From Umbilicaria muhlenbergii (Eukaryota; Ascomycota; Lecanoromycetes; Umbilicariales; Umbilicariaceae): 64,000 nt of DNA. The translations under genes were made by a program, and so were the position numbers. The stretch lies in the NCBI GenBank assembly GCA_000611775.1, contig KK106984.1, positions 2,687,246-2,751,245 of the forward strand, in the 5' to 3' direction. This document shows, one piece after another, positions 1 to 64,000 of the stretch. Below the pieces are notes generated by a model. That model ran no database searches, was not told the origin of the DNA, and saw nothing but the letters and a program-made list of their open reading frames with translations. Positions within the stretch are counted from its first letter, which is position 1, and the number at the start of each line of letters is the position of its first letter.

Positions 1-1208
1 TGTCTTGATTATTCTTAATTTCAGCTGTAAAAGGTTCTGAATACATTGTTGTAATGAATGCTTGACATTTGTCTTGAAAATCCTGACATAATCTATCATT
101 TTGATCTTGTATTGGTGATATTTTCTTCATAAGTCATGACTTTGTGTATTTATATGCTTAAAATACATCTTTTTCACTTGCTTCTGTAAGAAATGTTGTT
201 CAGGATTTTTGTTTTACATTTTTAATAACTTGAAAGTACTCAGATCTGCTTGTTGTGAATTTAATTCACTGTCTTTCAGATTAATTCCTTTTGTTGTAAT
301 ATCTTCTTGCTGTTGACATTTCTTTTCTTAGCCTGATGAGGTTTTCCATTCATCATATTTTAGATTTATTGCATGATTTACATCTAGGAATATTGTCTTC
401 TGCAGTTTATGCAATTAAGTTTTTTAAGTTTTCAGCTATTTGTTTTAATGACTGATTTAAACTTATTGCTTTTGCATTTTGCTGTAATTTCTTTGTAAAG
501 TTCTCTCAATCCGCTTTTTGTATATTGAACAGCGCGTTGAAAGAACTTTTCATCAGTGTAAAGTTTTCAGTAATTATGAAAAACTGAATAATCTCATGAT
601 CTGAATTAGTATACACTTTTTCATTAACTTGCCAATCAATTATTTCTGGTATTAATTGATTTGTTGCAAATGTTAAATCTAGAACTGATGAATATTATCT
701 GTTTACAATATGTCTGATGAATGTTATGACATCTGGTATATTGACTAAATTGCAGTGATTTGTTTGCAGTCATTGTAGTAAGTTTTCTGCATTTTTTGCC
801 TCTGTGATTATAGAATTTCATCATGTATGATGTGCATTAAAGTCTTCACAAACTAATATTCTAGTTGTTGCACTTATTTGACTTAATGCTCTTTTCATTG
901 TTCATGTATTTAATTCAGGCTGAAGAGACCTTTCATTATATAATGTACATTCAACAGTAGAATTTCTTCTAAACCTGATGCAGAAATAAATAAAGCTTGT
1001 AAATTTACATCCTTTAATATATCTGATCTAGGCGTGCATTTTATTCCCTTGTTTGCTTTTGTAATAAATATTAAAACTCATGATCTGAGTTCTGACATTG
1101 AGATAATGTTAGTAAATGCTGAGTGTGAAATAATATTGTTATTTAACTCAATTCATGATTCTTGAATTAACATAATATTTATTTTCCTCATCACAGCTTT
1201 TAAACATC
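1..1208 (-). pseudogene. LINE ORF2 fragment, AP-type endonuclease domain
   Basis: Minus-strand translation gives a recognisable endonuclease of the exonuclease-endonuclease-phosphatase fold, which nicks target DNA for target-primed reverse transcription. Visible blocks are INIMLIQE near the start (about 1180-1150), a DFNAHH-like block near 830, LVNIPDV around 730-740, SSVLDLTFATN around 670-690, and QVNEKVYTNSDHEIIQF around 580-640. The SDHEII block carries the catalytic Asp-His pair expected at the C-terminal end of the domain. The frame is broken in several places. The fragment runs off the left edge, so RT and 3' end are not seen. TGG codons survive here, unlike in many neighbouring repeats. 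Confidence 0.75.
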
Positions 1209-1422
1209 TGTTAGACTATAACATCCCTTACTAAAAAGGGAAGTATAGTTGAGGTATGTGACAGCATGAGATATAAATGTATAAAGGTTATATGATTTTA
1301 ACTATATAAAACTAATAACTAAGGAGTGAAAGAGGGAGTGATGAAGCAGCACAGAGTTTTATTATATGCATCATCAAGTCACTTAAAAAGCGCTAACTCA
1401 GATGTGTTATTATATCATGACA
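1209..1422 (-). repeat. Gyp1-a 3' LTR
   Basis: 214 bp, TGTTAGACTATAAC to TATATCATGACA on the plus strand. Its partner at 8189 has the same length and differs mainly by transitions. It is the 3' LTR because the pol domains read on the minus strand. Confidence 0.9.
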
Positions 1423-1440
1423 ATTACCTCCCCCCTTGTG
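1423..1440 (-). other. Gyp1-a polypurine tract
   Basis: On the minus strand a purine run (AAGGGGGGGAGGTAAT) abuts the 3' LTR, the expected site of plus-strand priming. A related tract, AAGGAGGAGGCAAT, abuts the 3' LTR of Gyp1-b at 61789. A shared upstream block GCTGAAGGG in both shows that these are the true 3' ends of one family. Confidence 0.75.
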
Positions 1441-3160
1441 CACTGACCCTTCAGCGCCATTTGGCCTATATTATAATATATGATGTAACAGTGAATAGTT
1501 GTTATTTTAATAATGTGAGGTTGTTGACTCCTGATGAATGTCATGACCTTAACACAGGCTCATGTCATTGATGATAAATAAAATTGCTGACATGTGTGTT
1601 GTAAATGTTCAGCATTAATTCAGGTCAGTGATAAACAGATTTGCTGACATGAAGTTTTTTAATCTCAACAACTTTCATGTTTATCTCCTCAGGCTTTTCA
1701 ACAACAGTGTCTTATCATTAATAACATCTTAAATCATCATTGTTAATTCTTCTTCATGAATTTGAATATCCTGAGATGTTTTCAGTGTAATTAATTTATT
1801 TAATGATGACATCACTTGTAAACTGCACCTGATGCTTATCTGATGTTATTAACATGTTCATAGGCTCTTCTGCCCCTGATCATCAAACACAGTGCAGGTT
1901 CAGCATCTTATTAAAAGAAATCATGATGTCTCTGTTGCTTAAAGCAGATATCAAGTAAACCTGATTTAATTTATGATGTCAAGGAGAATTAATGTTGTTC
2001 ATGTTGTTCTGAAAAGCAGAAGTATTACAAACCTGTATGTTACACATTTAAAAGCATTAAGTAAACACTGATGAGTTTAAATGCCTGTGAAGTTTTTCTC
2101 TGAGATAGTCAGCCTTCATGATTTGTTGATCTGCACTCATAACTCTGAGCTCAATGATGAAACCTGTCAAGTGAGTGCTGATGAGCTGATGAAGCATCAG
2201 TGTGTGTACATAAAAGATGTAGAGGCTCACCTGAGGACTGTTGAGCAGCACAGCTTACATAAAAAGTTAACATCAATGTTGAACATCTCTCTGCTGATGT
2301 TAAAAGAATGATATCACATTAATAAGGTTTTGAAGAGTATTTATGATGTGCTTCATTATCAGGTATTTGCGCTGTCACTTCTCTGACATTTCTTTAAGAT
2401 ATCAACTGACATTCAACTAGAATGATTTGACCTCTGCAGCAGAGCTCATGATTAAATGATAAAATCACATCAACACCCTGATGCTTAATGATGTTGAGAA
2501 GAGTGATGATGAAGTTCTTCTGAACACTCAGAATATTAATGCTGCTGATGAAATCAACAGGCCTGCTGATTCTTATGATTAAATTATTGAGGAAGGCTCA
2601 TCTCAGTGTATGAGAGACATCATTAAAACACTGAATCTTGCTGCACAGATTCAAGCACTTAAAGAGGCATCATTCATGATTGAAGCTCTCTTGAACCTCA
2701 TCTCACAACAGTGCTGTCAAGCCTTAATGCAAGTCAAGTCTGAGATCATCACCTTGAAGGTGAAGCATATATGACATGTGAGAGATGAAAAGAAGAAAAT
2801 GATTATTCTTTCTGAATCATCAGGCAAGAATGTGATGCAGATTAACTTAACAAATTTCTTAAATGCTGATGAAGATGATGATCATGATCCTCACCTTGAT
2901 ATTCTCAGTGAGTCAGACATGAAGCTCTAGTGAAGTAAAGAAGAATGATGATTGATGTGTAAGATAAATATTCTCAGTCCTTAAGATCATTTATGATAAA
3001 TAGTTTGTAATGAAATTGCTTCTCTGATGCTTCTCAGTCATCATGATTATGTTTCAGCTGTACTCATAAAGTGTGTCACAATAATAAGTGTGCTAGTTAA
3101 GCCTTAATAAAACCTGTAAAACCTCATGAGGAAAATCAGGAAAGAGTGTCTTTACTGCAG
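1441..3160 (+). other. Gyp1-a 3' compartment with antisense coding-like sequence
   Basis: This 1.7 kb lies between the end of the chromodomain region and the polypurine tract, where a simple gypsy element has only a short 3' untranslated stretch. On the plus strand, antisense to the element, there are coding-like stretches. One spans 2081-2311 and begins MPVKFFSEIV. A second at about 2485-2930 has a helix- and coiled-coil-like segment (AAQIQALKEASFMIEALLNL) and an acidic tail (NADEDDDHDPHLD). I do not recognise the protein. It may be captured host sequence or an antisense accessory gene. It is broken. Confidence 0.4.
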
Positions 3161-6100
3161 CTTTTTTTTAAACTTTTGTTAATGCTTCCTCTGCTGTCCT
3201 TTTACAGAAGCTTCATATGTTAAGTGCATTTCATGCACTTCATTTATGTTTCACTCTGAAATTCATTGATTGTACTCTTTTGATCATTCCTTTCACTTTA
3301 CCTTATATCAAATCTCTTTTTTATATTTTCACTTATTTAAGATTTCTTTAATCTCATACTCCTCTTCATCATCAATCAACTCTGATGGTTGCAAAGTCAG
3401 CATAAACTCATCATCATACTGATGCTCATACAGCTTTAAGTAGAATACATGAAAGACATTGTGAATTCAATAATCTGATGATAAAGATAATCAGTATGCC
3501 TGTTTCTCAATTAAATCTTGTATTTTAAATGATTTAATAAACTTGTGAGATAACTTTCTGCTTGAGTGTTTCTGTCATAAGTTCTTCATGAATAGCATTA
3601 TCAAGTCTCTCACATTATAAGTCTTCAGTTTATGTTTAACATCATAATATTTGATCTGAGATTTAATTATGTTTTCTCATCATTGTGACAGCACTTTCTG
3701 TATATCATGAAATTATTTCACTTGATTTTTTACTGTGAGTACCTCTTCTTTCTTGAAGTCATTCTCAACTTTGAATCTCACTTCTGAATGATAAGCATAC
3801 ATGACATAAAAAGAGCTACACTTTATTGATGCCTGTGTTTCATTATTGTAAGTGAATTCTGTTAAAGGTAAAAAGCTCATTCAGTTGTCTTGTTCATCTG
3901 AGCAATAACAGTGAAGATAATGTTTTAAGATTTAATTTTATTATTCTGTCTATTCATTCATCTGCAGGTGAAAGGCAGTGCTTAATTAATATTTCATTCT
4001 TAAATAGTAGCACATTTCTGATCAGAAAGTGCTTGTGAAAACTGATTCTTAATCAGAGACAGCCTCTTTCAATACATTAAATCAGCATATTATTTTCTCA
4101 TAAAATAAGTCAGTCAACTCTGTTGCTGTAATCATTTTCATGATTTAAATATATTGAGCCATTTTCATATACTGATTCATAATCATTAAGATCATGTTAT
4201 AAATGTAATTCTTACACTTACTTGACAGCAAGTTAATGATAAAATTCATCATGACTTGCTGTCATGATTCTTCTGACTGAGGCAACACCTGTAGCTCTTC
4301 ATAAAGATGATGTTTAAGTACTTTCACCCTTTGACAGATGTCACATGATGCAACATAATCTTTAACATCTTGACTCATATCAATTCAATAATATTTGCAA
4401 TCAATCAGTTCAAAAGTTCTTTCTACTCTGAAATGCTCTGTCAAGACATCATCATGATGATGTTTCAAGATCTCTACTCTTATTGACTTTTTTTCAGAAC
4501 ATATATTTGTTCCTCATGAAACAAAAGGTCTTCAGAGTCAAATCTTTAAAGATTTTCAGCTTTAGCCTTGTGCTTCACTGATGTACAATCAGTGTTGTGT
4601 GTCACTTCTACAAATGAATCATCATTTTGTAGAGTTTGAATCAAATCTTTTAAGGGTAAACTCAAGCTTTCATCAACTGTTTCATGAATGACAAGATCTC
4701 TTATCATCACATGTGAAATGAGTTGTTTGCAATTAACAGTTTCAGTGACAGGGTTAAGTTGTTTCACAGTTACATCACAGTCATTATGAGTAAGCATTTT
4801 GTTATCACTTCTTCAGCATTTTTTCTGAAGTTTGAGGTTTTTAATCTCAGTCATTCTCTCTGCCTCTGTGAGCAGTTGCCTCATAATAAGGGCATATCTG
4901 AGTGAGAATATATTCACAAGAGTGATTAACTTTCTTTGAAGTGTTGAGAGTAATTTCTTCATAATTTCACTCATCTCTTCAACATCCCTGTAGTCTGATC
5001 ACCTTGACAGCACATCAGTGAGGTTGATCTTTTCAGACTGATGCAGAATATTGAAATCAAAAGCAGTGAATTTCATTACTCATCATGCTTGCCTGTCATT
5101 CAATTCCTTCACGTTCATAAATCCTCATAAATTATTATGATCAGTTAATACCTTTATGATATGACAACTGCCTTCAAGGTAGTGTTGTCAGTGTTTAAAC
5201 ATTATAACAATGACAAGGAGCTCCTGATTATGAGTTTCATATTAAATCTCTGAAGGAGACAGCTTTCTTGATTAAAATGCAATTAAATGTCACTCTCTGT
5301 TATTCAACAGCTGAGACAGGATGTCAGTGAGCTTAATGATTAATGCATCAATTTTCACCTGTATCTGTAACTTCAGATCAAAATGAATCAGAATAAATAT
5401 TATTATGAAGATTTTACAAAGGTGATTAAACACCTCCTGTGCATCATTTGAGAATTTAAAAAGCTTAAACTTCTTTTCATCCTTGCTATCTTTCATAAGG
5501 TTTGTCAAGGGGGCTGCAACTTGTGAATAGCACTTAATAAAGCATTTATAAAAGTTCACAAAGCTCAGGAAGACTTGTACTTCTTGAAAAATCCTTAATA
5601 CTGATCAGTCCTGTATAATGTTCACTCATCATGAATTCATCACTACGCTGTCAGTGATGATAATAAACTCTAGGAATTTCACCTTGATAATGAAGAATTC
5701 ACACTTCTTAAGATTCATGTAAAGTTGAAATCAGCAGAGTCTGTTTAACACTTGTTTAACATGCTCTCAGTGTTTCATTGATGATTCTGAATATATAAGG
5801 ATGTCATCTAGATAAATAATGCAAAAGATATTCACAAGCTCTGTTAGCACTTAATTGATGTAAGCCTGAAACATAGCTGAAGTGTTGATTAATCTGAAAG
5901 ATATGATCATATACTTAAAGTGACTATAACACATGTGAAATGCTGTTTTCCACTCATCACCCTCTTTTATGTGAATACAGTGATAAGCATTCTTCAAATC
6001 TAGCTTCATAAATAGCTTGACTTCATTAAGCTGATTCAATGTTTCACTTATAAAAGGCAACAGATGCCTGTTCTTGATGATCATCTTATTTAACTCTCAG

Positions 6101-8160
6101 TAATTGATGCATAAGTGCAGCCCTTCATCTTTTTTTAAAACAAAAAGGATGAGTGTTTCTGCAGAGCTCATGAAATGACAGATTCAACCTTTCATTAAGA
6201 TGTCATTCAAATATTCTCATAACACCCTTAGCTCAGTATTGAAGAGGTTATATAAAGGGTCATAAAGTGAATCTGTGTCATTCAAGTCAATTGCATGATC
6301 ACTGATTTTATGAGGTGAAAGGAGGTCAGCATTCTCTGTTGAAAACATATTCACATAATCAATGTACTTCTCAGGTAAAGCTTATGTTATATCAGCACTT
6401 TGTATGCACACCTTTGATGCAGCATCATCACTCAGACTGATTCATATCATGATGTAAACAGCAGAGTGATCTTGAATCTCTTTTATGAATTCATCAAATG
6501 ACTGTAACTTGATAGACTGCTTTTTAATGTTGAAGCGTCACACCTTCATTCTGCAGTCAATTCACACATGTTCAGTCTTCAAAGTGAAGAGTTCAAGGAT
6601 AAGAGGTGATCCTGACTTATTTAAAGTGTAAAACACATGTTCACATTCTTAAGATTATCCTCAACTGTCAATAAGCTGATAATGCACATAATAAGCACTG
6701 AAGCAGTAAGCCTTCTGATCATTTAAAAATTAAGATTGCAGCAACAAGCCCTTCATATGAGTCAATTAATGCTTAATAATAAAATGTTGTAAAATCACAT
6801 TGACTTCAGCTCCTGTGTTCAATAAGGCTTGCATGAGTATGACATCATCATTATGAAGAACTTGTTCATCAACAATTAAACTGAGCTCTGAGGTTACTTT
6901 TGTTCAGCACTTCAGCAGCATGAAGTTTTCACTGAAGTATTTTCATTTTTTGATGCTGAAACAGTTACAACTGAGGTCTTATTCAGATCTGAGTTCTTTG
7001 CAGGCTGTGAATAATCAGGGGAATAATGTCTCTTCTGATTACAATTTCAACAAGTCATGTGTGACAAGTTCTTTGTTTCAGGAGCTTTCAGCAGTCTGCT
7101 TTTATATTTATTATCTCACTTGCTCTTCTCCTTGCCCTCATCAGGCTTGTGATCCTTATTCTCAGCAGGCTTTGATGATAACTCAGGTTTACAACTGAAG
7201 ATAACTGTCATATTAAAATTTGCTTTCAATTTCATGACACCTCTCAAATGTAAATTATTCTTCAGGCATGTGATTAAGGTGACAGTTCTCTTTCAAGTTA
7301 TGAATAAGTTCTGATAATTCATCAAGGCTGCATGAACCTCAAGCTTCAATTTTGTGAAGAAGTGAGTCCTCATGTGCTCTTCACTGTAAAGAGGTAACTG
7401 AGCTTTCAAGGTGCTCAAATAACTATTAAAAGCTTGAACTGATTGATGAGGTAGTTGAACAGCATCATTATACAACTGAGTAGTGTGAAGCTGATGATTC
7501 ACAGGGTCCTCAATAATGTTGAGCAAGAATTTTGTAAAATCATCTCAGATAACAGTGAAATAATCTTTAATCTCATCATCTCACAGTCACGCCTCCTTTG
7601 ATTTACTCTTTAAATATTGCATGACGTAAATCATCTTATCCTCCTCATGAGGGAAATCAACTGAGTTAAAATGAAAGGTATTTCTTACATCTCACATTTA
7701 ATTCAGATGCTCTTTCATGTTCTTATCATAATATAGCAGCAACTCCTTTGCCTGAATTCTTGATTGTACATTTCATATTGACAGCGTTTCATTGACACAG
7801 CGCTTGCTCATTACAGACTCAGCATTCATAGAGTTAAGAAATCTCTCAGCTGAGATATCAACATGAGTAGCAGGATCTTTGAGTAAGTTGATTTTTAATG
7901 TCAGGACTTTCATTTGAAGCTGTTGCAGCTCTTGTTGCTTAAGAAGTTCATCTCACTGTCATCTCACTTGTGTGATCTCATTATTAATGTTGTGCATCAT
8001 TTCACCTGAGGATCCTCCACTCATGAGGTTCACTTCACTGATGTCAGAGGAAATGAGTGATGTTTCACAGTCATTTTGTTGATTCTTCATCATCATGTCT
8101 CATTCTGCTTTAGAAGTTTGATGTAGTTGGTTTCAAGTTTGCATCTTATCTCAGGCCATC
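3160..8160 (-). pseudogene. Gyp1-a gag-pol remains with chromodomain
   Basis: Domains are recognisable in family order on the minus strand: gag (about 8160-7000, including the open stretch 7526-7293 and a zinc-knuckle remnant near 7010-7065), protease region (about 6900-6400), RT with YLDDILIYS at 5797-5825, the RT-RNase H junction with MNFYKCFIKCYSQVAAPLTN at 5559-5500, integrase (about 5000-3700) and a chromodomain at about 3200-3360. The chromodomain places it among the chromoviruses. It is broken by many changes and makes no full-length product. Confidence 0.8.
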
Positions 8161-8188
8161 ATCCTTTGAAAAGTAAAGTTATTAAAAC

Positions 8189-8402
8189 TGTTAAACTATA
8201 GCGTCCCTTAGTAGAAAGGGAAGTATAGTTGAGGTATGTGACAGCATGAGATATAAATGTATAGAGGTTATATGATCCTAACTATATAAAACTAATAACT
8301 AAGGAGTGAAAGGGGGAGTGGTGAAGCAGCACAGAGTTTTATTGTGTGCATCATCAAGTCACTTAGAAAACACTAGCTCAGATGTGTTACTATATCATGA
8401 CA
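8189..8402 (-). repeat. Gyp1-a 5' LTR
   Basis: 214 bp, TGTTAAACTATAGCG to TATATCATGACA. It adjoins the gag side of the element and pairs with 1209-1422. Confidence 0.9.
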
Positions 8403-8515
8403 ACATAATTGCATGATGTTTGTTGATCTATTGCAGTTATGTTGAAAAATCTGTATTTTAAATAATTCCTGCAGGTCTGTGTTTGAATGTTGTGTGTTTA
8501 TACTACATATTATTC
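8403..8515 (-). pseudogene. LINE ORF2 N-terminal start region
   Basis: Minus-strand translation gives ELFKIQIFQHNCNRSTNIMQ immediately upstream of the Gyp1-a insertion. This is the expected start of a fungal LINE endonuclease, where a short lead precedes the conserved Q-N-C-N-R-S motif. It continues directly into INIMLIQE on the far side of Gyp1-a, so the element was cut inside this exon-less ORF. Confidence 0.7.
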
Positions 8516-8544
8516 ATTCATGACTAAAGGGTCTCTGTCTGCTG

Positions 8545-9207
8545 TAGGCTGTCATTTGAGTCAGGTCAGATCAGGTTCATGATCAAAGACCTGATTCATG
8601 AGTTCAGCCCCTTCATGGACCTGGTATTCAGTGGCCAACCGTGTTGACCCTGAGGTACCCACATGGACACTGAACTAACTTAATGCGGCTAGAAAAAAGC
8701 TTAATTTTAAGTGAGGAACTTCAAAAAGTTGATGAAGTCACAAGGCAATGAGCTTATCAGAGATCACATTGTAAGTTATTTTTTTGAGCAACATATGTAA
8801 GTTGTAGAACTCAATGCGCCCGTCAATTCTATGCAAAAATTATCAAAAACGGATCGCGGCGCATTGAGTTGTGTGGGTTTGAAGTTCAGGGTGATGAACA
8901 TCATCAATCAATCAACTTCACGAAAGTGTCAACTTTCAAACTCACATAACTTAATGCGCAGCGATTCATTTTTGATGATTTTTATACAGATTTGACGGGC
9001 GCATTGAGCTGTATAATATCTGAAATTATGGAAGGGTTTAGCCCTAATTAATGCGGCTCTCAGTGTCTTAATTACCCTCAGTGTCTGCCTTCAATACCCG
9101 CCCTGACCTGACATGTCAAGGTGAGTTCAAAATCACTGAGACACTGTCACCTGACCCGGCCTGACTCAGCCTGACTCAGTGTCACCCTGATTCACAGTGA
9201 CAGCTTA
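8545..9207 (+). mobile_element. hAT-like MITE, 663 bp, with 8-bp target duplication
   Basis: A non-autonomous DNA transposon with ends TAGGCTGTCA and TGACAGCTTA, which are inverted copies with one mismatch. It is flanked by a perfect 8-bp direct repeat GTCTGCTG (8537-8544 and 9208-9215). The 8-bp duplication and TAGG-type end suggest the hAT superfamily. It holds no coding sequence but has a long internal inverted repeat. It splits the LINE between ORF1 and ORF2. It is much richer in CpG, CCA and TGG than its surroundings, so it probably arrived after the mutation wave. Strand is arbitrary. Confidence 0.8.
8810..9009. repeat. Internal inverted repeat of the hAT-like MITE
   Basis: Arms at about 8810-8886 and 8931-9009 are inverted copies around a 44-bp centre. 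Both outer ends read CTCAATGCGCCCGTC from outside inwards, and both inner ends carry a GTTTGAA-type block. The transcript would fold into a hairpin of roughly 78 bp, which could feed small-RNA production. That function is inference only. Confidence 0.8.
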
Positions 9208-9730
9208 GTCTGCTGAATAGAGTTCAACTGCTCTGTAATATTCACAGTCTTTGCTATTCACCTGGTGATTTTCTTTGCAGTTTACACACTTTATTATTGT
9301 GTAACTGCATATTTCTTGTCCCTTTTTGCAAATAAAGTACATGTGCTTCCTGGTATAATGATTTCCAGCGCATATTTGGCATTTGGCTTCATGCGTGCAC
9401 TTATGCTGTGTGTGGTCAAATTCTTGACATTTGATGCATTGCTCATACGGTTTGCAGTCTATGTATTCCGCGGTATGTAGTGAATTTTCAGCCATTATTA
9501 ATTTAGTTCTTAAGGCTTTTTCAGCCTCTTGGCTGCTTGCAAAGGCAATGACTGCAGATGAATGCCTTTTAAATTTTCTACTCTCTGCTGTAGACATTCA
9601 ACTTTTTTATTTTTATTTCTTCATTAAGTGTATGCAGTCTAAGACTATGACACTGGCTAGTAATTTAACAATACATTTGTGAGAGAAAACTCTTTAGTCA
9701 ACTTATTTTGTCAATTTTTTTAACAGCTGC
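9205..9730 (-). pseudogene. LINE ORF1 C-terminal region with CCHC zinc knuckles
   Basis: The open stretch 9597-9205 encodes an RNA-binding Gag-like protein tail. It has CIKCQEFDHTQHKC (CX2CX4HX4C) followed by CQICAGNHYTRKH and CVNCKENHQVNSKDC. The upstream part (9725-9600) matches the region that precedes the knuckles in fungal LINE ORF1. The stop ending this open stretch comes from the inserted MITE. Without it the frame would run about eight codons further and end next to the ORF2 start. ORF1 packages the LINE RNA. Confidence 0.7.
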
Positions 9731-10318
9731 TATTGGTGCCAGAATTGCACAGTTTTAAATATTTCTTTTAATATCTCTTCAACCCTCTTCCTGATTTTCA
9801 TCCTCACTCTCTCTCAATGTTTGTGAAAGCTGACCATGCATAATGAGCTTTCAAAGTCACGTTTGAGTCAATGTTTGTGAAGGCTGACCATGCGTAATGA
9901 GCTTCTGAAGTTGATGTTTGAGGCAATATGTGTGAAGACTGACCATGCGTAATGAGCTTCTGAAATCATGTGTTTGAGGTTAATGTGTGTGAAGGCTGAT
10001 CATGCATAATGAGCTTCTGAAGTCACATATTTGAAGTCAATGTTTATGAAGGCTGGCCATGTGTAATGAGCTTTCAAAGTCATGTTTGAGGTAATGTTTG
10101 TGAAGGCTGATCATGCGTAATGAGCTTCTGAAGTCACGTGTTTGAGGTCAATGTTTATGAAGGCTGATCATGCATAATAAGCTTTCAAAGTCATGTTTGT
10201 AGACTTAATGAGTTTGATTAATGTTTTTTAAACTCATCTTGACTTCTCTACCAGGTACACAACGTCTGGTAGGTATTAACAGGAGACATCATGTGAAGAT
10301 GTGAGTTCTTTGTCTCTT
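9640..10318. repeat. Left arm of a long inverted duplication
   Basis: This arm is matched in inverted orientation by 10997-11744. It contains mid-ORF1 LINE sequence, a seven-unit minisatellite, and further ORF1 sequence. The arms are similar throughout, including non-repeat edges such as the block around 10255-10290. The match is therefore a true inverted duplication, not only shared minisatellite. Confidence 0.85.
9814..10202. repeat. Minisatellite, about 7 units of 54-57 bp
   Basis: The units share GTGAAGGCTGACCATGCGTA, then ATGAGCTTCTGAAGTCACG and TGTTTGAGGTCAA. Unit lengths read by eye are 54, 55, 56, 57, 55, 56 and 56 bp, so the array cannot preserve a coding frame. Several units hold a CACGTG palindrome. 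It lies between the two recognisable halves of LINE ORF1. Confidence 0.85.
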
Positions 10319-10996
10319 AAACATTCAACTTGATTTGCACATCAATTTTAAACCTTTATTGAAGATTTTAATCTCATTTTTAGCAATTGCATCTCCTTCA
10401 CATTGTCAAAAATCTCTGTGAATAATTCATGTAGAATTATCTTGTATCATTTCTGATCTTTTCAAACGTGAACTAAGTTCAGGTTTAATTCCGGCTCTCA
10501 GATATTTTTATGTTGTAATAACTCTTCTGCGCTGCTTTCTTCTACTGCAGTGAGGATTATGTTATTTTGTAATCTAGAAATAGTAACTGTTGCTACTAGC
10601 ACCTTTGCAATTTTTGCATTTTTTAATGCATTGTTGATTTTATCTTGAACTTGCATTGAGTTGAAATTTGTCACTGCAATTGATATTTTTAATGTCAGCA
10701 GTAATCTGTATTCCTGTTGTGTGATCTGCTTAGTTTCTTTGATTAATGCAGCTTTTTGCGCCTTTGTAATCACCTCTGTTCATGATTTACTGCTGTTTTA
10801 AGTCAACATTTGCGCAAATGTTGATTTTGAGCGTTTTCAGCATTTTCAGTTATACTCACTGAAAAGTTATCTGATTGAGCTGAATTTTTCATCATAGATT
10901 CAGGCTCTTATTTTGCATTAATACTGAAGATTTCAGCCTTATCTGATGTGATTTGACTGTTTTTCATTTCTGCATGCTGTTTTTGATTGTTTTGTG
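10319..10996 (-). pseudogene. LINE ORF1 N-terminal region, spacer of the inverted duplication
   Basis: The open stretch 10773-10498 reads QKAALIKETKQITQQEYRLL and later INNALKNAKIAKVLVATVT and ILTAVEESSAEELLQHK. The pattern resembles the part of fungal LINE ORF1 that precedes the RNA-recognition region. The sequence continues toward 10319 with weaker coding signal. No clear 5' end or promoter of the LINE is visible. The region lies between the two inverted arms. Confidence 0.55.
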
Positions 10997-11744
10997 AAAG
11001 ACAGAGAATTTACATCTTCACATAATATCTTCTGTTAATACTTATCAGACGTTGTGCACCTGATAGAGAAGTCAAGATGAGTTTAAAAAACATTGATCAA
11101 ACTCATTGAGTCTACAAACATGACTTTGAAAGCTCATTATGCATAATCAGCCTTCATAAACATTGACCTTAAACACGTGACTTCAGAAGCTCATTATGCA
11201 TGATCAGTCTTCATAAACATTACCTTGAATGTGACTTTGAAAGCTCATTATGCATGGTCAGCCTCCATAAACATTGACCTCAAACACGTGACTTTGAAAG
11301 CTCATTATGCATGGTCAGCCTTCACATACATTGACCTTAAACATTGACTTCAGAAGCCTATTACGCATGATCAGCCTTCACACACATTAATCAAGCTCAT
11401 TGAGTTTACAAATGTGATTTCAGAAGCTCATTACACATGATCAGCCTTCACACACATTACCTCAAATGTCAACTTCAGAAGCTCATTACGCATGGTCAGC
11501 CTTCACAAACATTAACTCAAACATGACTTTGAAAACTCATTACGCATGGTCAGCTTTCACAAACATTGAGAGAGAGTGAGGATGGAAATCAGGAAAAGAG
11601 TTGAGGAGATATTAAAAGAAATATTTAAAACTGTGCAATTCTGACATCAATAGCAGCCGTCAAAAAAAATTGACAAAATAAGTTGACTAGAGAGTTTTCT
11701 CTCACAAATGTATTGCTAAATTACTAGTCAGTGTCATAGTCTTA
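10997..11744. repeat. Right arm of the inverted duplication
   Basis: Inverted copy of 9640-10318, with ORF1-like sequence now on the plus strand at its edges (for example 11580-11744). It stops exactly at the TA that precedes TAX1 at 11745, so the far end was cut or rearranged at that MITE. Confidence 0.85.
11112..11570. repeat. Minisatellite, about 8 units, inverted relative to 9814-10202
   Basis: Same 54-57 bp unit in reverse orientation. One unit near 11390-11430 has an extra insert that repeats the array's own border sequence (CTCATTGAGTTTACAAA), pointing to unequal exchange after the inverted duplication formed. Confidence 0.8.
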
Positions 11745-12646
11745 AGCATCAGCAATTTAGCAAGTTAACTCTGAGTTAATTTTTAACACTTTGAGCGCTC
11801 TGAGCTTCTGATCTCATGTCTCAGCTAACAGCCGCTCTTAGCACCCTTTGAGCGCTTTGAGCTCAACCTTAAATCTTGAGCGGAACATCAAAATTTTGTG
11901 ATAAAAAAACAGTTATTAAAACAATTGTTTAAACAAGTACACACACAGTGTTATAATAATAGTAAAACTTATAATAAGTAAACTTTTGCTAAAATTCACT
12001 TTTCTGCAATAAAAAATCATGATTTGTTGAGTCTGAAAGCACTGTATAAGTGTTGAGTTCTGAATATTTAAAGAACTTCAAGATTCTCATCACTTAAAAA
12101 TTTACACACTTTAATAACTTTTGCAACTCAACAGATATGAAGAAACTTTCAATGCATAAATTATAAAAAACAGTATTATCTATTAATGTTAAATTAAAAG
12201 TTTCTTCATAACTGCAGTTGTTGTTAAGTTATATTTAATTCAAGTTAAGTTATATTTAATTCAAGTTTTCAACAGCGAAAAATCTTTCAAAAAAAGTCAC
12301 ATACTTTGAATAACTATTGCGCTTTTATACTTATAATATAACTTTCAGGTTATAAGTTGTAGAGAATAAGCTGTTTAAGAGTTTTCTTATACAAAGTTGC
12401 TTTTTATGTGTTGTTGCATAACTATTGCAAATTAAAACTTATGAAGAAATCTTTAGTTTGTAAAGTGTACAGAATAAAGAGATTTAAAACTTTTCAATAA
12501 AAAGTTTCTTATTATTCATAAAGAAATAATAATTATTTAAAGTGTAAAATTTGTATGAGCTCATTTACTGCTCAGAGAGTGCTCTGAGCGCCTAAAGTAT
12601 TATTAACTAAAACCTTATTTTTGAGCGGGCTGCCAAGTTGCGGATG
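11745..12646 (+). mobile_element. TAX1: 902-bp TA-type MITE copy
   Basis: Begins AGCATCAGCAATTTAGCAAG and ends GCTGCCAAGTTGCGGATG. It has exactly the same length as TAX2 at 41438. A short terminal inverted repeat CATC(A/T)GCAATTT is visible once the last bases are reverse-complemented. TA precedes the left end (11743-11744). No TA follows the right end, so that flank is probably rearranged. No open reading frame of note. It contains GAGCGCT-type palindromes near both ends. Tc1/mariner kinship is inferred from the TA target seen in TAX2. Confidence 0.75.
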
Positions 12647-12875
12647 GAGAGATATTTTAAACTTATAATAAACATGTTGATTTTAATGTTTATATTATGA
12701 AGAAGAACTTACTGTCAGATGTGATATCATCATAATTAAATAAAAGCATGTGATTAACTTTACTTTAATGCAGTTTTATGTGATCACTCTACAACCTCAA
12801 TTATCATAATATCATAATGAAGTTTATGAGTGATCAGTTGACTTCAGAGACAGCATCATGAGAAGAGAAATGCTG
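12647..12875. other. Unassigned AT-rich stretch
   Basis: About 230 bp between TAX1 and the first Gyp5-type LTR. I see no coding sequence, terminal repeat or similarity to other parts of the window. Confidence 0.5.
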
Positions 12876-13150
12876 TGTTAAAGTTATCATATATAATAAT
12901 ATGACAGTATGACAGTATGACAGTACAACAGTACATCATTATAACTCATTTATATAATGACTTAGTGAGTAGCACCTGAGCATTAAGTGAAAACTCTGCA
13001 TGCAGAGGAAGAGATTTTTTTTTTAATAATTAATGTTTTTCTCATTTAATAGAAGATATATCATCACTATATTAACTTTATCATGATTATATTACTTATG
13101 ACACCTCATTCAATACTTATACAACAACTGTTATAAATTAACCTCTTACA
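12876..13150 (+). repeat. Gyp5-type LTR, first copy
   Basis: Starts TGTTAAAGTTATCATATATA and ends near CCTCTTACA. It contains GACAGTATGACAGTATGACAG short repeats also present in the LTR at 21684. The boundaries are by comparison and approximate. Confidence 0.5.
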
Positions 13151-13380
13151 AGATGACTTATTAACTCAGAAGATACATTTTCATAAAGTATTAATTATAA
13201 GCACAATGTGTTCTTGACAGTGAAATCAACAGAAACAGGCCTCTGAGGCTGTTTTAAATGAAGAATCTTATAAAAAGGTTAATGTCTTCCTCATTAAAAT
13301 ATTATCTGAATTCTTGTCAATTGATTCTCTCATGAAGCATATGTTGAAACAGATCACTGCTCATGAATTTAATTTAAAAA

Positions 13381-13621
13381 TGTCAAGTTCTCACTCACTC
13401 TGATTATAAAAAATGACCTTTTATACTTTAACTCAGTGCTTAACATTTTAATATCAAGTGAAAACTCTTCACAAGAAGATACAGAAATCTGCTTCATTAA
13501 TAATCAGTTTTCTTACTTAATAAAAGACATATCATCACTGCATTAACTTTATCATGATTATATTGCCTACAACACTTCATTCAACATTTATATGATAACT
13601 GTCATAAATCAGCTTTTTATA
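13381..13621 (+). repeat. Gyp5-type LTR, second copy
   Basis: Shares with 12975-13150 and 21770-21942 the blocks AAGTGAAAACTCTTCACAAG, ATCATCACTGCATTAA and TTATCATGATTATATT. It is followed directly by the gag region, so it is the better candidate for this copy's 5' LTR. The left end is uncertain. Confidence 0.45.
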
Positions 13622-14961
13622 TATTGATCACTTTTTACCTTCAGATGAACAGTCACGTCAGAAGTATAAAACATGATGACATTAACATTTTAAATCTTAT
13701 CAAGTCAGCAAAACAGTTAATAATCATACTGAAGCAAACTCTTCAATTAATAAATTTATATTATCAGCTGTTGATACTCCTGCTTTTAACATCATCAATG
13801 ATAATAATGAACATATTAATATAAGTAACCTTGATGACTTCATTAATAATTTTAAAGTAATCACTGCTCATAATCAAGAAGTCATTAAGCATTAATAATT
13901 ATAATTATGATGCATATGACAAGAAATTGAGTTTAAGAATAATAAAAAAAGCTTTAAAAGTTTAATTAACATCTGCAAGAAGATCCTTCAATTATAATAA
14001 ATTTAAAAAACAACACAAGTTCATCATACAGATTATAATGTTAAATTATAATAAACATCATATCTTTCTCTTTTCAACATCTTATAAAATCATAAGAGCC
14101 TCATCTTTATACAGAAGGTGTCAAAGTCATGAGATGAAAATTTTAAAAATATTTAAATAAAATTAATCAGAATTAGAAGCTGATGTTAAAGTAATTTTTT
14201 ATTAAATGAGATTTCATCATCTAAGCAGGCATCTACTTAAAGAAAATAATCATGAGTGACTGATAAAAGCAGAAGAAGCAGCATGATCATATTTAAATTA
14301 TTTATAATAATTATTTAAAGATGTTAAAGAAGAACTTATCTTCTGATGAAGATATAAATGAATAAAATATCATCACCTTCAATGCAGTTAAACTTCATAA
14401 TCATGATATAATCATCTCTTGATATAATAAATTATCAGAACTTTACTGCTTCCTTTCAACTTTACATAAGAAAATCAATGAGATGCTCATTTAAAATCAT
14501 TAATGATTAAAACTTTCACATCATGTCTTGACTGAATTATGATGTTGAGATTTAATGCAGGTTGCAAGATAATCAGTGCAAGAAATCTCAACACATCTTA
14601 ACATCATCATTAATTATGAACTGTTTTAAAGCCGCTCAGATACTAAAAAGGATCATTAAAACAAAATTAATAATATAAATAAAAATATGACATGAACATC
14701 ATATTATGACAGAAAAGAATCTTTCACTGAATAATAAATCTCTCACCCTCAACAATTCAACTGTAAAAGAGAAAACAACTGATGAGGTTTTTATCAAGAA
14801 AGTAATTATGATTAAAGTTGAAATTTAAATCACTTATCAGTTGCTGAGAAAGTGATTATGATAATAATATGAATATTCATGAAATCCTCATGCTGATATG
14901 AAGACTTTATTTCAAAGAAGAGAGTAAATACATGAAGAGCAGCAGGCCTTTGTATTAAATA

Positions 14962-15216
14962 TGTCAAGTTTACACTTGAATGTTGAATTGAACTGAATAA
15001 TTCTGAATGATGTACTGAACTGAATGACTGAACAGGTTAGCAGTGATTAAATTGAATAAATTAACAGTGATTAAATTAATAAGTTTAATGCACACATAAA
15101 AATTTTAATCTTCATGCTCTTTCTTTCTTTTGCTTCTTAGATTAAAATTCTTCTCTGTAGTTAAATATCAATCATCAAAACACATGCATTAATTCATAAT
15201 TTGCATAATTTTAATA
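14962..15216 (+). repeat. Gyp3-a 5' LTR
   Basis: 255 bp, beginning TGTCAAGTTTACACTTGAAT. It is the reverse-complement counterpart of the LTRs at 29701-29963 and 35375-35616. Confidence 0.8.
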
Positions 15217-15990
15217 TTATTTTAATCTCTTCTTTTATCTCCTGTTATAAAGCACCCTGAATGAATTCTGAATCAGATTAAAATTGAATCAAAATCAAAA
15301 TCAAAATCAGAATCAGAATTAAAATTAAAATTAAAACTTAATCATAATAATCAGAGAAATCAGTAATGAAGTTTATTCATGAATTAAAAAGTCTTTGTTG
15401 ACTTCTGCAAATGATGAACAATTCACTTTGAATGAAAACCTGATTAATCAGATCTTGATCACTTTAACTGCAGAGATCTTAATTAATTTTTTATAAGAAC
15501 ACTTCTTTAAAGTAATGATTGCTTTTTAATAATTAATCACTGATCATGAGCAGTCCCTGAATGAAATTGACACTGTTATAAAAGCACATGAAGAACTACA
15601 GGTGAATTATAAAAGAATAAAAGATAAGAACAAGAAATTAAAGAAGAAAGTCATTAAATAAATTAATGTGATAACATATCTTAAATAAAGAATCATAATC
15701 ATAAGCACTTCTTGATCTGATTCTCCTTAACTCACAGTTGAAGAATTATTTAAATTATTAAAGCTCTTTGATCTGCTGATGTTCTTCAGTGACTGTTTAA
15801 AATATGATGAATGAATAATGAAGATCAGAAACTATTTATTAATGATGAATAAATAATATCTCACTAAACAGATGAAAATAATGTACATGAAAATAAAAGT
15901 TGAGGATAACTCTGTTAAGCACATAAAGTCTTAAATGAATCTGACATTTTGAATAATTTATTTAAATGTTAATGAACTGCTAAAACATTT

Positions 15991-16161
15991 TGTTAAAAGC
16001 ATGATAAGATTCAGTGATCTACATTAACTTCTGATTGAGCTTAATGTGTTCAGTTAATTCTGCAACACTCACATATGTAGTTTTACTCATCACTTAATTG
16101 CTTTTTAAAATTAATCTCTTGATCATCATATCTGCATGATGAGCTCTGCATGATCTTGATA
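15991..16161 (+). repeat. Gyp4 5' LTR
   Basis: 171 bp starting TGTTAAAAGCATGATAAG. Target duplication CATTT immediately left. Confidence 0.85.
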
Positions 16162-18409
16162 TTAAATTAATTCTCATTCTCTTTATGTTCATGAAACAGT
16201 CAAACTGAAATAACCTGTTCAGAAAGGCATTGATTTGTGTGTGTTGATGACTTTAAAAAACACTGATAACACAACTTCTGCAACTACACCTTTCAAGTCA
16301 TATGAAAGTGTATCAGTTTACTTAAATTATACAGAACACTGAATTGCTCTTGTGAAAAAACTGAATTTAAAGAAATCACTGAATCATCAACACCTTTTAA
16401 GTTATATAAATGTGTGTCAGTTAACTTAAATCATACAAAAACCTGAAAGCTCATGAAGCAGTTAAGTTAAAAGAACTTGTTATGATAAGTGTGCAGTCAC
16501 TGTCATCACTGAATACTCATGAAGCAGTCAAGTTGAATTTAAATAATCTGCATTCACCTTGCTCTTGTGAAAGAGTTGAATTAAAAGAAATTACTGAGCT
16601 GAACCTCTCATAGAGACCTTAAAAGGGATGACACTTCAAATTAAAAGAAATCACTGAACTGTTCAGACAACACACTGAACAATACACTGAACTGAACACT
16701 GAACTGAGACTGTCAAGTCAAGAAAGGCATCAAACACAGAATGTTGTAAAATAAATTTCTTCAACATTAAATTATCAACACCTCATGAAAGGTGAAGTTG
16801 TATCATGTGAAAGAGTTGTAAAATGTTTTCTGACAGAATATTGTTTTTAACACTGTTCAGCAGTTCTCAGACATGATAAGACTCACTGTAAGACATGTTG
16901 ATTAATCAGAAGTGTTGCAACATCACATTGTTATTAATATGACTTATGAAAGTGCAGCTTCAATGAGCATCACAAGATCAAGAAAACCTCTGCACTTAAA
17001 ATTCTTTTAAGCACAACTTGAACAAGACAATGATGATATTCTTTTTAATGTGAAGGATGTGATCTCTTCAGAGTTAAATTCAACTCTTCAACAGCTCTGA
17101 AAGGCATGAGAGAAATGAAGATATTCAGTTTCATAAACACATCATTATGAGTGAATAAGTGAAGATGATGCTGAAACACTTTATAACATTATTAATGTTG
17201 AGCAGCTTCAGCACTGAGCAGAAATTAAATTAAAGCAGTTTTTAAAAATTCTTAACACATTATGTGAACAACAAGACTTAAGCATGAAAATCAGTGAATA
17301 AGTTAATAATCTCATGATTGAAAAAGACTCTCTTACAAATGCTTTTATGAAGAAACAACATCATATGACTTCTCTCAGTGTCAGCTTTGTCACTCTAGAT
17401 GTTAAATATCACCTTTGAAAAAAAAGATAATGAATTAAATGAGAGAGCACTTATTCTTCAAACATTTTAAACAGTTTAAACAGTGATAAGTGTTTTTTAA
17501 AACACTTTAACTTTTTTATTTTAAATGACGGTACTGAACCTACCTGAGAGAATTGAATCAGGAAGATTCATGTTAAATTGTAAATTAATCATGATCACTT
17601 TTCTGAGGAGACTGAATAAATGAGATATGTGTTATCATGATTAAGTGAAAAGATTACTCAACACACTGAATTCTGCTCCTCTTATGAGCTGTCAGCTGAC
17701 TTGTATTAAACAGTTAATAACATTTTAAGAGATCTGAAAGACATCTATGAAGATTTAAATAAACTAAGAAATTATCACTGAGTTTATATTAACTTGACTC
17801 AGGAACTTTTTAAGTTCTTAAATTTTTATGTTGAGTTCTGCTACCTTTCAGCCTTTCTTGAGTATGATGAAATTTAATGCATGAATAATCTTCATGATAA
17901 AATATTTACCTGTCTTCAGTCTGCTCTCATTTTTTAAATAATTCAGTCAGTGTTCTTATTTGTCATGAAAGACTACCTTATACATCTTGATAATAAACAA
18001 CATGCTGCTTGAGCAGTCAAGGATCAAAAAGACATCATAATCACTCTTATTAAGAAGATTAAAATCTTTAAATGAATCACATTTAAATTTTTCACCTCTT
18101 AGCTGATTATATGCTTCTTGATGTCATTAAGTGATAAGAGGCTTTCTATTGACTCACAACATCAACAAGATGAAAAGAACAACAACTGTTATCTTTATCA
18201 TTAATTAAGTCACTTCACTCATATCTGTTTTTAATAACAGATTAAATAAACTTTCTTCTTTCAACATGATGAGTCTGTGAGTGAACTTCATGTAAATTAT
18301 GAAGACTTCAGTGCTGAGTTAAAAAATGAATAACTCCTATCAAAGTCACAGTTGAGGGTGATATAATCACACTGTGCAGCATGAACCCCTTGTTAAACTT
18401 TAATAAACA

Positions 18410-18511
18410 CTATTCAAATGTTTTGAACAGTCTGAATGTTTCAAACAGTCTGAATGATCTGAATGATTCAAATAATTCAAATGATTCAAATGATTTAAAC
18501 AGTTTAAATGA
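18410..18511 (+). repeat. Short tandem repeat in Gyp4, 9-12 bp unit
   Basis: Units such as TTCAAATGA, TCTGAATGA and TTTAAACAG repeat about ten times. The pattern is that of a charged low-complexity tail of the gag region. Confidence 0.7.
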
Positions 18512-21229
18512 TGACTCTGAGCTCTTCATATTATGATCATTCATTACAGTTTACTCTTTTTACTTTTAAGGCTTTCTTATATTCTTCTGAGCTTTAATTG
18601 ACATCAGCTGCATGATTTACTCACTCATTCATAATCAGTTGATTTTTATGATCTGTGATCAACTTAATCTGAAACCTGTTCCTCTTTTCAAGCTCAAGTG
18701 AGTACATGACTTTGATGATGAACTCTTTAAGCTTAAAATAACTTACATCATCTACTCAAGTCTGCTTGTGAAGAAGAAGCATAAAAAGATTATCATCTTT
18801 ATATTAATAATTAACCTGAGACAACATGACATCATCTTGAGAAAGTCATGAATGAACTGAAATTAATTAATGTTGAACATGAAGGATGATTTCATTGTCT
18901 TTTCATAAAAATTATTTTTTAAATATTTTATCTCTGTGTCTTCTTCTCTCTGAACATTTTTTTTAACACCTCTCTGAACACCTCTCTGAATAGTTTAAAT
19001 AATACTTAAAATTCTGCCTCAATTTTCTTTGACTGCTGATGATAACATGTTCTCTGTCTGCAGTGTGAAAACAGCTTCATACATGATGCTGACTCATTAA
19101 GAGAAGATACAAATATTTGTTATGTTAATGAAAGACATAAACAGACAACTAATATTAAATCAAGAGTGTCATTCAGAAGAAATAAGCCTTAAGATGAACA
19201 TCTCTGAATATTTTAAGAAAATCAGTCAGCAGCTTTCTGCTGAATATCATGAGTACCTCAATGTCTTTGACTGCTCTCAGGTCAGCAAGCTTTCACTTTA
19301 AAGTTAAACTTATCTTATGTCACTCTACAAGCTTTAAAAGGTTAAGAAATACCTTAATGAAAACCTCTTTAAAAGTTTCATCACTTTCAACAAGGCAATC
19401 TACTCCTCTTCAGTGTTGTTCACTTAAAAGATCAATGAAGACCTCAGGTTCTGTTTAAATTACTGTAAATTTAATATTCTCATCAAGTGAAGCTGTTACC
19501 CTCTACTGCTCATTAAGAAGGTGATTGAGAAGGTCTTAAGCTGTAAGCATTTAATTTAATTAAATGTCATCACCACCTTCAATAAGTTGTGTATGCATTC
19601 AGACAGTGAGGATTTAATTATCTTTATCACTGCTCTGAGCTCCTACATGTATAAGGTGTTATCATTTGAACTGATCAACAAGCTGAGCATCTTTCAGCAA
19701 TATATTAATGACATCTTATGAGATTTTCTTAATGACTTTTGTTAAACATACCTGAACAATATCCTGATTTATAGCAAGATCAGAAAGGAGCATTAAATTC
19801 ATGTTAAGAAAATTCTTGAACATCTTCAAAAAACTGACTTACAAGTTGACATCAAGAAATGTGAATTTAATGTCTCTGAGATAGTCTTCCTGAGTGTCAT
19901 AATCTCAGGAGAAGGACTTCATATGAATTCTTAAAAAATGAAAGTAATCATGAACTGAGTTAAGTCAATCAACCTCAAGGAGGTTCAGGATTTCATTGAC
20001 TTCATTAATTTTTATCATCAGTTCATACATGACTTCTTTAAAATAATCAAACCTCTCATCACTCTGATTAAAAAGAATGTATCATTTGCTTAAACTGATA
20101 ACTGCACAAAGATGTTTAAAAGCCTGAAACAAGTCATGACAGAGGCTTCAATATTAAGGCACTTTAACTTCAATTGTCAGATTATTCTAAAAACTGATGC
20201 CTCTGATTTAATCACAGATGAAATTCTCTCTTAATATAATAATGAAGAAGTTCTTCACCTGATGACTTTCTACAATAAGAGCATAATATCAGCAGAGTGT
20301 AATTATCACATTTATGATAAGAAGCTTCTGATTATCATTTATTATTTTAAACATTGATGTTCAAAGCTGAAGCACATTAACTTGCTTATGCACATCTTCA
20401 CTGATCATCAGGCTCTGAAGAACAAGGAACTCACTCATTATTAAATTAAATATTTAAACATCCTGTCAGAGTTTAAATTTCAGATCATTTTTCAAAAGAC
20501 AGATTAAATCATTCTTACCTTAAATCATGTGAAAATAAGTGTGAGAGAAGTAAAAGAGAATCTTATTAAGTGAGTATTCACTGCTACTCAAGAATAAGTT
20601 AATCAAAATGTTGAATAAAATCTCTGAATTAATAAGAACCTCTGCTTTTTAATAATCTCACTCTCACCTTTCTACCTCAATAAAGGTTTTCACTCATGCA
20701 TGAGTTTTAACTCTGACAATACTACCTATGAACTCACACGTGAGTGACTTCAGTCAGTGAAGACAGAGGACATAACAATATTAAAAAGAAGCAAGAAATC
20801 TGTGAAAGTGCAAGTAAATAACTTGAAAGACAAGCAGCTGAGACTACTTCATGTTAATTAACACATGAGGATGTTATATCATCTGAGACTGCATGTTATC
20901 ATGAAGATTCATAATTAAACATCTTCTTCAGCATCAATCATCATTAATGATAAAGAACATTGAGAGGTAGATAATATTTTAAACTCAAGACATTATTATA
21001 AAAAACTTCAATACAAAGTTAAATGACATGATATTGCCGGAATAATAAGAGGTATTATGTGAGCAGAACAAGTCACAATACATTTAAATTATTTAAAATA
21101 TTTAAACTGTTTAAACTCATAATTCAGTTGTACAATACTGCATGAATCTGAAACCTACGTAAAACATGAGGAGTTGAGGGTCAACAGGTAACAGCATCAT
21201 GAATAACACTTTTTTAAAAAAAGAGATAA

Positions 21230-21400
21230 TATTAAGAGCATGACAAGATTCAATGATCTACATTAACTTTCAATTGAGTCTAGCATGTTCAGTTAATTCT
21301 GCAACACTCACATATGTAGTTTTGCTCATCATTTAATTGCTTTTTAAAATTAATCTCTTGATCATCATATCTGCATGATGAGTTTTGCATAATCCTGATA
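21230..21400 (+). repeat. Gyp4 3' LTR
   Basis: 171 bp starting TATTAAGAGCATGACAAG, equal in length to the 5' LTR and collinear with it. Target duplication CATTT immediately right. Confidence 0.85.
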
Positions 21401-21683
21401 CATTTAACCTGAATTTACAGAGACTCAGATTAAAAACATATTATCATTGATGAATTTCATAAACTTTATTAAAAATTTAAAGACTTTTTATTCTTCTGAG
21501 CTGATTTTCAGTAATATGTTACTGAACTGAATGAGTTTTTTAATTTATATTGAATAAGAAAACTTCTGAACAAGATGAACAACAATACTTAATAATAATT
21601 AAACACTGATGATGACAGACCTAAAGATCTTTATGAATTCATTAAACACTGTCAATGAATCAATCAGACTTTATGACTGCTTG

Positions 21684-21942
21684 TGTCAGAATCATCATAT
21701 ATAATAGTATGACAGTATGACAGTATGACATTATAACTTAAATATGATGACTCAGCGCTTAGCGCCTTGACATTAAGTGAAAACTCTTCACAAGAAAGTG
21801 TAAAAACCTGCTTTCTTAATGATTAATTTTGTCATTGAATAAAAGATGTATAATCACTGCATTAATCTTATCATGATTATATTGCTTATGACATCTTGTT
21901 CAAACATCATTATGATGACTGTTGTATATTCAGCTTTTTACA
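21684..21942 (+). repeat. Gyp5-b 5' LTR
   Basis: 259 bp by comparison with the copies at 12876 and 13381. It contains three GACAGTAT-type repeats near its start. No partner LTR remains. Confidence 0.6.
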
Positions 21943-24111
21943 TACTGATCACTTCTTACCTTCAGGTGAACAGTCACGTCAGAAGCATAAAACATGATGA
22001 CATTAATATTTTAATCTCATTAGGTCAGTGAAACAGTTGATAATTAAATTGAATTAAAGTTTTTAATTAACAGGTTCACATTATCAGCTGTTGACATTTC
22101 TGTCTTCAACATCATCAATGACAATGATGAACATATCAATGCAGGTAACTTTAATGACATCATTAAAAATCTTAAAACAGTCACTGCTCACAATTAGAAG
22201 ATCATCAAGTATCAGTGATTATAATTACAATGTGTATGACAAGAAATTGAGTTTGAGGATAATAAAAAAGAGCTTTAAAAACTTAATCAACACCTGTAAG
22301 AAGATTCTTCAACTATGATAAACTCAAGAAACAACACAGGTTCATCACATAAATTATGATGTTAAATTATGACAGACATTATACCTCCCTCTTTTTAACA
22401 TCTTGTAAAGTCATGAGAGCCTCATCTTTATGCAGGAGGTGTTAAAGTCACATGATGAAAACTTTAAAAATACTTAAATGAAATTAATTAAAATCAGGAG
22501 CTGATGTCAGAGCAATTTTCTACTGAATGAGATTTCATCATTTAAGCAGGCACCTACCTAAAGAAAATAATTATAAGTGATTAATAAAAGCAGAAAGAGT
22601 AGCATGATTATATTTAAATCATTTATAATAACTTTTTAAAGATGCTGAAGAAAAATCTATTCCTCAGTGAAGATATGAATGAATGAAATATCATCATTTT
22701 TAATGCAGTTGAATTTTATAACAATGATATAATCATCTTCTGATATGACAGATTATCAGAACTCTACTACTTCCTTTTAACTTCACATAAAAAAATCAGT
22801 GAGATGCTCATTTAAGACTGTTGATGATCAAGACTTTCACATCACATTTTAACTGAACTACAACATTGAGATCTGACTCAGGTTGCAAGACAGTTAATAC
22901 AGAAAATTTCAACACATCTTGACATCATCATTAATCATGAACTGTTTCAAAGCCAGTCAGACATTAAAAAGGATCATTAAAACAAGATTAATGATATAAA
23001 CAAAAGTATGACAGAAGTGTTATATTATGACAGAAAAAAATTCTTCACTGAATAATAAATCTCTCACCCTCAATAATTCAATCATGAAAGAGAAAACAAT
23101 TCATGAAGTTTTTATCAAGAAAGTAATCATGATCAAAGCTGAAATTTAAATTACATATCAGTTGCAGAGAAAGTGATTATGATAACAACATAAACATTCA
23201 CAGGACTCTCATGTCAACAAGAAAACTTTATTTCAAAGAATGAAGTAAATACATGAAAAGCAGCAAGCCTCTGCATTAAGTGTGAAGTCATCAGTCATTA
23301 AACAAATGAGTATATGACAGAATGATCAACAGCAGTCATTATTATAATTAATGCAAATAAATGACTCATGATCAATCTTCAGCTCATCTTTTTACTTATC
23401 ATTGATGATATCTCACATCTGATATCAGAGCAGTTAAAGGTGAACTTTCATACAACAAGAAATGATCTGAAGAAAAAATACTCATATATTATAAACAATG
23501 ACAGTCAAGGCAATATTATCACATGATATGTTGTCAATGAACTGTCTTTACAAACTGAACCCTATAAAGCTCAAGTTAATGCATGAAGCAATATGATTAA
23601 CTTGTCAGAATTCATCATATTGATTATTACAGTGTATGACATCAACAGTTAACTTTATCATTATAACAGTTACTTCTTTGTCACATGAAACAACACATTA
23701 ATTTCTTTTATCCTCAGGTTATTCTTCTTAATCAATGCAAACCTGAATCATGAATATGACACAGGGAAATTCCTATGAAAAAAGATGAAGCATATCACAG
23801 CACACTGAGTATTCATTATTAATAAAAAGAAGGCACTTAAGAATGTTTTACATATAAATAATCTTTTTATTATAAAACACTTCATAGAACTGTCAGATTT
23901 AATGATTGATATGAAAGAATATACTTTATAAATAAACTCATTGTGATATGACAAAGGATATAATAATATCTATGACAATTTATCTCCTGAATATCATGAC
24001 TTCACAGATATATAAGCAGCTGAGAAGCAGTCTCTGCCTGAGAAAGATTTACATGATCATGTCATTAACTTAAAATCAGAGCAGCAACCTTCATTCAGAA
24101 AATTATACTTA
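21684..24111 (+). mobile_element. Gyp5-b: LTR, gag and protease-linker part of a gypsy element (fossil)
   Basis: An LTR (21684-21942, TGTCAGAATC to CTTTTTACA) is followed by gag-like sequence to about 23300. A protease-to-RT linker follows, in which NLSPEYHDFTDI and SLPEKDLHDHVINLKSEQQP (about 23970-24090) are the hallmark block of Ty3/gypsy pol just before RT. The copy stops at TAX4 (24112). The RT part of the same family is seen in Gyp5-c at 39305-40752. Broken in many places. Confidence 0.75.
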
Positions 24112-25400
24112 AGCATCAGCAATTTAGCAAGTTAGCTCTGAGTTAATTTTTAACACTTTGAGCGCTCTGAGCTTCTGATCTCATGTCTCAGCTAACAGCT
24201 GCTCTTAGCACCCTTTGAGCGCTTTGAGCTCAACCTTAAATCTTGAGCGGAACATCAAAATTTTGTGATAAAAAAACAGTTATTAAAACAATTGTTTAAA
24301 CAAGTACACACACAGTGTTATAATAACAGTAAAACTTATAATAAGTAAACTTTTGCTAAAATTCACTTTTCTGCAATAAAAAATCATGATTTGTTGAGTC
24401 TGAAAGCACTCTATAAGTGTTGAGTTCTGAATATTTAAAGAACTTCAAGATTTTCATCACTTAAAAATCTACACACTTTAATAACTTTTGCACCTCAACA
24501 GATACGAAGAAACTTTCAATGCACAAGTTATAAAGAACAGTATTCTCTATTAATGTAAAACTAAAAGTTTCTTCATAACTGCTGTTGTTCTTAAGTTATA
24601 TTTAATTCAAGTTTTCAACAGCGAAAAATCTTTCAAAAAAAGTCACATACTTTGAATAACTATTGCGCTTTTATACTTATAATATAACTTTCAGTTTATA
24701 AGGTGTAGAGAATAAGCTGTTTAAGAGTTTTCTGATACAAAGTTTCTTTTTATGTGTTGTTGTTATTGAGTTATTCAAAAAGTCATTAAAAGTCGGTTTA
24801 TTAATGTTGTGATTTTCATCACTGAAAGTTATATCATAAGTATAAAAGCGCAATAGTTATTCAAAGTATGGGACTTTTTTTAAAAGATTTTTCACTATTG
24901 AAAACTTGAATTAAATATAACTTAACAACAACAGCAGTCATGAAGAAACTTTTAATTTAACATTAATAAAAAATACTATTCTTTATAACTTATGCATTGA
25001 AAGTTTCTTCATATCTGTTGAAGTGCAAAAGTTATTAAAGTGTGTAAATTTTCAAGTGATGAAAATCTTGAAGTTCTTTAAATATTCAGAACTCAACACT
25101 TATACAGTGCTTTCAGACTCAACAAATCATGATTTTTGATTGCAGAAAAGTGAATTTTAGCAAAAGTTTACTTATTATAAATTTTACTGTTATTATAACA
25201 CTGTGTGTGTACTTCTTTAAACAATTGTTTTAATAATTGTTTTTTTATCACAAAATTTTGATGTTCTGCTCAAGATTTAAGGTTAAGCTTAAAGCGCTCA
25301 GAGGATGCTAAGAGCAGCTGTTAGCTGAGACATGAGATCAGAAGCTCAGAGCACTCAAAGTGCTAAAAACTAACTCAGAGCTAACTTGCTAAATTGCTGA
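24112..25400 (+). mobile_element. TAX4: foldback TAX element, 1289 bp
   Basis: Both ends are the same TAX end: AGCATCAGCAATTTAGCAAG on the left and its inverted copy ending TAAATTGCTGA on the right. The left half runs forward to about 24780 and the right half (about 24830-25400) is its inverted copy, giving a near-palindrome with arms over 550 bp. TA lies at both edges (24110-24111, 25401-25402). The left flank is Gyp5-b and the right flank is a Gyp3 piece. It therefore probably formed by recombination between two TAX copies in different hosts. Confidence 0.75.
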
Positions 25401-25402
25401 TA

Positions 25403-25565
25403 AACAACAGATAAAGGAAGAATGTTGTTTTAAATGCAATAAACAGAGGCACCTTGCCTTAAATTATTCAAACAAAGACAAAAAGAAAGAGACTTCAACA
25501 TTAAAATGCATGCAATGAATCATATTCAATTCTGATTTTAATTTTGAATTAAATTCAGGAAAAGG
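25403..25565 (+). mobile_element. Detached Gyp3 gag fragment with zinc knuckle (fossil)
   Basis: Encodes CFKCNKQRHLALNYSNKDKK, a CCHC zinc-knuckle remnant. It matches the minus-strand Gyp3-b at about 34205-33965 in order. It is probably part of Gyp3-a displaced by the Gyp5-b and TAX4 rearrangement. It ends at 25565 where Gyp5-c begins. Confidence 0.6.
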
Positions 25566-25727
25566 CGTTCTTCAAATTATTCAGCATGTTCAATATTTCA
25601 TGCATGTTTATGATGACAGAAGAGATGATGATACATTGTAAATTTACCTTTTCTACTCCTCTTTCATTTTTGTTTAATATGACAAAATGTCATAGTAATT
25701 ATTATACTTTTGTTGTACTCATGTATA

Positions 25728-26135
25728 TTCATTATAACTTGCTTCTTGAGCATGTAAGTCACAGACTGTTGATATTTCAGTTATATCATCAACTTCAATA
25801 TTCATTGTATTAATATATTCATCACAGCTTGCTTCTTCTTGAGCATGTAAATCACAGACTGTTGATGTTTCAATTATATCACTGACTTCAGTATTCATTA
25901 TATTAATATATTCATCATGACTTGCTTCTTCTTAAGTATGTAAGTCATGAACTGCTGATGTTTTAATTATATCATCAGCTTCAGTATTCATCATACTGAT
26001 ATATTCATCACGGCTTGCTTTTTCTTAAGCATGTAGATCATGAACTACTGATGTTTCAATTATATCATCAGCTTCAATATTCATCATATTAATATATTCA
26101 TCACAGCTTGCTTCTTGAGCATGTAAATCACAGAA
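25728..26135 (-). repeat. 93-bp tandem array coding for a 31-residue repeat
   Basis: Units at 25728-25817 (90 bp), 25818-25910, 25911-26003 and 26004-26096 (93 bp each), plus a partial unit to about 26135. Unit length is a multiple of three and minus-strand translation keeps one phase, for example EASCDEYINIMNTEVSDIIE. It lies downstream of the RNase H part of Gyp5-c, where gypsy elements usually have a tether before integrase. Confidence 0.8.
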
Positions 26136-26589
26136 ATGATCATCATAATATATGACATCATTCATTTCCTGTTAGCGCTTTCATATATCTGATAGTATAA
26201 AAGTTATATGAGGTTGTATCTTTGATGTCATGATCATCTCTGAGTTTATATTTATATTTATGTTTATCATCTTAAACTCAGTCAAGTTGTTTTTATTCTT
26301 AAGAGGGGTAATTAATCTCTGTCATACTCATCATATCAAACTGTCTTTCAACTGTTCAGTACAATTTATATATTTAAGTTGTTTGATAAATATTTTTATA
26401 TAAGCTGTTATCTCCTCATCTAGGGGTGAGTGAGTAGACATGAGTTAAAGTGCTTCAACAGTGTCAACAGAAAAGTACTATTTTCAATTTAAAGATTAAT
26501 AAAAATGCAGTTTGCATCATTATTCATAATTACAGTGTTTACTGTGTTATTTTTAATTGAGTGCTGTTCAGATTCTGCATACTCAAGCT
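26136..26589. other. Gyp5-c internal stretch, no domain recognised
   Basis: AT-rich sequence between two blocks of the same tandem repeat. I see no conserved motif, terminal repeat or coding signal in it. Confidence 0.4.
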
Positions 26590-27000
26590 TTCTTATTCAG
26601 TCATGACTTGCTTTTTAAGCATATAAGTCATGAACTGCTGATGTTTCAGTTATATCATCAGCTTCAGTATTTATTATATTAATATATTCATCATGATTTG
26701 CTTCTTCTTGAGCAGGTAAGTTTCACATCATTAATGTTTTAATGAGACTGTCATCTTCAATATTTATCATATTAAATAAATGATGCATTACTGATGTTTC
26801 AGTGTTACCTGTCATACTAAATAAGTGATATACTGCTGATGTTTCAGTGATACTTGTTGTACTGAATAGATGATGCACTGCTGATGTTTTAATGATATTA
26901 ATGATTTCATTTCATTACAGCTTGCTTCTTCTTGAGTTAATAAATTTCACATCACTGATGTTCTGATGAGACCACCAGCTTCAGTATTCATTGTATTAAT
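26590..27000 (-). repeat. Diverged second block of the 31-residue repeat family
   Basis: The blocks CTTGCTTCTTCTTGAG, ACTGCTGATGTTTCAGT and CATCAGCTTCAGTATT recur here with irregular spacing and shorter sub-units of about 60 bp (26770-26900). It is older or more rearranged than the array at 25728. Confidence 0.6.
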
Positions 27001-27285
27001 AATATTCATTATAACAGATATAACATTCTCTTGTTGTAACTTTTATCATATTAATTGTCTTGACTGCAGTGTCATTACAGTAAATATGTATAAATTCTTT
27101 TGTACTGACTTATAATTCTTACTTCTCAAGTGAAAGGACTGTCATATTATTTCAGCAGCAGTTGAGGTACTGACAGTTTTCAGCAGTTCATAATTCAGCT
27201 GTTTATATCATATCAGGTCTCAGTATTTAGCAGCTTTTTACTGTAATATGTGATTAATAATTAGTGCAATTGACTGTCAACTTTA

Positions 27286-27492
27286 TGTTATGACATGATC
27301 AATTGACACTGATGAATATTAAATTACTTGATATTAAACTAAATTGAGATTAATGTGTCTTGACACTTTGATATTTATGTTGTGATTGCATTCACAAGAC
27401 TGCTTTCTTCTTTGTACTTTTTTAAGTTCAAATAACTCACCTCTTACAACAGTTTTAAGTCTGCTTATGAAGTGAAATAATTAACTGTAATA
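27286..27492 (+). repeat. Gyp2-a 5' LTR
   Basis: 207 bp, TGTTATGACATGATCAATTG to TTAACTGTAATA. Confidence 0.9.
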
Positions 27493-29700
27493 TTAAAAAA
27501 GTACTCACACTCTTTTCAACCTCTGAAGGTGATAGAATATCAGCTGAGATAAATGCATATGTTAATGAAAAAATTCTTCCTCAACATCATTAAACATCTC
27601 AACTCACAGTTTACTGAGTGATCAGAAGGTTCTTAAAACATTTTAAATTCATTAATTAATTATTAACAATTAATTTTTAAGTTCTGTGAGAAGCAGCTGC
27701 AACAAATGAAAAGTTTTACAACATGTAAACATCCTTAAAGACTTATTTGTAAACACAAACAACTGCAGTAGAGGCAGTTGAAAGAGTAAAGTTCTGAACT
27801 GAATAATCTCAGCATTAAGAGTAAGTGTCTGAAGCATTAAAGAAATCATGATTAAATCACATTAAAAGAGAGAGATTTCTCCTCAATCTGAAAAATTATC
27901 CTTGATTGAAGAACAGTCAGATGATCATGAGAGATTAAAAACAATAAACATCATAAAGGTGAACTCTTGAAGTGAGATGATTTTTAAAAACTTATAATGA
28001 TGAATAACACATGATTTAAAGAACACCTGTCATCTAGTGTTAAAAATGCTAAATCAGAGAGATTCATACAAGGCACAGATACAAAATTTAAAAGAATAAA
28101 ATAATCAGAAAAACTCTCAGATAAAAAAGTTATCAACTGAGAAATAAGAATTGAAACAGGATGTGTTGAAATTAACTTAATAATTTAACAATTCTGAAGC
28201 AGAGTAATCAAGAGAAGACACACTTAAATTAAACATGAGTGATGTAATGAAGAAGCATTCAATAAAGTTTTCAAATTCATTAATTCTGAATGATGATCTT
28301 AAACTCATATTTCAGGTATGAAATGATCAGATGAAGAGCAAGTTATGAATTAATAATGATTGATTTGATCAATCAAATTTAAATGAAGCTGAACACATCA
28401 GAGTGATTTACATCAAGATGTAAATTAACAGCAAGGTCACTGAACATCTTTATTCATGATTAAAGACTCAGTCAGGAAGAGAGATTTATGTTAAAGAAAT
28501 TATTTAATGTTTTAAGAACATCTTTGAGGATCTTGATCATCACTTAAAAGCATGAGAGCAGCTGAAGAAGCTTAAGATGTCATATTTTAAGAATTTCAAC
28601 ATGTTTCAGTCAGAGTTTCTATGATTAATGAATTCAATGAAGATGTCAACAGATCAGTGAAAAGAAGAAGTTCATGACAAATTATATAATTCACTTCAAG
28701 TTCAAATGAAAATTTATGTCATTGATGAGAACATGTCATTTGATGTTTACTGTAAAAAGGCTTAACAGTTCATAAGAGGTCTTGTTAAAGCTGATGAAAG
28801 AATCAAGAAATGAAAGAATCAACAGAAGTTACAGAAAAAACAGTCAGTTTTTAAATTTAAAAAAAAGACAATCATGATGATTATCATCATCACATGAGAA
28901 GCAATTAAGTTAATATTAATTAACATAACTTGTTACATCTGTAATAAGAAAAAACACTTAATGAGAGATTATTCTGATAAGTTAAAAAAGATTAAGGCAA
29001 AGGCTGTAAAGTTTAATCATTCAAATTTGAAAAACAAGTTACTTTAAGTGAAGTCTTTACTTTAAAGTCAACAGAGGGAGCAAAGATAAACAAGATGAAA
29101 ATGTTAAACATTTTAAAAAAATCATCATTAATCTGAGATTATCAACTTGCAGTTAATGACTTAATCATGAAGATAATAACTTTATTAAACACTGATGCTG
29201 CTGAGAAGACTTTCATTCACAAGAAGCACTTTAAATTTGTGAAAAAGCATTTACAATTATACATCAAGACAGCACAGAGATCAGTTCTCTTAACAGAATA
29301 TAATAATTGAAATGCTGAAATAATCTTCAAAGCATTTACAGCAAACTTAATGATTAATGAAAGATGAATTCTTACTCACTTCTTGTTTTGTGACACTGGC
29401 AGGCATGATGTTCTGATCAGGAGAAAATGATTCAAGAAGATTAAAATCTTAATTAATTACTTCAATTAAAAATTGATTTGACCTGAGGAGGCTCAGTATC
29501 AGGCAAACAAGAACTTGATAATGTCAAGATGAAAGATTCAACTACTGAAACTCATATCAGAGCATCAGGAAGATGCTGAATGATGTAATAATCTGTATAA
29601 AGCAGTCACACTGACTTAAATTCTCAAAAAGGTAAAGGACAACAGTCATCAACTTATATCACAGATGTTGAGAAAGTCAGTTTTGCAGTTATAAGCATAA

Positions 29701-29963
29701 TGTCAGAACTATGCAGATTATGAGTTAATGCATGTGTTTTAACAGCTGACATTAAGCTACAGAGAAGAATTTTAATCTAAGAAGTGAAAAAAAGAAAAAA
29801 CATGAAAATTAAAGTCTTTATGTGCATGTTAAACTCACTAATCTAAATCATCATTAACTTATTCAGTCATTCAGTGTTAACTCATTCAGTCATTCAGTTC
29901 AGTACATCATTCAGATCATTCAGATCATTCAGTTCAATTTAACATTCAAGTGTAAACCTGACA
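29701..29963 (-). repeat. Gyp3-b 3' LTR
   Basis: 263 bp. Longer than its partner because of extra CATTCAGT/CATTCAGAT short repeats at 29865-29935. Confidence 0.85.
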
Positions 29964-32900
29964 TTACCCTCTCCTCTGTTTAATGAGCTTCATAAGCTGA
30001 TTGTTTACTTTTCTGCTTTGTTGTTGATGTATTTAGTGACTCAATCAGCTTATTTGAGTACCTTTCATGAAATGCCTCTTTCAGTTCAGGTGAGTGTTTG
30101 AATCTGTCAGTGTTATATCAAGTCTTGTCAGGTGAGTACTTTTTTCATGTCACTCAGTACTGCAGTTTGTTTTTTCATCAATGATTATCATTAATTTGTT
30201 CAACTTCTCATTTCAGTTCAGCCTGTTCAGTTATTACTGATGATGATGATGATTTAATTTGTTCAGGCAAAGGATTATTCACAGTGAGTTATAATAAAAA
30301 GATGTGAAATACAGAGTGTATTTTTATTAACTTAAGTAGTTCAAGTTTATAAGTCTGAGTTGATACTTTCTTCTTGATTCAAAAAGGTTCTTCATTCTTG
30401 TGATTCAGCTTTTTGAACAGATGAGTTGTTTGAATATTTTTTATTAATAATCATATCAGGTCTTCTACTTGATATGTTGAGGTTAATATTTAAGTTCAGT
30501 TTATGAAGTCTTTCTGCTGAAGTTGTGCTGCTGTTATGTTCTCTTGTAACATCATATGTAAAGCTTTCATATGATTTGTTATGAAATCAGCTTTTTCCTT
30601 CAGAATTCATTCTCTTGTCAGCAGCAGAGTGATCAATTATTTAAAGTTAAAACTTATTCAGAGGTGATATCCCTTATTCATAAAAAATAATGAAACATTG
30701 ATGAAGTCAGAATCTGCATTGTTGGCTGTAAACTTAATCATTGATAATCATTTTACTCAGTCATCTTGTTGATAGTTCACAAATACTTTAAGATACTGTT
30801 TAAAATTTATATTCACATTTTCAGACTGCTCATCTGTCTCAGGGTGAAAAGCAGTTGAAGGTTTCAATCTGATTCAGAGTTGTTCACATAAGTACTTTCA
30901 GAGTAATACTACAAATTGTAATCCTCAGTCTGATGTAATTGCCTGTGATAATTCATAAAATCTTTATACATTTTGAAGTAAAAGTTTAATAATGTATTCA
31001 GCTGATGTTTCCTCATTCTTATTTATTAAATAAGAAATATAATATCTCTCCTTGATTAATCTGCAAATGATTATCAGAATTATGTGAAACCCTTCACTTT
31101 CAAGTAATTTGATAATCAAGTCAAGTGAAATATCTTGTCATGAATGACTTGAAATTAAAAGTGATTTCAGAGCTTCTTGATACTGCTCATTCATATTCTT
31201 TGTTCAGCAGCAGATGTGGCAATTTTAAATAAAATGACTTATTGTTCAGTTCATTCAAGGTCAGTAGTAGGATCATGTAAGCAGTTTCAGAGTCTTTTAA
31301 TGTTTTATATGTTTTATCATCAGCTGTTTATGAGCTTCTTAAATTAATTATTGTTGTAATTCATTTTGATTTAAATCATTATCAATGCTTGAGACTCATA
31401 TATGTTTTCAATAAAGCAGTCAGCCTTTATCCTCAGTACAGTCATTAAGAGAGATTTTAATTGAATGTCTTGTTTTAATTTGTAATAAATTTAAAATTTC
31501 CTGACAGAAGTCATCTGCTTTCACATAATAAATAATCAACTCATTTAAAGTCTTATTCAGAACCTGTTCAGCTGATTTATTTAAAGTTAATTCATTCAGG
31601 ATCTGTTCAGCTGATTTATTTAAAGTCTGTTCAGCTGACTTCAAAAGATGAGGAGCTTTTTCCTTTTGTTTAATAATAATACATGAGTTTAAACAGTGAC
31701 TTGATAGCATGACTTGAAATTAATATTGTAATCACTCATCATTCTTATTCCTCTTTAGTTGATCACTTGAGCATTTAATGAGTGTGTTCATCTTTTCATT
31801 TTCCTTGCCTGTTCAATAAGTGATCACAAAGTTGAATTATGAAAGAAATTCAACTCATCTGACTTATCTGTGAGTCAGCTTCTTGATCATTATAAAGTAC
31901 TTCAAGACTTTATAATCTGTTAAAATTTAAATCAGATCCTCTGTTTTTGTTAATTCAGCACATTATTCTTTTAAACTTTAAATGATGATCAACAATTCTT
32001 TGTCATAGATTTCATAATTACATTCAGCTGATATGAGTTTCTTAAAGAAAAATGTCACTGAATGCATTAATTTTTAATCATCTTTCTGAGATAGTACTCC
32101 TGTGAATATCAGATCAGATGAGTCACATTTAAGATAACATGTTCAAGTTCAGTTGAAGTTTTGTAATATTAACATGTTAATCAATCAGTTCTTTAATTCA
32201 TTAAATACTTGAAGACATTATTTAATTTATATATTAAAAAGTATGTCCTTGCCTGTCAGTCTGATTAAAGATTTTATGATTTTAAAATATTCCTTTATGA
32301 ATTATCAATAAAAGTTACAAAAACTTAAGAATGTCTGCAGTTATTTTAAATTAATCAGTATCTCTCAAGTTTTAATGACTGTGATTTTTTCAAGGTTCAC
32401 TCAGATATCATGACATCTTATGATTAATGTTAAGTATTAAGTTTCAATCTTGTGAAATTTATACTTCTTGATTTCAACTTGTAAAGTTGCCTTCTTCAGT
32501 CATTCTAAAACAGTTTAAACATGAGTTCAGTATTCAGACAGAGACTCTGAATAGATCAGAATATCATTCAAATATGTTATATAATAAGTGTTCAATAAAT
32601 TGAATAATACATCATTAATAAAGTGCTAAAAGGTGACTGATTCATTAATGAGTCTGAAAGGCAAGATCTTATATTTGTAAAAATCATGCCTTGTTTAAAA
32701 GGTTGTCAGATCTTCAGAATTAAGATTCATTTATATGTGATGAAATGCCTGTTGTATATTGATCTTGATGAAGTATTTTATCTTTAAAATCTGAGTCAGG
32801 GTTTCCTCAATTAAAGATAATGAATATCAATCTTTCTTCATAATCAAATTCAGCTTTCAGTAATTGATGCACAGTTGTAAAGACCTGTCTTTCTTTCATA

Positions 32901-33990
32901 TGAACAAAATCAATGAGGCTACTGATGACTGACTGACTTTAATGAAACTTTTTTACAAGTTGTCTTTTATGTAGTTCTTCATCACTATCAGTTCTTCATG
33001 TGACATATTGTAAAAGGGTGTGTATTCAAGCTTTTACTCACCTTTTAAAACAATTTTGTGATCATAAAGTTGATGTGAAGAGAGTTCATTTGCAGTCTTT
33101 TTAAAAAAGACATTAATCAGGTCATGATATTCAGAAGGAAGAATCACCTTGATATTTAATTCATTTAACTTCAATTCAGAGTTCAATGCTTCCTCAATTT
33201 GTTGAATAAAGATAACAAAGATCTCATTGCCTTTCTTCATATTTAATGTGAATGATGTTGCATCAATCATTTTGATATTAACTGCATGTGAGGGACTTTT
33301 ATCCTTTGATGTGAAGACTGATTCAGGATCAACTTTTGTGATGAATTTCTTCAAGATTTAATAATGTTTCAGTGATTCAATTCAGTCATTTGATTCAGGT
33401 TTAATTGTTTAATTTATTCATTCATTCAGTGTTTAGTTCTTCAGTTCAGTTCATTTGTTCAGTGTTTAATTGTTTGATTTAGTTCATTCATTCAGTGAAA
33501 AAATCACTACCCGGTTTATAAGGTTGATTAAAATTCAGGTGTGATTCATTTAAAAGAGTTTCAATATAATGTTGAGATCCTTCATGTCTACAATCATCAT
33601 GAGAGTGAGTCACTGAGAATGACTGCAGACCTTCATAATTAAATAAATCACATGTGTAACTCATTTCACTGTCTTTTTCTGAAAATCATGTAAAGTTCAG
33701 AGCTTTGACAATGATACTGCTTTAATTTTAAATCATTCAATCAGAGTCTTTATCAGGTTAACATTAATGAATGCATATTCAATTGACTCAGTATCAAGTA
33801 GAGCCTTGACTTGTAGCTTGATTCTGTTCAGAGTGAGCTTGCAATTCACTTTGAATATTGTTCAGGTAAACAGCATGTCTTTATTAATCATCAACACTGA
33901 TATCACAAGAGGATTATCATTGATTTTTATTATGATTTTAATAAAGGAACACCTTTTCCTGAACTTAATTTAAAATCAAAATCAGAATCA

Positions 33991-34150
33991 GAATTGAATA
34001 TGATTTATTACATGCATTTTAATGTTGAAGTCTCTTTCTTTTTGTTCTTGTTTAAATAATTTAAGGCAAGGAATTGAATATGATTTATTACATGCATTTT
34101 AATGTTGAAGTCTCTTTCTTTTTGTTCTTGTTTAAATAATTTAAGGCAAG
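33991..34150. repeat. Perfect 80-bp direct duplication inside Gyp3-b
   Basis: 33991-34070 and 34071-34150 are identical by eye, both beginning GAATTGAATATGATTTATTA. Gyp3 zinc-knuckle sequence lies within the unit. The 25403-25565 copy of the family has only one unit. Identity in so mutated a background means a late duplication or an assembly artefact. Confidence 0.85.
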
Positions 34151-35374
34151 ATGCTTTTATTCATTATATTATGAATTACATTCTTTCTTCATCTGTTGTT
34201 CTTTGACGGCGTCTGAGTGTGACATTCAGTTCAATGTTCAGGGAACTGACTCAGTGATTGTTCAGATAATTGATTTTAAAATTTTAATAAAACATTCAGT
34301 CCTTGTATGAGTTTAACTTGCAGAGAAAAGTATTTAATTCAGTTTAATGATCTTCTTTGCATCAAGCAGTCATAAAGTCTGATTGATTCACTAACAGCAT
34401 TTAATGAGTTCATAAAGATCTTCAAGTCTGTCATCATTAATGTTTAATTATCATTGAATGATGTTGTTCACCTTGTTCAGAAGTTCTCCTATTCAGTATA
34501 AATTAAAAAACTCATTCAGTTCAGTAATATATTATTAAAAATCAGCTCAAAAGAATAAGAAGTCTTTGAATTCTTAATAAAGTTTATAAAATTTGTCAAT
34601 GATGATACATTTTCAGTCTGAGTCTCTGTAGATTCAGGTTAAATGTTTTAGCAGTTCAGTAATGTTTAAATAAATTATTCAAGATGCTGAATTCATTTAA
34701 AGCTTTATGTGCTTAACAGAGTCATCCTCAACTTTTGTTTTCATGTATGTTATTTTCATCTGTTCAGTGAAATATTATTCATTCATTGTTAAAAAGTAGT
34801 TTCTGATCTTCATTACTCATTCATCATATTTTGAATGATCATCTGAGAACATTAATGAATCAGGGAGCTTTGATAATCTGAATGATTTTTCAACTGTGAG
34901 TTAAGAGAAATAAAGTCAGGAAGTGCTCATGACTGTGATTTTTTATTTAAGATATATTATCACATCAGTTTATTTAATAACTTTTTTCTTCAGTTTCTTG
35001 TTCTTATTCTTCATTCTTTCATGATTCACTTATAGTTCTTCATATATCTTTATAATAATATCAATTTTATTCAAGAACTGCTCATAATCAGTAATTAATT
35101 ATTAAAAAATAATCATTGCTTTAAAAGAATGTTCTTGTAAAAGATTAATCAAGATCTCTGCAGTCAAAGCTGTCAGAATCTGATTGATCAGGTTTTTATT
35201 CAAGATAAGTTGTTCATTATTTACAGAAGTCAACAAAGACTCTTTAATTCATGAGTAAATTATATTATCAGTTTCTCTGATCATCATGATTAATTTTTGA
35301 TTCTGGTTCTGATTTTGATTCTGAATTCATTCAGGATGCCTTGCAGCAGGAGATAAAAAAAGAGATTAAAATAA

Positions 35375-35616
35375 TATTAAAATTATGCAAATTATGAATT
35401 AATGCATGTGTTTTAACAGTTGACATTAAGCTACAAAGAAGAATTCTAGTCTAAGAAGTGAAAAAAAAAGCATGAAAATTAAAGCTTTTGTGTGTGCATT
35501 AAACTCATTAATCTAAATCACTGTTAACTCATTCAGTTGTTCAGTGTTAACTCATTCAGTTATTCAGATCATTTAAATTGTTCAGTTTAGTTTAATGTTC
35601 AAGTGTAAACCTGACA
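35375..35616 (-). repeat. Gyp3-b 5' LTR
   Basis: 242 bp, ending AAGTGTAAACCTGACA on the plus strand. Collinear with 29701-29963 and with the Gyp3-a LTR. Confidence 0.85.
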
Positions 35617-38600
35617 CATAATCAAAGACATGAAGAGCTCAGCAGCAGGTCAACATCAATAAAATGAAAAAACAGCTGAATGAAAAAGAAGATTTAATGA
35701 ATCACATGAGTAGTTTAATGAATGAAGGTCAAGGTTCATTAAATGTGAAGAAGTTAAAAGATCATAAACCTCCTCTTTATCAAGAAGTGAATATTGCACT
35801 TTTAAAAGTGAACAACTTCTTATGCAATATCAGAAGAGAAGAGGTTGTTATTAACATTATTAACATTCATGAAATTAATTACTTAATAAAGAACTGAAAA
35901 AACTTCTGTCTGCTGCTGCAAGATGAAATGAAGCTGAATCAGAGAGTAAAGGAAAAATTACCACATCAGTATTAAAAATTTGCAGAGGTTTTCAGCAAGA
36001 TGACATCAAATCAGCTGCCTCTACATAAGAATAAAATGAATCACAACATTATTCTGAAAGATGAAAACAACCTGACCTTAAGCTCTTTATACAGTATGTC
36101 ATTGAAACAATTAAAGTTGATTAAAACTTATCTGAAGGATCATCTGAAGAAGAATTTCATAATTTTCAGTGATGCTTCTTATATTTCATCAGTTCTCTTT
36201 GCAAAGAAACCTGAAGAAGAGTGATGTTTTTATGTTGACTACTGAAAGCTCAATGCAATTATTAAGAAAAATAAGTACCTCTTATCTTTAATTAAGAAGA
36301 CCTTAACACAACTGATTAAAGTAAAAGTTTTTATTAAGTTAAATGTTAAGCAAGTGTTTTACTGAATACAGATGAAAAAGGCTGTTAAGGATTTAATCAT
36401 CTTTCAAATGAGGTACAGATCTTATAAATATAAGGTTTTATCATTTGATCTTTACAATAAACTCATCTTCTTTTAAAGATATATTAATGATGTTTTATTT
36501 AATTATCTGAATGATTTCTGCATAATTTATGTGAATAATATCTTAATCTACTCAGAGAATCTGTTGAAACATAATGCTCAAGTTAAAAAGATGCTTCAAT
36601 ATTTTAAGAAAGCAAGCTTATAAGTGAACATAAAAAAGAATGAGTTTGATGTTTAATTTATCAAGTTTCTGAGCTTCATCATCAGCATTAAAGATATTAT
36701 AATGAACTTAAACAAGATCTCTGTCATTAAGAACTGACTGTTATTAATATTAATTAAAGAAATTCAATTCTTTCTGAGATTCTGCAACTTTTATTATTGC
36801 TCATTAAAAAAATGAGGTCAAGTTGTACATCTGTTGATAAAACTGATCACAAAAGAAGCCTGACACCTCTTAAAAGAGCTGAAAATTCAAGTTTTTAAAA
36901 AGGCAAAAGAGCTTATGTTATCAGATACTGTTTAAGCTCACTACTCACCTTATTTGAAAACTTGAATAAAGACAGATGTCAGCAGTGAAGTTGTTATAAA
37001 AGTGCTCACTCAGCAACAAAAAGATGATAAATGAAAATTTGCAATTTACTTCTCAAAGACAATGTCACTTGAGGAAATGTGATATGAGATTCATGATAAA
37101 AAGATGTTAACAATTGTTAAAGCTCTTCAAGAATGACATGACATGTTATTAAGTTTATAAGCAGTCTCTTTTGTCATAATTACAGATCATCATGCTCTGA
37201 AGTACTTTATTATCAAGTGATTACTTAATTTACGGCAGGCTAAATGAGCTGATATTGTGACAGATTACAACTTTAAGATTACTTATCACTTAAAAACAGT
37301 CAACATCATTGCTGATGTCTTAACAAGAAAACACAGTGAGTTGATCACTCAGAAAGAAAAAAACATCACTGTATGAACATAATTATTTCTGAATTCTAAT
37401 TGTGTAATAACCGCAATAGATGAGGGTTCAGTGAATGTTGAGAGTGATTCATTAAATGAGATTGAACAAGTGAAAATTTTTTATCAGTTGATGAATCAGA
37501 TTCTGCAAGTCAACTGCTTTCATGAATCACTGAATCAGTACTATCAGATGACAAGAAAGAAGAAATGAAGCTGAAAGTTTTAAAACAACCTTCTCACATG
37601 ATTTGAAAAGTTCATGATGCTGAACATGAACACTTTGTGAACTCATTTAATTAATGAAGCTCATTCAACATCAGTGACAGCACACTCAGACAAGATTAAG
37701 ATGATAAAGTTATTATTAATTCAGTATTATTGACTGAATATGTCAAATGACTGTTCTACCTTTATTGTAAACTGTTAACCATGTTGTTAAATGCATGTAC
37801 TTTAAGATAAGATCTCAGGCTTACTTCATCTATTATTAATTGAAGATAAGTGCTAACAGCATGTCTCATTCAACTTTAAATCCTTTTCACAGGACAAGAA
37901 AGACTTTGACAACATATTTATTATTATTAATCACTTTAAAAAAAGAGCCTTCTCACTGTCATGTTAAAAGACAGTTACAGCAGCTTAAGCTGCATAATTA
38001 TATTATAAATACATCTGAAGAATTTATGAAACACTTGAAACAGCAACATCAGATTAAGGTTTTCAGTTCATTTCAGTATTAACAAATAAACTCTGCAAGC
38101 TTGTGAAGGTAAAGCAAAAGCTTTCAACAGCATATCATTCACAGACTGATGAAAGCACTGAGGTACTGAATTAATACATTAATCAACAACTTCACTCTTT
38201 TGTGAATCACTTTCAAGACAACTGATCAGACCTTTTATTAATAATGAACTTCACTCAAGTCATTCTCACTCATGAGTTTACAGGTATGTCATCTTATGAG
38301 TTAAAGTTGAAACAAATCCCTCATCTACACTTTCATTAAAAAGAGTGAATGCAATCCTCAGACACAGTGAAAGAGCAGCTCACATGTAAAAAGGCTTAAA
38401 TCTTTATCATCAGAATGCATGATGCTGTAAAATGAGCAAAGAGCAACCTGAAACAAGCTTAAAATAAAATGACAGATCAAGCAAATAAGCATTAAAAAGA
38501 ATTAAACTTCTTCATCAGAGATTAAATTTACATTACTTGAAAGAATTGAATCACTGAAAGATTTAACTTAAAGTTGAATCATCAAGTGACAGGCTCTTAT

Positions 38601-39097
38601 TGAATTTTTAATATAAAAGATCACTTTTATGTTCTGAAGCTATTTAAACACATGAAGATGAACAACATCTTTCATGCTGATTATTTAAAGAAGGCGGCAG
38701 ATGATTTAATGTTGAATTAAATTTAAAACTTAAAGTTACTGACTGAAGTTAATGATCACCCTGAGTACACAGTGAAAAAAATCTTAACAAGCTGAATTCA
38801 CAACAATGTCTTGCAATATCAAGTGACTTGAAAGGGATATGATTCAGACTCTGAATGATACAATATTAATGACTTTATAAGATCACTTTAAAAGGTAAAA
38901 AATTATCATGACTCTTATCTAAATGAGGCTGAGTCATCAAGAAGACTACAAGTTTGATTAAATATTTATAAATCAGATGAAGAGCTGAACCTGATGAATG
39001 AAGACAACATGACAGTCAATAAAGAACTCAAGAAGCAATCAAGATGAAAAACTTAAAATGAAAACTGAAGATAATCCTCCTGTCTAAAAAGAGATGA

Positions 39098-39304
39098 TGT
39101 TACAACATGATCAACTGACACTGACAGATATTGAATTACCTGATGTTAAATTAAATTAAAATTAGTGTGTCTTGACACTTTAATATTTATGTTGTGATTA
39201 CACTCACAAGACTGCTTCCTTCTTTATACTTTTTTAAATTCAAATAATTCACCTCTTGCAATGATTTTAAGCCTGCTTATAAAGTGAAATAGTTAACTGT
39301 AACA
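39098..39304 (+). repeat. Gyp2-a 3' LTR
   Basis: 207 bp, TGTTACAACATGATCAACTG to TTAACTGTAACA. A purine-rich tract (AAAAAGAGATGA) abuts it on the left, as expected for a polypurine tract. Confidence 0.9.
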
Positions 39305-40752
39305 CTTTAAAGTGTTGCATCAATATTTTATTAATTATGAATTCAGAGGTGTTCATTTCAACCTTCATGAGTTTATTTTCATTAAAATAATGCAGTAATG
39401 AAGTACTCATGAAGATCTTCTTCAGAGTTTTAAACACTTTCAATACAGCTTCTGAAAGTGAAAAGAAGCAGATATGATGTTTTCTTATTATAATTCTTTT
39501 TTAACTTGTGAACTGCATGCTGAGTAACTTGTGTTAAATTTTTATAATGAGGTTAAGCTGCTCTGCTTTCCTCTTATATTTTGATGAAAAGCAGTTCATT
39601 GATCAGAAGAAGAATCTGATACAACTTTAATCTTCTTTTTATCTTTTTGTTTTCAGAAGGTTTAACAATGATGCTGTAATTCATGAATAATCTCTTATAA
39701 ACCTTCAAAAGAAGTTGATGAAGTTTAAAAAAATCTGCAATTCATGAATGTTCTTCAAAGGCAGTCATTCTTTAATAATTTAAATTTTCTTCAAGTTCAT
39801 ATATATGCTTTTTGTGTTGATCTTAAATTCTAGGAAGTTCACTTCTGTTGCATTAAATGAGCATTTGCTGATCTTAAGGTGAAGATCATGATGTTGTAAT
39901 GCAGTTAATACTTGTCATACATACCTCTTATGCTTAAATTCATCTTTACTGAAGATCAGGACATTATTTAAATAAATCATGCAAATTATATTAAAAAACT
40001 CATTAAAAGCCTTATCAATAAAGACCTGAAATGTAACAGGAGCATTCATGAGATTAAAAAACATAATAAAATATTCATACAAGTTGAATCATGTTTAAAA
40101 AGCTGTTTTTCACTCATCTTCAGTCTTAATTCATACTTGATTATATGCATTCTTGCAGTTCAGCTTCATGAATTTCTTGACTCTTTATAAATGATTCAAC
40201 ATATCTAATATAAATGATAAGAGATAACAGTTCTTAATAATAATGTCATTTAACTGCTTATAATTAATGATCAGTCACAGGCTTTCATCTGATTTAAGCA
40301 TGAATATGACAGATGAAGCTGCAGGTGATATTAATTTACAAATAATATTAATTTTCATCATGTCATGCAAGTATACCTTCAACATATTGAGTTCAGTTGA
40401 AGACATTGAGTATAACTTTCTGAAAAAAGGTTGTTGACCTGGTTTTAAGTTAATAACATGATCATGAGAGCCTTTTTCAAGCAGGAATTACTTTTCAGCT
40501 GCTTAAAAAATGTCTGCATACTTATAATATTTAAGTGATAATGTGTTGTACACATTATTACTTTTGTTATACTGTAATGAGTTCATCTGAAGAGTATATT
40601 TTTTCATATCAGTCATTAAATCTGTCAGCTTAATGAAGTGATCAGTAATAATGAGATTGTTCATACATAAAACATTCTTTAAAGTCTTCTTCTCACTGAC
40701 AGTGAATACTTAATACATGATAATATGTTTTAACTTTCTTCATAGGAATTTA
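39305..40752 (-). pseudogene. Gyp5-c protease linker, RT and start of RNase H (fossil)
   Basis: Minus strand. Blocks KNVLCMNNLIITDHFIKLTD (near 40650) and DHVINLKPGQQPFFRKLY (about 40420-40475) match Gyp5-b. RT follows with a YLNNVLI core near 39965-39990 and the RNase H start (about 39440-39310, NTSEFIINKILMQH). RNase H continues at 27285 beyond Gyp2-a with LLITYYSKKLLNTET. Broken. Confidence 0.75.
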
Positions 40753-40980
40753 TGTCACGGGTTAATAACAATTTAAAACTCATATAAGGTATATACTCTG
40801 TAAGTGACTTAACAGTGTTAATGAGTCACATGAAAACTCTGCACTGCTTAATCTCACCTTCATTCCTTAGTTATTAGTTTTATATAATTAGGATCATATA
40901 ACCTTTATACATTTATATCTCATGCTGTCATGAACCTCAATTATACTTCCCTTTCTAGTAAGAGACATTATAATCTCACA
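40753..40980 (+). repeat. Gyp1-b 5' LTR
   Basis: 228 bp, TGTCACGGGTTAATAACAAT to TATAATCTCACA, followed by a leader (GTTTTAATAACTTTACC) also found next to the Gyp1-a 5' LTR on the minus strand near 8170-8188. Confidence 0.9.
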
Positions 40981-43900
40981 GTTTTAATAACTTTACCTTT
41001 CAAAGAATGATGGCCTGAGATAAGATGCAGACTTGAAATCAACTACATCAAACTTCTGAAGCAGAATGAGACATGATGATGAAGAATTAATAAAATGATC
41101 ATGAAACATCACTCCTTTCTTCTGATATCAGTGAAGTGAACCTCATGAGTGAAGGATCCTCAGGTGAAACAGTGCACAACATTAATAATGAGATCATGCA
41201 AGTGAGATAATAATGAGATGAACTTTTAAAGCAACAAGAGTTACAACAGCTCTGAACAGAAGTTTTAACATTATGAATTAATTTACTTAAAGATCCTGTC
41301 ACCCGTGTTGATACCTCAGCTGATAAATTCCTCAACTTGATGAATGCTGAGTTTATAACAAGCAAGCACTACGCTGATGAAATGCTATTAATACAAAATG
41401 TATAATCAAGAATTCAGGCAAAGGAGTTGCTATTATAATCATTAGCAATTTAGCAAGTTAACTCTGACTCAGTTTTTAGCACTTTTAGCGCTCTGAGCTT
41501 CTGATCTCATGTCTCAGCTAACAGCTGCTCTTAGCACCCTCTGAGCACTTTGAGCTCAACCTTAAATCTTGAGCAAAACATCAAAATTTTGTGATAAAAA
41601 AACAATTATTAAAACAATTGTTTAAACAAGTACACACACAGTGTTATAATAACAGTAAAACTTATAATAAGTAAACTTTTGCTAAAATTCACTTTTCTGC
41701 AATAAAAAATCATGATTTGTTGAGTCTGAAAGCACTGTATAAGTGTTGAGTTCTGAATATTTAAAGAACTTCAAGATTTTCACCACTTAAAAATTTACAC
41801 ACTTTAATAACTTTTGCACCTCAACAGATATGAAGAAACTTTCAATGCATAAATTATAAAAAACAGTATTATCTATTAATGTTAAATTAAAAGTTTCTTC
41901 ATAACTGCAGTTGTTGTTAAGTTATATTTAATTCAAGTCTTCAATAGTGAAAAATCTTTCAAAAAAAGTCACATACTTTGAATAACTATTGCGCTTTTAT
42001 ACTTATAATATAACTTTCAGTTTATAAGTTGTAGAAAATAAGCTGTTTAAGAGTTTTCTTATACAAACTTTCTTTTTATGTGTTGTTGTTGTTGAGTTAT
42101 TCAAAAAGGCATTAAAAGTCTGTTTATTAATGTTGTGATTTTCACCACTGAAAGTTTAAAATCAATGTAACTTTTTAACAACAACAGTTATAAAAAAAAC
42201 TTTAAGTTATAAAACTGTTAAATAGCTTCTTAAAGTGTAAGATTTGTATGAGCTCATTTACTGCTCAGAGAGTGCTCTGAGCGCATAAAGTACTATTAAC
42301 TAAAACCTTATTTTTGAGCGGGCTGTCAAATTGCAGATGTATCATGACAAGAACATGAAAGAGCACTTGAATTAAATGTGAGATGCAAGAAATACCTTTC
42401 ATTTTAACTCAGCTGATTTCCCTCATGAGGAGGATAAGGTGATTTACATCATGTAATACTTAAAGAGTGAACCAAAGGAGGCGTGACTGTGAGATGATGA
42501 GATTAAAAATTATTTCACTGTTACTTGAGATGATTTTATGAAATTCCTGCTCAACATTATTGAGGACCCTGTGAATCATCAGTTTCACATCACTCAGCTG
42601 TATAATAATGCTGTTCAATTACCTCATCAATCAGTTTAAGCTTTCAATAGTTATTTAAGCACCTTGAAAGCTCAGTTACCTTCTTACAGTGAAGAGCACA
42701 TAAGGACTCACTTTTTCACAAAATTGAAACTTAAGATTCAGGCAGCCTTGATGAATTATCAGAACTTACTCACAACTTAAAAAAAATCATCATCTTAATT
42801 ATGCACTTGAAGAATAACTTATGTTTGAGAGGTGCTGCAAAATCAAAAGCAAATTTTAATATAATAATCATCTTCAGTTGTAAACCTGAGCTGTCATTAA
42901 AGTTTACTGAGAATAAGGATCATAAGCCTGATGAGAGCAAGATAAAAAGCAAGTGAGATAATAAACATGAAAGCAGATCAATGAAGACTCCTGAAATAAA
43001 AAACTTATCACATGTGACTTATTGAAATTATAATCAGAAGAGACATTATTCCTTTAATTATTCACAGCCTGTGAAAAACTCAGACTTAAATAAGACCCTG
43101 ATTGCAGCTGTTTCAACATCAAAAAATGAAAACACTTCAGTGAAGACTTCATATCATTGAAGTGCTGAACAAAAGTAGCCTCAGAGTTTAATTTAATTGT
43201 TGATGAACAAGTTCTTTACAATGATGATGTCATACTCATGCAAGCCTTATTGAACACAGGAGCTGAAGTCAATGTGATTTTACAACATTTTATTATTGAG
43301 TATCAATTGACTCATATGAAGGGCTTGTTGCCTCAATCTTAATTCTTAAATGATCAGAAGACTTACTGCTTCAGTGCTTATCATGTGTGTTATTAGCTTA
43401 CTGACAGTTGAGGATAATCTCATGAATGTAAATATGTGTTTTATACTTTAAATAAGTCAGGATCACCTCTTATCCTTGAACTTTTCACATTGAAAACTGA
43501 GCATGTGTGAATCAACTGCAGAATGAAGGCGTGATGCTTCAACATTAAGAAGCAGTTTATTGAGTTACAGTCACTTAATGAATTCATAAAAGAGATTCAA
43601 GATCACTCTGCTGTTTATGTCATGATATGAGTCAGTCTGAGTGATGACGCTGCATCAGAGGTGTGCATATAAAGTGTTGATATAACATAAGCTTTACCTG
43701 AGGAATACATTAATTATATGAATGTATTCTCAACAGAGAATGCTGACCTCCTTTCATCTCATAAGATCAATGATCATGCAATTGATTTAAATGACACAGA
43801 TTCATCTTATGACCCTTTGTATAATCTCTTCAATACTGAGCTAAAGGTGTTATGAGAATACCTGAATAATGTCTTAACAAAAGGTTGAATTTATCATTTC

Positions 43901-46900
43901 ATGAGCTCTGCAGGAGCACTCATTCTTTTTGTTTTAAAAAAAGATGAAGAGCTGCACTTATGCATTGATTATTAAAGGTTGAATAAAATGATCATCAAGA
44001 ACAAACACCTGTTACCTTTTATAAATGAAACATTGAATCAGCTTAATGAAACTAAGTTATTTATGAAGCTAAATTTAAAGAATGCTTATCATCATATTCA
44101 CATAAAGGAGGGTGATGAGTGAAAAATGATGTTTTACATGCATTACAGTCACTTTGAGTATATAATCATGTCTTTCAGATTGATCAACACTTCAGTTACA
44201 TTTCAAGTTTACATCAACTGAGCATTAACAGGACTTGTGAATGTCTTTTGTGTTATTTATTTAAATGACATCCTTATATACTCAGGATCATCAGTGAAAC
44301 ACTGAGAGCACATTAAGCAGGTGCTAGACAGACTTCATTGATTTCAACTGTATATAAACCTTAAGAAGTGTGAATTCTTTATTACAAAGGTGAAATTCTT
44401 AAAGTTTATTATCACTACTGAAGGCGTAGTGATGAACTCATGATGAGTGAACATCATATGAGACTGATCAGTATTAAGAACTTTTCAGGAAGTACAAGTC
44501 TTCCTGAGCTTTATGAACTTTTATAGACGCTTTATTAAATGTTATTCACAAGTTGCAGCCCCCTTAACAAACCTTATGAAAGATAACAAGAATGAAAAGA
44601 AGTTTAAGTCTTTTAAATTTTCAAGTGATGCAAAAGTGATGTTTAATCATCTTCATGAGGTCTTTACAATAGTGCTCATCCTGATTCACTTTGATTCAAA
44701 GTTATGAATACAGGTGAAAATGAATGCATTAATCATTAAACTCACTGACATCCTGTCTCAGCTGTTGAATAACAGGAAGTGACATTTAATTGTATTTTAA
44801 TTAAGAAAGCTGTCTCCTTTAAAGACTTAATATGAAACTCATGATCAAGAGCTTCTTGCCATCATTATGATGTTTAAACACTGATGACACTACCTCAAAG
44901 GCAGTTGTCATATCATAGAGGTATTAACTGATCATAACAATTTATGAGGATTTATGAACATGAAGGAATTGAATGACAGGCAAGCATGATGAGTAATAAA
45001 GCTCACTACTTTTGATTTTAATATTTTGCATCAGTTTGAAAAAATCAATCCTGCTGATGTGCTGTCAAGGTGATCAGACTATGAAGATGTTAAAGAGGTG
45101 AATGAAATCATGAAGAAATTACTCTTAACATTTCAGAGAAAGTTAATCACTCTTGTGAATGTATTCTCACTCAGATATGCCTTTATTGTTGAGCAGTTGC
45201 TCATAAGAGCGGGGAGAATGATCAGAATTAAAAACCTTAAACTTCAGAAAAAATGCTGAAAAAGTGATGACAAAACATTTACTTATAATGATTATGATGT
45301 AACTGTGAAACAGCTTAACCCTGTCACTGAAACTGTTGATTGTAAACAACTTGTTTCACATGTGATGATAAGAGATCTTGTCATTCATGAAACAGCTGAT
45401 GAAAGCCTGAGTTTACCTCTGAGAAATTTAATTCAAACTCTACAAAATGATGATTCATTTGTAGAAGTGACATACAACACTGATTGTACATCAGTGAAGT
45501 GCAAGGTTAAAGCTGAAAGTCTTTAAAGGTTTAACTCTGAAGGCCTTTTATTTCATGAGGAACAAATATACATTCTGAAAGAAAAGTCAATAAAAGTAAA
45601 GATTTTAAAACATCATCATGATGATGTCTTGACAGAGTATTTCAGGGTAGAAAGAATCCTTAAATTGATTGATCACAAATATTATTGAATTGATATGAGT
45701 CAAGATGTTAAAGATTATGTTGCATCATGTGACATCTGTCAAAGGATGAAAGTGTTTAAACATTATTTTTATGATGAGCTACAGGCGCTGCCTCAGCCAG
45801 AAGAATCATGACAATAAGTCATAATGAATTTTATCATCAACTTGCTGTCAAGTAAGTGCAAGAGTTGTATTTATGATGTGATCTTAATGATTATGAATCA
45901 GTATACAAAAATAACTTGATATATTTAAATCATGAAAATGATTACAACAACAGAGTTGACTGACTTGTTTTATGAGGAAATAATATGTTGATTTAATGTA
46001 CTGAAAGGGGTTGTCTCTGATTAAAGATTAATTTTCACAAGCACTTTCTGATTGAAAATGTGCTATTATTTAAGAATAAAGTATCAGCTAAGCACTGCCT
46101 TTCACTTGCAGATGAATAAACAAACAGAATAACAGAATTAAACCTTAAAACATTATCTTCATTATTATTACTCAGATGAACAAGACAACTGAATAAATCT
46201 TTTACTCTTAACAGAATTCACTTACAATAATGAAATACAAACATCAATAAAGTGCAGCTCTTTTTATGTCATGTATGCTTATCATTCAGAAGTAAGATTT
46301 AAAGTTGAGGATGATTTCAGAAAAAAAGAGGTACCTGCAGTTAAAAACTGAGTGAAATAATTTCATGACATACAGGAAGTGCTGTCACAATGATGAAAAA
46401 ATATAATTAAATCTCAGGCAAAATATTATGATGTTAAACATAAACTCAAGACTTATAATGTGAGAGACTTGATAATGTTATTTATGAAGAACTTATGACA
46501 GAAGTGCTTAAACAGAAAACTGTTTCATAAATTCATTAAATTATTTCAAGTTGAAGACTTAATAGAGAAGCAGATTTACAGGTTAACTTTATCATTCATT
46601 TATTAAATTTATAATGTCTTTCATGTCTTTTACTTGAAGTCTTATCAGTGCAGAGCTGATGATGACTTTAAATTATTACTGTCACCTTCAGAGTTAATTG
46701 ATGATGAAGAAGAATATAAAGTTGAAGAGATTTTAAATCACTGAAAATTCAAGAACAAAATCCTGTACAAAGTGAAATGAAAAGGTTGATCAGAAGAATA
46801 TGATCAATGAGTGTTAAAAAAGAACTTAAAAGGTGTGCAGGAAATGCATGTAATCTTTAATAATAAATTAAAAGAGTGCAGAAGAAAGTGATCAAGAAAG

Positions 46901-46985
46901 ATTTAATTAATATCATAAGAACACTTTTTCCTGATTTTTCTCAAGAGGTTTTACAGATTTTATTAAGACTTTATAAGTGATTTAC
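40981..46985 (+). pseudogene. Gyp1-b gag-pol remains with chromodomain
   Basis: Gag (about 41000-43100, with a zinc-knuckle region near 43020-43070), protease region (43150-43650), RT with a YLND core at about 44255-44270, the RT-RNase H junction open stretch 44513-44707 (MNFYRRFIKCYSQVAAPLTN), integrase (45540-46400) and a chromodomain at about 46715-46860 with ILYKVK. It is collinear with Gyp1-a on the opposite strand. The last block shared with Gyp1-a is the stretch near 46930-46985. Broken in many places. Confidence 0.8.
41438..42339 (+). mobile_element. TAX2: 902-bp TA-type MITE with clean target duplication
   Basis: Inserted in Gyp1-b gag. Ends are ATCATTAGCAATTTAGCAAG and GGCTGTCAAATTGCAGATG, giving a short inverted terminal repeat around GCAATTT. 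TA lies at both edges (41436-41437, 42340-42341). The Gyp1-a gag at about 7716-7740 shows the same site empty, with one TA and only transition differences. This fixes the ends and argues for Tc1/mariner-type transposition. No coding sequence. Confidence 0.85.
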
Positions 46986-47134
46986 AGCAAGAGTCATGAG
47001 TGATAAGTTCATTAAAGAAGATGAATCTTCAACAAAGTATAAAAGAATCATAATATTATTTCTGTCACAACAGCAGATCAAAGCAGGAAAAAGAATTATT
47101 ATATAAAATCAACAAAACATCAATAAAGAATTAT

Positions 47135-47990
47135 TTACTTCTCATCATCATTATCATCTTTCTTTTCATCTTTTTTATTCTTTTTCAGTTTCTCTGACCC
47201 CTCTGACCTCTTGAAAGGAGAAAAATCTTCATCATCATCATTTATAAAGTGACTGTCAGGATGGAAGTCCTGATCTGAGATGAAAAGATGAGACAGGATG
47301 AGATGAGATACAGAATCAAGCAGTAATTCTGTCCTCTGAGATCAGAACAGGAGTCTCATCTTGTTTTATTTCTTAATCTCAGTGAAATCCTGATCACATG
47401 ACTTCTTATATATGACTGTCAGTGGTTTTGAGACACGGGGAAAGGTTAATTCAGACACAGAGAAATTAATACATTGTAACAATTCATTATAATGATCTAG
47501 ACTATCAATCTATCTTAATGACTTTAATTTTAATCATTTTCTTTGCAGCTGTCTCTTGTTACTCAAGACATATTCTAGTCTTGCTCTTGAGTTGATTGAT
47601 GTTTTCATGAGTATGAAACTCAAGCTTAATGATTTATCATGCTGACTTGATAGAATTGATAACTCATTTAAGTCTTCAGTTACATCAGCAACATTCTGTA
47701 GCTTTGCAGGTGATCTCATATGATTAACATTAAATAATAATGCTTAAAGCTCATCATCATTCAGCTCATTCACATCATAATTCTCATTCATTAACTCCTC
47801 AGTATCACTGCTTCTTATTAGACAGACAATAATATATTACATTAAATAACATACCTGAATACTTCAATGACTCATTGTTTTTCTCTCTTATGTGTTGACA
47901 TATATCCTCCTTCACCTTTATGTCTGACATTTGATGCATCACCTTCATCATGTGATAAAGAAATGTGAGTAAGACTCTCAGCATCATTCA
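47135..47990 (-). pseudogene. Unrecognised cargo gene with acidic, lysine-rich C-terminal tail
   Basis: The minus strand ends in an open run of about 45 codons (47275-47135), including HFINDDDEDFSPFKRSEGS and a charged end of alternating lysines and acidic residues before TAA at 47135-47137. Upstream, 47719-47534 is open (SPAKLQNVADVTEDLNELSI) and 47990-47800 has coding-like sequence. An intron between 47530 and 47290 is possible. I do not know the family; the tail resembles those of many nuclear proteins. It lies downstream of, and in the same direction as, the hAT transposase, and could be a 3' extension of that gene. Confidence 0.35.
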
Positions 47991-50475
47991 TATTCACTCA
48001 TTGTGTTTCATATTCTTAATCATTAAGGGTGAGTTCATCTGCAGGAGGAGATTAATCATCTTGAGTATGTTATTATATATCTTCCTCATGTGTTATCATA
48101 TCATGAATGTGAGTAGTGTCACATTTTTTGATTATCATGATGTCAGATATAATGTCTGAGTTGAAGTGACTCTGATGATAAATAACAACATCTCATGTCA
48201 TGAAAAAAAGGTGCTTCACATTTATATCAGTTACTGATATAGCAAGAATGTTCTTTGTCATTTGTAATAAAGCAGGCTTACTGATCTTCAGCTGTTTTCA
48301 TAAAAGAAGAATGTTGTCATGCTTTAATTTTATTTCATTAAAGTATTATGAGGCTTCACTCTCTTGATAATTTTTCATCTCTCTTGATCTCTGAAGTGTG
48401 AAACTCCTTGAAGTTAAAAGAACACTCTTCAGAGATTTCTTCATCATGCTAAAAGGTGCAGATTGTTATGACTGATATTGAATAATCTTCTGTTCTTAAT
48501 AATTCACTTCATAATAATCAAGGAACTTTTATTGATATTATGCATAATCCTCAAAGTCTCATTCAGCGCTCTGCAGTAGTGATTAAAATATAAAGTTTAA
48601 AATCATTACAATAAATCATTAAAAATGTTGACTGCTTACCTTGAACAAATCAAGCTTCAAAGAAGAATCAAGGCAGGCATTTACTGTAAACAACACTCTT
48701 CACTCATCATACATTCACTCATAATATGTTGAAAGTTTATTTTTTACCGCTGCAACAGCCTCCTGCAGATTAAAAGATCATTTGAGTTTAAACTTTTAAA
48801 CTTCTTAACACTGTCACTTTAAATGATCAAAAAGTTCATTATAAGTGATTTAAGTGCAAAAAATGTTTAACTGATCTGTCACTCTCAGTGCATCTGTAAA
48901 GCTTTAAAATGATTATAATAAACTGATGAGATACTTGACCTGCTCTCATTCAATGTCACTGAGTATCAGAACTCATCATATAAACTTTTTCTCTTTTATT
49001 CATTCTCTGCTGAACTCACGCATCTCATATGCTCATTTAAGCATGAAGAAAGAACTGTTTCATCTTGTCACAACATCTTCAATTAAGCTCTTCTGCAAAT
49101 GAGGGGGTGTATTAATCTGAGTGACTTTATATCTCTTAAGTCATTGTGATGATGAGTTGACTGCAATGACTAATGCATGAACCTGAACGCAAAGTTAATT
49201 GATCATTATAATATATCATTAGAAAGACTAAAATCTTTTGAAATGTAAAATTAAAGTTTTTATCCTTCTCATGCACCTCTTTTAATTAACTCAGTGTTTT
49301 GACATCTCACTTCTTTATAGGATTGTCATTGTTTGCTGACACTTTAAGTGAGTGTAGTAGTGCGTTGACAGATAGTTGAAAGACATGTGTCATGCAATTA
49401 ACAGTATTCATGTCTTCATTTCAATGAATCTTTTATTTTCATAGCAGTGATGTCAGCTTCATGTGCAGTGTTTCATTATTCAAGGCATTGTCAGCTGTGA
49501 TAGCAAGGAGCTTATTCAGGAGCTTATAATTATTAAGCACATTTATTATCACCTTTGTTAAATTCTTCCCTGTATGCTTGCCGTGAAGAGGGGAAAACTC
49601 AAGAAGAACCTCATGATAATCTCAGTTATCATTTATGAAGTAATCAGTGATGTCAAGAAATGCAAGATTATTTGAACTTGTTCAACAGTCAAGTGCTAAA
49701 GAAACTTTCATTCTTGATTTTAATTTTATTAACACAGTTTATTTAAGTTCCTTTGCTCACTTCTTAACAAGGTGAGAGAACTTGATTTAATGAGAAACCT
49801 CAACATCAAATTAAAGAAAATCAAGCAAGCATAAAAATGAGAAATATTTAACTGAGCAGAAAGACATGTTGAGGTCAAGAATTATTTAAACAAGTTGATT
49901 CTTAAAAGCTTCTTATGTAAATCTGCTAAACGCGGGCTTAATGAGTACAGAGTTGATGAACTGAAGTCATATCATTAGAATATATTGTTATAACAGGAGT
50001 TTAAAGAAGTCAGTACTTTTTATAATAATTAAAGAAGAGTCATCTGCCCTGTTTGATTCACTTCACAATTTTTAATGTTGATATGCTTTGTCATATCATT
50101 GCTCCCTGTATCATTAAAATTAAGATGTTTCAGAACTTTTTCACAAAGTTTACAGATAACAGCAGGCTTCTCAGTTTTAATTTCAACAACTTCATGATAT
50201 GATGCTCACAGCAGAGCCTTTCACTTTGTATTACTTTAAAGAACAGACTTGTGTTTTATCATCTTTTTAAGTGTATCTTGACCTCATTTCATTCTCTCTC
50301 ATCACACTTTGAATTCATCATGAAACTTAAAGATTTAAAGAACATAATCACTCTTTCTGTTTTATAAAAGACATGCTGATGATGATTCAGTGATAAATAA
50401 GAGATCAACAGAAGTTGACTGTGAAGCTGAAGCTTAATCATCTTCAAAAGTAAGAGTAAATTGTGAGAAAGTCAT
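47991..50475 (-). pseudogene. hAT-family transposase gene (Restless-like), degenerate, with intron
   Basis: Cut-and-paste DNA transposase. The probable start is the ATG at 50475-50473 (MTFSQFTLTFEDD). An N-terminal BED-type zinc finger lies at about 50160-50065, with VICKLCEKVLKH, then H and C in HINIKNC. The catalytic core follows: TSSNNLAFLDIT (about 49690-49645), HGKHTGKNL (about 49590-49560), KLLAITADNALNNETLH (about 49507-49457) and MTHVFQLSVNALL (about 49395-49355). The C-terminal hAT dimerisation region is at about 48360-48110 (KPALLQM, FNSDIISDIMII). An intron at 48639-48571 has GTAAGC and CTGCAG ends. Several tryptophan positions now read TGA, so the frame is interrupted repeatedly. 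I could not find convincing terminal inverted repeats. Confidence 0.75.
48571..48639 (-). other. Intron in the hAT transposase gene, 69 bp
   Basis: On the minus strand it opens with GTAAGC and ends CTGCAG. Flanking exons encode SLKLDLFK before and the YY-rich region of hAT proteins after it. Its size fits fungal introns. Confidence 0.65.
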
Positions 50476-50789
50476 GCTGTCTTAAGATGAATAATGATGT
50501 TAAAGGGTATGAGAATACAGAAAGCTCTTTGAATTAAATAATTTATTTAAACAGAGCTTGAATTTTAATCACTTAATTAAAAAAGTACATACATGCATTG
50601 AATTAAAGATTAAACTATTCTGAAAAAGGAATTTTAATGCATGATTATGATGATTAATGTTACCTGACAAATCACACAGTCTGATTGATGTGTTTAATAT
50701 TTGTTGAACAGTCAACATTCTTGAAAATGTCTGATCATGTCAGATAATACTTGTTTACTTCATTAAGATTCAGACTTTGATTTATTCAT

Positions 50790-51329
50790 CTACTCATCAT
50801 CTGCATCATTTGCATCATCTGCATTTGCATCATCTGCATTTGCATCATCTGCATTTGCATCATCTGCATTTGCATCATCTGTGTTTTTATTTTTAAACTT
50901 TTTCTCCTCATATCCTGTAGCTACCTCACTCTCTATGAGGATACTATTGTCATCAGGGACAAAAACAGCTTCAAGATGCTGAATAAAGTCATCAGAGCCT
51001 GTAGTAATTGAGGAAAGATTAACATCATCTTCATTATCATCCCTTTTAAGAATTTCAGATGACTCTTTGATTATGAAATCAAACATTTGATCATCCTCAT
51101 TAAAATATGCCTCAGATGACTCTGTATGAACTGTTTTAATCTGTGAGTCAGCAATTATGATAATATTCTTCTTCAGAACCTGTTGTCTCAGAGCAGAGTA
51201 CAAATAATTAAACAGTTTTGAATAAATATCATTATAATGAAATGTTAAAATGTAAAAAACTTGCACTGATTGCTCTTCTGAATCTTTAATATGATCTGAG
51301 TTCATAATCTGTTTACAGAACTTTCTCAT
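50790..51329 (-). CDS. orfX last exon: open 179-codon acidic protein segment
   Basis: An uninterrupted frame from MRKFCKQIMNSDHIKDSEEQ to the stop just below 50790. It probably continues upstream in frame from a 3' splice site near 51470, with a further exon rich in Q, E and K near 51660-51540. No signal peptide or membrane segment. The first half is mixed, the middle acidic and serine-rich, and the C-terminus carries five DDANA repeats. No tryptophan occurs, which may explain why it stays open where TGG is lost. I do not recognise a family. The split gene is interrupted upstream by Gyp2-b. Confidence 0.45.
   Translation of the reverse strand: MRKFCKQIMNSDHIKDSEEQSVQVFYILTFHYNDIYSKLFNYLYSALRQQVLKKNIIIIADSQIKTVHTESSEAYFNEDDQMFDFIIKESSEILKRDDNEDDVNLSSITTGSDDFIQHLEAVFVPDDNSILIESEVATGYEEKKFKNKNTDDANADDANADDANADDANADDANDADDE
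50811..50885 (-). repeat. 15-bp in-frame tandem repeat in orfX
   Basis: Five units of TGCATCATCTGCATT; the last differs slightly. On the minus strand each encodes five residues (ANADD), so copy-number change keeps the frame. Confidence 0.85.
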
Positions 51330-51801
51330 GATGTTGACTGAGTCAAGATCTTCAGCATTGATTAAGTCTTGAAGATCATTAATTCAGGTGATTTGTTCAT
51401 AACACTTCACAGAGATGACAAGTCTGATGATGACAACTCTTTAATATTCATCATCTTTTGAATCCTGCATAGTCATAAGCATGCATGATCATTACAAGAG
51501 ATCATTATAATATTATCATAAAGATAAACAGCTTAAATGCAGATTCAGAGTCTTCTCTTAATGCTTTTATTATATTAAGAGTTTCTGCATGCTCCTGTTC
51601 CTCTTTCTGTTGCATTTAATATGCTGCATGACACAGCTGTTGCTCATGTTGCACTTAAAAGAATTTAATTATCATTTGTGAGTTGATTCCTGAATTGAAA
51701 TGTAGAAAGAAAAACACATATCATTTTCATCAGTATTGAAATGATCTGTTAAAACATTTAGTTGATACTTCTCTTTCATAGCTTTTTAATCTGCTGAGTT
51801 G
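51330..51801 (-). pseudogene. orfX middle exons with two probable introns
   Basis: Minus strand. The coding-like block HEEQ/KEEQEHAETLNIIKALRED (about 51650-51550) is flanked by intron-like stretches. One near 51770-51690 opens GTATCAAC and ends TTCAATTCAG. The other, near 51540-51470, ends GACTATGCAG. The exon block DLINAEDLDSVNIMRKF joins directly to the last exon. The Gyp2-b insertion with duplication AGTTG (51797-51801) cuts the gene here. Confidence 0.4.
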
Positions 51802-52008
51802 TGTTACAGCTAGCTATTTCACTTCATAAGCAAGCTTAAAACTGTTGCAAGAGGTGAGCTATTTGAACTTAAAAAAGTACAAAGAAGGAAGCAGTCTTGT
51901 GAGTGCAATCATGATATAAATGTCAAGGTGCTAAGACACATTAGTCTTAATTTAATTTAACATCAGGTAGTTTAATATTCATCAGTGTCAGTTGATCATG
52001 TCATAACA
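51802..52008 (-). repeat. Gyp2-b 3' LTR
   Basis: 207 bp, TGTTACAGCTAGCTATTTCA to GATCATGTCATAACA, with a purine tract (GAAGAAGGATAA on the minus strand) adjoining at 52009. Confidence 0.9.
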
Positions 52009-55000
52009 TTATCCTTCTTCAGACAGAAGGATTGTCCTCAGTTTTCATTTTAAGTCTTTCATCTTAACTGCCTCTTGAATTCTTTATTGATTGTCATGTT
52101 GTTTTTATTCATCAGATTCAGCTCTTCACCTGACTTGTAAGCATTTAATTAAACTTGTAACCTCCTCAGTGGCCTCACCTCATTTAAATAAGCATCATGA
52201 TAATTCTTTACCTTTTGAGGTGACTCTATAAAGTCAACAGCATCATATCATTTCAAGTTTAAATCATATCCCTCTCAAGTCACTTGATATTGCAGGATGT
52301 TGTTGCAGATCTGACTTATTAAAAAAATTTTCATCATGTACTCAGGCTGATCATTAACTTCAGTCAACAGCTTCAGGTCCTGAATTTGATTCAACATTAA
52401 GTCATTCATCACTTTCTTTAAATGATCAACATGAAAGATGTTGTTCATCATCCTGTGTTCAAGTAACTTCAGAACATAAGAATGACCTTTCATGCTGAGA
52501 ATCTGATAAAAGCCTGTCACTTGATGATTTAACTTTAAATTAAGTCTTTCAGTGATTCAACTCTTTTGAATAATGTAGACTCAGTCTTTGATGAAGAAGT
52601 TTAATTTCCTTCAGTGCTTATTTGCTTGATCTGTCATCTTATTTTAAGCCCGTTTCAGGTTTTCCTTTACTCATTTAATTGTGTCATGAGCTTTGATAAC
52701 AAAGATTTGAGCTTCTTCTCTTGTCAGTTGCTCCCTTACAGTGTTCAAGGATTGCATTCATTCTTTTTAATGAAAATGTAAATGAGGGGTCTGTTTCAGC
52801 TTCAACTCATAAGGTGACATGCCTGTGAACTCATGAGTGAGAACTGCTTGAGTGAAATTCATTACTGATAAAAGGTCTGATCAGTTGTCTTGAAAGTGAT
52901 TCATGAAGAGATGAAGCTGTTGATTGATGTATTAATTCAGTACCTCAGTGCTTTCATCTGTCTGTGAGTAATATGCTGTTGAAAGCTTTTGCTTTACCCT
53001 CACAAGCTTGCAGAGTTCATTCATGAATGTTGAGATGAATTGAGACCCTCAGTCTGATGTTGCTGTCTCAGGTGTTTTATAAATTCTTCAGATGTACTCA
53101 TAATATAATTACATAACTTGAGCTGTCATAACTGTCTTCTGACATGACAGTGAGAAGGCCCTTTTTTTATAGTAATTAATAATGACAAATATATTATCAA
53201 AGCCTTTCTTGTTCTGTGAGAAGAATTTAAAGTTGAATGAGACATGCTGTCAGCACTTATCCTCAATTAATAAAGAGTGAAGTAGGCCTGAGGTCTTGTC
53301 TCAGAGTACATGCATTCAATGACATGTTCAGCAGTTTGAAATAAAAACTGAACAGTCATTTGACAGACCTGATCAGTAATACTGAATTAACAACAGCTTT
53401 GCCATCTTAATCTTGCTTGAGTGCATCATCACTGATGTTGAATGAGCTTCATTAATCAAATGAGTCTGCAAAGTGTCAACATTCAGCATCATGAGCTTCT
53501 TAAATCATGTAAGAAGATTATTTTAAAGCTTTCAGCTTTATTCCTCCTTTCTTGTCATCTGATGATACTGGTTTAATGATTCATGAAAGTGATTGACTTG
53601 CAGAATTTGATTCATTAACTGATAAGAATTTTTCACCTGTTCAATCTCATTCAGTGAATCATTTTTGATGTTCATTGAATCCTCACTTATTGTGATTATT
53701 ACATAATTAGAATTCAGAAACAGCTGTGTTCATGCAGCAATGTTTTTTTCTTTCTGAGTGATCAACTCATCATGTTTTCTTGTCAGAGCATCAGCAACAA
53801 TGTTGACTGTTCTTGAGTAATAAGTAATCTTGAAGTTGTAGTCTGTCACAATATCAGCTCATTTAGCTTGTCATGAATTAAGCAATCACTTAATGATAAA
53901 GTACTTTAAAGCATGATGATCTGTAATTGTGACAAAAGGAGCTGCTTGTAGACTTAATAACATGCTACATCATTCTTGAAAGGCTTTAACAACTGTTAGC
54001 ATCTCTCTGTCATGAATCTCATATTGCATTTCCTCAGGTGACATTGTCTTTGAGAAGTAAATTACAGGTTTTCACTTGTCATCTTTCTGTTGCTGAGTGA
54101 GCACTTCTGTAACAACTTCACTGCTGACATCTGTCTTCATTCAAGTTTTCAAATAAGATGAGTAATGAGCTTGAACAGCATCTGATAACATCAGCTCTTT
54201 TGCCTTCTTAAAAGCTTAAATTTTCAGCTCTTCTAAGGGGTGTCAAGCCCCTTTTGTGGTCAGCTTTATCAACAGGTGTACAACTCAACCTCATTTTTTT
54301 AATGAGCAATGATAGAAGTTGCAGAATCTCAGGAAGAACTGAATTTTCTTAACTGATTTCAATAACAGTCAGTTCTTAATGACAGAAACTTTGTTTGAGT
54401 TCATTATAATATCTTCAGTGCTGATGATGAAGCTCAGAAACTTGATAAATTGAACATTAAACTCACTCTTCTTTATGTTCACTTGTAAACTTGCTTTCTT
54501 AAGATGTTGAAGCACCTTTTTAACTTGAGCATCATGTTTCAACAGATCCTCTGAGTAGATCAAAATATCATTCACATAAATTATGCAGAAATCATTCAGG
54601 TGATTGAATAAAATGTTGTTGATATATCTTTGAAAGAAGGTGAGTTTGTTGCAAAGATTAAAAGATAAGATCTTGTATTTATAGAATTCATACCTCATCT
54701 GAAAGATGATTAAATCCTCAACAGACTTTTTCATCTGTATTCAGTAAAACACCTGCTTAACATTCAGTTTAATAAAAACCTTTGCTTTAATCAGTCATGT
54801 TAAAGTCTCTTCAATTAAAGGCAAGAGGTACTTATCCTTCTTAATGATTGCATTAAACTTTCAGTAATCAACATAAAAACATCACCCCCCTTCAGGTTTC
54901 TTTGCAAAGAGAATTGATGACATGTAAGAAGCATCATTAAGAATTATGAAATTCTTTTTCAAGTGATCTTCAAGGTAAGCCTTGATTAACTTTAACTGCT

Positions 55001-57791
55001 TCAGTGACATGCTGTATAAGAGACTTGAGGTCAGGTTGTTCTCATCTTTCAAGATGATATCATGATTCACTTTTTTCTTATGTAAAGGCAGCTGATCTGA
55101 TGTCATCTTGCTGAAAATCTTCATAAACTCTTAATACTAATGAGGTAATTTTTCTTTATTTTTTAATTCAGCTCTGTTTTGTTCTGCAGCAGCAGACAGA
55201 GGTTCCTTTGATTTTTTATCAGATGATCAACCTCATGAATGTTAATGACACTGATAATCACCTCTTTTCTTTTAACATTGCATAGGAAGTTTCTTGTTTT
55301 CAGAAGTGTAATATTCACTTCTTGATAAAGAGGAGGTTTATGATCCTTTGATTTCTTTACATTCAATGAACTTTAACCTTCATTCATTGAACCTTTCTTT
55401 TCATTCAGCTGTTTTTTCATCTCATTAATGTTGACCTGCTGTTGAGCTCTTCATGTCTTTGATTGTGCTCATAGCTGCAGGACTGACTTTTTAAGCAGTT
55501 TAATAAACTTTTTCTTTCACTCATTTAACCTTGTTGAATGTTCAGTATCTTCAGGGTCAACTTTATTAAGTGTCATTATGATTTTATTCCTTTCTGCTCT
55601 TCTTAAGATCTGAGTCAGTGTTGCTGCCTCATGCAGATTATCATGTTGTTCAGCATTTATTTAATGTTCTGATTTAACTTCTGATAGCTGTAATTTTCAC
55701 CTTGATATCATCAAGTTCTTGCTTGCCTGATATTGAGCCTCCTCAGGTCAAATCAGCTTTTGATTAAAATAATTAATCAATATCTTAATCTTCTTGAATC
55801 ATTTCCTCTCAATCAGAACATCATGCCTGCTGATGTTATAAAATAAGAAGTGAGTAAAGATTCATCTTCTGTTAATTATTAAATTTGCTGTAAATGCTCT
55901 GAAGATCATCTCAGCATTTCAATTATTATATTCTGTTAAAAGAATTGACCTCTGTGCTGTCCTGATGTATAACTGCAGATGCTTTTTCACAAATTTATAA
56001 TGCTTCTTATGAATGAAAGCCTTTTCAGCAGCATCAGTGTTTAGCAGAGTTACTACTCTTATGATTAAGCTGTTGACTGCAAGTTGATAATCTTAAGTTA
56101 ATGATGATCTCTTTAAAATGTTTAACATCTTCATCTTGTTTATCTTTGCTCCTTTCATTGACTCTAGAGTGAAGACTTCACTTAAAGTAGCTCATTTTTC
56201 AAATCTGAATGATCAAAGTTTACAGCCTTTGCCTCAGCTTTCTTTAACTTATCAGAATAATTCCTCATCAGGTGTTCTTTCTTATTGCAGATGTAATAAA
56301 TTACATCAGTTAACATTAATCTGATTGCTTCTCATGCAACAGCAGTGATTGTGATGATTGTCTTCTTTTTAAATTTAAAAGTTGATTGTTTCCTCTGCAG
56401 CTTCTGCTGATTCTTTTGTTTCTTGATTCTTTCACTCACTTTAACAAGATCTCTCATGAACTGTTGAGTCTTCTTACAGTAAACATCAAATTACATGTTC
56501 TCATCAGCAACATAAATTTTCATTTGAACTCAAAGTGAGTTGTATAACTTGTCATGAATTTCCTCTTTTCACTGATCTGTTGGCATCTTCACTGAGTTTA
56601 TCAGTCATAGAAACTCTGACTGAAACATGTTAAAGTTCTCAAGATAAGGCATCTTGAACTTCTTCAACTGCTCTCATGCCTTCAAGTGATGATCTGAATC
56701 CTTGAAGACATTTTTTAAGTATTAAATAATTTTCTCAACATAAATTTCTCTTCCTGACTGAGTCTTCAGTCATGAATAAAGGTGTTCAGCAGCCTTGCTG
56801 TCAACTTGCATCTTAATGTAAATCACTTTAACATGTTCAGCTTTATCTTGATCTGATTGATTGAATCAATCATCATTGATTAATAACTTGCTCTTCATCT
56901 GATCATCTCATACTCAGAATGTGAGCTTAAGATCATCATTCAAAATTGATGAATTTAAAAACTTCACTGAACACTTCTTCATTATGTCATTCATGTTTAA
57001 TTTAAGTGTGCCTTCTCTTGATCACTCTGCTTCAGAATTGTTAAATCATCAAGTTAACTTCAACACATTCTGTTTCAATTCTTGTTTCTCAGTTGTTAAC
57101 TTCTTTATCTGAGAGTCTTTCTGATTATTCTGTTCTTTTAAATCTTGTATCTGTGCCTTATATGAATCTCTCTGATTTAGCACCTTTAACATTAAATGAC
57201 AGATGTTCTCTGAATCATGTGCTGCTCATCACTGTAAATTTTCAGAGGTCACCTCACCTCAAGGATTCACCTTCATGATGTTTATTATTTTTGATCTCTC
57301 ATGATCATTCAGCTGTTCTTCAATTAAGAATAATCTTTCAGATTAAGGAGAGGTTCCTCTTTTTTAATGTAATTTAATCATGATTTCTTCAGTGCTTCAG
57401 ACATCTACTTTTAGTGTTGAGATTATTCAGTTTAAAACCTTGCTCTTTCAACTGCCTCTACTGCAGTTGTTTATGTTTACAAATAAGTCTTTGAAGACAT
57501 CTACATGTTGCAGAACTTTCTGTTTATTATAACTGCTTCTCACAATTACCTGTCATTGTGACAGAGTACTTTTTAATCATTCATTGCTTACTTGTTGCAG
57601 GACTTGAGAATTGATTGTTAATAATTAATTAATGAATTTAAGATGTTCTAGGAACCTCTTGATCACTCAGTAGACTGTAAATTGAGATGTTTGATGATGT
57701 TGAGGAAGAATTTTCTCATCAACATATGTGTTTATCTCAGCTGATATTCTGTCACCTTCAGAGGTCAAAAAGAGTGTGAGTACTTTTCTAA

Positions 57792-57998
57792 TGTTACAGC
57801 TAGTTATTTCACTTTATAAGCAGGCTTAAAACTGTTGCAAGAGGTGAGTTATTTGAATTTAAAAAAGTACAAAGAAGGAAGCAGTCTTGTGAGTGCAGTC
57901 ATGACATAAATGTCAAGGTGTCAAGACACATTAGTTTTAATTTAGTTTAACATCAGGTAGTTCAATATTCATCAGTGTCAATTGATCATGTCATAACA
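57792..57998 (-). repeat. Gyp2-b 5' LTR
   Basis: 207 bp, TGTTACAGCTAGTTATTTCA to GATCATGTCATAACA. Partner of 51802-52008. Confidence 0.9.
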
Positions 57999-58003
57999 AG
58001 TTG

Positions 58004-59390
58004 ATGACTTTTCATGCATCAGTAAGCCTTAGCTTTTTCTTAACTTGAAAGACAGCAGCTTGATCATGATCATCAGTTTTTAATAACACTGCTTCATCAG
58101 GATTCTGCATCCTCTCATGATGAAGTTCACACACCTCAATCACCTTTTAAGATGTTGTGAAATATGAGTCAGCAGTCTTTTTCAGGCTGAAATCTGTGAA
58201 GTTTTTCATAAGTGCTTCAATGATCCTGTTTGCTGCCTTAACAGTTGTTTTTACTTGAACTTTTTCTGTTATAAACATTCCTTCTTCACCTTCAATGTAA
58301 ATTGAAGGTTTTGTATACTTATTAAGCATTTTGAGCGCTAAGAATGCATAATTAGTGATTTCATTACAATAAATCATTAGAATACCTACTGATCTTTGTT
58401 TAGAAACTGTTAATATCATTATTCACTTCAGTCTTTATTCACTTTGTGCGCAGCTTATAAGGGGTAGTAAGAACAGAGAGTGTTGAAGAGTTTAAAATTT
58501 ACTCAGTTTGCACATTCTCATCATCAGATTACGCTGTATGAGCATGTTTTTTCATTGATGATGTCATCATGAAGGACTCATTCACTTACACTGATGATGA
58601 GAAGTGTTCAGCAAGGCCTGTCATGTATAATCAGTCAATAAATCATTATAACATCTTGTTATAATAAAAAATGTTAAAACTCACTAGTGAAGACTTCTGC
58701 AACAAGTGTGACATGTGAGTCACTCACTTGAGCTGATAATGAGGGAACAGGAGGTGTTGAAGAGTTTAAAATTTACTCAGTTTACACATTCTCATCATCA
58801 GATTGCGCTGTATGAGTGTGTTTTTTCATTAATGATGTCATCATGAAGGACTCACTCACTTGCATTAATGATGAGAAGCATTCAGCAAGACCTGTCATGT
58901 ATAATCAGTTAATAAATCATTATAACATCTTGTTATAATAAGAAATGTTAAAACTCACTAGTGAAAACTTCTGCAACAGGTATGATATATGAGTCACTCA
59001 CATGAGTTGATGATGAGGGGAGTTCTACAAGACTTATCATGTATAATCAGTCAATAAATCATTATAACATCTTGTTAAAATAAAAAATGTTAAAACTCAA
59101 TAGTGAAGGCTTCTGCAACAGAAGTAACTTAAAAATCACTCTCTTAAACTGATGATGATGAGAGTTCTACAAGGCCTGTCATGTATAATTAGTCAACAGA
59201 TCATTATATCATCTTTTTTAATAAAAGAAGTTAAAACTCATTAATGAAGTCTTCTTCAACAGAGGTAATACTCATTCTTAGTAGAGCAGACTGAGCTGAC
59301 TGATCATAAAAGTTAAAATGTGCATCATGAGAGTCATGAGGCTCACCACAAAGGCCAGGATGTGAAATATCATGAGTAAAAGATGTGCAT
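58004..59390 (-). pseudogene. orfX 5' part: unrecognised gene with duplicated exon-intron block
   Basis: Minus strand. The open stretch 58419-58147 encodes YTKPSIYIEGEEGMFITEKV and later AANRIIEALMKNFTDFSLKK; coding signal continues to the Gyp2-b junction (KVIEVCELHHERMQNPDEAV, AAVFQVKKKLRLTDA). The N-terminal part lies in the tandem block at 58481-59280. Introns of 67 bp at 58684-58618 and 58958-58892 begin GTGAGTTTTAAC and end CATGACAG; one more may end near 58330. No family is recognised. The gene is divergent from the CENP-A-like gene at 59768 with about 370 bp between them. It is broken in several places. Confidence 0.45.
58481..59280 (-). repeat. Tandem duplication of an exon-intron unit in orfX
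   Basis: Two full units (58481-58754, 274 bp; 58755-59020, about 266 bp) followed by two partial units of about 142 bp (59021-59162 and 59163-59280). Each full unit contains one 67-bp intron and exon sequence that reads, on the minus strand, SDDENV and ILNSSTPPVPSLS, then VSDS and VAEVFTSEF. Splice-site-like ends are kept in both full units, so the duplication acted on genomic DNA and would have lengthened the protein. Confidence 0.75.
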
Positions 59391-59767
59391 TCAATGATTA
59401 ATGAGAAGACTGCTTGCAGGTTAAGAGATAAACAGTTTATAAAAATATGAATGATTGAGGTGAGGAGTGACAGAAATTTGAGATGAAGATGATGTCAACA
59501 TGATTTTATTAATGCACACTTTAAGCTTAATGTAAAAGCACATGACATTGAAATAACATCATGACCTTCACTCATTTTATGATTTCAACATCATTCACAA
59601 TCACCTTCACTCACTTTATGATCTCAACATCATTCATTATCACAATAAATCATCAGTTCATAACATGTAGATTCTGTATTCTAAACATAATGATCATTTC
59701 TAACATTTCAGAATGACATGAATGAAATAAATAACAATCAAAGCACCCTGAAAAGCCTCAGTAACTG
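59391..59767. promoter_or_regulatory. Divergent intergenic region between orfX and the CENP-A-like gene
   Basis: About 370 bp with no convincing coding sequence. It contains a 39-bp tandem pair at about 59568-59645 (units beginning CCTTCACTCA and holding TTTATGAT). Being shared by two diverging genes, it is the natural place for both promoters. No specific factor site is recognised. Confidence 0.35.
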
Positions 59768-60455
59768 ATGAAAAGACTGCTGCAAAAACAAAAGCAAAAG
59801 CTGATTCAACTCATGCTGTGCATGTTAAGGTCAAGGTCAAGGTCAATCTTAAGAAGAAGAAAATCAATGCACAAGTCATCTTCATCATCATCATCATTTT
59901 CATCATCAATTATCAACAGCGCCTGGCACAGTATCATATTAATATTCATGTATGAAGAACAGCTGATGCTGCTGCAAGAGCAACAGAAACTTCACATTTA
60001 ATTGAAAAGCTTATAATGTTTAAACCTGCTGCACGGCCTGATGATAAGTTATATCAGCATAATAACAATCAATTCTAATGATTTATCTCAATGATTGTAC
60101 AGTTCAAGTGCTGCATGAAATCAAATGATATCAAAAGTCAACAGATCTCCTCATTTCAAAAGCCTCATTCAGTAAAATTGTTCATGAGATCATGACTGAA
60201 ATGATGTTTACTGAGGACATGAGCTTTCAGATACAGCATATCATGTTGAAGACATTACAGGAAGTGATGAAAGAGTACATGATATTCTTTTTTAAAAGTG
60301 AAAGTTCTAACCTCCTATTTTTAATGTTATACTAATTCAACTTTTATCTAGACACTCAACTTGCCGTCATTCACAGCAAGTGTATCACAATACAGTCAAA
60401 GGATTTGACACTTGTGAAGCAGTATATGAGTGAATTTGATGCTTTGATTCAGTAG
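59768..60455 (+). pseudogene. Degenerate CENP-A-like histone H3 gene with one clear intron
   Basis: The histone-fold part is at 60095-60297 and 60352-60455. Translated blocks are YQKSTDLLISKASFSKIVHE (H3 alpha-N and alpha-1), LKTLQEVMKEYM (alpha-2) and LAVIHSKCITIQSKDLTLV (loop 2 and alpha-3). H3 proteins place an FEDTN-type block where the 54-bp intron 60298-60351 lies. The interval between the HEI block and the LQE block is about four residues longer than in canonical H3, as expected for the extended loop 1 of centromeric H3. The upstream tail (59768-60090) is basic and serine-rich (KTAAKTKAKADS, RSRSRSILRRRKS) but its frame is disturbed. Stop at 60453-60455. Expected role: centromeric nucleosome. 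H3 kinship is fairly sure; the CENP-A class is inferred. Confidence 0.65.
60298..60351 (+). other. Intron in the CENP-A-like gene, 54 bp
   Basis: Begins GTGAAAG, contains TTCTAAC and TACTAATTC as branch-point candidates, and ends TTTATCTAG. It interrupts the fold between alpha-2 and loop 2. Its presence shows the gene was not copied from spliced mRNA. Confidence 0.75.
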
Positions 60456-60863
60456 ATACAGTTAATCATGTGCAGATTATATTGAAACTCAATTCAACAG
60501 TTTTAACAATCAAATGTAATGATTTATTATGAAATGTAAACTGATGACTCCTTAAATGATGTTTATCTTAATGTAATATTGTATCAAGCCTTTTTAGGTT
60601 AGGTTTAAGTTACTGTCATCATGACATATTAATGATGCAGAGATAACAGAACTATTTCTGTCTCATCTTGTCAACAAAATCAAGATGAAACTGAAAAATC
60701 ATCATTAAAACAAAACAGGATCAGGATGAGACAGAGATTAAAAATTTAATTTTATTTCATCTCAACAGTCATCATAATCATCAACAAGAGCAGGCAAATG
60801 CTTTTAAAATTAAATGCAAGTTAATTGATCTTAACAGTCAAGAAAGAGGTGTGAAGAAGAAGA
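60456..60863. other. Cargo stretch without a recognised gene
   Basis: AT-rich. The only visible structure is a short inverted pair, CTGTCTCATCTTG near 60660 and GGATGAGACAG near 60722. Similar GATGAGAC-type motifs occur near 47287, but the similarity is too short to call terminal repeats. Confidence 0.35.
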
Positions 60864-61560
60864 TTAAACAAAGTATTTCATGATATTTAAAATATTTTTA
60901 AAAATGACATTAATGCACTTGATCTGCTTAAGGAGCAGAAGATTGACCTTAATAATAAACTTTAATTTTAATGACTTCTGATGACAGTCAGCAACATGAA
61001 GATGCACTGTAATTTTCTTGTTATAATACTTTTGACGCGCCTTGAGGGCGGTCAGGAGGGCAGGTGAAGAAGCATTAATATTAATTTTATTAATTAAGCA
61101 GATCAAGATGTTTACCTTATAAATAAAATGCATAAGAACTTTAAATCATCAGTGAGATACAACAAGTAAGCAGATTAAACTTACTGAAAGACAAGCCTTG
61201 TGCAAGTTTACACAATATGTGCACTTAACATTCACGCGTGCATCACATACCTGAGTCATGTCATTCATGAAATGATGACTACATCAGAGGCAGAAAGGTT
61301 TGATCAGTCATGCATGTAAATCAGTAAATCACTTAGCAATGAGTGAATGCTATACAATGCCTTGCATTAAAAGCACATGTGTGAAGTCAGCTTCTATGAC
61401 TTACAGGTATGTTAAGAAGTTGTGAAGAAGTTAATGAGCAAGCAAAGAGAATGATATGTGTTGATGTTAAGGTGATGAATCAGAGCTCTGACAAAAGTTG
61501 ATGACAAAAGGTTGAGAAGTTGATAATATTTATACCTTGAAGCTCTTGTTGTGATATCAC
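60864..61560 (-). pseudogene. Unrecognised cargo gene fragment
   Basis: The open stretch 61133-60864 contains SPALLTALKARQKYYNKKIT and SLKLKFIIKVNLLLLKQIKC. A rare GC-rich patch (61033-61063) sits inside it. Farther upstream are a TATAAATA sequence near 61540 and possible splice signals (GGTATGTGATG, CTTTCAG near 61245 and 61190), so this could be a gene with a short 5' exon. No family is recognised. Confidence 0.3.
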
Positions 61561-61773
61561 TGCTCATGATCTGAGTAGTGTCATCATAGTGTTATCATGA
61601 CTTCATTGTCATGACTTCACTGCTGTCTCTTCACTCCTCAGGGTTTTCACTGTCATGTGATTAACTCATCTCATTATTATCTCACTTAGTCAGTGCTGAT
61701 GTTGTGTCATCATCTCAATTGTTAATTAAGCTTTTCATCAGTCACTCACCTTTCTGTGCTGAAGGGCCGCCGC
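61561..61773 (-). other. Last cargo segment, exon-like end next to the polypurine tract
   Basis: On the minus strand the bases just inside the 3' LTR read LPPPYAAALQHRK followed by GTGAGT, which looks like an exon end and 5' splice site. The stretch includes another unmutated GC patch (GAAGGGCCGCCGCA at 61761-61774). The resemblance may be chance, because the same bases align with the conserved 3' end of Gyp1-a. Confidence 0.25.
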
Positions 61774-61789
61774 ATAAGGAGGAGGCAAT
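61774..61789 (+). other. Gyp1-b polypurine tract
   Basis: AAGGAGGAGGCAAT directly left of the 3' LTR. It matches the tract of Gyp1-a in position and sequence, and both are preceded by GCTGAAGGG. This supports 61790-62017 as a genuine 3' LTR and not a solo LTR. Confidence 0.75.
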
Positions 61790-62017
61790 TGTCACAAGTT
61801 AATGATAATTTAAAACTCATGTAAAATATGTGCTCTGTAAGTGACTTGACAGCATTAATGAGTCACATGAAAACTCTGCACTGCTCAATCTCACCTTCAT
61901 TCCTTAATTATTAATTTTATATAGTTAAAATCATATAACCTTTATACATTTATATCTCATGTTGTCATGAACCTCAACTATACTTCTCTTTTTAGTAAGA
62001 GATGCTATAGTCTCACA
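61790..62017 (+). repeat. Gyp1-b 3' LTR
   Basis: 228 bp, TGTCACAAGTTAATGATAAT to TATAGTCTCACA. Same length as 40753-40980 and flanked right by the target duplication ATTTA. Confidence 0.9.
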
Positions 62018-62073
62018 ATTTACCTGTATCATAATAATGATTTGAGTTTGCATGAACTAAAAATGATAACTTA

Positions 62074-63092
62074 CATCTGCAATTTAATAATCTGCTCAAA
62101 AATAAGATTTTAGTTAATAGTACTTTATGCGCTCAGAGCACTCTCTGAGCAGTATATGAACTCATACAAATCTTACACTTTAAATAACTATTATATCTTC
62201 ATGAATAATAAGAAACTTTTTATTGAAAAGTTTTAAATCTCTTTATTCTGTACACTTTACAAACTAAAGATTTCTTCATAAGTTTTAATTTGCAATAGTT
62301 ATGAATTAAAAAACTTTTAACTAATTATAAATATATTAGCATATTGAATAACTATTGCGCTTTTATACTTATGATAGAACTTTCAGTTTATAAGTTGTAG
62401 AGAAGAAGCTATTAAACAGTTCTATAACTTAAAGTTTTTTTATAACTGTTGTTGTTAAAAAGTTACATTGATTTCAAACTTCCAGTGATGAAAATCACAA
62501 CATTAATAAACAGACTTTTAATGACTTTTTGAATAACTCAACAACAACAACACATAAAAAAAAACTTTGTATAAGAAAACTCTTAAACAGCTTATTCTCT
62601 ACAACTTATAAACTAAAAGTTATATCATAAGTATAAAAGCGCAATAATTATTCAAAGTATGTGACTTTTTTTGAAAGATTTTTCACTATTAAAAACTTGA
62701 ATTAAATATAACTTAACAACAACAGCAGTTATGAAGAAACCTTTAATTTAACATTAATAGAGAATACTGTTCTTTATAACTTATGCATTAAAAGTTTCTT
62801 CATATCTGTTGAGGTGCAAAAGCTATTAAAGTGTGTAAATTTTTAAGTGATGAAAATCTTGAAGTTCTTTAAATATTCAGAACTCAACACTTATACAGTG
62901 CTTTCAGACTCAACAAATCATGATTTTTATTTGCAGAAAAGTGAATTTTAGCAAAAGTTTACTTATTATAAATTTTACTGTTATTATAACACTGCGTCTA
63001 AAAGCGGCTGTTAGCTGAGACATGAGATCAGAAGCTCAGAGCGCTCAAAGTGTTAAAAATTAACTCAGAGTTAACTTGCTAAATTGCTGATG
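62074..63092 (-). mobile_element. TAX3: 1019-bp TAX element in Gyp5-c
   Basis: Reversed relative to TAX1 and TAX2: the left end is CATCTGCAATTTAATAATC and the right end TTAACTTGCTAAATTGCTGATG. TA lies at both edges (62072-62073, 63093-63094). The Gyp5-c flanks 62018-62073 and 63093 onward join collinearly when compared with Gyp5-b at 23716-23760. The interior is about 117 bp longer than in the 902-bp copies, because a middle part is repeated in inverted form (62450-62660). Confidence 0.8.
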
Positions 63093-64000
63093 TAAGGACA
63101 AAAGAAGCTGATGCATTATCTTGTATGATAAAAAAGTGATTATTATAGTGATAAGGTTAACTGTCAGTGTCATACACTGTAATTATCAGTATGACAGACT
63201 CTGATAACTCAATCACATTACCTCATGCATTGCCTTGAGCCTCATAGAATTTAATCAGTAGAGACAGCTCATTGATAACATTTCATGTAATTATATTACT
63301 CTGACTGTTATTGTTAATAACATATGAATATCTTTTCTTCAGATCATTTCTTGTCATATGAGAGTTCACCTTTAACTGCTCTGATATCAGATGTGAGATA
63401 TCATCAATGATAAGTAAAAAGATGAGCTGAAGGTTGATCATGAATCATTTATTCATATCAACTGCAGTAATGACTGCTGTTGATCATTCTGTTATACATT
63501 CATTCATTTAATGACTGATGACTTCACACTTGATACAAAGGCCTGCTGCTTTTCATGCATACACTTCATTCTTTGAAATAAAGTTTTCATATCAGCATGA
63601 GGATTCTGTGAATGTTTATGTTATTGTCATAATCACTTTCTCTGCAACTGATATGTGATTTAAATTTCAACTTTGATCACAGCTACTTTTTTAATAAAAA
63701 CCTCATAAATTATTTTCTTTTTTACAGTTGAATTGTTGAGGATGAAAGAATTGTTCAGTGAAAGATTCTTGTCTGTCATAATATGATGTTCATATCATAC
63801 TTTTGTTTATGTTGTTAATTTTGTTTTAATGATCCTTTCTGATGTCTGAGCGGCTTCAGAAGGGTTCATGATTAATAATAATGTTGAAATATGCTGAAAT
63901 TTTTTAAAGTCTTCATCTCATGACTTTAATGCCTCCTGTATAAAGATGAGGCTCTCATGACTTTACAAGGTGTTGAAAAGGGGGGGTGTAATGTCTGTCA
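63093..64000 (-). pseudogene. Gyp5-c gag to protease region (fossil)
   Basis: Minus-strand sequence collinear with Gyp5-b 22380-23716. Landmarks are the block around 63340-63420 (near 23380-23470 in Gyp5-b) and the GAAATAAAGTTTTCAT block at 63577. It runs off the right edge. Broken. Confidence 0.7.

Follow-up and report, generated by a model that had tools for sequence, protein, structure and literature searches.

A histone H3-like gene travels with a hAT transposon nested in a gypsy element of Umbilicaria muhlenbergii

We identified positions 47245 to 60776 of the window (the whole 64,000-nucleotide stretch of contig KK106984.1 analyzed here) as a hAT DNA transposon separately inserted in the 3' region of a gypsy element, and the host-like gene on the plus strand of this block as a histone H3-like gene belonging to the hAT. 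The separate insertion is established by solo copies of the hAT, uninterrupted gypsy copies, terminal inverted repeats (TIRs), 8-bp target duplications, and pieces of the hAT dimerisation domain (hATC) and of a BED zinc finger. The sequence shows the order of events: a gypsy-type LTR element first entered an older element, leaving the ATTTA duplication; the H3-carrying hAT next landed in the TCA-rich gypsy 3' region, with 6 of 8 duplicated positions kept; and a second LTR element last entered the hAT, leaving AGTTG (Table 1). We hold this account to be very probable as a whole, including a putative single acquisition of H3 with later selection.

Table 1. Positions of the nested elements and their genes in the window
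Feature	Positions	Strand	Details
Gypsy 5-bp target duplication, ATTTA	left 40748..40752, right 62018-62022	.	
Gypsy 5' LTR	40753..40980	+	Gyp1-b of the initial annotation
Repeat of ~0.9 kb within gypsy 5' part	41436..42339	.	copies at 11743-12646, 24110-24830, 62072-62997
Gypsy gag-pol, broken	42640..46741	+	RVT_1 and Integrase_H2C2 pieces; colinearity
Gypsy 3' region left of hAT	46960..47244	+	TCA-rich microsatellite at end; final 8 bp are the target duplication ATCATTTA
hAT DNA transposon	47245..60776	-	13,532 bp here, ~7.3 kb without nested LTR element
Transposase dimerisation domain (hATC, PF05699)	48127..48351	-	3 stops
Transposase catalytic-core (RNase H-like) piece	49442..49621	-	
Transposase BED zinc finger piece	50032..50205	-	E 0.0054, below cut-off
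Central ORF, second part	50793..51383	-	197 aa, acidic repeats at end
Target duplication of nested LTR element, AGTTG	left 51797..51801, right 57999-58003	.	
Nested LTR retroelement	51802..57998	-	LTRs of 207 bp with 94% identity; minus-strand RVT_1
Central ORF, first part	58150..58422	-	91 aa open; homolog in family D
Tandem repeats between central ORF and H3 gene	58471..59268	.	spacings 274 and 142 bp
H3-like gene exon, alphaN to alpha2	60103..60297	+	one stop; exon start inferred from sequence
H3-like gene intron	60298..60351	+	GTGAAA...TACTAATTC...CTAG; phase 1 after LFE
H3-like gene last exon, with stop	60352..60455	+	
Right 8-bp target duplication of hAT	60777..60784	.	ATCATCAA; 6 of 8 same as ATCATTTA
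Rest of gypsy 3' region, up to polypurine tract	60785..61789	+	
Gypsy 3' LTR	61790..62017	+	

The gypsy frame, with a net length of ~6.8 kb by subtraction, did enter as one unit. Its two direct LTRs of 228 bp and the ATTTA on both sides were found as the initial annotation had described them; the LTRs are 88% identical and differ by 26 transitions and 0 transversions, and a purine-rich tract precedes the 3' LTR. The gag-pol region runs colinear to 3099-7742 in the first gypsy copy, with RVT_1 (E 0.005) and Integrase_H2C2 (E 0.0034) both below the Pfam cut-off. The older element around the gypsy runs on at 23714-23767, as read from alignment coordinates and not from a base-by-base alignment, which makes the proposed empty site in another copy plausible.

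The proposal that all of 40753-62017 entered together holds for this frame and fails for its interior, where 47245-60776 is a separate hAT, itself split by the later-inserted LTR element at 51802-57998. About 8.6 kb is, as had been noted, neither gag-pol nor nested LTR element, with coding on both strands and an intron in the plus-strand gene. LTR retroelements bearing host genes are known, with host-like sequence flanked by LTRs. The same arrangement is seen here, but the genes came with the hAT, not with the gypsy. A gypsy that had taken up the genes by reverse transcription or recombination and carried them along in a 21-kb unit would fit the intact LTR pair, target duplication, and purine tract surrounding the block; against it, the gene of the block keeps its intron, the insertion point is uninterrupted in 9 of 9 other gypsy copies examined, and the block is solitary at other loci, where it has TIRs and 8-bp duplications of its own. 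By these uninterrupted copies and solo blocks, the kind of finding that the initial annotation had itself named as refuting, the earlier headline of a cargo borne by the gypsy from pol to polypurine tract is refuted, and its probability is negligible. Nested elements can thus mimic a multi-gene retroelement cargo.

The other option raised at the outset, DNA-level insertion after the gypsy had landed, was right about the later insertion and wrong about a host gene cluster as its source. A host gene block put into the landed element by DNA repair would account for a host-like, intron-bearing gene, but we consider it extremely improbable: the block is repeated at dispersed sites, has the ends of a transposon, and includes a transposase; the host H3 and CENP-A genes lie elsewhere and share only 40% and 35% identity, respectively, with the H3 of the window; and a single-copy syntenic source locus was absent among the matches listed.

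The hAT repeat was identified without gypsy flanks at at least 13 other loci; outside the window, the matches listed comprise at least 12 near-complete left parts (90-92% identity), plus fragments, with a gypsy flank in none of them. Its inverted ends read TA(R)RGTGACYGY... and ...CAACRGYCAYYATA, and by eye across copies, the short TIRs consist of TARGGTGACYGY on the left, the reverse complement of TAYGGTGRCYGT on the right. A perfect 8-bp target duplication was present in 8 of 13 end pairs, and 85 of 104 duplication positions were identical, whereas 10,000 shuffles averaged 33.3 and never exceeded 59. Two of the 13 pairs did not match (L022/L053, one base off, and L025/L046, probably not one copy), and in a fourteenth, L018/L045, the left end was unreadable. 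The duplication of the window copy, 6 of 8 identical, lies inside a microsatellite. A 15-bp duplication taken from match coordinates was dropped for 8 bp after comparison of many copies, and LINE, Starship, and Helitron identities were dropped on the TIRs, the 8-bp duplications, and PF05699.

PF05699 was matched in 16 copies of the family including the window, 9 of which passed the cut-off (E 3.4e-5 at best) while the window copy stayed below it (E 0.21), and the BED zinc finger (zf-BED) fell just under the cut-off in both L023 (E 0.0015) and the window (E 0.0054). The catalytic-core piece matched a second hAT family, B (E 2e-11), and 3 of 4 H3-less hATs (E 1e-8 to 6e-7); because the family of the window, A, is thus matched in the core by H3-less hATs as well, sister status of A and B is not proven. 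Broken transposase pieces were seen in all family copies (16 of 16), and this breakage is the work of transition hypermutation. A comparison of transposase frames used the dimerisation-domain frame and bears on that domain only, since family A has its core in a different frame. The central ORF is homologous between A and another lineage, D (E 1e-17 and 1.5e-5), and no significant homolog was found in family B, where a by-eye match failed to reach E 1. For the central ORF, Pfam gave a pentapeptide-repeat match below the cut-off (E 9.9e-6), in the tail of a single copy, and otherwise chance-level matches, and alignments against PDB profiles gave nothing (best E 0.38 and 0.17). A large protein database returned 45 candidates for a piece of the central ORF and 1 candidate for the H3 as spliced; none of them was scored, and they placed no relatives in other species.

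The open piece of the window H3 matched PF00125 just below the cut-off (E 2.7e-5) and over it in the genome search (E 1e-5). The H3 fold and the motifs ALQE and IH.K..TIQ.KD are present in the mobile H3, and each of the 16 family-A H3 matches in the genome lies within a hAT-probe match, some being fragments without transposase. The gene could be a captured centromeric H3 (CENP-A) helping insertion near centromeres, given its STDLL motif, the longer loop 1 in type A, and CSE4 (E 3.5e-7) and Cnp1 as the best PDB matches of the window piece. We regard this origin as quite unlikely, because type A has TIQSKD as in host H3, whereas host CENP-A has TIMQKD; type B3, queried with one typed residue, has an H3/CENP-A chimeric chain as its first match, with ordinary H3 following; and host H3 and CENP-A group together in the H3 tree, apart from all mobile types, with these two as the only host references. 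The tree held 15 of 35 rows (33 H3-like and 2 host) over 98 columns, with only two non-mobile sequences.

New here are several diverged mobile H3 lineages in one genome, including family B, a hAT that at ~11.2 kb carries four H3-like paralogs, diverged from one another (B1-B4); in the open-access literature searched, as far as its accessible text goes, no published description of a four-H3 hAT or of the shared H3 intron was found. The TIR of family B is TACGCTGCA, and a perfect 8-bp duplication, AATATAAA, was present in 1 of 2 copies read at both ends. Lineage D is more decayed, with homologous central ORF and H3, and no transposase was found in the fetched part of its locus. In family C, place and frame gave 12 H3-like matches, of which 11 were read; the spliced types, the tree, and the counts do not include its H3. 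A phase-1 intron is common to the six spliced mobile types (A, B1-B4, and D) and absent from host H3 and CENP-A, and the mobile types are 40-54% identical to host H3. An open H3 core is retained by 3 of 33 copies.

Among six H3 codon-position tests, with p values uncorrected for their number, transversions were in excess at third positions for A versus D (31/192 vs. 38/96 at third positions, p 1.6e-5), B1 versus B2 (17/188 vs. 18/94, p 0.014), A versus B2 (p 0.0026), and A versus B3 (p 0.046), and not significantly so for B3 versus B4 (p 0.17). The central ORF gave the same bias for A versus D (43/246 vs. 46/123, p 3e-5). Within-type counts were made without A_L076, which has lost its last exon, and the duplicate copies A_L072 and B3_L085. 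Dhillon 2019 (PMC6710886) and Manning 2013 (PMC3538342), in their accessible sections, read their own cases as captures, Pyrenophora as an independent event; that each hAT family picked up its H3 recently and on its own, as a passive transduplicated cargo, is nevertheless unlikely here, given the intron common to A, B1-B4, and D, the deep divergence from host H3, the third-position excess between mobile lineages, and the central ORF co-conserved in A and D. On the diverged families in one genome, the shared intron, and third-position-biased transversions in H3 and central ORF while mobile, these transposons appear to have had the H3 as a working gene since long ago and not as a passive capture, and its type in this hAT seems to have travelled long with them. 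The question of selection on captured H3 genes, raised by Manning et al. (PMC3538342), would on these sequence comparisons appear to be answered with yes.

As described in the accessible parts of the report, the 5.6-kb hAT of Pyrenophora tritici-repentis (Manning 2013, PMC3538342) likewise holds a transposase, a central ORF of unknown function, and a diverged H3-like gene (H3L, neither H3 nor CenH3) between TIRs; its copies are near-identical and potentially functional, whereas ours, at ~7 kb, are decayed and share the genome with more H3-carrying families. H3-hATs of Pseudocercospora fijiensis and five other Mycosphaerellaceae (Dhillon 2019, PMC6710886), again from part of the paper, similarly combine hATs with H3-like genes and were inactivated by RIP-type transitions. 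The P. fijiensis element (~9.5 kb, 8-bp duplication) carries 1-2 H3 genes, compared with the four paralogs of our family B, and is reported there with an intronless H3 (transcript or retrocopy) and without hATC; in our hAT the intron is kept and hATC was found.

We are evenly divided over a broader reading, in which filamentous fungi harbor an ancient clade of three-gene hATs (transposase, central ORF, and divergently transcribed H3 variant) whose mobile H3 was inherited, selected, and expanded to four paralogs inside a single element, so that the transposon would bring its own nucleosomes. This would make the Pyrenophora and Mycosphaerellaceae cases branches of one clade and not independent captures, and transposon-supplied nucleosomes would probably resist heterochromatin marking or make their own DNA accessible.

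A single ancient acquisition of H3 would have been followed by protein-level selection during transposon diversification. As a tentative function, the H3 of the hAT might enter nucleosomes that form on the DNA of the transposon; there, the changes in its tail and fold might hinder heterochromatin marking or ease transposase access, and the central ORF might be a partner of the transposase or the histone. If so, mobile elements would have in a self-supplied histone a new means of meeting host chromatin defence. The mobile H3s also offer naturally occurring variants with which to test what parts of H3 silencing requires. Diverse fungal DNA transposons, hATs included, are described in the accessible text of PMC12730594 as encoding a TET/JBP dioxygenase and thus resemble ours in bearing a chromatin-related accessory gene, which there is an enzyme acting on methylcytosine and here a histone.

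We searched the genome (34.8 Mb in 7 contigs; the window is C4:2687246-2751245) with two probes from the gypsy LTR element, 46960-51800 and 58005-61789; locus counts are lower bounds because only the best 40 candidates per probe were scored. Matches to both probes fell into two populations, ordinary gypsy copies versus copies of a hAT DNA transposon. In the gypsy population, 46960-47242 continues directly into 60756-61789, and the hAT population spans about 47245-60776 minus a nested LTR element (51802-57998), which is framed by a perfect AGTTG duplication. The gypsy 3' region was unbroken at the hAT insertion point in 9 of 9 loci examined (L030-L038; six read directly, three judged only from the spacing of a conserved ORF), and near-complete left parts of the hAT were found at at least 12 further loci (90-92% identity), together with one more, the thirteenth, split in two (C2:6675415-6680254), and with fragments. 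The initial annotation had read the block as cargo of the gypsy element and proposed a genome search with it; this search shows instead that the block is an element of its own, since the gypsy loci examined are insert-free and the hAT block stands alone elsewhere. On re-reading, we confirmed the paired LTRs (40753/62017) and the ATTTA duplication that the annotation described.

Left hAT flanks all differed among 17 other loci read, save L012 and L025, and right flanks among 16, save L047 and L048, which arose by duplication within a single locus. The identical left flanks of the distant L012 and L025 (C2:3319345, C2:1529661), and identical H3 stretches at the distant L084 and L085 (C5:14010, C1:5902460), reflect either segments duplicated recently or an artefact of the assembly.

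Members of the hAT superfamily move by cut and paste with an 8-bp duplication, and the window hAT would have moved likewise. By eye, its left end across copies is TA(R)GGTGACYGCYGRGAYGG and its right end CTCAACRGYCAYYRTA. The 8 bp outside the ends formed a perfect duplication in 8 of 13 pairs and agreed at 6 of 8 bp in three more, the window among them (ATCATTTA/ATCATCAA); the two non-matching pairs were L022/L053, offset by one base, and L025/L046, whose ends probably belong to separate copies. One more pair, the fourteenth (L018/L045), lacked a left-end match and is left out of the count. Altogether, 85 of 104 duplication positions were identical; shuffled partners averaged 33.3 and reached at most 59 in 10,000 trials.

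All 26 differing positions of the gypsy LTRs are transitions, CpG observed/expected is 0.09 in the window and 0.07 in the element (strong depletion), and in the left 4.55 kb, compared over 13 hAT copies, 1074 of 1133 variable columns vary by transitions alone, which mostly precede A or T rather than G. From these patterns, the decay is judged RIP-like, and the LTR divergence is therefore no clock.

Coding features of the window hAT
Feature	Window position	Strand	Evidence
hAT dimerisation domain	48127-48351	minus	Pfam, E 0.21
BED finger piece	50032-50205		E 0.0054 in window; E 0.0015 in copy L023
Central ORF (second accessory gene)	58150-58422 and 50793-51383		Two parts, divided by nested LTR element
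Histone H3-like gene	60103-60297 + 60352-60455	plus	PF00125

The open piece of the window H3 matched PF00125 with E 2.7e-5, just under the cut-off, and with E 1e-5, over it, when its stop was read through in the genome search; the closest solved structure was CSE4 (E 3.5e-7). A 54-base intron containing a branch-point-like TACTAATTC separates the two exons. Of 33 copies read, 3 had a stop-free spliced core: L077 of the window family and two of type B2. The H3 of the window copy contains a stop, and any expression of the H3-like genes is putative. Upstream, the tail region of copies L066 and L067 contains KAP*KAS, similar to a segment of the H3 tail, with no ARKS motif found in the same frame; this putative tail, with a provisional start codon, is a lead only.

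PF00125 had 69 matches in the genome. The 45 first-exon matches, sorted by place and sequence, comprised 16 of family A (the window hAT), 16 in clusters of family B, 12 of family C (another repeat; 11 read), and 1 of D, a decayed lineage with H3 and central ORF. We read the remaining 24, some of them directly, as second-exon matches, host histones, and other proteins; host H3 (C1:484450-485050) and CENP-A (C1:2892050-2892900) were named from sequence. Two clusters, at C2:6621730-6627035 and C3:3464613-3470153, each carry the four distinct paralogs B1-B4, arranged in one order. Family B is thus a four-H3 hAT, because the C2 cluster sits within an 11.2-kb element (about 6621253 to 6632496) with a hAT transposase, the family has TIRs (TAC(R)CTGCAYCATG), and its C5 copy, itself interrupted, shows a perfect 8-bp duplication, AATATAAA; the flanks of the C2 copy do not match. 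Some 147 bp at an end of this hAT (L068 51-198) have matches of 83-88% at 30 or more further places, which suggests small non-autonomous derivatives. Family C is a repeat no shorter than 4.0 kb (L069, C2:2373000-2379500), and its degenerate H3-like gene occurs in 12 places; an insertion of ~660 bp within two copies has the same terminal ~134 bp, which would fit a non-autonomous relative.

The Pfam hAT dimerisation domain was identified in 24 places, 16 of them family A copies (9 over the cut-off, best E 3.4e-5); all 16 contain two or more stops, and the transposase is broken in each. The family A domain matched that of family B (E 3e-5 to 4e-4), with no match at E 0.01 among six other hATs of the genome; one of these (C1:2162690) is 9 kb away from the D locus, and the other five have no H3 match nearby. 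A core piece of A matched B with E 2e-11 and 3 of 4 other hATs with E 1e-8 to 6e-7. Sisterhood of A and B is suggested, not proven, because over a longer stretch of the window element two other hATs reach E 9e-11 and 3e-9. No known Pfam domain was found in the central ORF; D carries a homolog (tblastn E 1e-17 and 1.5e-5), placed alike relative to H3 in A and D.

A, B1-B4, and D share an intron that splits the codon following LFE behind its first base (3' splice site mutated in D), and host H3 and CENP-A are without an intron there. Identity to host H3 was 0.47 for A copy L065, 0.40 for the window copy and D, and 0.53, 0.54, 0.49, and 0.46 for B1 to B4. In a tree of few sequences, with D on a long branch, host H3 and CENP-A formed one group (96/91), and A+D (95/99) and B (93/92) stood outside it. 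Counted over pairs, which are not independent events, 14 type A copies differed by 2276 transitions and 0 transversions and the B types by 64-165 transitions and 0-6 transversions; transversions are thus nearly untouched by the hypermutation. Between A and D, H3 transversions occurred at 31/192 first and second versus 38/96 third positions (p 1.6e-5, the H3 p values being single-test; counts unchanged with 15 of 16 A copies tried), and central ORF transversions at 43/246 versus 46/123 (p 3e-5). For H3, B1 versus B2 gave 17/188 and 18/94 (p 0.014), and third-position excess was also seen for A versus B2 (p 0.0026) and B3 (p 0.046); it was not significant for B3 versus B4 (p 0.17). Host H3 versus CENP-A, as a yardstick, gave p 6.7e-8. 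We infer that the mobile H3 genes are old residents of hATs, not recent captures, because of the common intron, the divergence from host H3, the third-position transversions, the conserved central ORF, and the A-B dimerisation match. These sequences provide evidence that selection acted on both accessory genes.

The window element is of the same kind as the H3-hATs of Pyrenophora and Mycosphaerellaceae. The Pyrenophora tritici-repentis hAT has a transposase, a central ORF, and H3L, neither H3 nor CenH3 (PMC3538342), and H3-carrying hATs of P. fijiensis and five other Mycosphaerellaceae have copies decayed by RIP, with 1-2 H3 per element, reported as intronless, and 8-bp duplications in P. fijiensis (PMC6710886). 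Their authors interpreted them as transduplications, the Pyrenophora case as independent (PMC3538342, PMC6710886). Relative to the literature found, the four-H3 family, several H3 lineages in one genome, the common intron, and selection on both accessory genes are new. A predicted role is that the element's own H3 would form nucleosomes on its own DNA that withstand H3K9-type marks or make it easier for transposase to gain access. Divergently oriented, the H3 gene and the transposase side have tandem repeats between them, which may be a shared promoter region.

In the gypsy 3' region, a 93-aa antisense ORF (60867-61145, minus strand) had tblastn matches in all 9 other gypsy copies (L030-L038; 61-78% identity, stops in some) and may be an antisense gene or merely conserved DNA. 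The first gypsy copy of the window, Gyp1-a (1208-8403), seems to differ from the others between pol and LTR, and in the window's first 3.5 kb the ORF had no match at E 1e-3. A TA-rich repeat of ~0.9 kb (TA/AT above 1) with inverted-repeat structure occurs at 11743-12646, 24110-25401 (one head-to-head pair), 41436-42339, and 62072-62997.
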